Shown here one piece after another: positions 1 to 49,748 of a stretch of 49,748 bases of DNA; positions within the stretch are counted from its first letter, which is position 1, and each line of letters begins with the position of its first letter. The position numbers were made by a program, and so were the translations under genes. Under the pieces are notes generated by a model. The model saw nothing but the letters and a program-made list of their open reading frames with translations, ran no database searches and had not been told where the DNA came from. Source of the stretch: Oscillospiraceae bacterium (GTDB lineage Bacteria > Bacillota > Clostridia > Oscillospirales > Ruminococcaceae); NCBI GenBank assembly GCA_021202155.1, contig JAJQDP010000043.1, positions 3,817 through 53,564 on the forward strand. The letters run 5' to 3'.

Positions 1-1589
1 CCAGCGATATTGACTGGCAGGTAGTAGTTGAGTATGTTGATGGCACTACTTCCACAACAGTATCTGCATCTGATGGCACCTGCACTGTAACTCCTGAAGC
101 TACAGCAATCAGCCAGATTTATGTTCAGTCAAAGGCTGCTGGGGATATAGCATTCACAAGCGTTAGCTACACTCTTGCTGAAGAAGACAGCGGCGACGAG
201 ACCTCCACTTTGGTTGAGGATGTTGACATCGCAACCTCCGGCTGGAACTATACTTATGATGCAACAACCGGAACTATCACCTACACCTCCGCTTGGGGCG
301 GCTGTGGCTGGTGGTTCGGTTCTTCCAGCGAGTTGGTTCTCTCCGAATTCACAGTTACTACCGGTGGCGAAATGACCTATCAGGTAGTTGTTGAGTACGT
401 TGATGGCACTACTTCCACTACAGTAGTTTCCAGCTCTGACGGCACTTGCACTGTAACTCCTGAGCAGACCGCTATCAAGCAGATCTATATCCAGGGCTAC
501 GAGGCAGGCAACCTCACTGTCACCGACGTAAGCTACACAGTTTACCAGGATACAAGCCTCTACTATGTATTCGCATTCGATGTTCAGAATACATCCGACT
601 GGGGCGGCGACTGGTGGCTCCCAAGCACTCAGGTTGAAGGCTACGCTGAGGAAGGCGAAGTTGTTACTGTCAATATCGACATAACCGACCTTCTCACTGC
701 TACAAACCTCGTTGCAGACGGTTCTAACCTCCTTATCACCAACTCCGGCGAGACTCTCAGTAATGTAACCATGACCGTTACTTACCTTGACAGTCAGAAC
801 GTTGAGCAGACATTGACCTACACCGTTTCAAGTGTTCCCGGCAGTGACAACACCATAATCACAACCGTCACATCCGAGCTCTACAATGCACTCAACACCT
901 CCGGCACAACAGTAACCCTTACATTCACTGTTGGTTCTGTTAGCTCGAAACTTTCCGCTCTTACATCCGGCTATCAGTTCATCTATGTCAATGAAGACTA
1001 CCATGCGCTTATAGTCACAAGAGAAGTAAACAGCGTCAACCGCAGATTCCTCATCAGTATTCCTCACGAAGACGAAGACCATGACGGCTACTGCGACACC
1101 TGCAAGGAATACATCGGCACTGACGAAGAGGAAGCAGAAATAGTCACAATCGACGATGTAGAGTATGAAGTAGTCTACTCGAACGAGGACGGAATCTCCG
1201 CCGGCAACTGGACTCAGGTTGACCTCGGCGACCTCGACCTCATCGAGGCACTCTCCCAGGAGGGCGCAATCTTAGTCATCACAAGAGACACCGAGACTGA
1301 GGTTTCTTTCGCTGATGGCGAGTATGAGAAGTTCCTTCTCATCGACTCCTGGTGGTCTAACGACCAGACTCCGATTGCTCTTGGCACTGCAGGACACACC
1401 TCCGCTGACGAAGATGTAATCGACTGCACATCTGACGACGGGACAACAGTTATCTATGATGGCTCAACAATCTATGAAGCATGGACAGACGGCGGCTACG
1501 CAGATGGCGGCACATCACTCGTCTTCATCTCGAACACCTCCGCATCCTACAAGATTGTAAGCATCCAGGTCTTAGTACCGGTAGCATAA
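1..1589 (+). CDS. Repetitive secreted/surface protein, 5' end outside the window
   Basis: The reading frame is open from the first bases (codons start at base 3) to a TAA at 1587-1589, giving about 529 visible residues with no start. Two related modules are seen, each with 'VVVEYVDGTTSTT' followed by 'DGTCTVTPE' and a strand ending in 'VSYT' (roughly 21-170 and 378-545). Aromatic-rich beta stretches such as 'WGGCGWWFG' precede the second module, and a third, different beta-rich segment follows a 'DEDHDGYCDTCKEYIG' stretch of the acidic CxxC kind common in large clostridial surface proteins. The composition (Thr, Ser, Asp, Gly, few Lys) fits an extracellular beta-sandwich protein, perhaps carbohydrate binding. 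No LPXTG motif or other C-terminal anchor is visible. The exact function is not recognised. Confidence 0.8.
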   Translation, partial: SDIDWQVVVEYVDGTTSTTVSASDGTCTVTPEATAISQIYVQSKAAGDIAFTSVSYTLAEEDSGDETSTLVEDVDIATSGWNYTYDATTGTITYTSAWGGCGWWFGSSSELVLSEFTVTTGGEMTYQVVVEYVDGTTSTTVVSSSDGTCTVTPEQTAIKQIYIQGYEAGNLTVTDVSYTVYQDTSLYYVFAFDVQNTSDWGGDWWLPSTQVEGYAEEGEVVTVNIDITDLLTATNLVADGSNLLITNSGETLSNVTMTVTYLDSQNVEQTLTYTVSSVPGSDNTIITTVTSELYNALNTSGTTVTLTFTVGSVSSKLSALTSGYQFIYVNEDYHALIVTREVNSVNRRFLISIPHEDEDHDGYCDTCKEYIGTDEEEAEIVTIDDVEYEVVYSNEDGISAGNWTQVDLGDLDLIEALSQEGAILVITRDTETEVSFADGEYEKFLLIDSWWSNDQTPIALGTAGHTSADEDVIDCTSDDGTTVIYDGSTIYEAWTDGGYADGGTSLVFISNTSASYKIVSIQVLVPVA

Positions 1590-1693
1590 TCAATAGTTCG
1601 TTCTCTTCAAATATCAGCTTCTGTTCAAAGTGAGAAATCGCCAAGAGTCTTTACATCCAAAAGATCAGGGTTCAAACCCTGCAGAAGAGAAAG

Positions 1694-1725
1694 TTCCCCA
1701 CCTCACCCGGTGGGGAATTTTCTTT
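1694..1725 (+). terminator. Rho-independent terminator after the surface protein
   Basis: TTCCCCA (1694-1700) pairs with TGGGGAA (1711-1717) and is followed by TTTTCTTT. It lies about 105 bases after the stop of the surface protein and could also stop the convergent minus-strand gene. Confidence 0.75.
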
Positions 1726-1786
1726 GTGCGCCCTCTGAGTCACGCCATCGGTGTGCCAGCTACTCTGAAAGCCGATGGTGGATGGG

Positions 1787-2480
1787 TCAACCAATAACCT
1801 CCACCGCCGTATAAGTCTTCCCTTCACTATCCGCCAAATCAACAAAACAGCTTCCGCCAACCGTGGCAATCCTCGGATAGATGGTGTCGCCAAGGTGCGC
1901 CTGGCGTTTGTACTCGACGCGGAGCTCTTTAATGTTTGATATATCGGGCATAAGCCCGAGGGCAATCTCTATGTATCTGGCGTTATTGACATGGTGATTG
2001 AGGTCGATGTCGTCCGCTCTGACGGGAATCGGCACAACAGGGGTCATCTCGTCGGGAAGGGAAAGCTTCCTCGGCGCATAGTCCATCTCAAGCCTTTCAT
2101 CAAGGCTATATGCGGCTTTTTCCTCCTCGGGAGGTCTTGCGGGTCTTCCGGTTTCTGTGTTGACATAGACCCAGATGGAGTTCGCCTTGACGAGGGTCTT
2201 TCCGGACTTGTCAGTAATAATGAAGTTGCGGTGTCCGTAGCAGTTCGTGAACTCATATGGTCGCGTCTCGACAGTGATTTCGTCGTAGAGCTTCGGGCAA
2301 TCCTCCAGGACCACCTGCCAGCTTGAAAGAAGCCAGACCCGGTGGTTTGCGTTAAGATACGCCGATAGATTCGCAGTGGAGCATGACGCAGTCCTGCATG
2401 TAGTTCATAATGCTCCCAAGCTTGAGCCGCCCCTGCTCGTCCGTCTCGCTGAATCTGACCTTCCCGGTCATCTGATACAT
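1787..2480 (-). pseudogene. Acyl-ACP thioesterase, frameshifted
   Basis: Members of this family (FatA/FatB-like) hydrolyse acyl-ACP to release fatty acids. The 5' part, starting at ATG 2480 after a GGAGG site, reads 'MYQMTGKVRFSETDEQGRLK' and on to 'MLHCESIGVS', then meets TAA at 2352-2354. The rest lies in another frame and continues with 'LNANHRVWLLSSWQVV', then the hot-dog-fold signature 'DLNHHVNNARYIE' and a stop at 1787. The two halves join without loss near 2358-2365, so a 1-base or 2-base length change has broken an otherwise complete gene of about 230 codons. A translation start at GTG 2314 would give only the C-terminal 175 residues. It may be a true pseudogene or a sequencing error; no homopolymer lies at the break. 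Confidence 0.8.
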
Positions 2481-2510
2481 AATAACCCCTCCAAAGTTGT
2501 TGTTTATACC

Positions 2511-2539
2511 ATTATAATATCATTTTTTGAAGTCGTCAA
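2511..2539 (-). promoter_or_regulatory. Sigma-70-type promoter of the thioesterase gene
   Basis: On the minus strand, TTGACG (2539-2534) and TATAAT (2516-2511) are separated by exactly 17 bases. The start codon at 2480 lies about 25 bases downstream of the likely transcription start. Confidence 0.8.
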
Positions 2540-2666
2540 GGGACAAATTGGGGAGGAATGTGCAAATCGGAGGTTTCTCACCTGCTGAGATTTTTGCCTC
2601 AAAATCGTATCAGAATATTAAGAATTTTTCGGAAATTTCTCACCCCTGAAAGCTAAAAACTTACTA

Positions 2667-2692
2667 TTGACAAATTTTGCGGGGGGTATAAT
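2667..2692 (+). promoter_or_regulatory. Promoter with a G6 tract in its spacer, possibly phase-variable
   Basis: Consensus TTGACA (2667-2672) and TATAAT (2687-2692) are separated by only 14 bases, and the last six bases of the spacer are GGGGGG. A 16-18 base spacer is optimal for this kind of promoter, so two to four more G would make a strong promoter from a weak one. It drives the small DNA-binding protein at 2799. The upstream sequence AAATTTCTCA followed by CCCC is shared with the promoter at 40655. Confidence 0.6.
2681..2686 (+). repeat. Homopolymer G6 (promoter spacer)
   Basis: Six G preceded by TTTTGC and followed directly by the TATAAT box. See the promoter at 2667-2692. Confidence 0.9.
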
Positions 2693-2798
2693 AGGGTTAT
2701 CAGATTTGATTCTTTTATTGAGAATTTTATAGCCAAATGTCCCAATTTCTCAGATATTGAGCTATATGGTTCTCAGCGACAGCGAAGGGATGAGACTT

Positions 2799-3041
2799 AT
2801 GCCAGGTCGAGGCAGACCAAGGACGGGAAGGTCGGTTGAAAAGAAGCGCGCCTGCCGGAAGCGTTACTACGCGAAAACTGCAAATCTTTATTCACGCCGA
2901 GCCTGGACGGAAGAGGAAACCCAGCTTGTAATGGAACATTCCATACCCGACAGTGAACTGTCCGTGAAGCTCGGCAGGTCTCTCAAGGGCATACAGGAAA
3001 AACGCCGGCGGATGAAGAAATCAAATCAGAATTCCCTTTGA
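2799..3041 (+). CDS. Small SANT/Myb-like DNA-binding protein (left copy)
   Basis: An 80-residue basic protein. Residues from 'CRKRYYAKTANLYSRR' through 'WTEEETQLVMEH' to 'LGRSLKGIQEKRRR' look like a helix-turn-helix of the SANT/Myb type, with the typical W-T-x-E-E start and a basic recognition end. It is a clear paralogue of the protein at 47527, which shares 'CRKRYYAKTANLYPR' and 'LVMEHSVPDS'. ATG 2799 was chosen because it gives an N-terminus (MPGRG...) matching the paralogue (MPTIK...); upstream ATG and TTG codons in frame exist. Its promoter carries a G6 tract. It may regulate surface genes at this locus; that role is inference. Confidence 0.7.
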   Translation: MPGRGRPRTGRSVEKKRACRKRYYAKTANLYSRRAWTEEETQLVMEHSIPDSELSVKLGRSLKGIQEKRRRMKKSNQNSL

Positions 3042-3075
3042 ATTTTGAGTTTACTAAGATAGGAGAGAAGTTATT

Positions 3076-3207
3076 ATGAAAAATTATGAGACACCTATAT
3101 TTGAAGTTGTTAGCTTTGAGCAGGAGTATGTACTGGTTGCCGGTTCAATAACCGGTTCAGGCAGTAAGCCGCAGACTTTTGAGGGATATAAACTTGTTGA
3201 TAAATAA
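3076..3207 (+). CDS. Small conserved peptide (43 residues, left copy)
   Basis: ATG 3076 follows AGGAGAG by 9 bases and the frame ends with TAA at 3205-3207. The peptide starts 'MKNYETPIFEVVSFEQEYVL' and ends in a Gly/Ser-rich stretch. The start closely matches the peptide at 46641 ('MNKYETPKIEVVVF'). Short proteins with a 'KYETP/KYEKP-x-x-E-V' start are widespread in Clostridia and have no assigned function; the leader-like conserved start and variable end recall a secreted or modified peptide precursor, but no maturation enzyme is seen nearby. It is probably co-transcribed with the DNA-binding protein 34 bases upstream. Confidence 0.6.
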   Translation: MKNYETPIFEVVSFEQEYVLVAGSITGSGSKPQTFEGYKLVDK

Positions 3208-3354
3208 GAAAGCAATAGACATTTTATATCAAAAATGTTGGTTTATCTGGTGTTATCAAAAAATTAATCTGTAGCAAAGCTGAGGGAATCGGGTGTAAAA
3301 CATTGATTCCCTATATTGCTGTTTGTACACTTTAATCGACGGTGAATTGTGACA

Positions 3355-4347
3355 ATGGATGATATTGATTTGGTCGTCACTTGGGTTGATGGAACTGATT
3401 CTTCTTGGATTAGTTTAAGACGACAATATGAGATTGATGGCAAAAGCAATAATTCTGTAATCTTCTATCGTGACTGGGAACTGATGCGTTACTGGTTCAG
3501 GGGAGTGGAGAGAAATCTTCCGTGGATTCGGAAAATCCATTTCGTAACCTGGGGACATCTTCCGAAGTGGCTCAATATTTCTCATCCAAAGCTTCAGATT
3601 GTCAAACACGAAGATTATATTCCATCTGAATTTTGTCCATCTTTTTCATCACATCCGATAGAACTAAATATGCACAGGATCAAGGGACTCTCTGAGCGAT
3701 TTATATACGCGAATGATGACATGTTTTTCATCGGGAAAATTGAGCCGGATTATTACTTTAAGAGTGGCTTGCCTTGTGATTGTTTGTGCTTGCGACCTAT
3801 AACAGAATCTTGTGAGGATGGGTTTGGGCATATTTTGTGGAACAATATTGCTTGCATAAATCGGAATTTTTCTATGGGAGATTGCATGAAAGAGAATGGG
3901 GAGAAGTGGTTTTCGGAGTTATATCCAGATGTAGTGATGGATTTGAATAGAACATGTTCTGCGTTCCACAATTTTCCTGGCTTCCGGGATGAACACCTCC
4001 CGATTCCCTTCTTGAAGAGTACATTTGAGGAAGTGTGTGAAAAAGAGTATCGTCTGTTGCGAAGAACCTCGGGTCATAAATTCCGCTCCAATGAAGATGT
4101 CTCAGTCTGGCTGATGCGGTATTGGCAACTTGTAAAAGGTGAATTTGTCCCTCGTATGCCAAAGGGAATTGCCATAACGGTTTCTGAGCCTATGAATGTG
4201 TTGCGGGACGCAATACTGAGTGCAGAGAACCCCGTTATTTGCCTGAATGATAGCTTAGACGAGATTGATTTTGAAGAGCGTTCTCAGTATATCCGCAGTC
4301 TCTTTGAAATTATCTTGCCTGAGATGAGTTCGTTTGAGCTGTACTGA
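3355..4347 (+). CDS. Stealth-family polysaccharide phosphotransferase
   Basis: Stealth proteins transfer a hexose-1-phosphate (or related sugar phosphate) from a nucleotide sugar to a growing cell-surface glycan. Conserved regions are seen in order: CR1 'DLVVTWVDGTD' near the N-terminus; CR2 'RDWELMRYWFRGVERNLPWI' through 'IHFVTWGHLPKWL'; 'SSHPIELNMHRIKGLSERFIYANDDMFF', the usual NDDMF centre; and 'NEDVSVWLMRYWQL' towards the end. ATG 3355 was chosen over the in-frame GTG at 3349 because it gives the usual CR1 distance. The next gene starts 12 bases later, suggesting an operon running to the terminator at 5359. Confidence 0.88.
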   Translation: MDDIDLVVTWVDGTDSSWISLRRQYEIDGKSNNSVIFYRDWELMRYWFRGVERNLPWIRKIHFVTWGHLPKWLNISHPKLQIVKHEDYIPSEFCPSFSSHPIELNMHRIKGLSERFIYANDDMFFIGKIEPDYYFKSGLPCDCLCLRPITESCEDGFGHILWNNIACINRNFSMGDCMKENGEKWFSELYPDVVMDLNRTCSAFHNFPGFRDEHLPIPFLKSTFEEVCEKEYRLLRRTSGHKFRSNEDVSVWLMRYWQLVKGEFVPRMPKGIAITVSEPMNVLRDAILSAENPVICLNDSLDEIDFEERSQYIRSLFEIILPEMSSFELY

Positions 4348-4359
4348 GGGAGGGAACAG

Positions 4360-4968
4360 ATGAAGAAGCTTATATTTGTTATCCCCACACAGATGAGTGA
4401 TGATGGGTCGCTTAAGATAAAGAATTTCAGAAGCCTTAGGGTGATGATAGGCTGTCTGAAAGAAGACTATAATATTACTCTCCTGATTCAGACTCATAGA
4501 GATAAACGTATTCCAGAGCTTGATGAGCTAAGAGTTACGTTGCTATATGACAATTCGCCTCAGAAAGAAGAGACCGAGTTGTTTCCGTCACGTTTCAGGA
4601 CAAGCTGTGGAAGATGGTCTGCGCGGGAAAAGATAGTCTCGGAGTGTGATTGCCTGATTGCATGGGATGGTTGCTCGCCTTGGTGTCTTGCAACTGCCCT
4701 TACGTGCGTAAACTTGAGTTCTGCAGGGGCAAAACGGCAAGTACTATGGATTCATGATGACCCGAATTTGTATCTTATGCCGTCAGATCATGCTTTTTAT
4801 TCTGATTTGTGTTGTCAGTTTGATTCGGTGATTGCGTCAGATGAGGAAATCTGCAAAAAATTATACTGCGAAACTGTAAAGCTTCCTGTAGATTCGTCCT
4901 GGTATCTTGAACAGTCAGAACAGCCTTGTGATTGTGAGTTCAGAGAGGATGAGATAAATGCCGAATGA
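4360..4968 (+). CDS. Glycosyltransferase-like protein, N-terminal half
   Basis: A 202-residue protein starting 'MKKLIFVIPTQMSDDGSLKI' like a GT-B glycosyltransferase N-terminal domain, with a Rossmann-like strand 'CDCLIAWDGCSPWCLATAL' and 'QVLWIHDDPNLYLMPSDHAF'. It ends where a GT4 protein would enter its C-terminal domain, and the next frame (4965) supplies that domain. An AGGGAGG site precedes ATG 4360. The stop TGA overlaps the next start (ATGA at 4965). It is either half of a two-part transferase or the 5' part of a broken gene. Confidence 0.6.
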   Translation: MKKLIFVIPTQMSDDGSLKIKNFRSLRVMIGCLKEDYNITLLIQTHRDKRIPELDELRVTLLYDNSPQKEETELFPSRFRTSCGRWSAREKIVSECDCLIAWDGCSPWCLATALTCVNLSSAGAKRQVLWIHDDPNLYLMPSDHAFYSDLCCQFDSVIASDEEICKKLYCETVKLPVDSSWYLEQSEQPCDCEFREDEINAE

Positions 4969-5345
4969 GCGTGGAAAGCGACATGGAAACCCTGCCCGCC
5001 AAAATTGCAGAACTGCGGGAACAGAATAAGCCGGTTCATTGTTACCTTATCGGAGATGGAGTGCGTTTTAATCGCTATATCCAGCAAGTAGCAATTTATG
5101 ATGTCGACAGTGCTTTCACTCTTCTTGGAGCAAAGGAGAATCCATATCCATATCTCAGAGACGCGGACGCACTGATTGTGTCAGAAGAGGAACGTACAGT
5201 AGAAATAGAAACAGCCGCAGAAATATTTGGTGTACCTATAGTTCCGGCTGGGCAGTTAGACTGGATAGACTCAAAAAAAGAATCTCAAAAGGAAAATCAG
5301 TTTGTCTGGACAGACGGGGCAAAACTGATTGATATGTTGGGATGA
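4965..5345 (+). CDS. Glycosyltransferase-like protein, C-terminal half
   Basis: A 126-residue protein with the hallmarks of a GT4 C-terminal domain: 'NKPVHCYLIGDGVRFNRYIQ' resembles the usual 'LIGDGPxxxxL' strand, and 'TLLGAKENPYPYLRDADALIVSEEERTVEIETAA' resembles 'FLGxxxNPYPYLKxADLFVLSSxxEGxxxxxxEA'. It overlaps the preceding half by 4 bases (ATGA), so coupling or an old frameshift are both possible. Combined length (about 328) is slightly short for a complete GT4. Confidence 0.6.
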   Translation: MSVESDMETLPAKIAELREQNKPVHCYLIGDGVRFNRYIQQVAIYDVDSAFTLLGAKENPYPYLRDADALIVSEEERTVEIETAAEIFGVPIVPAGQLDWIDSKKESQKENQFVWTDGAKLIDMLG

Positions 5346-5358
5346 TTCGCGAAATAAT

Positions 5359-5394
5359 CCGGCACAGCCTACGTTGACTGCGCCGGTTTTTCTT
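5359..5394 (+). terminator. Rho-independent terminator
   Basis: CCGGC-a-CAG (5359-5367) pairs with CTG-c-GCCGG (5378-5386), followed by TTTTTCTTTTT. It ends the Stealth/glycosyltransferase operon 13 bases after the last stop. Confidence 0.9.
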
Positions 5395-5404
5395 TTTGTG
5401 ATAC

Positions 5405-5433
5405 TTGATTTAAGCCTCGCTTTGTGGTAAGCT
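5405..5433 (+). promoter_or_regulatory. Promoter with conserved TTTGTGGTA core, copy 1
   Basis: TTGATT (5405-5410), 17-base spacer ending TTTGTGG, then TAAGCT (5428-5433). The same layout and core sequence recur at 11719 and 49154, each ahead of an accessory nuclease or toxin-like gene. Confidence 0.65.
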
Positions 5434-5468
5434 ATAAGTATAGTATTTGTGATACCGGAGGTGGTCGA

Positions 5469-5672
5469 ATGAGCAAGTTGTCGTTTGTGACTTTTTGTGT
5501 GGAGTATTATGCTGAGCATACTAATCAGCCAAGCGAAAAGGTGTACGAGCTTTTCAAGAAGGAAAAGGTTTTGGATATGCTTCGCGATGATTACGACGAC
5601 CTTCATGGAATGAGTATGGAGTATATGATGCAGCTTATCGATCAGTATCTGGGAGGCGACGGCAAATGTTAG
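5469..5672 (+). CDS. DUF3791-type small protein (putative antitoxin), first copy
   Basis: A 67-residue protein ('MSKLSFVTFCVEYYAEHTNQ' ... 'GMSMEYMMQLIDQYL') of the DUF3791 type, which usually sits next to DUF3990 genes. ATG 5469 follows GGAGGTG by 5 bases. It overlaps the DUF3990 start by 7 bases, so the two are translationally coupled. By gene order it is a likely antitoxin or accessory factor for the next gene; this is inference from the family's usual context. Confidence 0.75.
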   Translation: MSKLSFVTFCVEYYAEHTNQPSEKVYELFKKEKVLDMLRDDYDDLHGMSMEYMMQLIDQYLGGDGKC

Positions 5673-6160
5673 TGTACCATGGCACGACATTAGAAATACA
5701 ACACCCTAAAATCTTCGCAAGTGAAATTGGAAGAGATTTTGGATTCGCTTTTTATACGACGGATATAAAGGAACAGGCGGAGCGTTGGGCGATTCGACGT
5801 GCGAAGATTCTGTCACGAAACAGTGGGAAAAGCGAACAGGCGGTTGTAAATGTCTATGAATGGAACGAGAAACAAACTTTGAAGAAAAAGGTTTTTGAAG
5901 ATGCTTCGCTGGACTGGCTTGACATGGTAGTACAGTGCAGGAGCGATACCAGTTATCAGCACGAGTATGATATTGTTATTGGAAAGATTGCGAACGATAA
6001 TGTTGGTGAGACTGTGTCCTATGTCGTTCAGGGCATTATGCGAAAAGAAGACGCAGTTGAACGGCTGAAATTTGAAAAAATCAATAATCAGATTGCTTTC
6101 TGTACGGAAGCGGCATTGTCTGAACTGACGTTTGTAGAGAGTTATATTGTGGAGGCATAA
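5666..6160 (+). CDS. DUF3990 protein, ADP-ribosyltransferase-like putative toxin
   Basis: A 164-residue protein. 'LVYHGTT' at the N-terminus and 'EIGRDFGFAFYTTDIKEQAERWA' (about residues 19-41) match the first two motifs of the ADP-ribosyltransferase fold as described for DUF3990 (H of YHG, and FGxxFYTT). 'VVQCRSDTSYQHEYDIVIGKIANDNV' and the later 'QIAFCTEAALSELTFVESYIVEA' complete the family pattern; the glutamine-rich 'NNQIAFCT' (QIxF) is typical. It sits between two DUF3791 genes with overlapping or near-overlapping starts, the usual arrangement of this set, which is thought to be toxin-antitoxin or defence related. Target unknown. Confidence 0.75.
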   Translation: MLVYHGTTLEIQHPKIFASEIGRDFGFAFYTTDIKEQAERWAIRRAKILSRNSGKSEQAVVNVYEWNEKQTLKKKVFEDASLDWLDMVVQCRSDTSYQHEYDIVIGKIANDNVGETVSYVVQGIMRKEDAVERLKFEKINNQIAFCTEAALSELTFVESYIVEA

Positions 6161-6166
6161 AGCTAT

Positions 6167-6370
6167 ATGGCACACGCACTTATAAGAGCAACCCTGATCC
6201 CGGAAATTGTACGGATGATTTCAGAAAAATTTAATGTTTCGGAAGAGGAAGCAATGGATGAGTTTTATACTTCGCGGACGGCGGAATCGCTGTCTGACTC
6301 TGAAACTGGCTTGTATGGGCAGTCTGCACTGTTTATTTTCGGACTGTTCTGTGAGGAAAAGAATGAATAG
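6167..6370 (+). CDS. DUF3791-type small protein, second copy
   Basis: A 67-residue protein ('PEIVRMISEKFNVSEEEAMD', then 'YTSRTAESLSDSETGLYGQS', 'IFGLFCEE') matching the other DUF3791 subtype that normally follows DUF3990. ATG 6167 lies 6 bases after the DUF3990 stop. GGAGG at 6150-6155 lies inside the end of the upstream gene. Confidence 0.75.
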   Translation: MAHALIRATLIPEIVRMISEKFNVSEEEAMDEFYTSRTAESLSDSETGLYGQSALFIFGLFCEEKNE

Positions 6371-6421
6371 TATAATATCCACGTTTGCCTGACTCCCCAT
6401 CCGCCACAAAAACAAAACATC

Positions 6422-6480
6422 CCCGGCAGATTTCTTCTGAAGTGAACCGCACTTCGGGCGACAGTCTGCCGGGCTTATTT
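6422..6480 (+). terminator. Terminator, long two-part hairpin
   Basis: CCCGGCAGA (6422-6430) pairs perfectly with TCTGCCGGG (6465-6473), enclosing a second stem GAAGTG/CACTTC (6439-6444 and 6450-6455); CTTATTTA follows. It separates the DUF3990 set from the recombinase operon. Confidence 0.8.
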
Positions 6481-6498
6481 ATGCCCAAAACATTAAAG

Positions 6499-6527
6499 TT
6501 GCAATAGTGCCTTTATTGTGCTAAAAT
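6499..6527 (+). promoter_or_regulatory. Promoter of the recombinase operon
   Basis: TTGCAA (6499-6504), a 17-base spacer and TAAAAT (6522-6527). It lies about 58 bases ahead of the first recombinase start. Confidence 0.65.
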
Positions 6528-6584
6528 CCAAGCATTAAGCAAGCAAACATTTTCAGCTTGCAGTATGAAAGGAGTATTGCAATT

Positions 6585-8249
6585 ATGCAAAAATCAGATT
6601 TTGAAAGAGAGAACCGTGGGAGCGTTTACCGTACGGCAATTTACCTGAGGCTTTCTCGCGACGACGGAGACAAAGCGGAGAGCGATTCCATCGCGAATCA
6701 GCGAAAGCTTCTTGAGGATTACCTGTTTGGCAGGAGCGAATTCAGGCTTGTCGGCGAGTATGTCGACGACGGCTACTCCGGCTCAAGCTTTGAGCGACCG
6801 GCGTGGAAGAGGCTCTATGAGGACTTGGAGTCCGGGACGGTAAACTGCATTATAGTCAAAGACCTCTCCCGATTCGGGAGAAACTATATCGAGGTCGGAA
6901 GGTATCTTCAGATGATTTTCCCCGTTCTTGGAGTCAGACTTGTCGCCATCAATGACAACTTCGACACTTTGAATGAATGGCAAGGCGGTGACTCTCTTAC
7001 CGTTCCGATGAAGAACCTCATCAACGACATTTATTGCAAGGACATTTCAAAGAAAGTTACCACCCAGCTTGACGCCATGCGCAGACGCGGCGAGTTCGTT
7101 TCAAATTTCGCACCTTATGGTTACAAAAAAGACCCCGAAAACCGTTCAAAGCTGATTGTTGACGAAAACGTGGCGGGAATCGTGAAGCAGATTTTCATCT
7201 GGAAGTTGGAGGGCTACAGCGACAACATTATAGCCGATATGCTGAACGAGCAGGGAGTTCCTTCTCCGTACGAATACCATCTGTCCCAGGGAAACCGTGT
7301 TTCCGGCAACTTCAAGAAGTTCGAGAAGGCAAGGTGGGCGAGGGGAATCGTCTATAACATACTCCACAACGAATGCTACACCGGCACGATGGTTCAGGGA
7401 AAGCGGCGAAAGGTCAGCTACCGTTCCAAGGAAATTATAATACTCCCGAAGGAGGAGTGGACGAGAGTCCCCGGCACACATGAGCCGATAGTGGACAGGG
7501 AACTGTTTGAGCTTGTGCAGGAGATAATGAAGAAGGATACAAGGATAGCCGGAGGTAAGACTAAGGTTGAGCTACTCTCCGGCTTTTTGTTTTGTGCGGA
7601 ATGCCACAGACAGCTTGTGATTCAGTCGACATACTGCAACGGCAGGAAGTATAGGTACTACACGTGTAAGTCTTGCCGTGACGAGGGCAGGAAGACCAAG
7701 CGCGTCAGCGAGTCAAAGGCAGAATCCGCAATCCTTGAAGCCATCAGGAATATGGCGGAGGTTGCAGTCCGGATGGAGAAAATCATAGGCGAAGCCGACC
7801 ATGTGCCCGCTAAGAGCAGTGAGGTCACCCGCATTGATGCCGGGCTGATTAAGCTTCAGGATGAGTCAGAGAGATATTCCCGCCTTAAAAGCGGACTTTA
7901 TGAGGATTTCCTCTCGGGAATCCTCAGCCGGGAGGAGTACAACGACTATAACCGGCTCTTCTCAGAGAAAATCGATATGGCAAAGGCTGAATTGCGAAGA
8001 GTGACGGACGAGCGCAGACGTATAGTTGACAGCTACAAGGACATGAAGTGGATTAAGACCTTCAAAAAGTACCGGGGAATCACGAGCCTTGAGCGACCGA
8101 TTCTTGCCGAGCTTGTGGAGGAGGTTCTCGTTCACGAAAACAAGCAGTTGGATATAGTCTTCAGGTATCAGAATTCCATCGATGCGGCTCTTGAGGCATA
8201 TGGATATGGGGAGGGTGATTATGGCGATGAAATCAGAAAAGCTATATAA
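6585..8249 (+). CDS. Large serine recombinase 1
   Basis: A 554-residue site-specific recombinase that cuts and rejoins DNA through a serine linkage. The N-terminal resolvase domain has 'TAIYLRLSRDDG' with the catalytic Ser, 'DDGYSGSSFERP' and 'IIVKDLSRFGRNYIE' with the two conserved Arg. A recombinase domain follows ('NFAPYGYKKDPENRS' ... 'WARGIVYNILHNECYTG'), then a zinc ribbon (CAEC ... CKSC), a coiled coil and a C-terminal segment. ATG 6585 was preferred to TTG 6558 because AAAGGAG lies 10 bases upstream. Higher GC and different codon use from the polysaccharide genes suggest acquisition with this island. Confidence 0.9.
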   Translation: MQKSDFERENRGSVYRTAIYLRLSRDDGDKAESDSIANQRKLLEDYLFGRSEFRLVGEYVDDGYSGSSFERPAWKRLYEDLESGTVNCIIVKDLSRFGRNYIEVGRYLQMIFPVLGVRLVAINDNFDTLNEWQGGDSLTVPMKNLINDIYCKDISKKVTTQLDAMRRRGEFVSNFAPYGYKKDPENRSKLIVDENVAGIVKQIFIWKLEGYSDNIIADMLNEQGVPSPYEYHLSQGNRVSGNFKKFEKARWARGIVYNILHNECYTGTMVQGKRRKVSYRSKEIIILPKEEWTRVPGTHEPIVDRELFELVQEIMKKDTRIAGGKTKVELLSGFLFCAECHRQLVIQSTYCNGRKYRYYTCKSCRDEGRKTKRVSESKAESAILEAIRNMAEVAVRMEKIIGEADHVPAKSSEVTRIDAGLIKLQDESERYSRLKSGLYEDFLSGILSREEYNDYNRLFSEKIDMAKAELRRVTDERRRIVDSYKDMKWIKTFKKYRGITSLERPILAELVEEVLVHENKQLDIVFRYQNSIDAALEAYGYGEGDYGDEIRKAI

Positions 8250-8700
8250 AAGAGCCGGGATCTACATAGCACCGTCTGCCTATGGCTTGCCTGTGGATTT
8301 GGAAGAAGCACTCGCCTCATGCAAGGCTTTTATAAGAAAGAATAGAGAACTGAAGCTCATGCGAATCTATTGGGACGATGAGGTCACAGTCGTCAGGACT
8401 TCCGAGCAAAACGGCAGGCGAACTCCCCTCGGTGTCACCGGAAACGACGCATGGCAGAGGCTACTAAGAGACACCGAGACCTCCGCTATTGAAGTTATAG
8501 TGATTTATGCCGCAAGAACTGTAGCACCGAGCATTTCCGGGCTTGCAAGGCTCATAAGAGAGTACTTTTTACCGTGCGGAATCCGGCTTATTGACGTCGA
8601 GGCAGGCTTTGACTCTGAAACAGGTGATGTGGAGGACTATCTCAAGCATAGAAACCGGGAGTACCGGAGCACTCTATACGGAAGGAAGGCGGCAGAATGA
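8221..8700 (+). CDS. Stand-alone resolvase-like domain protein lacking catalytic arginines
   Basis: A 159-residue protein that aligns with the resolvase domain of its neighbours: 'RAGIYIAPSAYG' against 'TAIYLRLSRDDG', 'WQRLLRDTETSAIEVIVIYA' against 'WKRLYEDLESGTVNCIIVKD', and 'LIREYFLPCGIRLIDVEAGFD' against 'LQMIFPVLGVRLVAINDNFD'. The Ser position is kept but the Arg of RLS is Ala and the SRFGR motif is replaced by 'AARTVAP', so it should be inactive as a recombinase. ATG 8221 follows GGAGGGTG and overlaps the end of recombinase 1 by 29 bases; its stop overlaps the next start (ATGA). It may be an accessory subunit or directionality factor; that is inference. Confidence 0.75.
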   Translation: MAMKSEKLYKRAGIYIAPSAYGLPVDLEEALASCKAFIRKNRELKLMRIYWDDEVTVVRTSEQNGRRTPLGVTGNDAWQRLLRDTETSAIEVIVIYAARTVAPSISGLARLIREYFLPCGIRLIDVEAGFDSETGDVEDYLKHRNREYRSTLYGRKAAE

Positions 8701-10118
8701 GCAGGCGAAACAGAATTCCGAAATCAACCGAGAAATATCTTGAGCGAAAAATGATTTGCTCCTGGCAGACGGCTCTCTATGCCCGGCTGTCCGTCGGAAA
8801 CAGCGGCTTCGAGGACGACCGCTCACTCCGAAATCAGATAAAATACCTTGAGGAGTACATAGAAAAGCACCCCGACCTGATTCTCGTCGACCGCTATGTC
8901 GACAACGGCAGAAGTGGACTGAGCTTTGAACGTGCAGAGTTCCAGAGGATGATGGAGGACGTGAAAATCGGCAGGGTTAACTGCATTCTCGTCAAAGACC
9001 TCAGCCGTTTCGGCAGAAACCACGTCGAGGCGGGATATTATCTTGAAACCATCTTTCCCGAGCTCGGAGTCCGGTTCATCTCGGTCAACGACGGCTTTGA
9101 CAGCCTGATTGAGGACAGTTGCGACAGTCTCATCCTTCCACTCAAGAACATCATCAACGAAATGTACGCTCGTGAAACACAGAGAAAGGTTCTTGCAGTT
9201 CTTCGGGCAAAGGAGAGAGCGGGCGAGCGACCGTTCGGAATGGCACCGTATGGATATATGGTCGACCCGGAGTGTAACTATCACCTCCTTCCCGACCCGA
9301 AAACCTCCGACTATGTCCGGCTGATATTTGAGATGAAGTCCCAGGGCTTCCGCCTGACCGAGATAGCAGACAGGCTTGATGAAATCGGCGCGCCGACACC
9401 ACTCGGCTATCTCAAATCAAAGGGCAAGTACCGGAATGTTAAATGCTCCGGCAGGTGGGACTATATCAGCGTCCAGAAGCTGCTCGAAAACCGCACCTAC
9501 ACCGGTGCCACCGTTTATAACACCCTTGGCAAGGGCGACTATACCGTGATTCCGGGAACTCACGAGGCACTTGTCGATGAGGCTGTTTTCGATGAAATTT
9601 CCCGGGAAATGAAGGAGAGGGGCAGGCGCAGGTCGGATGCACTCAAGAAAGCACAGCTCAGGCAAGAGATATTCCCAAATATTCTGAAAGGCAAATTCTA
9701 CTGCAGAGACTGCGGGCGCGCGATGCTCTATGAGAGGGCGGGCTCAACTCACGGGTTCAGGAATTTCCGCTACCGTTGCAGTGGCTACAGCGACTACAGG
9801 AAGGACGACGCAGGTGCACCGCCATGCTCTGTCAGAATTTCAAGCGTTCCAGAGGAAAGGGTTCACAAATTTATTTTGGACGAGCTGAGAAAGCACCTTC
9901 GGGCAGGCGATTTCCCGATAAAAGAGCTCCCGCAGGATACAGTCGGGATAATCCGTCTCAGCGACACATCGTGGGTTGAAATAGTAGCGGTCGACAATCA
10001 GGACAGGGTTGAGAGGCTTTTAAGAGCAGGCTTGACAGCGGAGCTTCTGTCGGATTTTGTCGAAAAGCTCTGGTACAGCTCCGACGGCGGTCTTGCAATT
10101 CAGTTCAAGGAGGGGTGA
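8697..10118 (+). CDS. Large serine recombinase 2
   Basis: A 473-residue recombinase. The resolvase domain has 'TALYARLSVGNSG' (catalytic Ser), 'DNGRSGLSFERAEF' and 'ILVKDLSRFGRNHVE'; the recombinase domain runs from 'PFGMAPYGYMVDPE' to 'VQKLLENRTYTGATV'; a zinc ribbon (CRDC ... C ... C) follows. It lacks the long coiled coil of recombinases 1 and 3 and is therefore shorter. The start ATG overlaps the preceding stop (ATGA), so the four genes form one translationally coupled unit. Confidence 0.9.
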   Translation: MSRRNRIPKSTEKYLERKMICSWQTALYARLSVGNSGFEDDRSLRNQIKYLEEYIEKHPDLILVDRYVDNGRSGLSFERAEFQRMMEDVKIGRVNCILVKDLSRFGRNHVEAGYYLETIFPELGVRFISVNDGFDSLIEDSCDSLILPLKNIINEMYARETQRKVLAVLRAKERAGERPFGMAPYGYMVDPECNYHLLPDPKTSDYVRLIFEMKSQGFRLTEIADRLDEIGAPTPLGYLKSKGKYRNVKCSGRWDYISVQKLLENRTYTGATVYNTLGKGDYTVIPGTHEALVDEAVFDEISREMKERGRRRSDALKKAQLRQEIFPNILKGKFYCRDCGRAMLYERAGSTHGFRNFRYRCSGYSDYRKDDAGAPPCSVRISSVPEERVHKFILDELRKHLRAGDFPIKELPQDTVGIIRLSDTSWVEIVAVDNQDRVERLLRAGLTAELLSDFVEKLWYSSDGGLAIQFKEG

Positions 10119-10120
10119 CA

Positions 10121-11710
10121 ATGGTGGCGTTCTATATCCGGCTGTCCTGCCCTGACGACGATTTGGAGGAGCGCGAACAGCTCAGCAACAGTGTGGAAAA
10201 CCAGCGGCGACTTCTGCACGAATATTTTGAGGAGCTCCCCGACCTGCGGGCGGAAGACACCGAGGAGTTCATCGACGACGGTTACAGCGGCACCAACTTC
10301 CAGAGACCGGCGTTTCAGAAAATGCTATCGCTCATAAAAAAGCGAGTAGTTACCACGGTCATTGTGAAAGACTTCTCCCGTTTCGGGAGGAACTATGTCG
10401 AGTGCGCCGATTATCTTGAGAAGCTTTTTCCGTTTCTTGGCACACGGTTCATTTCCGTTTCCGACAATTACGACAGCGGAAGAAGGAGCGAAGACCGGCA
10501 GATAGAGGTTGCGATGATGAACATCGTGAACGCCTACTACTCGCAGGATTTGTCCCGAAAGGTCACCTCGACCTTTGACTCAAAGCGGGAGAACGGAGAA
10601 TTCTTCTTTTGTGCGCCGTTCGGTTATGTCAGGGATGAGAACCACCCCGGAAAGATTCTTGTTGACGAGGATGCCGCCGGAATTGTCCGGTATATCTTCA
10701 GCCTTGCCTGCGACGGTATGACAACATGTGAAATTGCCAAGCTTCTCAATCGGGAAGGAGTTCCGACGGTTTCGGCATACAATCGCGAGCACAGAATCAA
10801 AGGCAAGGCAGGCTCACAAGGAAACAGCGAATTCGCCGCGTGGACCGGAACGAAGGTTGCAAGCGTCCTCAGAAACGAGGTCTACACCGGCACCTACATT
10901 TCCCAGAAGAGAAGGAGAATCTCCGCTGGCTCAAAGAGAACTGTTCCTGTTAGCAGTCCAAAGAAAATCCCCGATAACCATCCTGAAATTGTGAGCCGGG
11001 AGACGTTCGATAAGGCGCAGAAAACCTTCAGATGGCAGAAAAAGCCCGCGGAAAGCCGCCGTTACCCGCTTAAATCGAAGGTTTTCTGCGGCAATTGCGG
11101 CTACGCGATGACCTATCAGGAGAACGTCCACGATGAGTGCCACTATAGCTGTACACACGCGACTCAGACCGGGAACAATGTAGGCTGTCCCGACGACCGC
11201 CTCCCGGAGGAGTACCTCAATGAAAGGGTCTTCATACAGCTCAAGTCCTGGATGATGCTTTTGGAGACAGCCTGCGGAAACGCAGATGAAGCGGAGCAGA
11301 AGCGTATGGAGGGCTTGCACCTCCTGAGCGAAGAGGCGGAGAAGCTTCAGACCGAGCTTGGAGTCCTCCGGTCAAAGAAGCTTGAGCTTTACGAGAGCTA
11401 CAGCGACGGCGAGATAGGCAGGAAAGACTTCATCCTGCAGAAAGAAAAGCTCTCAGCCGGGATTGACTCGCTGAGAGCCGAGCTGGATAAGCTCCACGAG
11501 AAGGAACTGCGACTCCGGAAGACAAGAAACCGCCGCAAGCCGGAGCTCGACTGCCTGATGGAGAACGTCCGGCTGTTCGAGAACGAACCTCGCCTCACCC
11601 GCACAATGGCAGAGGTTTTTGTGGAGAGGGTCACTGTCTATGATGAATGGTGTATTGAGATAGAGTGGAAGTGGGAGGAGGTGCCCGTGGATGCAGATGA
11701 GAAATCTTAA
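10121..11710 (+). CDS. Large serine recombinase 3
   Basis: A 529-residue recombinase with 'VAFYIRLSCPDDD' (catalytic Ser), 'DDGYSGTNFQRPAF', 'VIVKDFSRFGRNYVE', recombinase domain 'FFCAPFGYVRDENH' to 'ASVLRNEVYTGTYIS', zinc ribbon CGNC ... C ... C, and a clear coiled coil from about residue 380 to 470. ATG 10121 was chosen over GTG 10115 because AGGAGG ends 7 bases before the ATG and would overlap the GTG. Tandem triplets of such enzymes are known from some Gram-positive mobile elements, where they act together; no conjugation genes lie in this window. Confidence 0.9.
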   Translation: MVAFYIRLSCPDDDLEEREQLSNSVENQRRLLHEYFEELPDLRAEDTEEFIDDGYSGTNFQRPAFQKMLSLIKKRVVTTVIVKDFSRFGRNYVECADYLEKLFPFLGTRFISVSDNYDSGRRSEDRQIEVAMMNIVNAYYSQDLSRKVTSTFDSKRENGEFFFCAPFGYVRDENHPGKILVDEDAAGIVRYIFSLACDGMTTCEIAKLLNREGVPTVSAYNREHRIKGKAGSQGNSEFAAWTGTKVASVLRNEVYTGTYISQKRRRISAGSKRTVPVSSPKKIPDNHPEIVSRETFDKAQKTFRWQKKPAESRRYPLKSKVFCGNCGYAMTYQENVHDECHYSCTHATQTGNNVGCPDDRLPEEYLNERVFIQLKSWMMLLETACGNADEAEQKRMEGLHLLSEEAEKLQTELGVLRSKKLELYESYSDGEIGRKDFILQKEKLSAGIDSLRAELDKLHEKELRLRKTRNRRKPELDCLMENVRLFENEPRLTRTMAEVFVERVTVYDEWCIEIEWKWEEVPVDADEKS

Positions 11711-11718
11711 GGCGGGGC

Positions 11719-11747
11719 TTGATTATACCTTAGATTTGTGGTATGAT
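11719..11747 (+). promoter_or_regulatory. Promoter with conserved TTTGTGGTA core, copy 2
   Basis: TTGATT (11719-11724), 17-base spacer ending TTTGTGG, and TATGAT (11742-11747). Same core as 5405 and 49154. It drives the Rpn-type pseudogene. Confidence 0.7.
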
Positions 11748-11798
11748 ATAGGTACAGAAGACGTATCCTATACATTGTGCGAAAGGCGGTGGTTGCCG

Positions 11799-12310
11799 AT
11801 GGGACAGAATGGAGAAGTTGCCACTGACAACTTGACGGAAAGAAAATATAATACTCCGTATGATGACGTGTTTCGTACACTTCTGAACGATTGCAAAATG
11901 CTCCTGCTTCCAGTATTGAACGAGATTTTTGGAGAAAACTATACTGGTAATGAGCGGATTGTCTACTCCAAAAACGAGCATTTTATGAACCGGCAGGACG
12001 GGGAAGAAGAGGAACGGATAACCGATGCAAGCTTCACCGTAATAGGCGAGGAAACGAAGAAGTATCTCTTTGAATGTCAGGCAAGGTTATTGAGAGTTTA
12101 ACAGCACAGTATGAGAAAGTCTTGAAAGGAGTGAAAGACGTTATGGGAGGAACTGTACTTGATTATAAGGCGAAGGATATTTACGAGCAAGGCAAAAAAG
12201 ATATGGCGATTAGTCTGCACGAGTCTGGAGTGTCAGAGGATTTGATTGCTAAAGCCGCCAATGTCAGCGTCGAACTCGTCAGAAAGTGGCTTGGACTTTC
12301 TGTCGCCTGA
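11799..12310 (+). pseudogene. Rpn/PD-(D/E)XK nuclease family protein with internal deletion
   Basis: Family members are about 300-residue putative nucleases linked to transposition or recombination. The first part (ATG 11799) reads 'YNTPYDDVFRTLLND' to 'RITDASFTVIGEETKKYLFECQ', which holds the D and ExQ of the nuclease core, then runs out of frame to a stop at 12101. The second part, in another frame, reads 'MSGKVIESLTAQYEKVLKGV' to the usual C-terminus 'DYKAKDIYEQGKKDMAISLHESG ... VSVELVRKWLGL'. The middle 120-150 residues are absent. The 7 bases ATGTCAG (12074-12080) read as the end of ECQ in one frame and as MSG in the other, as expected from deletion between short direct repeats. Confidence 0.75.
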
Positions 12311-12335
12311 TTTCCTGCGGCATAAGAAATATTGT

Positions 12336-12395
12336 AATAGCCCAGTGGATTTTATCTGTGAGACTAACTGATTAAATCTGCTAGGCTATTTTCTT
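12336..12395 (+). terminator. Long imperfect hairpin, probable terminator
   Basis: AATAGCC (12336-12342) pairs with GGCTATT (12384-12390), with further pairing of GATTT/AAATC inside, followed by TTCTTG. It ends the Rpn pseudogene. Confidence 0.6.
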
Positions 12396-12416
12396 GACTA
12401 TCCGCGGACTCAGCAC

Positions 12417-12445
12417 TTGCCATTTTCTTTTATCTATGTTATAAT
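12417..12445 (+). promoter_or_regulatory. Promoter of the RNA ligase gene
   Basis: TTGCCA (12417-12422), 17-base spacer, TATAAT (12440-12445). The start codon lies 35 bases downstream of the -10 box. Confidence 0.75.
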
Positions 12446-12480
12446 TATCCCAGCAATATTTACCTTTGAAAGGATACGCC

Positions 12481-13050
12481 ATGAAAAAGATTCCTACTCT
12501 GTTCGCCAGAAAATTTGAAAACCACGTTGTCGTCGAAATCTCTCCCGAAGTAACTTCCGGTCTTGAATGGGCTTTGGAAGGAGAAGGCATTGCCACGGTC
12601 AAATGGGACGGCGCATGTTGCGCCATCATCGGCGGCGAGTTCTACAAGAGATACGACGCCAAGCGAGGCAAAAAGATTCCCAAAGGTGCGATTCAGTGTG
12701 AAGAAGTTCCCGACCCGGTGACCGGGCATCTTCCGTGCTGGGTGAAGTGTGACCGCGAAAATCCCGCCGACAGATGGTTCTGGGCGGCGTACGATAACTA
12801 TCCGGACGAAAAATCTGACGGCACGTATGAGGCTCTTGGACCGCACTTTCAGACAAATCCGTATGGCTTGGAACAGGAGACTCTGAAGCCGCACGGCAAG
12901 GACATCATCGAGGTCGAGCGCACCTTTGACGGGATTCGGGAATACCTCAGGGAGCATTACATCGAGGGCATCGTCTTCTGGAAGGACGGCGCACCGCGTT
13001 GCAAAATCAAGCGGAAAGACTTCGGCTTCCCATGGAATACCGCAAAATAG
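12481..13050 (+). CDS. RNA ligase family protein (DUF5565-like)
   Basis: A 189-residue protein with a covalent nucleotidyltransferase core: motif I 'TVKWDGACC' (KxDG, the Lys that would be adenylated) near residue 41, 'FYKRYDAKRGKKIP' just after it, and the late motifs 'IEGIVFWKDG' (IV) and 'CKIKRKDFGFP' (V). This matches small stand-alone Rnl1-like RNA ligases, which seal RNA breaks. ATG 12481 follows GAAAGGA by 6 bases. It is monocistronic, with its own promoter and terminator, inside an island of toxin-like and recombinase genes, so a role in repair of damaged tRNA or in phage conflict is plausible but not shown. Confidence 0.75.
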   Translation: MKKIPTLFARKFENHVVVEISPEVTSGLEWALEGEGIATVKWDGACCAIIGGEFYKRYDAKRGKKIPKGAIQCEEVPDPVTGHLPCWVKCDRENPADRWFWAAYDNYPDEKSDGTYEALGPHFQTNPYGLEQETLKPHGKDIIEVERTFDGIREYLREHYIEGIVFWKDGAPRCKIKRKDFGFPWNTAK

Positions 13051-13116
13051 TGCCCCATATACCAGAAATTGCGTATTCGAGGTCGCCAAAGTACAAATCA
13101 AGTTAATAGTAAAAAA

Positions 13117-13164
13117 ACTCCATAACAGCTTCCGAAAATCCGGATTTCTGTTGTGGAGTTTTTG
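13117..13164 (+). terminator. Rho-independent terminator of the RNA ligase gene
   Basis: ACTCCAtAACAG pairs with CTGTTgTGGAGT, followed by TTTTTG. Confidence 0.85.
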
Positions 13165-13220
13165 TATAGTTTGTAGTAAGCTAAAAAGCTGGCATATAAA
13201 AAATCAGCCAATTAAATTGT

Positions 13221-13256
13221 AAAAATAAAGTCCTTCACAGGGCTTATTTTTTTGGC
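13221..13256 (+). terminator. Second rho-independent terminator
   Basis: AATAAaGtCC pairs with GGgCTTATT and is followed by a run of seven T. Together with the preceding terminator it insulates the accessory island from the polysaccharide locus. Confidence 0.7.
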
Positions 13257-13303
13257 TTTTTTCGGTGGGTAATAGGAAAAATGGGTCAGCACGATGAGTG
13301 AAG

Positions 13304-13372
13304 GCTTTGTTATGTCCCACAGAACTCACTTGAGTTCTTGTAAATAGAACAAAAAAATTGTACAGACAAAGC
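13304..13372 (+). promoter_or_regulatory. Nested inverted repeats in the leader of the polysaccharide operon
   Basis: GCTTTGT (13304-13310) pairs with ACAAAGC (13366-13372) and encloses AGAACTC/GAGTTCT (13321-13327 and 13332-13338, 4-base loop). It lies 64 bases upstream of the first gene of a 27-kb operon. It could be an operator, or an RNA element for processive antitermination of the kind used by NusG paralogues. I see no convincing -35/-10 pair here. Confidence 0.4.
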
Positions 13373-13435
13373 TGATTTTAAAGGACTCTTAAGCTGTCAT
13401 GTGGCAAAAGACATAGGAAAGAAGAGAAGCAAATA

Positions 13436-14479
13436 ATGAACATCGACCTTAAAAATAAAACCATCCTAGTAACCGGTTCCTCCGGTTTCATCGGTGCCAA
13501 CCTTGCACAACGTCTGCTCGACGAAGTAGACGGTGTGAAAGTCATCGGTGTCGACAACATGAACGATTACTATGACGTCTCAATTAAGGAGTACCGTCTC
13601 ACTAAGCTTAACGAGTATGCCAACTTTACGTTCATCAAAGGCAACATCGCTGACAAGGCACTCATTGGTTCGATTTTCGAGCAGTACAAGCCACAGATTG
13701 TCGTGAATCTGGCAGCGCAGGCTGGTGTCCGTTATTCGATTACGAACCCTGATGCGTATGTAGAATCCAACTTGATCGGCTTTTTTAACGTTTTGGAGGC
13801 TTGCAGGAATTATCCGGTAGAGCATTTGGTCTATGCGTCGAGTTCGAGCGTTTATGGTAGCAACAAGAAAGTTCCCTACAGCACCGATGACAAGGTGGAC
13901 AACCCTGTTTCTCTCTATGCGGCTACGAAAAAGAGCAACGAGCTGATGGCACACGCCTACAGCAAGCTCTACGATATTCCCTCCACAGGCCTCCGATTCT
14001 TCACGGTTTACGGACCTGCCGGTCGCCCGGATATGGCATATTTCGGCTTCACGGACAAGCTCCGTGCAGGCAAAAAGATTCAAATCTTCAACTATGGCAA
14101 CTGCAAGCGTGATTTCACCTATGTGGATGACATTGTTGAGGGCGTTATCCGTGTCATGCAGAAAGCTCCCGACAGAGCGACCGGTGAGGACGGCTTGCCG
14201 GTTCCGCCATATGCTCTCTATAACATCGGAAACAACAGCCCAGAGAATCTTCTGGACTTTGTGGATATTCTTCAGCAAGAGTTGATTCGTGCGGGAGTTC
14301 TCCCAGAAACCTATGACTTCGAGAGTCATAAAGAGCTCGTCCCAATGCAGCCGGGGGATGTACCGATTACATACGCAGACACATCAGCTTTGGAGCGTGA
14401 CTTTGGTTATAAACCAAGTACAAGCCTCAGAGATGGTCTCAGAAAGTTTGCTGAGTGGTACAAGGAATTTTACATGTAA
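13436..14479 (+). CDS. UDP-glucuronate 4-epimerase-type NAD-dependent epimerase
   Basis: A 347-residue extended short-chain dehydrogenase/reductase. The NAD-binding Gly motif is 'VTGSSGFIG' (residues 12-20) and the catalytic YxxxK is in 'SLYAATKKSNELMAH' near residue 160. 'VVNLAAQAGVRYSI', 'LRFFTVYGPAGRPDMAYFGFT' and 'NYGNCKRDFTYVDDI' are typical of enzymes that interconvert UDP-glucuronate and UDP-galacturonate. It is the first gene of the polysaccharide operon, and the UDP-glucose dehydrogenase at 16210 would provide its substrate. The next gene starts 15 bases downstream. Confidence 0.85.
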   Translation: MNIDLKNKTILVTGSSGFIGANLAQRLLDEVDGVKVIGVDNMNDYYDVSIKEYRLTKLNEYANFTFIKGNIADKALIGSIFEQYKPQIVVNLAAQAGVRYSITNPDAYVESNLIGFFNVLEACRNYPVEHLVYASSSSVYGSNKKVPYSTDDKVDNPVSLYAATKKSNELMAHAYSKLYDIPSTGLRFFTVYGPAGRPDMAYFGFTDKLRAGKKIQIFNYGNCKRDFTYVDDIVEGVIRVMQKAPDRATGEDGLPVPPYALYNIGNNSPENLLDFVDILQQELIRAGVLPETYDFESHKELVPMQPGDVPITYADTSALERDFGYKPSTSLRDGLRKFAEWYKEFYM

Positions 14480-14494
14480 TTACAGAGGTGTATC

Positions 14495-14995
14495 ATGAAA
14501 TTATCAAAGATAATGGAGAGATTTGATAAGAGCAAGAGAGCGTTGAAATTAAGAACAAAGATTCAGCGTGGGGGGGTACTGAGTTTTCCGAGAAAAATTG
14601 CTTACAATCGGATTTGTGATTCTTTAAATTGTTTTGTTCCGCCAAAAGTGGAAATAGGGGAGAATATTATTTTTCCTCACGGCTTGACGGGCATATTTAT
14701 ATCTCAGGGTGCAGTAATAGGTGACGATTGCACGATATTTCATCAGGTAACGATTGGGAGTAATACAATTGAAGATTCTAAAGCATATGGTGCTCCAAAA
14801 ATAGGCAATAATGTTTATATAGGTGCTGGAGCCAAGATAGTAGGAAATGTATGTGTGGGCAATAATGTAAGAATTGGCGCAAATGCTGTTGTTACAATAG
14901 ATATACCTGATAATACAACGGTTGTAATGGAGAAACCGAGATTAATTTCTCATGCATATCCCCTTGATAACCACTTTAAGTCATTCAAAGCGTAA
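14495..14995 (+). CDS. Serine acetyltransferase-like O-acetyltransferase, G7 tract in frame (ON)
   Basis: A 166-residue left-handed beta-helix acyltransferase of the CysE/WcaB type, expected to transfer acetyl groups to sugar hydroxyls. Hexapeptide repeats run from 'EIGENIIFPHGLTGIFISQG' through 'AVIGDDCTIFHQVTIGSN' and 'PKIGNNVYIGAGAKIVGNV' to 'VRIGANAVVTIDIP', with the catalytic His in 'FHQVTIG'. The tract at 14570-14576 encodes Gly-Gly-Val in 'IQRGGVLSFP' before the helix domain, in a register different from the other coding tracts. With 7 G the frame is intact; a change of one G would cut the protein after about 27 residues. AGAGG precedes the ATG. Confidence 0.85.
   Translation: MKLSKIMERFDKSKRALKLRTKIQRGGVLSFPRKIAYNRICDSLNCFVPPKVEIGENIIFPHGLTGIFISQGAVIGDDCTIFHQVTIGSNTIEDSKAYGAPKIGNNVYIGAGAKIVGNVCVGNNVRIGANAVVTIDIPDNTTVVMEKPRLISHAYPLDNHFKSFKA
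14570..14576 (+). repeat. Homopolymer G7 in coding sequence (ON)
   Basis: Flanks are GCGT on the left and TACTGAG on the right. The tract begins at codon position 1. Confidence 0.95.
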
Positions 14996-15072
14996 GTAAA
15001 TTTAAGAATACAGAAGAATAACGAGTAATATAGACATAGCAGCTTTATACAAATACAGACAAGAGGAAATAT

Positions 15073-16168
15073 ATGAATATTGAGAAATATGTGATCGGAA
15101 TTAAGTTTGCACTTCAGTCGCTTTTCTCGTCAAAGGTCGATATGACGGCAAATGAGGCGTATGAATACTTGAATACTATAAATCTGGATGTCAAAAGCTC
15201 TTGCTGGACTGCTGATAATGTTGGACGTGTGTGTGTGTGGGGGGTACTGGTTAAGTATTGTTCTTCCTGCATATAACAGTGAAAAATGGGTGGATAAAGC
15301 GATTAAGTCTGTTTTGTCACAAGAAACAGATTACTCATACGAGCTTATTGTCATAGATGATGGTTCAGAAGATTCTACAGGAGAAATTGTAGATAAGTAT
15401 TCGGAGAATCCAGATGTTCACATAGTTCACCAGGAAAACAGGGGATTCTCAGGTGCCAGAAATGCCGGTATAGATATGGCGGCTGGCGAGTATATCATGT
15501 TTCTCGACTCGGATGATATTTTGCTTCCTAGCTCAATTCAGTCTCTTATGAAATGCGCCGTCGAGAATAATGCAGATGTTGTATGCGGCAACTTCATGCG
15601 CAGATATAAAAATGAAGAGTGCAAGCAAGGAACGAACTACTCTTTTGAGAAAGTCAAGCCACTTGGAAAGTTATATGGTCAACCGTGGGGTAAAGTGTAT
15701 AGAAGAAGCTTGTTTGATAATCTGCGCTTCCCGGAAGGCTATTGGTATGAAGATTCCATATTTTCGATGATTGTCTGGCAACAGTGCAAAAGTGCATATA
15801 CAATTCCCGAATATGTCTACGAGTATCTGATGAATGAAGATGGCATTACCGTAAAATCAAGAAAGTCGCCCAAATCTATTGATTCACTGTATGTGATACG
15901 GGCTCTTTTAAAAGACAAAAGCAAGTTCAACTTAAAAATAGAAGATACCGATTATAACGTGTTTCTCAGAACGGCAAAGCTCACGTATCGCAGAACATGC
16001 AGACTTGGTTCTAAGGTTCAAAAGGCAATATTTGTTAATCAATGCGAATTGGCTGACTTATATTTTCCTGATAACAATCCTGATGAAAGCTTAGCCTGCT
16101 TTTCAAAGGCGTTAAAACAACACAATTATAGGGTGTATCTGCAGGAGTGCTTAAGAGACTACCTGTAG
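15073..16168 (+). CDS. Family 2 glycosyltransferase, out of frame at a GT/G6 repeat (OFF)
   Basis: The 5' frame from ATG 15073 (after AGAGGAAA) encodes an N-terminal extension 'MNIEKYVIGIKFALQSLF' to 'NVGRVCVWG', then leaves the transferase frame and stops at 15276. The downstream frame, open from 15188, encodes the GT-A domain: 'LSIVLPAYNSEKWVDKAIKS', 'IVIDDGSEDSTGEI', 'GFSGARNAGIDMAAG' and 'MFLDSDD' (DxD), to a stop at 16166. The break lies at (GT)6 plus GGGGGG (15227-15244). Eight G, five G, or one more GT unit would fuse the halves as 'VWGGYWLSIVLPAYN'. Low-level restart at ATG 15188 or 15218 is possible but lacks a good ribosome site. Confidence 0.8.
15227..15244 (+). repeat. Compound repeat (GT)6-G6 in coding sequence (OFF)
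   Basis: Six GT units followed by six G and then TACTGG. The sequence offers two ways to slip: +2 G or -1 G, or +1 GT unit. Confidence 0.95.
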
Positions 16169-16209
16169 TGAACTCTAAAAGAAATTATAATTGAGGAGAC
16201 AAAAGAAAG

Positions 16210-17457
16210 ATGAGCAATATGAAAATAGCAGTAGCCGGAACCGGCTACGTCGGACTTTCGATAGCGACACTTCTTTCCCAGCACAATAAAGTCACAGCCG
16301 TAGACATCATCCCCGAAAAAGTCGACCTTATAAACCAAAGAAAGTCCCCAATTCAGGACGAGTACATAGAGAAATACTTAGCAGAAAAAGACCTCGACCT
16401 GACCGCAACACTGGACGGAGCATCCGCCTACAAGGACGCTGATTTCGTCATAATCGCTGCCCCGACCAACTACGACAGCAAAAAGAATTTCTTTGACACA
16501 AGCGCAGTTGAGGACGTAATTAAGCTCGTCATTGAAAACAACCCCAACGCCATCATGGTTATCAAGAGTACCATTCCAGTTGGCTACACAGTGAGCATAC
16601 GGGAGAAATTCCATTGTGACAATATCATTTTCAGCCCTGAATTTCTCCGTGAGTCGAAGGCTCTATACGACAATCTCTATCCGTCGAGAATCATCGTCGG
16701 CACCGATGTCAACAATCCAAGACTTGTAGAAGCTGCAAACGCTTTCGCAGGTTTACTCCAAGAAGGTGCAATCAAAGAAAATATCGACACCCTAATCATG
16801 GGCTTCACCGAGGCGGAAGCTGTGAAGCTTTTTGCAAACACCTACTTGGCACTGAGAGTCAGCTACTTCAATGAACTTGATACATATGCCGAGATGAAGG
16901 GTTTGAATACCCAACAAATTATCGAGGGCGTCTGCCTTGATCCGAGAATCGGCTCTCACTACAACAATCCGAGCTTCGGCTATGGTGGATATTGCCTGCC
17001 AAAGGATACGAAACAGCTCCTTGCTAACTACGAAGACGTTCCCGAAAACCTGATTCAGGCGATAGTTGAATCTAACCGCACGAGAAAAGATTTCATTGCA
17101 GACCGTGTTCTGAACATGGCGGGTTACTATGACTACTATAACCGTGGAGATTACAGTGCAGACGAGGAGAAGACTTGCGTCATCGGCGTTTACCGTCTCA
17201 CCATGAAGTCGAACTCAGATAACTTCCGCCAGTCCTCAATTCAAGGTGTCATGAAGCGCATCAAGGCAAAGGGAGCAACTGTGATTATTTATGAGCCGAC
17301 GCTGGAAGATGGGAGCACGTTCTTCGGAAGCGTTGTTGTGAATGACCTCGCAAAGTTCAAGGAGCAGTCACAGGCGATTATTGCCAATAGGTATGATAGT
17401 TGTTTGGATGATGTGAAGGATAAGGTTTATACGAGGGATTTGTACGGGAGAGATTGA
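16210..17457 (+). CDS. ugd: UDP-glucose 6-dehydrogenase
   Basis: A 415-residue nucleotide-sugar dehydrogenase that oxidises UDP-glucose to UDP-glucuronate. The NAD site is '[14 protein letters not shown]' (residues 6-19). '[26 protein letters not shown]' matches the substrate region and '[18 protein letters not shown]' holds the catalytic Cys. This spelling and the short C-terminal domain fit the Ugd group found in capsule loci, rather than the AlgD/UDP-ManNAc group at 20790. ATG 16210 follows GAGGAGAC. The product would feed the epimerase at 13436. Confidence 0.88.
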
Positions 17458-17489
17458 AAGTAAGAAAACAGTAAGGGAGATAGTGCCTT

Positions 17490-19328
17490 ATGTGTGGAAT
17501 AGTAGGATTCACAGGAAAGAATCAAGCGGCACCGATTCTGCTTGATGGGCTTTCCAAGCTTGAATACAGAGGTTACGACTCTGCCGGAATTGCCGTTCGT
17601 GATGGCGATTCTGATGTGGAGATTGTAAAGGCAAAGGGACGTCTGAGCTATCTTTCAGAAAAGACCAATGGCGGTCAGAGCGTTGTCGGTACTTGCGGTA
17701 TCGGACACACCCGCTGGGCTACTCATGGTGAGCCGAGTGAGCTCAATGCCCATCCTCACCGTTCTGATGACGGAAACGTGGTTGCTGTACATAACGGCAT
17801 TATTGAGAACTACCAGGAGCTGAAGGACAAGCTTCTGAGAAAAGGCTATACATTTTATTCGCAGACAGATACAGAAGTCCTGACAAAGCTGGTGGATTAT
17901 TACTATAAGAAATACCAGGTTGGACCGATTGACGCAATCGCCAAGACAATGGTTCGTGTCCGCGGTTCGTATGCTCTCGCAGTAATGTTTAAAGACTACC
18001 CGGACGAAATCTATGTTGCCCGTAAAGACAGCCCGATGATTATAGGCGGTGATGGCGAGGCTACCTACCTTGCTTCTGATGTTCCTGCAATTCTGAAGTA
18101 CACACGCTCGGTCTACTATATCGATAATCTCGAAATGGCACGTCTCACAAAGGGTGCTGTGACATTCTTCAATCTCGATGGAGACGAAGTGGCGAAAGAG
18201 CCTACAGAAATCACTTGGGATGCACAGGCGGCAGAAAAAGGCGGATTCCAGCACTTCATGATGAAGGAAATCCACGAACAGCCGAGAGCCGTTGCAGACA
18301 CACTTCATTCAGTCGAAAACGACGGAAAAATCGACCTGTCTTCAATTGGGCTAAGTGATGACGAGATAAAGAGCATTTCTCAGATATATATCGTAGCTTG
18401 CGGTTCAGCATATCATGTCGGAGTAGTCGCACAGTATGTAATCGAAGACCTCGCAAAGATACCTGTTCGTGTTGAACTGGCTTCTGAGTTCAGATACAGA
18501 GATCCGATGCTTGATGAAAACGGGCTAGTTATTGTAATCAGTCAGTCTGGAGAGACGGCGGACACTCTTGCCGCACTTCGTGAAGCAAAAAGTAGAGGTA
18601 TCAAGACTCTGGCAATCGTCAATGTGGTCGGAAGTTCTATTGCAAGAGAAGCAGACTTCGTGTTCTATACACTTGCTGGACCTGAAATCGCCGTCGCTAC
18701 CACTAAAGCCTACAGCACTCAGCTAATCGCATCGTATCTCCTGGCAATTCAGTTTGGATTCATTCGTGGAGGAATCGATGAGAAGCAGTACGCCGAGTTG
18801 ATTGCGGAGCTTGAATCTCTCCCGCAGAAGATTGAGAAGATTTTAGACGACAAGGAACGCCTGCAGTGGTTCGCCGCAAAGTTTGCAAATGCCAAAGACA
18901 TCTTCTTCATAGGAAGAGGCATCGACTATGCAATCTGTCTGGAAGGCAGTCTCAAGATGAAAGAGATAAGCTACATCCATTCAGAGGCATATGCCGCAGG
19001 CGAACTGAAGCACGGGACAATAAGTTTGATAGAAGACGGCACGCTCGTCATCGGAGTTCTCACACAGCCAAAGCTCTACGAGAAAACAGTCAGCAACATG
19101 GTCGAAGTCAAGAGCCGTGGAGCCTACCTGATGGGACTTGTGAGCAGTGGAAATTACGAGATAGAAGACACAGCCAACTTCGTGGTCTATATTCCCAAGA
19201 CCGACCCTCATTTCGCAACCAGCCTCGCAGTAATCCCGCTTCAACTGATGGGCTACTACGTAAGCGTTGCAAGAGGACTCGATGTGGATAAGCCCAGAAA
19301 CCTGGCGAAGAGCGTGACGGTGGAGTAA
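17490..19328 (+). CDS. glmS: Glutamine-fructose-6-phosphate aminotransferase
   Basis: A 612-residue enzyme of normal length that makes glucosamine-6-phosphate, the entry step to UDP-GlcNAc. The N-terminal Ntn-hydrolase domain starts 'MCGIVGFTG' with the nucleophilic Cys after Met removal, followed by 'GHTRWATHGEPSELNAHPH'. Two SIS sugar-isomerase domains follow ('CGSAYHVGVVAQY', 'ISQSGETADTLAALREAK', 'TKAYSTQLIA', and 'GRGIDYAICLEGSLKMKEISYIHSEAYAAGELKHG'), and the C-terminus is the usual 'PRNLAKSVTVE'. It starts 32 bases after ugd in the same operon. A second, housekeeping copy elsewhere is likely. No glmS ribozyme is visible in the short gap. Confidence 0.95.
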   Translation: MCGIVGFTGKNQAAPILLDGLSKLEYRGYDSAGIAVRDGDSDVEIVKAKGRLSYLSEKTNGGQSVVGTCGIGHTRWATHGEPSELNAHPHRSDDGNVVAVHNGIIENYQELKDKLLRKGYTFYSQTDTEVLTKLVDYYYKKYQVGPIDAIAKTMVRVRGSYALAVMFKDYPDEIYVARKDSPMIIGGDGEATYLASDVPAILKYTRSVYYIDNLEMARLTKGAVTFFNLDGDEVAKEPTEITWDAQAAEKGGFQHFMMKEIHEQPRAVADTLHSVENDGKIDLSSIGLSDDEIKSISQIYIVACGSAYHVGVVAQYVIEDLAKIPVRVELASEFRYRDPMLDENGLVIVISQSGETADTLAALREAKSRGIKTLAIVNVVGSSIAREADFVFYTLAGPEIAVATTKAYSTQLIASYLLAIQFGFIRGGIDEKQYAELIAELESLPQKIEKILDDKERLQWFAAKFANAKDIFFIGRGIDYAICLEGSLKMKEISYIHSEAYAAGELKHGTISLIEDGTLVIGVLTQPKLYEKTVSNMVEVKSRGAYLMGLVSSGNYEIEDTANFVVYIPKTDPHFATSLAVIPLQLMGYYVSVARGLDVDKPRNLAKSVTVE

Positions 19329-19387
19329 AAAATATTGAACATAGCTACACACTCTTAGATAGAATAGATAAGGTAGGAAGTTCAGAG

Positions 19388-20698
19388 ATGAACATAATTT
19401 TACTATCCGGTGGCTCTGGCAAACGCCTTTGGCCGCTATCAAACGACATAAGAAGCAAACAGTTCATCAAACTGTTCAGAAATAATAACGGCGACTACGA
19501 GTCGATGGTGCAGAGAGTTTATCGCCAGATTACCGAGGTTAACCCGTTGGCAAAAGTGACGATTGCCACAAGCAAGTCGCAGGTAAGTGCTATACACAAC
19601 CAGCTGGGAGACAAAGTTTCCATCTGCGTTGAACCGTGCAGGCGAGACACATTCCCTGCTATTGCACTCGCAGCTACATATCTCCACGATGAACTTGGTG
19701 TTGGATTAGATGAGGCAGTAGCCGTTTGTCCTGTTGACCCGTATGTCGATAATACATACTACAAGGCAGTAAATAAACTTGAGGCTCTGGTATCACAAGG
19801 GACAGAAAATCTGACCCTTATGGGTATTGAACCGACTGTACCAAGTAGAAAGTATGGGTACATCATTCCAGAAAGCAAGGATTACATCAGTAAGGTAAAA
19901 GAGTTTAAGGAAAAACCGGATAAAGAAACTGCTAAACAGTATATAAGTCAAGGCGCATTGTGGAATGCCGGAGTGTTTGCATTCAAGCTTGGATACTTGG
20001 TTGATAAGGCTCACAGTATGATTGACTTTGTAGATTATCGTGATTTGTATTCCAAATATGAAACTCTGACGAAGATTTCTTTTGATTACGCTGTAGTCGA
20101 GAAAGAGCCGTCTATTCAGGTTATGCGTTATGCAGGTGAATGGAAGGATGTCGGCAGTTGGAACATGATGGCTGAGGTCATGGCAGATAAAGTCAAGGGC
20201 AACGTCACACTTGATGAAGCTTGCGAAAACGTAAATGTTGTCAATGAGCTGGACATTCCTATCCTCGTCATGGGTTGTAAAGATATGGTTGTAGCCGCAA
20301 GCACGGATGGTATTCTCGTTTCAGATAAAGAACGTAGCGGTCAGATGAAACCGTATGTGGAAGCCATCAGCACCGATGTCCATTTTGCTGAGAAATCATA
20401 TGGTACATATACGGTGATTGATGCACAGCCGGGAGCTCTGACGATAAAGAATACAATGAAAGCCAGTCATCAGATGAGCTATCACTACCATGAGCGCAAG
20501 GATGAAGTGTGGACAATAGTTTCCGGAACCGGAAAGGTAATCGTCGATGATATGGAACGGGCAGTTCATCCGGGCGACGTTGTGACAATAACTGCTGGTT
20601 GCAAACACATGATTATTGCAGAAACTGACCTTAGCTTGATAGAGGTGCAGGTCGGAAATGAGCTGACTTTAAAAGACAAGATAATCTGCAATAGGTGA
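19388..20698 (+). CDS. manC: Mannose-1-phosphate guanylyltransferase (ManC/AlgA-like, with cupin domain)
   Basis: A 436-residue bifunctional-type enzyme. The nucleotidyltransferase domain begins 'MNIILLSGGSGKRLWPLSND' (pyrophosphorylase signature) and has 'FKEKPDKETA' and 'LWNAGVFAFKL'. The C-terminal cupin 'MSYHYHERKDEVWTIVSGTG' and 'VHPGDVVTITAGCKHMI' is the phosphomannose-isomerase-like domain. It would make GDP-mannose for the dehydrogenase at 20790 and for mannosyl transfer. The ATG follows AGGAAG. Confidence 0.9.
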   Translation: MNIILLSGGSGKRLWPLSNDIRSKQFIKLFRNNNGDYESMVQRVYRQITEVNPLAKVTIATSKSQVSAIHNQLGDKVSICVEPCRRDTFPAIALAATYLHDELGVGLDEAVAVCPVDPYVDNTYYKAVNKLEALVSQGTENLTLMGIEPTVPSRKYGYIIPESKDYISKVKEFKEKPDKETAKQYISQGALWNAGVFAFKLGYLVDKAHSMIDFVDYRDLYSKYETLTKISFDYAVVEKEPSIQVMRYAGEWKDVGSWNMMAEVMADKVKGNVTLDEACENVNVVNELDIPILVMGCKDMVVAASTDGILVSDKERSGQMKPYVEAISTDVHFAEKSYGTYTVIDAQPGALTIKNTMKASHQMSYHYHERKDEVWTIVSGTGKVIVDDMERAVHPGDVVTITAGCKHMIIAETDLSLIEVQVGNELTLKDKIICNR

Positions 20699-20789
20699 GT
20701 TAGCCAAGTTAAACTTTTGGAAATTAAGTGTCAGGCATTAAAACAGCTTACACTAAAATCATATATTAAAATCAGAGGAGACAGATATT

Positions 20790-22055
20790 ATGAACATAAG
20801 CTATTTCGGACTTGGATATGTAGGATGCGTTGGCGCAGCTTGCTGTGCAAAACTTGGTCACCATGTAATTGGTAACGACGTATCAGAGAACAAGGTGAAC
20901 CTCATCAATCAGGGTCGTCCTACAATTATTGAAGCTGAGATTGATGAGCTCGTAAAGGAAGCTCACGATAAAGGACTTTTAGAAGCCACAATGGACTACC
21001 ATTATGCAGTCCACAATTCGGATATTTCCTTTATTGTTGTTGGCACGCCCAGCAGTAAGGAAGGACATCTGAACCTAAATTACATATATGGGGTTGCCCG
21101 TGAAATAGGTGAGGCGTTGAAAGACAAGGATTCATTCCACGTTGTTGCTATCCGTAGCACAGTCCTTCCAGGGACCAACAAGAAAGTCGGAGAGATTATC
21201 GAAGAAGCATCTGGCAAGAAGAGAAATGTTGACTTCACAGTTGTATCTAATCCTGAGTTTCTCCGCGAGGGCACAGCTGTTCAGGATTATCTGAACCCGC
21301 CACTTACCCTGATTGGTACGGACAATGAAAAAGCCGAAGCAATGTTCCGTGAGCTTTACAAGGATATTCCTGGAGAGTTTATTGCCACAGACATTGAAGT
21401 TGCCGAGATTATGAAGTATGTAAACAACACATATCATGCTTTAAAGATTGTATTCGGCAATGAGGTGGGCAACATTTGTAAGGGTCTCGGAATTGACAGC
21501 CACAAAGTTATGGAGATTTTCTGCAAGGACAAGCAGTTGAATATCTCTCCTTATTACTTCAAGCCTGGCTTTGCTTATGGTGGCTCATGCTTGCCAAAGG
21601 ATTCTAAGGCATTGCGTACATTGGCACACGACCTGTATGTCGATGTTCCTGTAATAATGGCAATTGACCCCAGCAACGAAAGACAGAAAAAGAACGCTAT
21701 TGACATTATCGAAAGCAAGGGCAAGAGAAAGATTGGCATCCTTGGTTTGAGTTTTAAGTCTGGCACAGATGACCTTCGTTGCAGTCCGATTATTGATGTT
21801 GCTGAGGCACTTCTTGGCAAGGGCTACGAAATTCATATCTATGATAAAAATGTCCGTGTATCTCAGTTGACAGGAACCAATGCAGACTTTATTGCCGCAA
21901 AGCTTCCGCATCTTCATGACATCATTACAGATGACCTTGATGCAGTATGCTCCGAGTGTGATGTACTTGTTATCACCAATAAGGAAAAAGAGTTTGCAGA
22001 TGTCCCCGCTAAATATCCTCATAAGGCAATCGTCGATCTGGTACGCCAGTTTTAG
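20790..22055 (+). CDS. GDP-mannose 6-dehydrogenase-like enzyme (AlgD type), early amber stop
   Basis: A 421-residue nucleotide-sugar dehydrogenase. The NAD site is 'ISYFGLGYVGCVGAACCA'. 'ISPYYFKPGFAYGGSCLPKDSKAL' with the catalytic Cys is the form typical of GDP-mannose dehydrogenases, and the ManC-like gene just upstream supports GDP-mannuronate as product. After TAG 22053-22055 the same frame stays open for 35 codons to TGA 22161-22163, beginning 'EIDYEGNYEGISW', which resembles the 'EGICW' C-terminus I recall for AlgD. The next gene starts 11 bases after that TGA, so the longer frame is probably ancestral. A close relative such as a UDP-sugar dehydrogenase cannot be excluded. Confidence 0.8.
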   Translation: MNISYFGLGYVGCVGAACCAKLGHHVIGNDVSENKVNLINQGRPTIIEAEIDELVKEAHDKGLLEATMDYHYAVHNSDISFIVVGTPSSKEGHLNLNYIYGVAREIGEALKDKDSFHVVAIRSTVLPGTNKKVGEIIEEASGKKRNVDFTVVSNPEFLREGTAVQDYLNPPLTLIGTDNEKAEAMFRELYKDIPGEFIATDIEVAEIMKYVNNTYHALKIVFGNEVGNICKGLGIDSHKVMEIFCKDKQLNISPYYFKPGFAYGGSCLPKDSKALRTLAHDLYVDVPVIMAIDPSNERQKKNAIDIIESKGKRKIGILGLSFKSGTDDLRCSPIIDVAEALLGKGYEIHIYDKNVRVSQLTGTNADFIAAKLPHLHDIITDDLDAVCSECDVLVITNKEKEFADVPAKYPHKAIVDLVRQF

Positions 22056-22174
22056 GAGATTGACTACGAGGGCAACTATGAAGGCATCAGCTGGGGCAAT
22101 ATCAACGAGAATCCAGCTCAGAATGATGAACTGGTAAGGGATATGGCGAAGACTGAGTTCTGAGAAGGTGCAGG

Positions 22175-22707
22175 ATGACAAACTATAAAGACGACTATTA
22201 CAGAATAACAGGAGAAGAGTTTTCTTTAGTGGGGGGGTAATACGTATAATTTTATCTCACGAATTAATGTATTTATTCTCCCATAGAATGGTAATTAAAG
22301 GAAGGCTTGTGATTTTCTTTAAAGCTGTCAGAGAACATCTAAGAAAAAAATATGGTTTGGAAATCGATAGTCCTCATATTGGCAGAGGATTATACTTAGG
22401 ACACCCTTACAACATTACAGTTTCTCCTTATGCGATAATTGGCGATAATTGCAATTTGCATAAGGGAGTTACTGTAGGGCGAGAAAACAGGGGAGAAAGA
22501 AAGGGTGCCCCTGTTATAGGAGATAAGGTGTGGATAGGAATTAATGCAACTGTTGTTGGCAATATAAAAATCGGAAATGATGTAATGATTGCTCCGAATT
22601 CGTTTGTGAACTGTGATATTCCGGATCATTCAATCGTTATTGGAAATTCGTGTTGCATACACAGAAAAGACAATGCAACTGAGGGCTACATTAACCGAGT
22701 TGTTTAG
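22175..22707 (+). CDS. Serine acetyltransferase-like O-acetyltransferase, out of frame at G7 (OFF)
   Basis: ATG 22175 (after GAAGGTG) opens 'MTNYKDDYYRITGEEFSLVGG' and stops at TAA 22238-22240, immediately after a 7-G tract. With 8 G the frame runs on as 'VGGVIRIILSHELMYLFSHR' into the acetyltransferase that otherwise has only an internal start at 22267. That part has 'KKYGLEIDSPHIGRGLYLGH', 'IGDNCNLHKGVTVGRENRG' with the catalytic His, 'PVIGDKVWIGINATVVGNI' and a normal C-terminus. The 'YYRITG' start is typical of this family, so the two pieces are one gene of about 178 codons. Function: probable O-acetylation of the polysaccharide when ON. Confidence 0.82.
22231..22237 (+). repeat. Homopolymer G7 in coding sequence (OFF)
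   Basis: Flanks are TTTAGT on the left and TAATAC on the right. The OFF frame reads GTG GGG GGG TAA, so the stop is built into the element. Confidence 0.95.
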
Positions 22708-22738
22708 AGGCTTTGAAACATAGAAAGAAGGGTTAAAC

Positions 22739-23172
22739 ATGAGTGGTATTATGCGTTTATATCGAGTTGAAAGATGGCTTTACCTACATAAATTAACTCC
22801 ATTGGCTATGCTAATAAAGGTTTCAATCCGTTGTGTGGGGGGGTAATACCTTACCAGGCAGACATAGGAAAAGGAACATTTATCACATATCATGGGTTAG
22901 GCGTTATAATTAATAAGAGAGCTGTTATAGGTGAGAATTGTAGGATTAGACAGCATGTAACAATTGCAGCCAATGATGAAGGAGTACCTGTAATAGGAAA
23001 CAATGTCCAGATAGGAGCAGGAGCTGTATTAATCGGCAAAATAGTAATAGGTGACAATGTAAAGATTGGCGCAAACGCTGTCGTGCTTCACGATTTGCCA
23101 AGTGACTGTACTGCCGTTGGTATGCCTGCTAAACCTGTGAAATTTAATTATGCAGTTGAGTCGAGCGACTGA
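22739..23172 (+). CDS. Serine acetyltransferase-like O-acetyltransferase, out of frame at G7 (OFF)
   Basis: ATG 22739 (after AGAAGGG) opens 'MSGIMRLYRVERWLYLHKLT' to 'VSIRCVGG' and stops at TAA 22844-22846 directly after a 7-G tract. With 8 G the frame continues 'CVGGVIPYQADIGKGTFITYHGLG', a standard start of the hexapeptide domain, through 'VIGENCRIRQHVTIAAND' (catalytic His) and 'PVIGNNVQIGAGAVLIGKI' to 'AVGMPAKPVKF'. Full length would be about 144 residues, normal for the WcaB-like short acetyltransferases. It differs clearly from its neighbour at 22175, so it is not a recent duplicate. Confidence 0.82.
22837..22843 (+). repeat. Homopolymer G7 in coding sequence (OFF)
   Basis: Flanks are TTGTGT on the left and TAATAC on the right; these six right-flank bases equal those at 22238 and 25401. 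OFF frame: GTG GGG GGG TAA. Confidence 0.95.
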
Positions 23173-23190
23173 CTCAAGGAGAAACGAAAG

Positions 23191-25071
23191 ATGGCGGATA
23201 TTGCTTGGCTAATGCGGCGTCTGAAAGCGATGAGTTTACCGGAAGTTGCATGGCGGTTATCTCAAAAACAAATACAGAAAAACGAAGAAAAGCGATTCCG
23301 CTCTAATAAATGCTTAGTTGTAGATGAACTGTTTGACAAGAAGTTAGAGGGCTTGAATTTAGATGCAGATAAAATGCACCTGAATCTAGATAACCGAGAC
23401 TATTCCTTATCAGCCTCAATTCCACTTCTCGGCGGCTATGATTATGAGGAGTACAAAAAAGCTTGGTCGGCAGGGTTTCAGACGGAAAATGAATGGTCAG
23501 ACACTTTCTCCTATTCTCTGGAGTACAAACAACGCGATGACATTGGTGATGCCCGTACTAACTGGGAACTGAACAGGCATTTTCAGTTTGCTCTGCTTGC
23601 CAAAGATTATTACGCATCAGGCGACAAAAAGTATTTAGATGAGCTTATGATGCTCTTTGAAGACTGGAATCAGAAAAATCCTTTTCTCTGGGGCATTTCA
23701 TGGACGAGCGTCATGGAGATAGCAATTCGCTGTAGCAACTGGTGCTATACATATTGTTTCCTTGTAAAGTCGAATGATGTGCCAAAAGAAATCCTTATGC
23801 AGTTGCAGACCGGAATACTGAATATGACATCATATATTGAGAACCATTATTCACGGTATTCCTCAGCAAATAACCACCTGATTGTTGAGGCGTATGCAAT
23901 AGGTCAGAGTGGGGCATTGTTCGGAAATCAGAAGTGGGTTGACCTGGCTGTTTCTATTCTGACAAGGGAGTTTCCTCTCCAGAACTATTCGGACGGAATC
24001 AACAAAGAGCTTTCTCTTCATTATCAGTCTTTCTATATGGAAGCTGTTGGGCTTTTGATGCGCCTGCTTCTGAAGAATGATATAAGTGTGCCGGAGAGCT
24101 GGTATACATGGCTTTCTGAGATGTCAGAATATCTTGCTACTTGCGTTGGGAAACATGGAGAAGTAATCGAGTTCGGCGATAACGACGATGGAAAAATTCT
24201 CGACCTATGTGGCGGATTCAGCCATTATCAGTATGTGCTTGGCTTGATGAGCTGTTTGCTTGATACTGAGTATACTGATGTAAGTAAGTGTTGTGAAAAT
24301 CTGAACTGGCTGTTCACTGCGGAAGAAAGAGCAGAAGCCTGCAAAAAGGATATGTACACTCCAAAGAAATGCACCTGTTATAAAGAAGGTGGCAACACAA
24401 TTCTTCGTAGTGAAGATGAGAGGATTCTGATAGGAATCGACCATGCTGCACTTGGATTCGGAAGTATCGCCGCTCATGGTCATGCGGATGCGCTGAGTTT
24501 CCAGATGTATGTTGACGGACAGCCGATTTTCGTAGACCCAGGTACGTACATATACCATTGCGACATAGAGAATAGAAATGCTTTTCGCCGAACCGAGAAT
24601 CACAACACAGTTTGTGTAGACGGAAAAGATCAGTCAGAAATGCTCGGAGCTTTTCTGTGGGGGAAGAGAGCGGAGTGTGAGCTTCTTCAGTTTGATGAAA
24701 GTGATGACAAGGTTACACTTGAAGCCAGCCACAATGGATATTCGCCAGCTATACATACAAGATCCTACACATTTAATTATAAAGATGAGCTGATTATTTC
24801 TGATGAATTAACAGCTGAGGCTGATATGGTTGCAAACTTCATCTTAGCCCCTGATGTAAGCGTTACTTTGTCAGAGAACGAAGCTTGCATTTCTACAATA
24901 GATATTACTGTTGTGATGAAGATTTGTTGTGATAAAGAATGTGACGTGGGGATAATTGATAAGCCATATTCGAGGAAATATGGGGTATACGAAAAAACGA
25001 ACGGCATTTGTGTATCGGCAAGAACAAATAAATCGAAAGTAATAATTAAAATAGAGGAGAGAATAGTATGA
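23191..25071 (+). CDS. Heparinase II/III family protein 1 (putative polysaccharide lyase)
   Basis: A 626-residue protein. The N-terminal alpha/alpha-barrel domain starts 'MADIAWLMRRLKAMSLPEVA' and contains 'NWELNRHFQFALLAKDYYASG', 'ENHYSRYSSANNHLIVEAYA' and 'VIEFGDNDDGKIL', all characteristic. The C-terminal beta domain has 'AAHGHADALSFQMYVDGQPI', 'VDPGTYIYH' and 'NAFRRTENHNTVCVDG', the heparinase II/III hallmark. Relatives cleave uronic-acid polymers such as heparin or alginate by beta-elimination. No signal peptide is visible, so it may act inside the cell or during assembly. In a biosynthetic operon it may set chain length or recycle the product. Confidence 0.88.
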   Translation: MADIAWLMRRLKAMSLPEVAWRLSQKQIQKNEEKRFRSNKCLVVDELFDKKLEGLNLDADKMHLNLDNRDYSLSASIPLLGGYDYEEYKKAWSAGFQTENEWSDTFSYSLEYKQRDDIGDARTNWELNRHFQFALLAKDYYASGDKKYLDELMMLFEDWNQKNPFLWGISWTSVMEIAIRCSNWCYTYCFLVKSNDVPKEILMQLQTGILNMTSYIENHYSRYSSANNHLIVEAYAIGQSGALFGNQKWVDLAVSILTREFPLQNYSDGINKELSLHYQSFYMEAVGLLMRLLLKNDISVPESWYTWLSEMSEYLATCVGKHGEVIEFGDNDDGKILDLCGGFSHYQYVLGLMSCLLDTEYTDVSKCCENLNWLFTAEERAEACKKDMYTPKKCTCYKEGGNTILRSEDERILIGIDHAALGFGSIAAHGHADALSFQMYVDGQPIFVDPGTYIYHCDIENRNAFRRTENHNTVCVDGKDQSEMLGAFLWGKRAECELLQFDESDDKVTLEASHNGYSPAIHTRSYTFNYKDELIISDELTAEADMVANFILAPDVSVTLSENEACISTIDITVVMKICCDKECDVGIIDKPYSRKYGVYEKTNGICVSARTNKSKVIIKIEERIV

Positions 25072-26407
25072 ATACTAATAGTCTTAAGGTAATATATGAG
25101 CGGTTGCCAAAAGGTATAAAGCGGATGTTTTCTGCAGTTTTTATTCGACTAATGGTGTACAATAAAGAATTTGTTCAGACTACTAAGGAGTTGGATGCAT
25201 TTGAAAAAATGAGTCCGTCAGAACAAGAAGCAAAACAGTTTCAGCTATTAAAAGAAACGTTGACTTATGCATACCAAAATGTACCGTTCTACAAAGAGCA
25301 ATTTGATTCTACTGGCTTTGATCCTGAAAAGATGAAAGCGTTGGATGATATAAAAAGACTACCCCTTCTGACAAAGGAAAGCGTAATTAGTGTGGGGGGG
25401 TAATACATTCAAACGAGAATATTTCTTATTATGAATCTATTACCGGCGGAAGTTCAGGTCACGCTTTAAAAGTGATGTTGGATCAAAGTTCAATTTATAA
25501 AGAGCGGGCTTTCATATGTCATTACTTATCAAAGTATGGCTATGATGCAAAAAAATCAAGGACGTTAGCTCTGTGGGGACATCAGAAGGGTTCAGATTAC
25601 TATTATTCTCCGTTGAAAAATGAGATTGTAATTTCACCATTTCTGTTGCTTAATGAGAGTGGGTTTGAAAGAGCTTGGAAGGCAATTCAGGAGTTTTCGC
25701 CTACATGCATTGCGGGGTATCCGTCTGCAATATATATGCTCGCACAAATTGTAGAACGTAAAAAACTAAATCATCATTTTGAATTAGTATATTACTATGC
25801 AGAAAATTGTAGTGACGAGGTAAGAGCATATATTCATGATGTATTTAAATGCAAAGTGATTGGTTATTATGGTCATACAGAGCGTGCAGTATTTGCTGAA
25901 GAATATAAAGATCAGGGAGGGTACAGATTCAATAAATTATATGGATATACCGAATATATTCCGACAGAAGTAGATGGAGAGTACCAAATAGTATGTACGG
26001 GATTTATTAGTCGAAAAATGCCTTTGATTCGTTATGTTACGGATGATGTTGTTACAATTAATGAAAATGGATTTGCTCAGATTATGGGGCATAAGTTTTC
26101 TGAGGTATGTTTGATTTCTAAGTCAGGTGCAAGGATATTTAAGGGTGCGATGACAATGCATTCGGAATCGTTTAAAAAAGTAAAGCAGTATCAGTTTGTT
26201 CAAGATGAACCAGGGAAGGCTTTCCTGGATATTGTTCCGAGCGAAAAAATCGAAGATGAAGATATGGGTGCTATCTCTAAGTATTTATCTGATAGATGTG
26301 AAGGAGAATTGGATGTCACTGTTCGAGTGGTAGATCAAATCCAATTGACGAGTAGAGGCAAATACAATTGGGCAGTTGTCAACGTTGGAAAGTCAACTAA
26401 TTCATGA
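25068..26407 (+). CDS. CapK/PaaK-like AMP-forming ligase, out of frame at G7 (OFF)
   Basis: ATG 25068 overlaps the preceding stop. The first frame encodes the family's N-terminus ('LLKETLTYAYQNVPFYKEQF', 'LDDIKRLPLLTKESVISVGG') and stops at TAA 25401-25403 right after 7 G. With 8 G it continues 'VGGVIHSNENISYYESITGG' into 'ITGGSSGHALKV' (the phosphate-binding loop), 'TLALWGHQKGSD', 'IAGYPSAIYMLAQI' and 'VIGYYGHTERAVFAEE' to a normal C-terminus. Full length would be about 446 residues. CapK-like proteins activate an acid as an adenylate for transfer; the adjacent alanine racemase suggests an amino-acid substituent, which is inference. The tract sits just before the ATP-binding loop, so the OFF product is inactive. 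Confidence 0.82.
25394..25400 (+). repeat. Homopolymer G7 in coding sequence (OFF)
   Basis: Flanks are TTAGTGT on the left and TAATACATT on the right. OFF frame: GTG GGG GGG TAA. Confidence 0.95.
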
Positions 26408-26421
26408 ATAGGGAAGATACA

Positions 26422-27540
26422 ATGTTTGAACGCTCATGGACAGAAATTTCTCTCGGGACAATAAGAAATAATTTTGAAATTTATAGAGGAAACCTATCAG
26501 ATGTGAACTTATGTATTATGCCTGTTGTCAAAGCAGATGCATATGGACATGGTGATGTGGAAGTCGCAAAAGTATTGCAAGATGCAGGTGCTAAAGAGTT
26601 TGCAGTTTCCAATATTGAGGAAGCTATTCGTTTAAGATGCAATGGAATTAGTGGAATGATATTAATTCTGGGCTACACACCTGTATCAATGGCAAAAGAA
26701 TTATTCGAATTTCGGATTACCCAAACCATTTTATCTAAAGAGTACGCAGAAGAACTATCGAAGTCTGCAAATGGTCTGCGGTTGCAATGTCAATTCGCTG
26801 TTGACACTGGCATGAACCGAATTGGAATAGACGGTGACCATCCGCAGATATGTAGTCAGATTATTCGTCAGTTTTCTGATGAGTTTGATATAACCGGAAT
26901 TTTTACACATTTATGCGTAGCAGATAGCCTAGATAAAGAAGATATGTCGTTTACAAGGAGTCAGATTCAGAAATTTAAAGCAGTAGCAGAACAATTATCA
27001 GATATGCAACTGAAATATATACATTGTATGAATTCTGCAGGGGGAATATACGCAACTCCTACTTTTGGGAATATGGTTCGTTTGGGAATTATCTTATATG
27101 GGTTAAAGCCAAATAGGAGAAATGTTCTTCCGAATGGAATTTGTCCTGCTTTACAATGGAAATCGGTTATTTCTATGATAAAAGATGTTCATATCGGCGA
27201 ATATGTGGGATATGGGAGAACATTTTGCGCTCCTTATGATATGCGGGTCGCTACCGTAACTACAGGGTATGCTGATGGATATTCTAGAGCCTTATCTAAT
27301 AAGGGACATGTTTTGATTGATGGAGTTCAAGCCAAGATTATAGGTACTATCTGCATGGACCAATTCATGATTGATGTTACCAATATTAAAAATATATATA
27401 TTGGCAAAGAAGTTATCTTGTTAGGGAAAAGTGGTGATGCAGAACTAACCGCTGATGAAATGGCGGAACAAGTTGGAACTATTGGATATGAAGTTGTGTG
27501 TAGCATATCAAAGCGAGTTCCAAGAAAATTTAATTCATGA
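26422..27540 (+). CDS. alr: Alanine racemase
   Basis: A PLP enzyme converting L-alanine to D-alanine. The PLP-Lys is in 'PVVKADAYGHGDVEVAK' near the N-terminus; 'DTGMNRIGI', 'MNSAGGIYA', 'VRLGIILYG' and the C-terminal 'VTTGYADGYSRAL' and 'GTICMDQFMIDV' follow in normal order. ATG 26422 was chosen because AGGGAAG lies 5 bases upstream and the typical 'ERSWTEISLGTIRNN' start follows; an in-frame ATG at 26404 overlaps the CapK stop. In this position it is likely a dedicated copy for decoration of the polysaccharide, or a serine/other amino-acid racemase of the same fold. Confidence 0.88.
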   Translation: MFERSWTEISLGTIRNNFEIYRGNLSDVNLCIMPVVKADAYGHGDVEVAKVLQDAGAKEFAVSNIEEAIRLRCNGISGMILILGYTPVSMAKELFEFRITQTILSKEYAEELSKSANGLRLQCQFAVDTGMNRIGIDGDHPQICSQIIRQFSDEFDITGIFTHLCVADSLDKEDMSFTRSQIQKFKAVAEQLSDMQLKYIHCMNSAGGIYATPTFGNMVRLGIILYGLKPNRRNVLPNGICPALQWKSVISMIKDVHIGEYVGYGRTFCAPYDMRVATVTTGYADGYSRALSNKGHVLIDGVQAKIIGTICMDQFMIDVTNIKNIYIGKEVILLGKSGDAELTADEMAEQVGTIGYEVVCSISKRVPRKFNS

Positions 27541-27559
27541 AGATGTGAGGATGGATAAT

Positions 27560-28759
27560 ATGCCAGCGAAAGAGAGAAAAATATTAATAATAGTAGAAAA
27601 TCTTTCCGTCCCGTTTGATACACGAGTATGGCAAGAAGCTACTACTTTGGTGGCTAATGGATATACAGTTTCTGTTATCTGCCCGAAAGGTAAGGGCTAC
27701 TCTAAGGAAAGAGAAATACTGGACGGTGTTCATATCTTCCGTCACGATTTGCCGGAAGAAGGCAATGGTGCTGTCGGCTATTTGAAAGAGTATACGAGTG
27801 CTTTGCGTGAGGAGCTTCGACTTGCAAAGCTTGTGCATAAGGAAATTGGATTTGATGTGATTCATGGTTGCAATCCGCCGGATGACATCTACATGGTGGC
27901 AAAGCATTTCAGAAAATACGGAGTGAAGTATGTGTTTGACCATCACGACATCTGCCCGGAGCTTTTCGAAGCTAAGTTCGGGAAAACGAGTGGTCCGCTG
28001 TATTTCAGCCAGATTTGGCTTGAACGCCAGACGTATAAGCATTGCACATTTGCTTTTGTTACAAACGAGAGTTACAAAAAGATTGCTATCGAACGTGGAA
28101 AAATGGATTCGGAAAAGGTAATTGTTCTCCGCAGTGGTCCGAAGCTTGAAAGAATGAAAATCATACCGCCTGTTGAAAACATCAAGCGTGGCTACAAATA
28201 CATGGTTGGCTACGTCGGTGTAATCGGACAGCAAGAGGGTGTCGAATACCTGCTGGAAGCGGCTAAGTACATCAAAGAGCATGATAACAACGTTTTCTGG
28301 GGCATTGTCGGCGGAGGTCCGCATCTTGAAGCACTGAAGCAACAAGCTCATGAAATGGGGCTTGATGATTGTGTTGAATTCACAGGACGCGCACCGGATC
28401 AGCAGTTGTTGGAGTACCTGAACACTGCAGACGTATGCGTCAATAGCGATACATATAACAGTATGAATGACAAGAGTACTATGAACAAGATTCTCGAATA
28501 CATGGCACTTGGAAAGCCGATTGTTCAGTTTGACCTCACTGAGGGAAGATATTCTGCCCAAGAAGCGTCGTTGTATGCTAAGAATAACGATGCCGAAGAT
28601 ATGGCAAAGAAGATTATAGAACTGTTGAATGACCCTGAAAAGTGCAAGCGTATGGGCGAGTACGGCAGAAACCGAGTAGTGAATGAACTGAGCTGGGAAC
28701 ACACCAGCAAGGCACTTTTGGAAGGGTATGAGAAGTTCTTTGCTGGAGAGTTTGAGTAG
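27560..28759 (+). CDS. Family 4 glycosyltransferase
   Basis: A GT-B glycosyltransferase of about 400 residues. It starts 'KILIIVENLSVPFDTRVWQE' (a common GT4 N-terminal strand with the DxRVW motif) and has 'DVIHGCNPPDDIYMVA', 'YVFDHHDICPELFEAKFG' and, in the C-terminal half, 'MVGYVGVIGQQEGVEYLLEA', 'IVGGGPHLEALKQQA' and 'MNKILEYMALGKPIVQFDLTEGRYSAQEA' with the ExxxxxxxE nucleotide-sugar motif in modified form. Start ATG 27560 has GTGAGG at a good distance; ATG 27551 is the alternative. There is no G tract. Confidence 0.85.
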   Translation: MPAKERKILIIVENLSVPFDTRVWQEATTLVANGYTVSVICPKGKGYSKEREILDGVHIFRHDLPEEGNGAVGYLKEYTSALREELRLAKLVHKEIGFDVIHGCNPPDDIYMVAKHFRKYGVKYVFDHHDICPELFEAKFGKTSGPLYFSQIWLERQTYKHCTFAFVTNESYKKIAIERGKMDSEKVIVLRSGPKLERMKIIPPVENIKRGYKYMVGYVGVIGQQEGVEYLLEAAKYIKEHDNNVFWGIVGGGPHLEALKQQAHEMGLDDCVEFTGRAPDQQLLEYLNTADVCVNSDTYNSMNDKSTMNKILEYMALGKPIVQFDLTEGRYSAQEASLYAKNNDAEDMAKKIIELLNDPEKCKRMGEYGRNRVVNELSWEHTSKALLEGYEKFFAGEFE

Positions 28760-28776
28760 AAACAGAGGATTGGACA

Positions 28777-29820
28777 ATGAAGAAAATCTTACTGGTGTCA
28801 AATTATGTCTTTCATTATAGACAAAAAGTTTATAATTACTTTGCTGATAGATTTCATGATGACGGGTATGAATTTCATGTTCTTGCCCCGGAGTATCAGC
28901 ATGTCGAATATGAACTGAAATTTACAGCACATACACAGAAGTTTTCAGCCTTATCATATCTGCGGGAAATTAAAAGAATTAAGCCAGATGTTGTTATTGT
29001 ATTTTTACATTTGAAAGATGTAGTGCAACTCCCTGTCATCTATTATTGCAGACTCAATAAAATTCCGGCGATTTTTTGGAATAAAGGCACTAGTGATACG
29101 GACCCTGATAACAAGTGGAAGAATGCAGTATATCATCACATGCATAATATGTGTGATGCTTTAATAACGTATACATCGGAAACTCAAAAGAATTTCACTG
29201 AGAAGAATCAAAAAAAGCTATTTGTTGCCTGGAACACCGTTAATTGCACGGATATTGATAAAAGCAAGTATGATAAAGCAAAAATAAGAAAAAAGTACAA
29301 TATCGCTGAGAATACAGTTGTTTTGTATATAAGCCGTATGAGAAAGGATAAGCATATTGAAATCCTGCTTGAAGCGTTAGCTGATGTACCAGATATTGCT
29401 GTTGTTGCAATGGGCGCAGGAATGACACCGGATTTGCAGCAGAAATTCGATGCATCATCCAATCTATATTATCTGGGGCAGAAGTATGGCGAAGAAGGAA
29501 ATGAAGTATGGGCAATGGGGGATGTTTTTAGTATTCCTGTGAATTGCGGTCTCGGAATAAATGAAGCTATATTCTGGAATCTTCCGATTGTGACCACGAA
29601 GGGCTATCAACCTCCCGAAATATATTACGTGAAAGATGGCAAGACAGGTTTTATTCTGAATTCTGAAAAAGAATATAAAGAAACATTGCTAAGATTGGCT
29701 TCAGATAAGAAGTTATTAGAGACGATGAAGAATGAATGTCAGAAAGAGTACGAGAAAGAAGTAAGTATCGACAGGATGTATCAGGGATTCATTGGTGCAA
29801 TCCATTACGTCGGCAAATAG
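28777..29820 (+). CDS. GT-B glycosyltransferase
   Basis: A 347-residue GT4-like transferase: 'MKKILLVSNYVFHYRQKVYN' at the N-terminus, 'VVLYISRMRKDKHIEILLEA' and 'VAMGAGMTPDLQQKF' at the C-terminal domain start, and 'GLGINEAIFWNLPIVTTKG' as the donor-binding motif (E-x7-P). The acceptor and donor cannot be told from sequence. ATG 28777 lies 17 bases after the previous stop, after AGAGGA. Confidence 0.82.
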   Translation: MKKILLVSNYVFHYRQKVYNYFADRFHDDGYEFHVLAPEYQHVEYELKFTAHTQKFSALSYLREIKRIKPDVVIVFLHLKDVVQLPVIYYCRLNKIPAIFWNKGTSDTDPDNKWKNAVYHHMHNMCDALITYTSETQKNFTEKNQKKLFVAWNTVNCTDIDKSKYDKAKIRKKYNIAENTVVLYISRMRKDKHIEILLEALADVPDIAVVAMGAGMTPDLQQKFDASSNLYYLGQKYGEEGNEVWAMGDVFSIPVNCGLGINEAIFWNLPIVTTKGYQPPEIYYVKDGKTGFILNSEKEYKETLLRLASDKKLLETMKNECQKEYEKEVSIDRMYQGFIGAIHYVGK

Positions 29821-29862
29821 CAAATTATAGTATAGGGCTTTTCTGAGGTTGGGGTTGAAAAA

Positions 29863-31794
29863 ATGCTGAGTAAAGTAAAAAAGCTGATAGGGTATAAGGA
29901 GATTCTAATAAGTACTGAGCCGACATACTGGATACATTATGTGCGTCATTCTTATTTTCCGAAGAAAAATCGAATCAATGAATATCAGACGACGCCCGAT
30001 AATCTGAGGCTATGTTTTCTCGATGTATCAAGAAACGAGTTTAACGAGGTATTTTACAATAGTAGACTCTCAGCAAATATTATTGAAAGAGCGAACAGGA
30101 TTTGCGATGGATATGCAGTAGTGTTTGACGTGGAAACGTCAGAAATTAAAGGAAAGTGGAGCGAAGATCCAAAGACAGGTTACAACTGGTTATCTATTTA
30201 TTACAAAGACGTAAGAGGACTATGTCCCCAGGGGACAGTAGAAAATCATAATGATATAAAGTATGCATGGGAGTTAGGATGCCTTCATTTCCTGGTAACG
30301 CTTGCTCAAGCTTATGCAATTACAAATGAGAGCAAGTATAAGGAAAATTTCTTTGAACTATTAGATGACTGGGTGGAGCAAAATCCGGTTGGGTACGGAG
30401 TAAATTGGTGCTGTACAATAGACGTGGCACTTCGGGCAATTAACATAATAGTGGCGGCATCAATTTTTGCGGCCTTCTGCGGCGATTTTGAGGAGGAGTT
30501 CCAACCGTATTCAAAGTTGCTGTACACGCACATGCTTTTTATATATGACAATTTGGAATATGGCTTTGTGAGAGAAAATCATTTTGTTGCCGACATTGTG
30601 GGCTTAAAGGTGCTTTCACAGATATTCCCACAGGACTCCGTCGCTCGCAAGATGTATAACTTTTCAAAAAAACAATTCCAAAAGGAAGTCTTATTTCAAG
30701 TTTTACCGGATGGCGTGGAGCATGAGGCAAGCACAGCTTATCATGGACTTGTACTTGAACTTTTCGTGATTGGATTGGCGACAGACGGAAATTTAATGCA
30801 AACTATAAAGCCGCAATGCATTGCTCGCTTAAATCAGATGGTGTCCTTTTCTGAAAAATTGTTGAGTTTTCACCATTTTCCGATAATCGGAGACAATGAC
30901 AGTGAGAGAGTGCTCGATTTGAATGGCACAGGCACATTCAGAAAAGAAGTCGTTGATTTTGCAAATTATGTGTTAGGAAATTCAGCAGATTCAATCAATG
31001 AGTATTCGTTTTTATGTGCCGGTACCATCGGGAAAGAGAAAGAAGTGGGACAAACACGTCGGAAGCCAATTACCTTGACTGATTATGCGGAAGGCGGATA
31101 TGTTTATTGCAAAAATGACAATTTTAGGCTGTTAATTCATGCGGGATCTATCGGCAGACGTGGGCGAGGAGGTCACGGTCATAATGACCAGACATCGTTT
31201 GTCCTTGATATTGGCGTTGATTCATTTATAATTGACCCGGGAAGCTGTGTATATGAGCGTGATTTAGAGAAAAGACATAAGTATAGAAGTACTAAAATGC
31301 ACAATTGTGTTGCCTTGGGTGACATTGAGCAAAATAAAATCAAGATAGAGACGCCGTTTAAGATGGACAACGATACAAAATGCCAGCATACCTCGAGGGT
31401 ATTCGAGTCACAGGTAGAAGTAGAATGTGTCCACTTTGGATATGCGAAATCAGCAGGTTGCAACATTACAAGAAAGTTTATAGTTTCAGATAATCTTTCT
31501 GTCCGTGATTCTATTGAGGGAAGTTATAGAGGCGATTTTTCGGTGAACTATGTATTCGCCGACACCGTGGAACTGCGACAAATCTGCTCAAATGCTATAG
31601 AGGCGCATACTGGAAATCAGACTGTTGAGATAATATTCGAAGGAATAGATGGTCTGGAAATATACAGGGGGACGTTTTCGGAATCATATGGCAAAGAACA
31701 GCCGACATGTTGCTTGCTGTTAAAGGGACATAAAGATAGTGAACATGCAGAAGTGATAACGAATATCAAAATTGTAACGGGTGAGATAAGATGA
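29863..31794 (+). CDS. Heparinase II/III family protein 2 (putative polysaccharide lyase)
   Basis: A 643-residue protein. N-terminal helical domain: 'KYAWELGCLHFLVTLAQAYA', 'GVNWCCTIDVALRAINIIVA', 'VRENHFVADIVGLKVLSQIF' and 'HFPIIGDNDSERVLDLNG'. C-terminal beta domain: 'GRGGHGHNDQTSFVLDIG' and 'IDPGSCVYERD' then 'HKYRSTKMHNCVALGD', the same hallmark as the protein at 23191. The two are distant relatives, not recent duplicates. There is no signal peptide. The start of the next gene overlaps its stop (ATGA). Confidence 0.88.
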   Translation: MLSKVKKLIGYKEILISTEPTYWIHYVRHSYFPKKNRINEYQTTPDNLRLCFLDVSRNEFNEVFYNSRLSANIIERANRICDGYAVVFDVETSEIKGKWSEDPKTGYNWLSIYYKDVRGLCPQGTVENHNDIKYAWELGCLHFLVTLAQAYAITNESKYKENFFELLDDWVEQNPVGYGVNWCCTIDVALRAINIIVAASIFAAFCGDFEEEFQPYSKLLYTHMLFIYDNLEYGFVRENHFVADIVGLKVLSQIFPQDSVARKMYNFSKKQFQKEVLFQVLPDGVEHEASTAYHGLVLELFVIGLATDGNLMQTIKPQCIARLNQMVSFSEKLLSFHHFPIIGDNDSERVLDLNGTGTFRKEVVDFANYVLGNSADSINEYSFLCAGTIGKEKEVGQTRRKPITLTDYAEGGYVYCKNDNFRLLIHAGSIGRRGRGGHGHNDQTSFVLDIGVDSFIIDPGSCVYERDLEKRHKYRSTKMHNCVALGDIEQNKIKIETPFKMDNDTKCQHTSRVFESQVEVECVHFGYAKSAGCNITRKFIVSDNLSVRDSIEGSYRGDFSVNYVFADTVELRQICSNAIEAHTGNQTVEIIFEGIDGLEIYRGTFSESYGKEQPTCCLLLKGHKDSEHAEVITNIKIVTGEIR

Positions 31795-32954
31795 AGATAT
31801 GTTTTTTTAATACGTCATTATTCGGCGCAAACGGTATAAGCAGGGTTTTATCATGTTTAGCGTCTGAACTGTCTAAAGACAATGATGTTACGGTTGTAAC
31901 GTTTGAGAATCCAAGCAAAGTAAGTCGAGATAGATATAAGTTGTCCAATAAGGTAAACGTGATATTTTGGAAACCGATTTACGGAAAATGTTACATCAGA
32001 CGAGCGGCGCATAAAATTAATCAACAGACAAATATCATCAAGAAAATCAATTCGCCGGCATTATATAATTGGATTTATCTGCCTCATCACATGCAGAATA
32101 TTTGGACTAAGTTTATTAACGAAAACAACTTTGACGTGGTAGTCGGTGTTCAAGCCAAAGGTGCATACATATTGGGAAGCATTGCAGACAGGATCAAAGC
32201 AAAAACGGTAGGCTGGCAGCACAACTCTTACGCTTCATATATTGAATCAAAAGGAATCTATTATTGGAATCAAGATTATTTATTTGATACATATTTGTCC
32301 AAATTGAACGCTTATGTTGTGCTTAACGAATATGATGAGAAGCAGTATCTTGAAAAGAAAAATATCAAAGCAACAACAATCTACAACCCCAAAAGCTTTG
32401 TCAGCCCGAAAAAGGCTGAGCTGAACAGCAAGAGGTTTATAGCCGTCGGAGCACTTGTAAGGGCAAAGGGATTTGATTTGTTAATTGAAGCCTTCCGGAT
32501 ATTCGCTCAAAATAATCCCGGGTGGGAATTAGATATTTTCGGGGAAGGCAAGGAGCATGATTCATTGCAAAGCATGATTCGCAATTCAGGGTTAGAAGGA
32601 CAAATAACGCTTAGAGGAGTTTCGGAGACAATTGATTCAGAAATGCTTGACAGTTCTGCTTTGCTGTTGTCATCAAGATGGGAAGGTATGCCGATGGTTG
32701 TATTGGAGGCCCTTGAAGTGGGTTTGCCGGTAGTAGCTTTTGATATTACGGCAATGATTCCTCTGGTGGATGACGGTAAAGAAGGAATCATAGTGCCCCA
32801 GTTTGACGTTAATTCATATGCTCAGGCGATGGAAAGAATAGCTGACGACGTTTCTCTTAGAAAGAGCATGGGAAAAGCGGCTTCACAAAAGGCTGAATGT
32901 TTTAGTGTGGAAGTTATAAAGAATAAGTGGGTCGATTTGTTTGAAAGCCTATAA
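31791..32954 (+). CDS. Family 4 glycosyltransferase
   Basis: A 387-residue GT4: 'MKICFFNTSLFGANGISRVL', 'VVGVQAKGAYILGSIAD', 'RFIAVGALVRAKGFDLLIEA', 'LDIFGEGKEHDSLQSMI', 'LLSSRWEGMPMVVLEALEVGLPVVAFD' (E-x7-E motif). The start overlaps the upstream stop by 4 bases, so it is translationally coupled to the heparinase-like gene. Confidence 0.88.
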   Translation: MKICFFNTSLFGANGISRVLSCLASELSKDNDVTVVTFENPSKVSRDRYKLSNKVNVIFWKPIYGKCYIRRAAHKINQQTNIIKKINSPALYNWIYLPHHMQNIWTKFINENNFDVVVGVQAKGAYILGSIADRIKAKTVGWQHNSYASYIESKGIYYWNQDYLFDTYLSKLNAYVVLNEYDEKQYLEKKNIKATTIYNPKSFVSPKKAELNSKRFIAVGALVRAKGFDLLIEAFRIFAQNNPGWELDIFGEGKEHDSLQSMIRNSGLEGQITLRGVSETIDSEMLDSSALLLSSRWEGMPMVVLEALEVGLPVVAFDITAMIPLVDDGKEGIIVPQFDVNSYAQAMERIADDVSLRKSMGKAASQKAECFSVEVIKNKWVDLFESL

Positions 32955-33013
32955 TGATTTGGTGTACCATATAGACCGACATACGGTTAAGACATGAAAT
33001 TAAGGTGTTTGAT

Positions 33014-34081
33014 ATGAAAATAGCGTTTGTTATCAGTTCGATCAGAGGTGGAGGAGCCGAACAGGCATTAGCACGAATCTCGTCCGGATTAGCTGAAAGA
33101 GGTCACAGTATATATATTTATCTTCTTAAGCGAACAGACGACGAATATCCAATTTCAAACAAAGTAAAGGTTTCTGTATATGGAGATAGCAAAAAGTCGG
33201 CATTTATTGGAAAGATAAAGAGAATTAGAAATCTTAATAAGCTAATGAAGGAAAATGAGATTGATATAGTTGTGCCCTTTTCACCGATTCCTGCGGAAGA
33301 CGCTTATTTTGCTTCGTTTGGGCTAAAGACCAAATTCATTAACACCGTCAGAAATAATCCTTGGGTATATCCTGATAGCAAGTGGGAACGAATGAGACGA
33401 GATTTATTTGTTAAAAAAGCAGATTTTTGCGTTTTTCAAACAGAGGAGCAAAGAAAATACTTTGAAAAATATGATATAAAATCGCAGATAATTTATAATC
33501 CGGTTGCAGAAGAATTCCTTTCCGTGAACAGAGAATATAAGGCTGTGCGTAGGATTGTTACTCTTGGACGACTTGAAAGTCAGAAAAACCACGCAATGCT
33601 CATCAATGCTTTCGCTTTAAGTAATAATGATAATTTGGTGTTGGAGATTTACGGCGAGGGCAGTGAGAAAGCAAATTTAGAGAATCTGATAAGGCGATTG
33701 GGAATGAAGGAAAAAGTCTTGCTCAAGGGGAGGACAAATAATCCGATTGATGTTTTGAGCAAGGCGGATTTGTTTGTTCTATCATCGGATTATGAAGGAA
33801 TGCCAAATGCTTTGATTGAAGCTATGGCAACAGGACTGCCATGCATTTCGACTGATTGCCCAACTGGACCAGCACAATTAATTCAAACCGGTACAAACGG
33901 TATCTTAGTTCCGGTAAATAATATAGATGAAATGAAAAACGCAATCGATTCTGTGGTGTTTGACCCACTGAAAGCACAGGAAATAGGAGAAAATGCAAGA
34001 AGCACCATCAGCAAATGGTGCTCATTGGAGAATATACTTGACAGTTGGCAAGATGTATTTGATTCCATTTTAAGTAATTAA
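33014..34081 (+). CDS. Family 4 glycosyltransferase
   Basis: A 355-residue GT4: 'MKIAFVISSIRGGGAEQALA' (the GGAE acceptor loop), 'VTLGRLESQKNHAMLINAFA', 'LEIYGEGSEKANLENLI', 'LSSDYEGMPNALIEAMATGLPCISTDCPTGP' (E-x7-E motif and the CPTGP stretch common in GalNAc/GlcNAc transferases of this group). ATG 33014 has AAGGTG 7 bases upstream and replaces the in-frame GTG at 33005. Confidence 0.88.
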   Translation: MKIAFVISSIRGGGAEQALARISSGLAERGHSIYIYLLKRTDDEYPISNKVKVSVYGDSKKSAFIGKIKRIRNLNKLMKENEIDIVVPFSPIPAEDAYFASFGLKTKFINTVRNNPWVYPDSKWERMRRDLFVKKADFCVFQTEEQRKYFEKYDIKSQIIYNPVAEEFLSVNREYKAVRRIVTLGRLESQKNHAMLINAFALSNNDNLVLEIYGEGSEKANLENLIRRLGMKEKVLLKGRTNNPIDVLSKADLFVLSSDYEGMPNALIEAMATGLPCISTDCPTGPAQLIQTGTNGILVPVNNIDEMKNAIDSVVFDPLKAQEIGENARSTISKWCSLENILDSWQDVFDSILSN

Positions 34082-34100
34082 TGAAGGTGCAAGTGTTATT

Positions 34101-35294
34101 ATGAGGTTATCTCTTTCCACGAGAACATTATATATGATTTCTCTCGCAGCATATACGGGAATATCGATGGCTCATTCGTCTATACCATATGTGAAAACCG
34201 TGTTCTGGTTTTTGGTTATAGGAGTCACACTTTTTGATGTGTTGAATAAGGGGATAGATAGGATAGCTCTCAAAAATCTGGTTACGATTGCGGCATGGTA
34301 TTTATTATTCTTTATTTTTGTATACTTGTCGAATAACTGGGCGTATGTAGATAGGACATCTGATTCCACTGCATTTTATCAGATGGGACGTGCCTTGGCG
34401 GTTTCGTTGACGATGTGTTATTATGTACGCTCTGAAGAGGATATTGAGGATTTGCTCAAATCTGTTATGGTGGGAATGATATATTTCAGTGTTATTTTCC
34501 TGTTTACATCTCCGGTATCTACATGGGGAACAACCGAAATGGGTGGTATAACCGGACAGTTTCGCAATTTTACTGGCTATGCATGTGCGATGTTTGCGCT
34601 GATTTGTCTGTACTTTTACCAAAAATATGGACAGCGAAAGCATATTTTTGCTTTAGCCTGGTTTGCAGCTATTACTTTACTTACCGGGTCAAGAGGCGCA
34701 CTTTTATCACTTGTAGTGTTGTTCTGCCTTTATTCGCTTTTAAGCGGTAGTATAACCAAAACACTGCGAAACATTATAGTGATAGCACTCGTTCTCTGCC
34801 TTGGCTTCTACTTTATATTGAATAATGAGTTCTTTTACAATATACTTGGGGAAAGGCTTTTGGAAATGGTAGGTATCCTTGACCAGGATCAGAGTACAAT
34901 TGATAGAAATCTGTATAGACTCGTAGGCATAGAAATGTTTATACAAAAGCCTCTGCTTGGATGGGGATATGATAACTTTGCATATTATATTAATCGCTTT
35001 ACAGAATATAATAAGGAAGTATATAGCCATTGCAATTACACCGAAATATTAGCTGATTACGGTCTTGTCGGCTTTGTGATATTTTACAGGAAGTATATTC
35101 CAACGATTATGGCGGAGTGGAAAAAGCATTCAACAAACGCTATGTCAAAACTGTTTTTTGTGTTGATGATAAGATATATTATCTTTGAGTATTCCTCCAT
35201 ATCCTACTATCATTACGTTTATATCATTATTCTATCGTTGGCATTTTTACATACAAACTTACTACATCTCAAAGGTGAAGAGACTAATGAATAA
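34101..35294 (+). CDS. O-antigen ligase/polymerase-like membrane protein (Wzy-type)
   Basis: A 397-residue polytopic membrane protein with about ten hydrophobic segments. It has 'TLLTGSRGALLSLVV' and 'KPLLGWGYDNF' followed by a short extracellular loop with 'SHCNYTEILADYGLVG', the pattern of Wzy/WaaL family proteins that join repeat units. With the flippase next to it, this points to a Wzx/Wzy-dependent pathway. It starts 19 bases after the previous stop. Confidence 0.82.
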   Translation: MRLSLSTRTLYMISLAAYTGISMAHSSIPYVKTVFWFLVIGVTLFDVLNKGIDRIALKNLVTIAAWYLLFFIFVYLSNNWAYVDRTSDSTAFYQMGRALAVSLTMCYYVRSEEDIEDLLKSVMVGMIYFSVIFLFTSPVSTWGTTEMGGITGQFRNFTGYACAMFALICLYFYQKYGQRKHIFALAWFAAITLLTGSRGALLSLVVLFCLYSLLSGSITKTLRNIIVIALVLCLGFYFILNNEFFYNILGERLLEMVGILDQDQSTIDRNLYRLVGIEMFIQKPLLGWGYDNFAYYINRFTEYNKEVYSHCNYTEILADYGLVGFVIFYRKYIPTIMAEWKKHSTNAMSKLFFVLMIRYIIFEYSSISYYHYVYIIILSLAFLHTNLLHLKGEETNE

Positions 35295-35341
35295 CAGCCA
35301 TATGTATCGATTTGACAGATAAATAGGAAGGAAGATAATAG

Positions 35342-36862
35342 TTGAGCAAAGAATACAGTAGATCAAAAAAGCTTTTTTTGAATTCCGGTTCTTCATTAGT
35401 GTTTCAGATTACCACTGTTATATGTGGGTTTATCTTACCGCGTATAATTTTAAATACTTATGGTTCCGAAGTAAATGGACTGGTGAACTCTATTACCCAG
35501 TTTCTTTCAATCATCGGATTTTTGGAGTTTGGTGTAGGTGCTGTCATTCAATCTTCGCTATATAAGCCGATAGCCGAGAATGATTTTGTGGAAATAAGCA
35601 AAATAGTCCACTCAGGGCAAAAATTCTTCAGGAAAATTGCGACAATATTAGTAGTATATGTCGCTGTTCTCGTGGTTTTCTATCCGTTTTTAGTGAATCA
35701 AAGCTTCGGATGGGTTTACACTGCAACGATGATTGTTGCTCTTAGTGTCAGTTCATTTGCTCAGTACTATTTTGGTGTCGTAGACAGACTGTTCTTAACT
35801 GCAAACCAAAGGGGATATATACAGTATAATACGCAAACAATCACTCTAATCATCAACACTATAGCATGTTGCATTTTGATTAAATATGGTGCGTCTATCC
35901 ATATGGTCAAGCTGACGACATCAATTATTTACCTATTCAGACCGTTGGTTTTGAGGCTTTACGTAAATAAGCACTACCAAATTGATAGAAAGATAGAGTA
36001 CACTGGAGAACCAATTAAGCAAAAGTGGAATGGTCTCGCACAACATGTTTCAGCGGTGGTACTGGATGGAACGGACAATATAGTCTTGACTATATTTTCT
36101 ACGCTCAGCAATGTTTCTATATACTCTGTGTATCACATGGTTGTATATAACGTAAAGAACTTGTTTACATCATCCACGCAGGGCGTGCATGCTCTTTTGG
36201 GGGAATTATGGGCTAAAAAGGAAACAAAGAAGCTTACTGAATTCTTCTCGTTATTTGAATGGGCTTTACATACAGCTACGGTTTTTATCTTCTGTTGCTG
36301 TGGGGTTCTGATTATTCCATTTGTTGAAGTTTACACGAGCGGAGTAACTGATGTCAACTACATTCAACCTGCATTCGCATATATTATTACTGCGGCAAAT
36401 GCATGTCATTGTTTACGAATTCCATATAACAGTATGATTTTGGCAACGGGTCACTACAAGCAAACTCAGAAAAATTATATAATTTCCGCAAGCATCAATA
36501 TAGTGATTTCTGTTGTTGCTGTTATTAATTTTGGACTGGTAGGAGTTGCAATAGGAACACTTGTCGCTATGCTTTATCAGACAGTGTGGATGGCATGGTA
36601 TGTATCGAAAAATCTTCTTGAAAGACCATTGCACATTTTTATAAAGCATATCTTAGTTGATGTTGTATGTGTTGCTTGCAGTTTCTTTGCTGTCTCTTGG
36701 ATTGAAATGAGTTCAGTTTCTTACTTGTCGTGGATAATAATGGCGGTAGAGGTTGCAGTTATATGTTTTGCGGTAATAGCTGTTCTCAATATTATTTTAT
36801 ACAGGAAGATATGTTGTGATGGCTTACGTTTAGTAAAGGATAGGCTAAAAAGAAACAAATAG
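35342..36862 (+). CDS. Polysaccharide flippase (Wzx/MATE-type), TTG start
   Basis: A 506-residue membrane protein with about 14 hydrophobic segments: 'NSGSSLVFQITTVICGFILP', 'NTYGSEVNGLVNSITQFLSI' and the later paired helices are typical of the lipid-linked oligosaccharide exporters. The start is TTG 35342, preceded by GGAAGGAAG. It would move the lipid-linked repeat unit across the membrane. Confidence 0.87.
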   Translation: MSKEYSRSKKLFLNSGSSLVFQITTVICGFILPRIILNTYGSEVNGLVNSITQFLSIIGFLEFGVGAVIQSSLYKPIAENDFVEISKIVHSGQKFFRKIATILVVYVAVLVVFYPFLVNQSFGWVYTATMIVALSVSSFAQYYFGVVDRLFLTANQRGYIQYNTQTITLIINTIACCILIKYGASIHMVKLTTSIIYLFRPLVLRLYVNKHYQIDRKIEYTGEPIKQKWNGLAQHVSAVVLDGTDNIVLTIFSTLSNVSIYSVYHMVVYNVKNLFTSSTQGVHALLGELWAKKETKKLTEFFSLFEWALHTATVFIFCCCGVLIIPFVEVYTSGVTDVNYIQPAFAYIITAANACHCLRIPYNSMILATGHYKQTQKNYIISASINIVISVVAVINFGLVGVAIGTLVAMLYQTVWMAWYVSKNLLERPLHIFIKHILVDVVCVACSFFAVSWIEMSSVSYLSWIIMAVEVAVICFAVIAVLNIILYRKICCDGLRLVKDRLKRNK

Positions 36863-36935
36863 AGCGAGTAGGAGTGAATTCTTTTCAACGAGTGAATTTG
36901 CGAGGGCGAAATATCAGGATGCGGTGGATGTACTC

Positions 36936-37961
36936 ATGGACAAGACTAAGGAATTGGAAAATTGTAATTCAGTAAGAGCGTTCTTAATGCTTTGCATTGT
37001 TCTCTATCATAGCATGGCATTGTATAGTGTGGGGGGGTGGAGCCCTTTTTCTCCTGCTGAAGACGCTCCTTATCTCGGTATAATTGCAGAATGGCTTAAT
37101 AGTTTTCATATTTATGCATTCACATTAGTTTCCGGTTATGTGTTCTACTACATGAGAATTGAGAAAGGCAGGTATGCTGATTATCTTCCGTTTGTGGCGA
37201 ATAAGGCTAAAAGACTACTAGTGCCATATGTATTTATGTGTACAATATGGGTTGCACCGGTTTATTGTTACTTTTACGGAACGGCGGGAGTTGTTTCAAA
37301 ATTCGTTCTTGGTGTTAATCCGGGTCAGCTTTGGTATCTACTGATGCTGTTTTGGGTGTTCGTGCTGTTTTGGACTATTTCAAAGTTTGCGGACAAGCAT
37401 CCTTTTGTGGGAACTGTAATTGTTTGCTTGTTTTATTTCGCCGGTTGGTTGCTATTTAAGGTAGATGTTATCCCCAATCTATATATGTTCAAAACCGCAT
37501 TGATGTATGTGTTGTTTTTCTACATAGGATTTTTATTGAGAAAATACAAGTGGGACTGGCTATATCGCATTCCTTCTGTCATATACCTGGCTGTTGACTT
37601 GGCATTGTTTGCCACAAATCAATTGATAAGTGATTATTCCGGACTATTCTGGTCCGCTATGAGATTCGGCGTAAGTGCTTTACTGCACATCGTCGGTGCC
37701 GTTATGGCGTTTGTAATCCTGCAAAGAATTTCGGAACACTGCGGCAGAAGTAAAGCTATAAGTTTTTTCTCAAAGCACAGCATGGCAATTTATTTGGTGC
37801 ATCAGCAACTGATTTACTTTTCAATCGGCTGGTTTAATGGCGTAATTCCTCCATTGGCATTGGCACTTGTAAATTTTGCCTTTTCACTGGGTATCAGTTC
37901 GCTATTTGCTTGTTTGATGTCTAAAACGAGAGTTACGAGATTCTTAATTGGAAGTAAATAG
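36936..37961 (+). CDS. Acyltransferase family 3 membrane protein, G7 tract in frame (ON)
   Basis: A membrane O-acyltransferase of about 341 residues with some ten hydrophobic segments. The N-terminal motif 'NSVRAFLMLCIVLYHSMALY' holds the catalytic His, and 'AFTLVSGYVFYYM' follows. The tract at 37031-37037 encodes Val-Gly-Gly in 'LYSVGGWSPFSP', in the first loop just after the catalytic segment, and is in frame with 7 G. A change of one G would remove nearly all membrane helices. Start ATG 36936 follows GGTGG; GTG 36924 is the alternative. It would acylate a sugar from the outside or the inner leaflet. Confidence 0.83.
   Translation: MDKTKELENCNSVRAFLMLCIVLYHSMALYSVGGWSPFSPAEDAPYLGIIAEWLNSFHIYAFTLVSGYVFYYMRIEKGRYADYLPFVANKAKRLLVPYVFMCTIWVAPVYCYFYGTAGVVSKFVLGVNPGQLWYLLMLFWVFVLFWTISKFADKHPFVGTVIVCLFYFAGWLLFKVDVIPNLYMFKTALMYVLFFYIGFLLRKYKWDWLYRIPSVIYLAVDLALFATNQLISDYSGLFWSAMRFGVSALLHIVGAVMAFVILQRISEHCGRSKAISFFSKHSMAIYLVHQQLIYFSIGWFNGVIPPLALALVNFAFSLGISSLFACLMSKTRVTRFLIGSK
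37031..37037 (+). repeat. Homopolymer G7 in coding sequence (ON)
   Basis: Flanks are TATAGTGT on the left and TGGAGCC on the right. This is the only tract not followed by TA. Confidence 0.95.
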
Positions 37962-38015
37962 TAAAGGCATTAAATCAGCTCTACCATATTTTGAACTACA
38001 GAAAGGAAGAAAATA

Positions 38016-39346
38016 ATGAATCAGTTTTTTATCAAATGTTACAAAAAGCTTGATTATCTGCATCTAATGGATTGGATGCCGGATAAGATGTACTTATCAT
38101 TAAAATTCAGAGTGATGATGGGGAAGAAGCTTAATCTGAAGAATCCACAAACCTTCAACGAAAAACTGCAGTGGCTGAAATTATACGACCGCAAACCAAT
38201 ATACACTACTATGGTCGATAAATATGAAGCCAAGAAGTATGTTGCAAGTATCATTGGAGAAGAGTACATAATTCCGACACTTGGGGTATGGGATAGTCCC
38301 GATGAAATAGATTTTGATTCATTGCCAGATCAATTTGTACTGAAGTGTAATCATAACTCCGGTCGTGGCATGTGTATTTGTACTGACAAAAGCAAATTGG
38401 ACATCGAAGCAGTTAAGAGAGGACTTCAGAAAGGATTAAATGAAAACTACTATATCACTAACAGAGAGTGGCCATATAAGGATGTACCCAGAAAGGTAAT
38501 TGCTGAGAAGTATATGGTCGATGGAGCAGATACAGAACTAAAGGATTATAAGTTTATGTGCTTTGGCGGCAGGGCTTATTGTTCTTTTGTTTGCTCTGAT
38601 AGGTTTTCAGAAGACGGTTTAAAAGTTACCTTCTATGATCGTGAGTGGAAAAAGATGCCGTTTATTCGCCATTACCCATCCTCTGTGGAAGATATTGAAA
38701 TGCCAAAGCAATACTATGCTATGATGGATTTCGCAGAGAAACTGTCGAAAGATATACCTTTCGTGCGTGTTGATTTTTACGAGGTTGAGGGTCATTTGTA
38801 CTTTGGAGAATTAACATTTTATCCGGGGAGTGGGATGGAGGAATTTGAACCGGAAGAATGGGATTATAAATTAGGAGATTGGGTTAAGTTGCCTGGTTGT
38901 GTGGGGGGGTAGTAGTTGATATTGCGGACGATACTTTTATTTGGATTCACAAATGCACCGATTCAAAAGAATCTAATGAATTAAAAGACTATAAGCTCTT
39001 CTGCTTCAATGGCGAGCCGAGACTTACCCTTGTATGTAGCGATAGATTCAGTGAGCAGGGATTACACGAGGATTTCTTTGATAATGATTGGACTCATCAA
39101 AATATAGCAAGACCAAATACGCCTAATTCTGTTATTCCAATAGAAAAACCATATTGTTTTGATGAAATGCTTAATCTGTCAAGAAAACTATCGAAGGACA
39201 TTCCGTTTGCTCGCATTGATTTTTACGAAATTCAGAAATGTCCTTATTTCGGTGAAATTACATTCTTCCCAGCATCTGGAATGAATGGTTTTGTGCCGGA
39301 TGATATAGATGTAGAACTAGGGAGAAAAATATCGTTGTCGATATGA
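38016..39346 (+). CDS. TupA-like ATP-grasp ligase with frame-separated second half-domain at G7
   Basis: The frame from ATG 38016 encodes a complete TupA-like ATP-grasp protein: 'NPQTFNEKLQWLKLYDRKPI', 'DQFVLKCNHNSGRGMCIC', 'ELKDYKFMCFGG', 'IPFVRVDFYEVEGHLYFGEL' and 'YKLGDWVKLPG', then 'CVGG' and TAG 38910-38912 directly after 7 G. With 8 G it would continue 149 residues as 'VGGVVVDIADDTFIWIHKC' into a second C-terminal ATP-grasp half ('ELKDYKLFCFNGEP', 'IPFARIDFYEIQKCPYFGEI') ending at 39346. The second half is diverged and incomplete, so this is an old duplication. The short form should already be functional. The family forms amide or similar bonds on glycans. Confidence 0.75.
38903..38909 (+). 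repeat. Homopolymer G7 in coding sequence (short form)
   Basis: Flanks are GGTTGTGT on the left and TAGTAG on the right. In the present register the frame reads GTG GGG GGG TAG. Confidence 0.95.
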
Positions 39347-39355
39347 GAAAGGAAG

Positions 39356-40579
39356 ATGTGGCAGATGACTGAAATAGAAAATTCGTTTCTTATGATTTCA
39401 AGAGATGCGTTGCATCCTGGAAATGAAATAACAGATCTTAAGACAGATTGGACGGCTGTATTTGACATAGCAAAAAAGCAAAATCTCTTTCCGCTCATAT
39501 ATGATGCTGCAACCGCATATCCTTCTTTCGCATCATTTGAGGATTCCCATCCGGAATACCTTGTAGCCGCTACAGCATCGATGACTGATCAAATGCGGAA
39601 AACGGATGCGTTCATTTCACTATATAAATCTTTCCTGGTCGCCGGTTTATCACCGATTACCATGAAAGGAATCATTTGTCGAAATCTTTATGGAGAACAT
39701 GCTGATTTCCGCCCATCCGGTGATGAGGATATTTTGATAGAGAAGAAAGACTATGCCAAGGCGGTAGCTGTTCTGGAATCATGTGGTTATCAGAAAGATG
39801 CCGATCCAGATAAGAACCTAAATGTTATACATGAAGTTACATTTCATAGTGAAGATTTGACAGTAGAATTACATCTGAATCCCTTTGGAACATCTTCCTC
39901 AATCCGAGAGAAGATGAATGATTGGTTTAGGAATGTGTTCCAAAGCGAAGAGACGATCGACATAAAAGGAGTTCCGGTAAGAACAATGACGCCTACAGAT
40001 CATTTTCTTTTTCTAGCATTCCATACCTTTAAGCACTTCACCACTGGCGGTTTTGGAATAAGAATGATGCTTGACATCTTACTGTTCGCTGAAAAGTATG
40101 GAGAGAGAATTGACTGGGCGTATGTTGAGAAAGGCTTAGATGATGTTGGTGCATCAGGATTCATGGCCGACATATTTGAGATAGGAAATCGTTATCTTGG
40201 ATTTAAGCTTATACAGCGGTATGATCCTGTTTGTCCTGAAGAGCTGCTGGGTGATATGTACAGCGTAGGGACTTTTGGCAACGGTAGCAGAACATATCTC
40301 GCTGCGAGAAGAATTGTAGAAGATACTGTGCAGGAGGGGAAAGGCAATAAGAGCAGATTGGGCTCGTATTTCAGACGACTGTTTCCTGCGTGGAAATCGT
40401 GGTGTGCGTGGCGACCTTATCTTAAGGATAAACCTTGGATGGTAGTCCCCGAATGGTTCAAAAGAGTAGGTCGTTATCTTCGTCATGAAACCTCGATGGG
40501 CAATATCTCCGAAATCAATGAAAGCTACGAGATTGCTGAACACAGATTGGAGCTACTGAAAAAGTACGGAGTTATTTAG
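39356..40579 (+). CDS. Nucleotidyltransferase family protein (NTP_transf_5-like)
   Basis: A protein of about 407 residues of the uncharacterised nucleotidyltransferase family often found in capsule loci. 'LSPITMKGIICRNLYG' followed by 'FRPSGDEDILIEKKDYAKAV' is the GxDxD/E catalytic pattern; 'VIHEVTFHSEDLTVELHLNP' and 'TPTDHFLFLAFHTFKHF' follow in family order. Substrate unknown. Start ATG 39356 or 39365, both served by GAAAGGAAG. It is the last gene of the 27-kb operon; no clear terminator follows before the next promoter at 40655. Confidence 0.8.
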   Translation: MWQMTEIENSFLMISRDALHPGNEITDLKTDWTAVFDIAKKQNLFPLIYDAATAYPSFASFEDSHPEYLVAATASMTDQMRKTDAFISLYKSFLVAGLSPITMKGIICRNLYGEHADFRPSGDEDILIEKKDYAKAVAVLESCGYQKDADPDKNLNVIHEVTFHSEDLTVELHLNPFGTSSSIREKMNDWFRNVFQSEETIDIKGVPVRTMTPTDHFLFLAFHTFKHFTTGGFGIRMMLDILLFAEKYGERIDWAYVEKGLDDVGASGFMADIFEIGNRYLGFKLIQRYDPVCPEELLGDMYSVGTFGNGSRTYLAARRIVEDTVQEGKGNKSRLGSYFRRLFPAWKSWCAWRPYLKDKPWMVVPEWFKRVGRYLRHETSMGNISEINESYEIAEHRLELLKKYGVI

Positions 40580-40654
40580 ACCTATTCACCTTAATCATCA
40601 GCCATATTCTCTCAAGCATTTTATAAAAAATTTCTCATCCCCCTTAAAAAGTAC

Positions 40655-40683
40655 TTGACAAGTTGGACGAGGGGGTTTATAAT
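40655..40683 (+). promoter_or_regulatory. Strong promoter of the large surface protein
   Basis: TTGACA (40655-40660), 17-base spacer containing GGGGG, and TATAAT (40678-40683), all consensus. Upstream AAATTTCTCA plus CCCCC resembles the promoter at 2667, which suggests common regulation. Confidence 0.85.
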
Positions 40684-40691
40684 TGTAGTAC

Positions 40692-40882
40692 CATGTGGTG
40701 GAAGGGCAGTTGAAGCTTAACCACATGAACCATTGCGGGGGGGGTACACGTTCCCCGGCGCGGAATTTTTTCGAGCCTTTTCTGGAAATTGTACCCATAC
40801 CAAACCTCCGACACTATTAATAAAGTGCAACGGAGGCATTTTTGTCTACATTTTGTCCTCCTTTGTGCGAAACTAAGGAGGA
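40692..40882 (+). promoter_or_regulatory. Structured 5' leader with possible alternative pairings
   Basis: The roughly 200-base leader holds in order: a perfect stem CATGTGGT/ACCACATG (40692-40699 and 40720-40727); a G8 tract (40737-40744) whose end GGGTAC can pair with GTACCC (40791-40796) or with CCCC at 40753-40756; a terminator-like hairpin CCTCCG/CGGAGG (40805-40810 and 40831-40836) followed by CATTTTT; and a perfect 8-base stem TCCTCCTT/AAGGAGGA (40856-40863 and 40875-40882) that hides the ribosome binding site. The GGAGG at 40832 could instead pair with CCTCC at 40857 and free the start. No known riboswitch class was recognised. Confidence 0.55.
40737..40744 (+). repeat. Homopolymer G8 in the leader
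   Basis: Flanks are CCATTGC on the left and TACACG on the right. Both non-coding tracts (this and 2681) are preceded by GC; all coding tracts are preceded by GT. Confidence 0.95.
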
Positions 40883-40888
40883 ATTTTT

Positions 40889-43800
40889 ATGGCGAAACGC
40901 ATTATGTGCATCATAATAAGCGTTTTAATGATCGTCTCACTCCTTCCAACCGGCGCGTTTGCGGACAGCGGTGATGATACGGGTGGTATCGTCGAAGTCA
41001 CCGCTTCATCGTCAGGCGACGCCGACTCTGGCGAGACGACGGATGAGGACAGCTCATCAGAATCTGACGGGGAGGAGGTAGTTGAAGAATTCACGGTAGA
41101 AGGAGAAACCGTGTCGGTTGAAGCGGCGGCAGAAGAAGTAGCGGCGACAGATACTGTTGCTACAATTGGCGAGAATTCTTACGAGACTTTAGCGGCGGCT
41201 GTTGAAGCGGCTACAAGTGGGCAGACTGTTACCTTGACAAGTGACGTAACCTTGAGTGAAGCCCTTAACATAACAACAAGTTTGACGCTTGATTTAGGCA
41301 CTTATACTCTATCGGGAAGAGTAAATATCAAGTCTGGCGCAGATGTAACCATTCAAAATGGTACTATGACAAATTCTGGCGGTCAAGCTTTGAATGTCTA
41401 TGCTTCTGGTAGCAGTAGTGATCCGACAACAGTCACTTTAGCGAACACAGCTTCTATTAGCACTGCTGATTACGGCTTGTGTGTATTCCCGACAGATAAT
41501 TCTACCGGTTACGGTGAGGGCGTCGTTGTAACAGTCAATGGTAATATCACCGCAACAAGTGGCATATTCATCAGCGGCAACATCAAGTCTTGCACTACTA
41601 ACGATGTAGTCACTGTAAATAGTACTGTAACTGGTGGAGGCAGTTCTTCGACTGCTGGTGAGGACAATGCAGGTATAGCTGTTAATGGCTATATGAACGT
41701 TGTTGTTAACGGCACTGTTTCCGGCGCAACCGGTATCGAAGTCCGTGCAGGAAGCCTTACTGTAAATTCTGGTGCAACGGTAACAGCTACAGCTACATCG
41801 TTTGACATTACGAAAAACAGTAGTGGCTCAACAACTGTTGGCGCAGGTATCGCTGTAGTTCAGCACACTACTAACCTTGCCGTATCTGTAACAGTAAACG
41901 GCGGCACAATTTCTGGCGTATATGCTGTCTATGAGAACGATATTGAGGATGACACTTCAACCAGTTCCATTTCAATATCTCTTACCGGCGGTACATATAC
42001 CGGAACTACAGCTTCCGTAGCTGTAACCGATAGCTCTGAAGTAACCACTTCGATTACTGGTGGTACTTACCTGTTGAAATCAACATCCGACAGCTCGACA
42101 TCTGCTGATACTACAGCACTAAGTGCTTTGGGCGTAACGTTGAGCGATGAAGGCACAGTCACAACTGCTCAGGTTGCCCAGATAGGCTCGACCACCTATT
42201 CCACCTTGGCAGAAGCTTTCGCGGCGGTGAAGAGTGGCGAAACTATTACTTTGCTTTTTGATGTCACTGAAAGTGGCACATACAGCGCAAACGGCTTGTA
42301 TCAGGTAAGCACTGATGTAACGCTTGATTTGAACTACCACACTCTTACTGTGAATACCACTCGTGTCTTCGGTGTTCTGAATGGCGGTTCGTTGACTGTT
42401 AAGAATGGTACAGTGAAGATTGCGGACGAAGCTACTGCAACTGGTAACCAGTTCAACATCCTGCGTGGCGAATGCTCGTTCACCGCTGAGAATGTAACAT
42501 TTGACGGCAACAATATTGCCGCAAACTTCCTGCATGTTGCGGCGGACGGTACAGCGACGATTTCGTTGACTAACTGCAACATCACAAATCAGAGCGGCGG
42601 CGTGGTTGTTTATGACAACGACGGTAATTCAACTGTAACGCTTACCGGATGCAACTATGCAACAAATCCAAGCGGCGGTGCGCTGAATACCATAACGAAT
42701 TTCAAAATCGTTTTCAACAGCAATAACCCGATCACAAGTTCATCTACCAACTGGGAAGCCAGCAACTCACTTCGCTATACTTACGTTGTAGCTGATGGCG
42801 GTAGCGTTGAGGCAGACCTTACTTTGGCAACAACTAAGGGTGCGGCAAGCCTCACAGTAGAAGGCGGTAGTGTTACCGGCACAATCACCGTTGCTGAAGG
42901 AACTTCTATGACCGTATCAGGCGGAACAGTAACCGGAACCATCACAACTTCCGGAACATTCAAAATGTCCGGCGGAACTATAACAGCGTCAGGAAGTGCT
43001 TCTCAGGCTGTCTTAGTCAAGGGCGGAACTGTAAACATCTCCGATGGCACAATCAATGCGAGCAGTTCTCGTGCACTTGTGTTTGATACAGATGTAACCG
43101 TTTCCGGAACAATCTCCGGCGGTACGTTCATCGGCAACGACATCGCTTTGCTCGCTCGTTCCAGCGATAACAACAAAGTCTCCGTCACAGGCGGCACCTA
43201 CACTGCCTCAAAGGGCATTGACCTGGTAGCTTCCATCCTGGCAGAGGGCTATGGCGTATTCGACACCGAAGGCAATGCGGCGACGGTGAGCGGAAATTAT
43301 TATTCGTCTTCGCTTGAAGATAATACGGTAAGAGTCCTCAAGGTTGCCGCCAGTGTCACCTCCGGCGGTGCAACGACTTACTATGAAACCTTTGATGAAG
43401 CTCTCACCAACGCCAACGCCCTGACAGGTGTCGACTCAATCACCGTCACCTTGCTTGATGATGTGACCTATAGTGACTCGAGCTCAACGGTTACGATAAA
43501 CACATCTATTCCGTTCACGCTTGAAATGAACGGGCACAGTATTACGTTTGAAAGCACTTCCAGCTATGTAAAGATAGGAACTTCCTGCACGGATGTCACT
43601 ATCCAGAATTCTGCAAGTGATGATAGTAAAATCGCCAATACATGCTCTACCAAGTCATCGACTTATGCCTTATATGTCTACGGAAGTAGTATGGCAACGA
43701 ACATTACTGTCAAAAATGTTGAGCTGTCAAGTGCTTCATTCTATGCAATCTATTACTATACGTCTGAAAATACAACTCTGACGTTAGAGAATTGTACTGT

Positions 43801-46624
43801 TACTTGTCCGTCGTCTACGTACGCAATATATGGACAGAGAGGCAATATAACTATTACCTCAGGCTCTGTTGATTCTGTATATGCTGTTCTTAAAACAACC
43901 TCCGGTAATAACACTTACTCTTACGCCTATACCTTCGGAACCGATGGCGGTAGTGCAAGTGATTTGACTGTGGGTACGTTGTATATCAAGACTGCCGGTG
44001 ATAACCTGACTATCAAGAGCGGTACTTTCAACACTGTTTCTGGAACGATCAATGTTGTTTCAACGATTAGTGATTCAGCAGTATTCTACGACGTTTCAAG
44101 TTGCACCTTACCTGCTGGTTACTATTGGAAGGCATCTACTGGAACTGAAACCACCACATACACTATTGCTGTATTGGATGAAACCACTGCAGCAGCTAAG
44201 ATTGTAACTACAGGTTCAGAAGGTTCAAGCACTCCTGTATACTACAGCAGTCTCGGTGATGCAACGAAAGCGGCTACTTCTGGACAGACAGTTGTACTCC
44301 TAAAGGACTATGAGGGTACTACTTATGTTCAAACAATGTATGCAGGCGTTACCATTGACTTGAACGGTCACAGCATCACAAACACAAATTCCGGTTCATA
44401 TGGTGCAGTTTATGCGTATGCTGGTAGCATCGAAGACAGCGATAATGCTGTTATAACCATAAAGAATAGCGGTAGTAGTGCAACAATCACTGGTGTTACA
44501 AATGCGGTTGTTGGCTCTACAAAGAGCACATTAACAGCCGGTGTTGAGTTGGTTATCGACATAACAAATCTAACACTCTCAACTGGTACCGGCTCTGGTG
44601 CTTCTTCGGTTGCACTCACTTACTACTGTTACATGGAATACACTGATGCTAACAAAGCTCTTATCACAAACGGTGGCTTTGTGGCTACAGTAATAAATGG
44701 TAGCGATCGCATCTATGGACAGTTCCCATACGCCGTAAATGCTGCTGATGTTTCTGATAGTACCGTGACAGTCACGTTGCTTAACGACTACTATGGCAGT
44801 ACATCCATAGCTTCGGCAAGCGTAAATTCTTCCGCTACTACAGTAAAGCTGGATATGAACGGTAAGACTTGGACAACTACTACTTATGGAACCAGCACCA
44901 GCAATCCCGGAAAAGTGATTAACCTTAGTGACAACAGATCATACGAGATCAGTAACGGTAAGTTCGTAGCAACAGGCAAGTATGTTTGCGGAGTTTACAT
45001 CTACAACTCGTCAACATGTACAGCAAACCTGACGTTGACCAGCGTTGATATAACTTTGAGCAACGAAACCGCATATTACTTCGGTATGGTAACGAACGGC
45101 TCAACCGGAAACGAGCACACGGTAGTCCTCGATAAATCGACGATTGATGCTCGGTATTGCGACTACGGCGTGTACTTCCCGAGCGCAGGTTCTCTGACTC
45201 TCGAAAACGAAAGCAAAATCATTGGCAAGTATACCGGTATTGAGATTCGCTCGGGCGACCTGACTATCACGGATAGTACTGTAGAAACCACTGATTCATC
45301 GTATTTCAACACTGCGAATAACAATAGCGGATCCACAGTCACCGGTGCAGCTATTGCAATTTCCCAGCACACCACGAATAACGCAATCAACGTCACTATC
45401 ACCGACAGCACGATTTCCGGCTACTACGGCGTCTACGAAATCAACTACAACAGCGGCAACACCAGCGAAGTTAATATCACCATTTCCGGCGATGATACAA
45501 AGGTAACTGGCACGGGTACAGGCAGTGTGGCTGTCTATAGTGTTTCTGTAAGTGGTACAGAAGACGAGAGTATCTCAGCTGAAACCAATGAGATTACGAC
45601 CGTTGCCATCTCCGGCGGTAACTTTTCCAGTGCAGTCCCGGAAGCATACTGTGCGGAAAACTATACCCCGACAGATGCGGATGAGTCTACTGGCTTGTAC
45701 ACCGTAACCAAAACCAAGGAGTATTTCTATGGTGCAAATCTTCTCCTTGATGGAACCATTGGTGTAAACTTCTATGTTGACCTCAACGGCATTGAAGACC
45801 CTGAGAATTACACCATGAGCTTCACGGTCGGCGGAGTAGCGGCAACGGATGCTTCAAATGTTACTTCATATGAAGAAGGTAACGCGATTACTTCCGGGGG
45901 TGCGACTTATCAGCGTTACACAGTTTATGTTAGCTCGGTTCAGATGGCAGATGAGATTGTGGCTACTCTGAATTATAAGGGCACTGAGTTCGACTCTTGT
46001 ACGTATTCTGTTCAGAGCTATTGCGAAAGGATGATTAAGAAGGAATCGACCGGTGACGAGATGAAGAATCTTTGCATTGCTTTGTTGAATTACGGTGGAT
46101 ATTCTCAAACAAACTTCGGCAAAACATCAAACGGTTTGGCTAATGAGAATCTTAGTAGTATTGTTACTTCTTGGTCTGACCCTGTAAGCTCATGGACAGA
46201 TGAAAAAACAACTGCTCTTAAGGATTATGAAAGTACTGTAACCGGAAGTGTTACAGGAATAACGCTTTACGGCGCACAACTTAATCTTGGAAGCGAAACA
46301 ACAATTCGTGTCTACATCAACTGTAGTTCAGAAGTTGAAATCAGCTCGGTTAGCTTTACCGTTGGCGAAAAAACATTGGTTCCAACGTCGATAAGCGGTA
46401 GTGAATACTATAACTATTACGTTGAATTTGATGTTCCGTCCAACAAGTTGAGTACTATGTACACGTTGACTGTTTCTTGCGATACCGAAGAGTGTACTAA
46501 GACTTATAGTGCTCTGACATACGCTTATAACAAGTTGAATGATGAAACATCTACAGAAAATCTTAAGAATGTTGTAAAGGCACTCTACTACTACAGTGTA
46601 GCCGCGGATGCGTACTTCAACTGA
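40889..46624 (+). CDS. Giant secreted beta-helix surface protein (1911 residues)
   Basis: A signal peptide is clear: 'MAKRIMCIIISVLMIVSLLP' followed by 'TGAFA' and an acidic, Ser-rich linker. The body consists of Thr/Ser/Gly/Val-rich short strands typical of a right-handed parallel beta-helix adhesin. A module start like 'YETLAAAVEAATSGQTVTLT' recurs about four times (near residues 98, 438, 830 and 1120), each followed by 'DVT...LDLN/G'. From about residue 1600 a globular C-terminal region 'YFYGANLLLDGTIGVNFYVD' begins, a domain seen in many clostridial surface proteins. There is no LPXTG motif, SLH domain or dockerin, so attachment is unclear. The ribosome site AAGGAGG is ideal but lies in a hairpin. 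Confidence 0.88.
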   Translation: MAKRIMCIIISVLMIVSLLPTGAFADSGDDTGGIVEVTASSSGDADSGETTDEDSSSESDGEEVVEEFTVEGETVSVEAAAEEVAATDTVATIGENSYETLAAAVEAATSGQTVTLTSDVTLSEALNITTSLTLDLGTYTLSGRVNIKSGADVTIQNGTMTNSGGQALNVYASGSSSDPTTVTLANTASISTADYGLCVFPTDNSTGYGEGVVVTVNGNITATSGIFISGNIKSCTTNDVVTVNSTVTGGGSSSTAGEDNAGIAVNGYMNVVVNGTVSGATGIEVRAGSLTVNSGATVTATATSFDITKNSSGSTTVGAGIAVVQHTTNLAVSVTVNGGTISGVYAVYENDIEDDTSTSSISISLTGGTYTGTTASVAVTDSSEVTTSITGGTYLLKSTSDSSTSADTTALSALGVTLSDEGTVTTAQVAQIGSTTYSTLAEAFAAVKSGETITLLFDVTESGTYSANGLYQVSTDVTLDLNYHTLTVNTTRVFGVLNGGSLTVKNGTVKIADEATATGNQFNILRGECSFTAENVTFDGNNIAANFLHVAADGTATISLTNCNITNQSGGVVVYDNDGNSTVTLTGCNYATNPSGGALNTITNFKIVFNSNNPITSSSTNWEASNSLRYTYVVADGGSVEADLTLATTKGAASLTVEGGSVTGTITVAEGTSMTVSGGTVTGTITTSGTFKMSGGTITASGSASQAVLVKGGTVNISDGTINASSSRALVFDTDVTVSGTISGGTFIGNDIALLARSSDNNKVSVTGGTYTASKGIDLVASILAEGYGVFDTEGNAATVSGNYYSSSLEDNTVRVLKVAASVTSGGATTYYETFDEALTNANALTGVDSITVTLLDDVTYSDSSSTVTINTSIPFTLEMNGHSITFESTSSYVKIGTSCTDVTIQNSASDDSKIANTCSTKSSTYALYVYGSSMATNITVKNVELSSASFYAIYYYTSENTTLTLENCTVTCPSSTYAIYGQRGNITITSGSVDSVYAVLKTTSGNNTYSYAYTFGTDGGSASDLTVGTLYIKTAGDNLTIKSGTFNTVSGTINVVSTISDSAVFYDVSSCTLPAGYYWKASTGTETTTYTIAVLDETTAAAKIVTTGSEGSSTPVYYSSLGDATKAATSGQTVVLLKDYEGTTYVQTMYAGVTIDLNGHSITNTNSGSYGAVYAYAGSIEDSDNAVITIKNSGSSATITGVTNAVVGSTKSTLTAGVELVIDITNLTLSTGTGSGASSVALTYYCYMEYTDANKALITNGGFVATVINGSDRIYGQFPYAVNAADVSDSTVTVTLLNDYYGSTSIASASVNSSATTVKLDMNGKTWTTTTYGTSTSNPGKVINLSDNRSYEISNGKFVATGKYVCGVYIYNSSTCTANLTLTSVDITLSNETAYYFGMVTNGSTGNEHTVVLDKSTIDARYCDYGVYFPSAGSLTLENESKIIGKYTGIEIRSGDLTITDSTVETTDSSYFNTANNNSGSTVTGAAIAISQHTTNNAINVTITDSTISGYYGVYEINYNSGNTSEVNITISGDDTKVTGTGTGSVAVYSVSVSGTEDESISAETNEITTVAISGGNFSSAVPEAYCAENYTPTDADESTGLYTVTKTKEYFYGANLLLDGTIGVNFYVDLNGIEDPENYTMSFTVGGVAATDASNVTSYEEGNAITSGGATYQRYTVYVSSVQMADEIVATLNYKGTEFDSCTYSVQSYCERMIKKESTGDEMKNLCIALLNYGGYSQTNFGKTSNGLANENLSSIVTSWSDPVSSWTDEKTTALKDYESTVTGSVTGITLYGAQLNLGSETTIRVYINCSSEVEISSVSFTVGEKTLVPTSISGSEYYNYYVEFDVPSNKLSTMYTLTVSCDTEECTKTYSALTYAYNKLNDETSTENLKNVVKALYYYSVAADAYFN

Positions 46625-46640
46625 TATAGGAGGAAGTTTT

Positions 46641-46778
46641 ATGAATAAATACGAGACACCTAAGATTGAAGTAGTAGTTTTTACTTCAGATTACGTTTTC
46701 ACAACATATGATACAAGCAACTGGACTGAAATAGATGTATTCAGTCACAACAGCGTATCATCAAACGAAATGAAGTAA
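46641..46778 (+). CDS. Small conserved peptide (45 residues, right copy)
   Basis: ATG 46641 follows AGGAGGAAG; TAA at 46776-46778. 'MNKYETPKIEVVVFTSDYVF' is the same family as the peptide at 3076, with a different C-terminal half ending 'TEIDVFSHNSVSSNEMK'. It starts 16 bases after the giant surface protein and ahead of the next membrane-anchored protein. Function unknown. Confidence 0.6.
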   Translation: MNKYETPKIEVVVFTSDYVFTTYDTSNWTEIDVFSHNSVSSNEMK

Positions 46779-46809
46779 TTTTGCTGGCATTGAGTAAATG
46801 CCATTACGA

Positions 46810-46845
46810 GCGGCAGAGATGGTGGACTGTCTCTGCCGCTTGTTT
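46810..46845 (+). terminator. Perfect 10-base hairpin, terminator or processing site
   Basis: GCGGCAGAGA (46810-46819) pairs perfectly with TCTCTGCCGC (46830-46839), followed by TTGTTT. It lies between the peptide and the next gene, whose ribosome site comes just after, so it may only reduce transcription. Confidence 0.7.
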
Positions 46846-46862
46846 GGAGAGGAGAGGAAATT

Positions 46863-47492
46863 ATGGTAAAGAAGAAAATATGGATGGCGGCGGTGGCGGT
46901 TGTTGTGATTGCGGCTTTGGTTGCTTGCGCTGTTTTTGTTGTTAGCAGACCGGCTGATGTCGAGAATGACTCGGATTCTATCACTGCTCCTTCAACGGAT
47001 GAGGTCGCATCGGATGACGGTTCGGGAGAAGCGGAGGTCACTACAGCGGCTATTGAGGCTGAGGATTCAGTTGACGACGAGGCGGTGGAAACCTCAGAGC
47101 AAAGCGGATCTCAGGAGGACGAAAGCACTTCGCAGAGCAGTAATGCCAACAGCAATGCTGATAGCGAATCGTCTGAAATCGATGAGACTATGGACGTTTT
47201 CAGCGAAAGCGAAGATGACGATTATGTTGACTTGACTGAAGAAGCCGAGACTGAGGATTCTGTTGAACTTGATGAAGAACAGACCGAGGCATCCACCACA
47301 AACACCCAGACAGTAACGCAAGGCACAACAAGTAGCAGTAGCACACCTGTTGTTCCTGGCGGAACGACAACGAATCAGGGAAGCGATACCAGCACTGATT
47401 TGGATCAGTTTGACGACAATTCATCTGATGATGATTCAACAGATAGCGGAGATGGCACAATCGATGTGTCTCTCCCGATGGACGTGTTTTAA
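46863..47492 (+). CDS. Membrane-anchored acidic Ser/Thr/Asp-rich protein
   Basis: A 209-residue protein. 'MVKKKIWMAAVAVVVIAALV' with 'ACAVFVVS' is an uncleaved signal anchor (or lipoprotein-like signal with Cys near residue 22), followed by a low-complexity, strongly acidic region rich in Ser, Thr, Glu and Asp with no fold signature, ending 'TIDVSLPMDVF'. The 'MDVF' ending also occurs internally ('ETMDVFSES') and resembles 'IDVF' in the peptide just upstream. GAGGAGAGG precedes the ATG. Not recognised; possibly a wall-spanning stalk or scaffold. Confidence 0.7.
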   Translation: MVKKKIWMAAVAVVVIAALVACAVFVVSRPADVENDSDSITAPSTDEVASDDGSGEAEVTTAAIEAEDSVDDEAVETSEQSGSQEDESTSQSSNANSNADSESSEIDETMDVFSESEDDDYVDLTEEAETEDSVELDEEQTEASTTNTQTVTQGTTSSSSTPVVPGGTTTNQGSDTSTDLDQFDDNSSDDDSTDSGDGTIDVSLPMDVF

Positions 47493-47526
47493 TCGCATGA
47501 CACAAAGCATTAAAAAGGTGGTAAAA

Positions 47527-47760
47527 ATGCCCACAATCAAAGACCCCGAACAACAGCGGGCACAGAAGCGCGAGTGCCGCAAGCGTTACTACGCGAAGAC
47601 CGCGAACCTCTACCCCCGCCACCCTTGGACGGAGGAGGAAGTAGCCTTGGTCATGGAGCACTCCGTTCCCGACAGCGTCCTCTCCGAAAAAATCCAACGC
47701 TCCGTCAAAGCCATCCAGCAAAAACGCCTGATGGAGAAAAAGCGGGCGGGAAAACAATAA
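47527..47760 (+). CDS. Small SANT/Myb-like DNA-binding protein (right copy)
   Basis: A 77-residue basic protein, paralogue of the one at 2799: 'ECRKRYYAKTANLYPRHPWT', 'EEEVALVMEHSVPDSVLSEK', 'RSVKAIQQKRLMEKK'. ATG 47527 follows AAAGGTGG. Unlike the left copy it has no G tract upstream and appears to be transcribed with the acidic membrane protein. Confidence 0.75.
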   Translation: MPTIKDPEQQRAQKRECRKRYYAKTANLYPRHPWTEEEVALVMEHSVPDSVLSEKIQRSVKAIQQKRLMEKKRAGKQ

Positions 47761-47785
47761 TACTTGCTTCTAAGGCAATACTAAC

Positions 47786-47829
47786 AAAAAGTCTGCTTCG
47801 GCTGATTCTTACAGCGGTGCAGGCTTTTT
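47786..47829 (+). terminator. Rho-independent terminator
   Basis: AAAAAG-t-CTGC pairs with GCAG-g-CTTTTT, with an inner GCTG/CAGC stem. Confidence 0.8.
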
Positions 47830-48107
47830 AATGCAACACTCTCATATTAAATTCAAATTTATTTATTCTTTAGTGGCTCAATATTTTCTCTCTTCATCAC
47901 TTTTCCATCTTATCCCAATCATTTTCGGAGAGTCTCTCAGTGCCTCAAACGGGTTCTATCTTGTGGGAGGTGTTTCCGGTTGCAAAAGTCGCTCCACGTC
48001 TATAATCTCATCAAAATTATCATATCTTCCCACAGGTCGTGCCTCTTATTTTCAGGCTTTATCAAGGCATTCAGTTGTAAACCTGCATCCGGGTAATTTA
48101 TGAGGTC

Positions 48108-48423
48108 TCTGTGCATTTACCTTCTGTAAATGAGCTTAGTTCTTCTTGGAATCCCGTAAGCTTTCAAAGAAGGGGAGACTACCAGGCAAATTCTGATCTG
48201 CAACGACGAGATTAGTCGTTAGCAGGTTGAGATGCCTGTCAGCACATTCACAGCTCACAATAGGACAATTTCGTTTTCATTATGAATAGCTTTATCGTCG
48301 TAGCTATATGCAATAACGTGTGAATAACAAATTCAGGTGACGAGGTAATTTTCAGCAGAAGTGTCAAGCATAATTAGAAAGGACACGAAACGGGACTTGA
48401 AGCTTTCTTTGACACTGCTGAGC
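48108..48423 (+). other. Gene-free stretch with several strong inverted repeats
   Basis: Within the gene-free 47830-48600 stretch I see CATTTAC/GTAAATG with a 5-base loop (about 48114-48132), CTGCAACGAC paired with GTCGTTaGCAG (48198-48225) inside an outer CAGGC/GCCTG stem, and an arm of about 14 bases TCAGCAGaaGTGTCAA paired with TTGACACTGCTGA (48352-48421). These could form a structured RNA, a mobile-element remnant or recombination sites. No known RNA family is recognised and the one 90-codon frame here (47831-48103) does not look like a protein. Confidence 0.35.
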
Positions 48424-48551
48424 TGGATCAACTTGCTACTTTTTTATTCAGGAAAACTTGCTATAATTAATTAGCTATTCCGCAATTCCTTCCAACCAAT
48501 TGCACAATACAGAAAGCCATACTCCGAAACTTTTTTAAAAAATCTTTGAAT

Positions 48552-48568
48552 TTCGACAAATTTCGACT
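48552..48568 (+). promoter_or_regulatory. Two tandem 0A-box-like sites
   Basis: TTCGACA (48552-48558) is the exact complement of the Spo0A box TGTCGAA; TTCGACT (48562-48568) follows exactly 10 bases later, one helical turn, with one mismatch. They abut the -35 box of the gene for a Spo0A-type DNA-binding protein. Confidence 0.65.
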
Positions 48569-48595
48569 TGCTGTCCGCAAAAAGTGTGGTATAAT
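48568..48595 (+). promoter_or_regulatory. Promoter of the Spo0A-like gene
   Basis: TTGCTG (48568-48573), 16-base spacer, TATAAT (48590-48595). The start codon is 50 bases downstream of the -10 box. Confidence 0.65.
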
Positions 48596-48644
48596 ATCGG
48601 AAAATGGCGAATTGATTTGCCAAAAAGAAAGATGAGGGAACAAT

Positions 48645-49157
48645 ATGATAAAGAAAATAATTTTATCAATAGAAATTAGAGAGGAGCAGATCAGGGAATT
48701 TCAAGAGGCTATAATGCAATTGGAAAAGCAGTTCAATATAGCTATTGGATTAGATTTAGTTGAAAAAGACAACAATAAATTAGTACTTGACTCATATCTC
48801 TCCGATCTTTTCGCAAGTCTCGGCATGTCAGCGAGCCTTAGCGGTTACAATTATCTTAAATCAGCTATAAATTTTGTAATAAACGATTCTACATACCTTC
48901 AGCGTGGCATCACTTCGAGACTATATCCAGATGTCGCATCAATTTTCAAAACAAAGCCACATTGCGTCGAAAGGGCGGTCAGACATGCTATCACGACCGT
49001 GTGGAACAATGGCAATTTCGCTCTTTTGGAGAAGAATTTCGGAAGCTGTATCTCGGCGTCAACGGGCAAACCCACGAATTCAGCTTTTATTGCAAGGACG
49101 GTGGAAATTGCGAGGAAGGAAGTGGCACAAGATTCAAGCCCCATTTCTCACTCTTGA
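48645..49157 (+). CDS. Spo0A C-terminal-domain protein without receiver domain
   Basis: A 170-residue protein. Residues about 50-155 match the DNA-binding effector domain of the sporulation regulator Spo0A: 'LFASLGMSASLSGYNYLKSA', 'ITSRLYPDVASIFKTKPHCV', 'ERAVRHAITTVWNNGN' and 'TGKPTNSAFIARTVEIARKE'. The N-terminal 48 residues ('KKIILSIEIREEQIREFQEA' onward) are not a CheY-like receiver, so it cannot be switched by aspartate phosphorylation like Spo0A. AGGG precedes ATG 48645. Tandem 0A-like sites in its promoter suggest autoregulation or control by Spo0A. Confidence 0.85.
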   Translation: MIKKIILSIEIREEQIREFQEAIMQLEKQFNIAIGLDLVEKDNNKLVLDSYLSDLFASLGMSASLSGYNYLKSAINFVINDSTYLQRGITSRLYPDVASIFKTKPHCVERAVRHAITTVWNNGNFALLEKNFGSCISASTGKPTNSAFIARTVEIARKEVAQDSSPISHS

Positions 49158-49182
49158 CTAACCCTCGAATTTGTGGTAAGCT
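49154..49182 (+). promoter_or_regulatory. Promoter with conserved TTTGTGGTA core, copy 3
   Basis: TTGACT (49154-49159), 17-base spacer ending TTTGTGG, TAAGCT (49177-49182). The core TTTGTGGTAAGCTATA is identical to that at 5421-5436. Confidence 0.7.
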
Positions 49183-49225
49183 ATATATGAACCTAAAACT
49201 CGAACGCACAAGGAGGCAGACTGAA

Positions 49226-49748
49226 ATGGGATTGTATTTGAATCCAGGCAACGAGGCTTTTAACAAAATACGAAGTGGAATTTATGTGGATAAGACCGAT
49301 ATGATTGACTACATCAATGAGACCATCCCAACGACATCAAATCTGACCTGTTTCAGTCGCCCAAGGAGATTCGGCAAGTCCTTTGCCGCAAAGATGCTGT
49401 GTGCCTATTATGACAAGAGTTGTGACTCAAGGGAGCTTTTCGAGGGTTTGAAGATTTCAGAGATGGAGTCATTTGAGAAATACCTCAACAAGTTTGATGT
49501 GATATATCTTGACATCACATGGTTTACTTCCACTATTGAAAGCATAGGAAATTCTGTGTCAGATTTGCAGAGATGTGTCATTCAAGAGTTAAAAGCTTCA
49601 TTCCCTTGTGTGGCAAACAGCGGAGAGACCTCTTTGCCTCGTATGCTAGCGGATATTTCTCATAAGACAAAGCAAAAGTTTGTCATAATCATCGACGAGT
49701 GGGATGCACTTTTCCGTGAAGCAAAAGAGGATAAGGAGTTGCAAAAAG
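49226..49748 (+). CDS. AAA-ATPase/PD-(D/E)XK nuclease-type protein, 3' end outside the window
   Basis: ATG 49226 follows AAGGAGG. The visible 174 residues begin 'MGLYLNPGNEAFNKIRSGIY' then 'VDKTDMIDYINETI' and have a Walker A-like 'CFSRPRRFGKSFAAKML' and Walker B-like 'KFVIIIDEWDALFRE', the pattern of the widespread gut-bacterial AAA-ATPase (AAA-ATPase-like/DUF1703) proteins that carry a C-terminal PD-(D/E)XK nuclease. Their role is not settled; defence or selfish-element functions are suspected. The promoter is shared in sequence with two other accessory genes in this window. Confidence 0.85.
   Translation, partial: MGLYLNPGNEAFNKIRSGIYVDKTDMIDYINETIPTTSNLTCFSRPRRFGKSFAAKMLCAYYDKSCDSRELFEGLKISEMESFEKYLNKFDVIYLDITWFTSTIESIGNSVSDLQRCVIQELKASFPCVANSGETSLPRMLADISHKTKQKFVIIIDEWDALFREAKEDKELQK

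Follow-up and report, generated by a model that had tools for sequence, protein, structure and literature searches.

The window, by which we mean the whole stretch of 49,748 nt analysed here, contains a polysaccharide locus in which poly-G tracts of similar length recur in several unrelated genes. A preliminary description had interpreted seven of these tracts as a locus-wide set of phase-variation switches that lie inside reading frames and mark mainly decoration genes. This raises the question whether the tracts are indeed switches, and whether they belong to this locus or to a wider system.

Poly-G tracts in the window

All seven tracts were recovered at their positions (Table 1), and the gene families previously named for them agree with the Pfam assignments (hexapeptide acetyltransferases, GT2, AMP-binding for the CapK-like ligase, Acyl_transf_3 and TupA). 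Two further tracts, those at 2681 and 40737, had not been listed. On the plus strand, the window contains seven runs of at least seven G (six G7 and one G8), compared to 1.3 expected under a first-order Markov model, while no run of six or more C was found in the window with 1.2 expected. The excess noted before therefore stands, but with an expectation of 1.3 instead of less than one. As in poly-G phase variation, the homopolymer runs are longer and commoner than expected, and they are placed such that changes in tract length would alter a reading frame or the spacing of a promoter.

The assumption that the tracts lie inside the reading frame holds for 14570 and 37031, which are read through, whereas the frame shifts at 15239, 22231, 22837 and 25394, and the tract at 38903 closes a frame instead of interrupting it. 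Judging from its sequence, the tract at 37031 is probably neither a switch nor part of the set: it is followed by TG instead of TA and is identical and open in a related genome (G026). Because this tract is probably constant, the 128 surface forms calculated from seven binary switches are not warranted. The acetyltransferase at 22231 has the same tract length in G026 and is likewise broken there. Homologues of the acetyltransferases commonly have the residues WGGVIP at the tract site. The counterparts of the promoter at 2681 have G7 with a spacer of 15 in G026 and, by our own reading, G8 with a spacer of 16 in G029. By eye, GT2 homologues contain a linker of about equal length at the 15239 site, and the two halves of the CapK/PaaK-like ligase are similar to a single family of homologues, with no net insertion. 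We rejected a mobile insertion in these two genes, because the spacing of residues at the site is almost unchanged in the homologues, again by eye. A search for the CapK gene in named genomes yielded no hit. The 1911-aa ORF had no Pfam or NCBIfam match at an E-value of 0.001.

Table 1. Coordinates of tract-bearing and neighbouring features in the window.
Feature	Positions	Strand	Tract	Remark
Promoter-like TTGACA (2667) / TATAAT (2687)	2667..2692	+	G6, 2681-2686	Tract in 14-bp spacer
Operon of three serine recombinases	6558-11710			Beside polysaccharide locus
Hexapeptide acetyltransferase	14495..14995	+	G7, 14570-14576	Frame open
Family 2 glycosyltransferase (GT2)	15073..16168	+	G6, 15239-15244	Frame before tract differs from GT2 frame
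Hexapeptide acetyltransferase	22175..22707	+	G7, 22231-22237	Frame broken at tract
Hexapeptide acetyltransferase	22739..23172	+	G7, 22837-22843	Frame broken
CapK/PaaK-like ligase	25068..26407	+	G7, 25394-25400	Frame broken
Acyltransferase 3	36924..37961	+	G7, 37031-37037	Followed by TG; frame open
TupA-like ATP-grasp	38016..39346	+	G7, 38903-38909	Complete TupA ends at tract; partial TupA next, in other frame
Promoter-like TTGACA-17-TATAAT (40655, 40678) and structured leader	40655..40888	+	G8, 40737-40744	
1911-aa ORF	40889..46624	+		Downstream of 40737 leader; signal-peptide-like start (by eye)

Distribution of the motif

The idea that the set is locus-wide and marks mainly decoration genes could not be upheld, as the same element occurs across the genome and the clade, with leaders as its largest class. 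The genome from which the window originates contains 25 GYG7TA sites, or 31 sites when GYG6TA is included. The window, which makes up 2.2% of the genome, is enriched with five of the 25 GYG7TA sites, but the other 20 lie elsewhere. Among the 31 genomes of the genus, GYG7TA was found 130 times versus two reversed controls, and 116 of the 130 belong to one clade of 11 species, in which the reversed controls were absent. Summed over the genomes of this clade, GYG6TA was found 76 times versus no reversed controls, whereas GYG5TA remained at background (60 versus 77). The threshold between G5 and G6 is thus sharp, and the flanks G[TC]...TA are conserved in unrelated contexts. In several genus genomes outside the clade, GYG5TA exceeded the control (47 versus 12 in G003).

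TA follows 174 of 190 runs of at least six G versus 4–5% of the G3–G5 runs in the same DNA, a figure that is biased because such sites were the reason for retrieving the DNA. In the pieces of the own genome and the window, TA follows 24 of 26 G7 runs and all five G8 runs, not counting hits on the contigs C17 (flank CA) and C25 (flank TA), which were examined in 3-kb loci, and on C32, a contig end rich in GC whose runs reach G10. The mode of the tract length is 7, and with C32 excluded none of the 190 runs reaches ten. In a MutS tree of 29 of the 31 genus genomes (G021 and G037 are omitted), the motif-rich genomes form one clade with 100/100 support. A search of 394 genomes of the order included 388 from outside the genus, and these yielded 0 to 3 GYG7TA per genome except for G279, which has five, four of them within a CRISPR array.

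Site classes and broken frames

Our site table comprises 165 runs within the fetched stretches, covering most GYG7TA of the 11 genomes and part of the GYG6TA and longer runs; 17 sites were added later. Runs with other flanks were counted and then dropped, and the flank positions in the table are fixed because the filter demands a preceding C or T and a following TA. Leaders account for 72 of the 165 sites by our rule, and many of these precede large ORFs that start like a signal peptide; promoter spacers and gene junctions contain other sites. Among 32 sites picked by hand from several classes, 28 are followed by ORFs whose starts resemble, by eye, a signal peptide or a membrane segment. The promoter class comprises 22 sites, with a spacing of 14 or 15 in 18 of them; spacings of 16, 17, 19 and 20 occur once each. 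Among the target genes are a DNA methylase, glycosyltransferases, acyltransferases and acetyltransferases, and at two of 48 coding sites the opposite strand has the longer open frame.

We classed 32 sites as lying in the 5' part or the middle of a gene. By a mechanical rule, the best frame before the tract was different from the best frame after it at 19 of these sites and the same at 13; some of the sites are mutually homologous, and S138 is possibly a leader. Two acyltransferase 3 genes have the halves of a single Pfam domain on either side of the tract, in different frames (profile positions 2-160 / 190-326 and 3-139 / 156-325).

Tract length in related species

G/C runs with conserved flanks differed in length in 18 of 43 interspecies pairs, compared to 13 of 151 for A/T runs of 6–7 (Fisher p 1.7e-6), suggesting that G tracts vary more than control runs; the 43 pairs, one of which is the 37031 pair, are not independent, and some of the leaders compared may be paralogues. 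The expectation that relatives would show length changes at the same positions was thereby borne out between species. Equal lengths were found in 25 of the 43 pairs and in five of the seven orthologous coding pairs inspected (37031 excluded). In each of the other two coding pairs, one member is open and the other broken: the 22837 acetyltransferase, whose G026 orthologue has another tract length and an open frame, and a GT2-hexapeptide gene in G002 and G009.

Leaders and gene junctions

In the leader of the 1911-aa ORF, a 5' hairpin, the G8 tract and another hairpin are followed by a CCTCC...GGAGG hairpin with a T run (40805-40836 and on), and a second CCTCC...GGAGG contains the ribosome-binding site. 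Directly 3' of the tract, a hairpin is present in 46 of the 72 leaders, compared to 4.8 in shuffled sequences, with 24 distinct stems. The corresponding numbers for the other classes (shuffled means in brackets) are 5 of 22 promoter sites (4.7), 9 of 32 in the 5' part or middle of genes (3.8), 5 of 16 in the 3' part (2.0) and 13 of 23 other sites (3.1). Rfam gave no match at the gathering score in the window and 13 further loci. In folds of 23 natural leaders, the summed pairing between tract and CCTCC exceeded 1 in three (S100, S122 and S9) and was at most 0.36 in the other 20; antiterminator pairing of the tract with CCTCC is therefore no more than a guess.

At gene junctions, tails ending in Ala-Ala make up 7 of 99 tail frames (33 sites, about ten of the frames having zero length), whereas 0.56 would be expected from 5 of 881 ORFs. 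A generic start context was rejected as the source of these tails, since GCNGC precedes ATG in only 5 of 456 starts.

Interpretation and alternative explanations

Broken frames at tracts, some of them within a domain, length differences between homologues and the typical target genes support the core of the preliminary description, namely poly-G phase variation. We consider it likely that an 11-species clade of uncultured Oscillospiraceae possesses switches for phase variation that have the pattern G[TC]-G(6-9)-TA and four modes of action. The number of Gs differs between species and presumably also changes within populations, most likely by slipped-strand mispairing during replication, a mechanism that we propose because of the class of tract. 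In glycan-modifying genes, the change would shift the frame, as the broken frames suggest, and may thereby switch the protein. In promoters, it would change the distance between -35 and -10, with an effect to be expected from general knowledge of sigma-70. In front of large, probably surface proteins, it may act through the structured leader with its terminator-like hairpin, and at gene ends it would decide whether translation stops early or reads through into a tail that overlaps the next start. Loss of mismatch repair was rejected as a cause, because MutS1 scored above the family cut-off in 30 of the 31 genomes, the exception (G021) being motif-poor and 84% complete.

Plain slippage does not require conserved flanks in unrelated contexts, an observation that counts against the explanation that we prefer. 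The same is true of the coding and other pairs with equal tract length, and of the tracts themselves, which at 6–9 G are shorter than those of classical poly-G switches. It is conceivable, if rather unlikely, that G[TC]-G(6-9)-TA is recognised by a dedicated factor of the clade that changes or reads the tract, as the step from background at GYG5TA to the clear excess at GYG6TA and GYG7TA and, in a biased sample, the TA flank would suggest. By co-occurrence, the operon of three serine recombinases is a candidate: relatives of the second (at least 70% identity) and third recombinase (at least 65%) were found in 10 of the 11 motif-rich genomes, the own one included, and in none of the 20 other genus genomes. 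However, this co-occurrence counts as a single event because the motif-rich genomes form one clade, weaker relatives of the second recombinase (36–44%) occur in five of the 20 other genomes, and G006, which has the motif and shows differences in tract length, contains no close recombinase, possibly due to an assembly gap. We likewise see a minor chance that tract length is set by a trans-recognising enzyme and not by slippage alone, with one element deployed in coding frames, promoter spacers, terminator leaders and gene junctions. If this were true, a junction tail ending in Ala-Ala and overlapping the next start could allow a single switch to lower one protein and raise the next.

The narrow length range, the conserved flanks and the structured leaders with a hairpin adjoining the tract would also fit a regulatory motif of fixed length, such as a binding site for protein or RNA, with length differences reflecting ordinary divergence. 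We regard this as improbable, since many genes are broken at the tract and length differences are commoner in G tracts than in A/T runs. Even less credible is a rescue of the broken genes by programmed ribosomal frameshifting: the broken frames do flank a potentially slippery run, but the same element is found in promoter spacers and leaders, the long downstream frame can be either of the two other frames depending on the site, and homologues differ in tract length. Errors in assembly or homopolymer sequencing deserve mention because the genomes are draft metagenome assemblies; they are a most improbable cause, as tracts occupy the same places in different species, A/T runs of 6–7 are more stable and conserved flanks are not expected of error-prone runs.

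Relation to known systems

Phase variation by slipped-strand mispairing of homopolymeric poly-G/C tracts is well established in Campylobacter, Neisseria and Helicobacter. The system proposed here resembles it in having G tracts at many loci, switches of frame and of promoter spacing, and targets that comprise surface glycans, surface proteins and a DNA methylase, whereas the conserved G[TC]...TA flanks, the lengths of 6–9, the leader-RNA and gene-junction classes and the occurrence in uncultured Oscillospiraceae set it apart. Homopolymeric tracts in coding genes have been described as general regulators with Clostridia among the sampled groups, and the tracts in our coding genes would be a similar regulatory device; the accessible part of that paper covers neither this clade nor the flanks (PMC2831843). 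In the accessible text of open-licence PMC papers, we did not find poly-G phase variation reported for Oscillospiraceae. A 2025 review counts it among the major open questions why genomes with phase variation at many loci seem to be limited to pathogens (PMC11868660). The present clade appears to provide a multi-locus example from uncultured Oscillospiraceae. If this is confirmed, a single cell line could display many different surfaces, the conservation of the flanks would make dedicated control of homopolymer length directly testable, and the leaders would represent a class whose switch acts on transcription termination. Like transcription attenuation leaders, they combine a promoter, alternative helices and a terminator-like hairpin before a gene, but the candidate switch is a genetic change in length and not a ligand.

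Clostridioides difficile and Bacteroides have invertible promoters (invertons). These share with the present system surface and regulatory targets in anaerobes, and serine recombinases adjoin the locus described here, but the change that we observed is one of tract length. Inverted repeats in the three regions examined were imperfect pairs of 14–26 nt with 73–86% identity, and one 14-nt pair (86%) brackets the tract at 2681.

Distribution of the poly-G element

The preliminary description had read seven poly-G tracts, mainly in decoration genes of one polysaccharide locus, as a candidate coordinated phase-variation system. The pattern GYG7TA (G, C or T, seven G, TA) is spread genome-wide, and only five of its 25 sites in the own genome lie in the window. 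Across 31 genomes of the genus we counted 130 matches, distributed over 18 genomes, versus two for the pattern read backward. Eleven species hold four matches or more (termed motif-rich), and in a MutS tree of 29 of the 31 genomes all of them form one clade with 100/100 support. Summed over the genomes of this clade, counts against reversed controls were 60:77 for G5, 76:0 for G6 and 116:0 for G7. Unlike the motif-rich clade, several members of the genus outside it, e.g. G003, contain GYG5TA above the reversed control (47 vs. 12 in G003). We also sampled 394 genomes of the order. Each of the 388 that fall outside this genus had 0 to 3 matches, except G279, whose five matches include four from a CRISPR array (see table). 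Among open-licence PMC papers, we found neither a published account of the general element, G[TC]-G(6-9)-TA, nor a report that members of this group use poly-G phase variation.

TA directly follows 174 of 190 runs of at least six G in 1.07 Mb of DNA, compared with 4–5% for runs of three to five, a figure biased by the selection of these stretches for holding such sites. In the window and own-genome pieces, picked mainly by G7 irrespective of the flank, TA follows 24/26 G7, 5/5 G8, 5/8 G6 and 5/113 G5 runs. Sites inside genes tend towards the longer consensus GYGT-G7-TACT.

Tracts in the window

All seven tracts are located where they had been described. The plus strand contains seven runs of at least seven G versus 1.3 expected under a first-order Markov model; it lacks C runs of length six and above. 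The tracts had been placed inside reading frames; when each side was translated separately, this held for two open genes, whereas at four sites the frames before and after the tract differ. Two further tracts, G6 at 2681 and G8 at 40737, fit the set. Three features led us to exclude the tract at 37031: its frame is open, TG comes after it, and G026, a related genome, has an identical tract there. G026 also has two tracts and partial TupA copies in succession, similar to the TupA arrangement in the window.

Coordinates of tracts and associated features (L-numbers, stretches of DNA around sites or genes; G-numbers, other genomes)
Feature	Location	Observation
G6 tract	window 2681	between TTGACA and TATAAT
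Serine recombinase operon	window 6558-11710	genes R1, R2 and R3
Coding tract	window 14570	frame open
Coding tracts	window 15239, 22231, 22837, 25394	frames differ across tract
Heparinase II/III-like genes	window 23191-25071 and 29863-31794	within polysaccharide locus
Coding tract	window 37031	frame open
TupA, then partial TupA copies	window 38016-39346; L120 2844-4618	G tract between each
TupA tract	window 38903	complete TupA-like protein, covering profile positions 1-240 of 241, terminates at tract; past it, partial TupA (profile 116-240) in another frame
G8 tract	window 40737	in leader of 1911-aa ORF
DNA methylase (N6_N4_Mtase)	G026, L122 2650-4590	in-frame G7 tract
Tandem cytidylyltransferase genes	L215 2742-3675	57% identical, tract at junction
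CRISPR array, long	G279 (another genus), L381 8300-16500	repeat includes CCCCCGCGTGGGGGGTATC, giving 4/5 motif matches

Settings of the tracts

A mechanical rule assigned 165 sites to leaders (72), coding regions at the 5' end or middle (32), promoters (22), coding 3' ends (16) and other settings (23). At the 32 sites in the 5' or middle part of genes, the frames across the tract are the same in 13 and different in 19. In two acyltransferase 3 genes, a single domain is divided at the tract, its two halves being matched by the pieces on either side. A DNA methylase gene holds one in-frame site, and it is possible that the G026 methylome is phase-variable, given the G7 tract in N6_N4_Mtase.

At promoter sites, TTGAC and the best -10-like hexamer are separated by 14 or 15 in 18 of 22 cases and by 16, 17, 19 and 20 in the remaining four. 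The promoter at 2681 and its counterparts carry G6, G7 and G8 in three species, the third being paired by eye. Leaders, in the printed examples, consist of a normally spaced promoter, a 5' hairpin, the tract, a hairpin that is often CCC-closed, a CCTCC...GGAGG-type hairpin with a T run, and a ribosome-binding site preceding a large ORF, whose start often resembles MAKKLLCVLLSVLMV. Of the 72 leaders, 46 have a hairpin of at least 5 bp directly 3' of the tract, with 24 distinct stems, versus a shuffled mean of 4.8. No Rfam family matched within the window and 13 loci. Among eight proteins encoded 3' of tracts, four contain BspA-like LRR, InlB B-repeat or List-Bact repeats, and four gave no domain match.

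Origin and length variation of the tracts

In interspecies alignments, 18 of 43 conserved-flank G/C runs vary in length, versus 13 of 151 A/T runs. The Fisher p of 1.7e-6 is generous, since the pairs overlap in families and genomes and may include paralogues. Orthologous coding pairs were unequal in tract length in two of seven cases and equal in five, and each unequal pair has one open and one broken member.

Slippage is the default account of such changes. Loss of mismatch repair was rejected as a cause: MutS1 scored above the cut-off in 30 of 31 genomes, and the one exception is motif-poor. Recognition of the element by a dedicated factor, which we consider rather unlikely, is suggested by the conserved flanks and the threshold between G5 and G6, and the recombinase operon adjoins the locus. 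Relatives of R2 at 70–82% and of R3 at 65–77% occur in 10 of the 11 motif-rich genomes (own genome included) and in none of the 20 others of the genus; however, since the motif-rich genomes form one clade, this co-occurrence counts as one event. Weaker R2 relatives are found in 5 of those 20 genomes, and G006 contains the motif without such close relatives of R2 or R3. In the order sample, the sole additional recombinase relative at E 1e-100 was at 49%. Eight other species that we examined retain the order R1-R2-R3, with R1 in two pieces in G028 and with the part read from G026 showing R2-R3. The gene ugd lies within the recombinase stretch in 4 of 10 cases (window, L119, L460 and L461).

Tract-free CapK and GT2 homologues have nearly identical spacing across the site, as judged by eye, and WGGVIP is common at the tract position in acetyltransferase homologues. 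Growth in place is therefore a likelier origin than insertion for the tracts in these three kinds of genes. Five acetyltransferase homologues (P0245, P0280, P0282, P0283 and P0313) have their first residue close to GGVIP, only a few positions away, as if translated from broken alleles, and homologues that begin there may mark similar switches elsewhere.

Gene junctions

At 33 sites the upstream frame has at least 100 codons. These sites offer 99 possible tail frames, of which seven terminate in Ala-Ala. The same ending occurs in 5 of 881 ORFs of this DNA, and at least two of those five are junction sites already counted here. GCNGC immediately precedes ATGA in six of the seven Ala-Ala tails, and the ATG opens 69 to 380 codons in five of these six and two codons in site S149. 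We infer that the junctions could toggle via translational coupling, perhaps also using a degradation tag. In G025, the tandem cytidylyltransferases that flank a junction share 57% identity over 136 residues.
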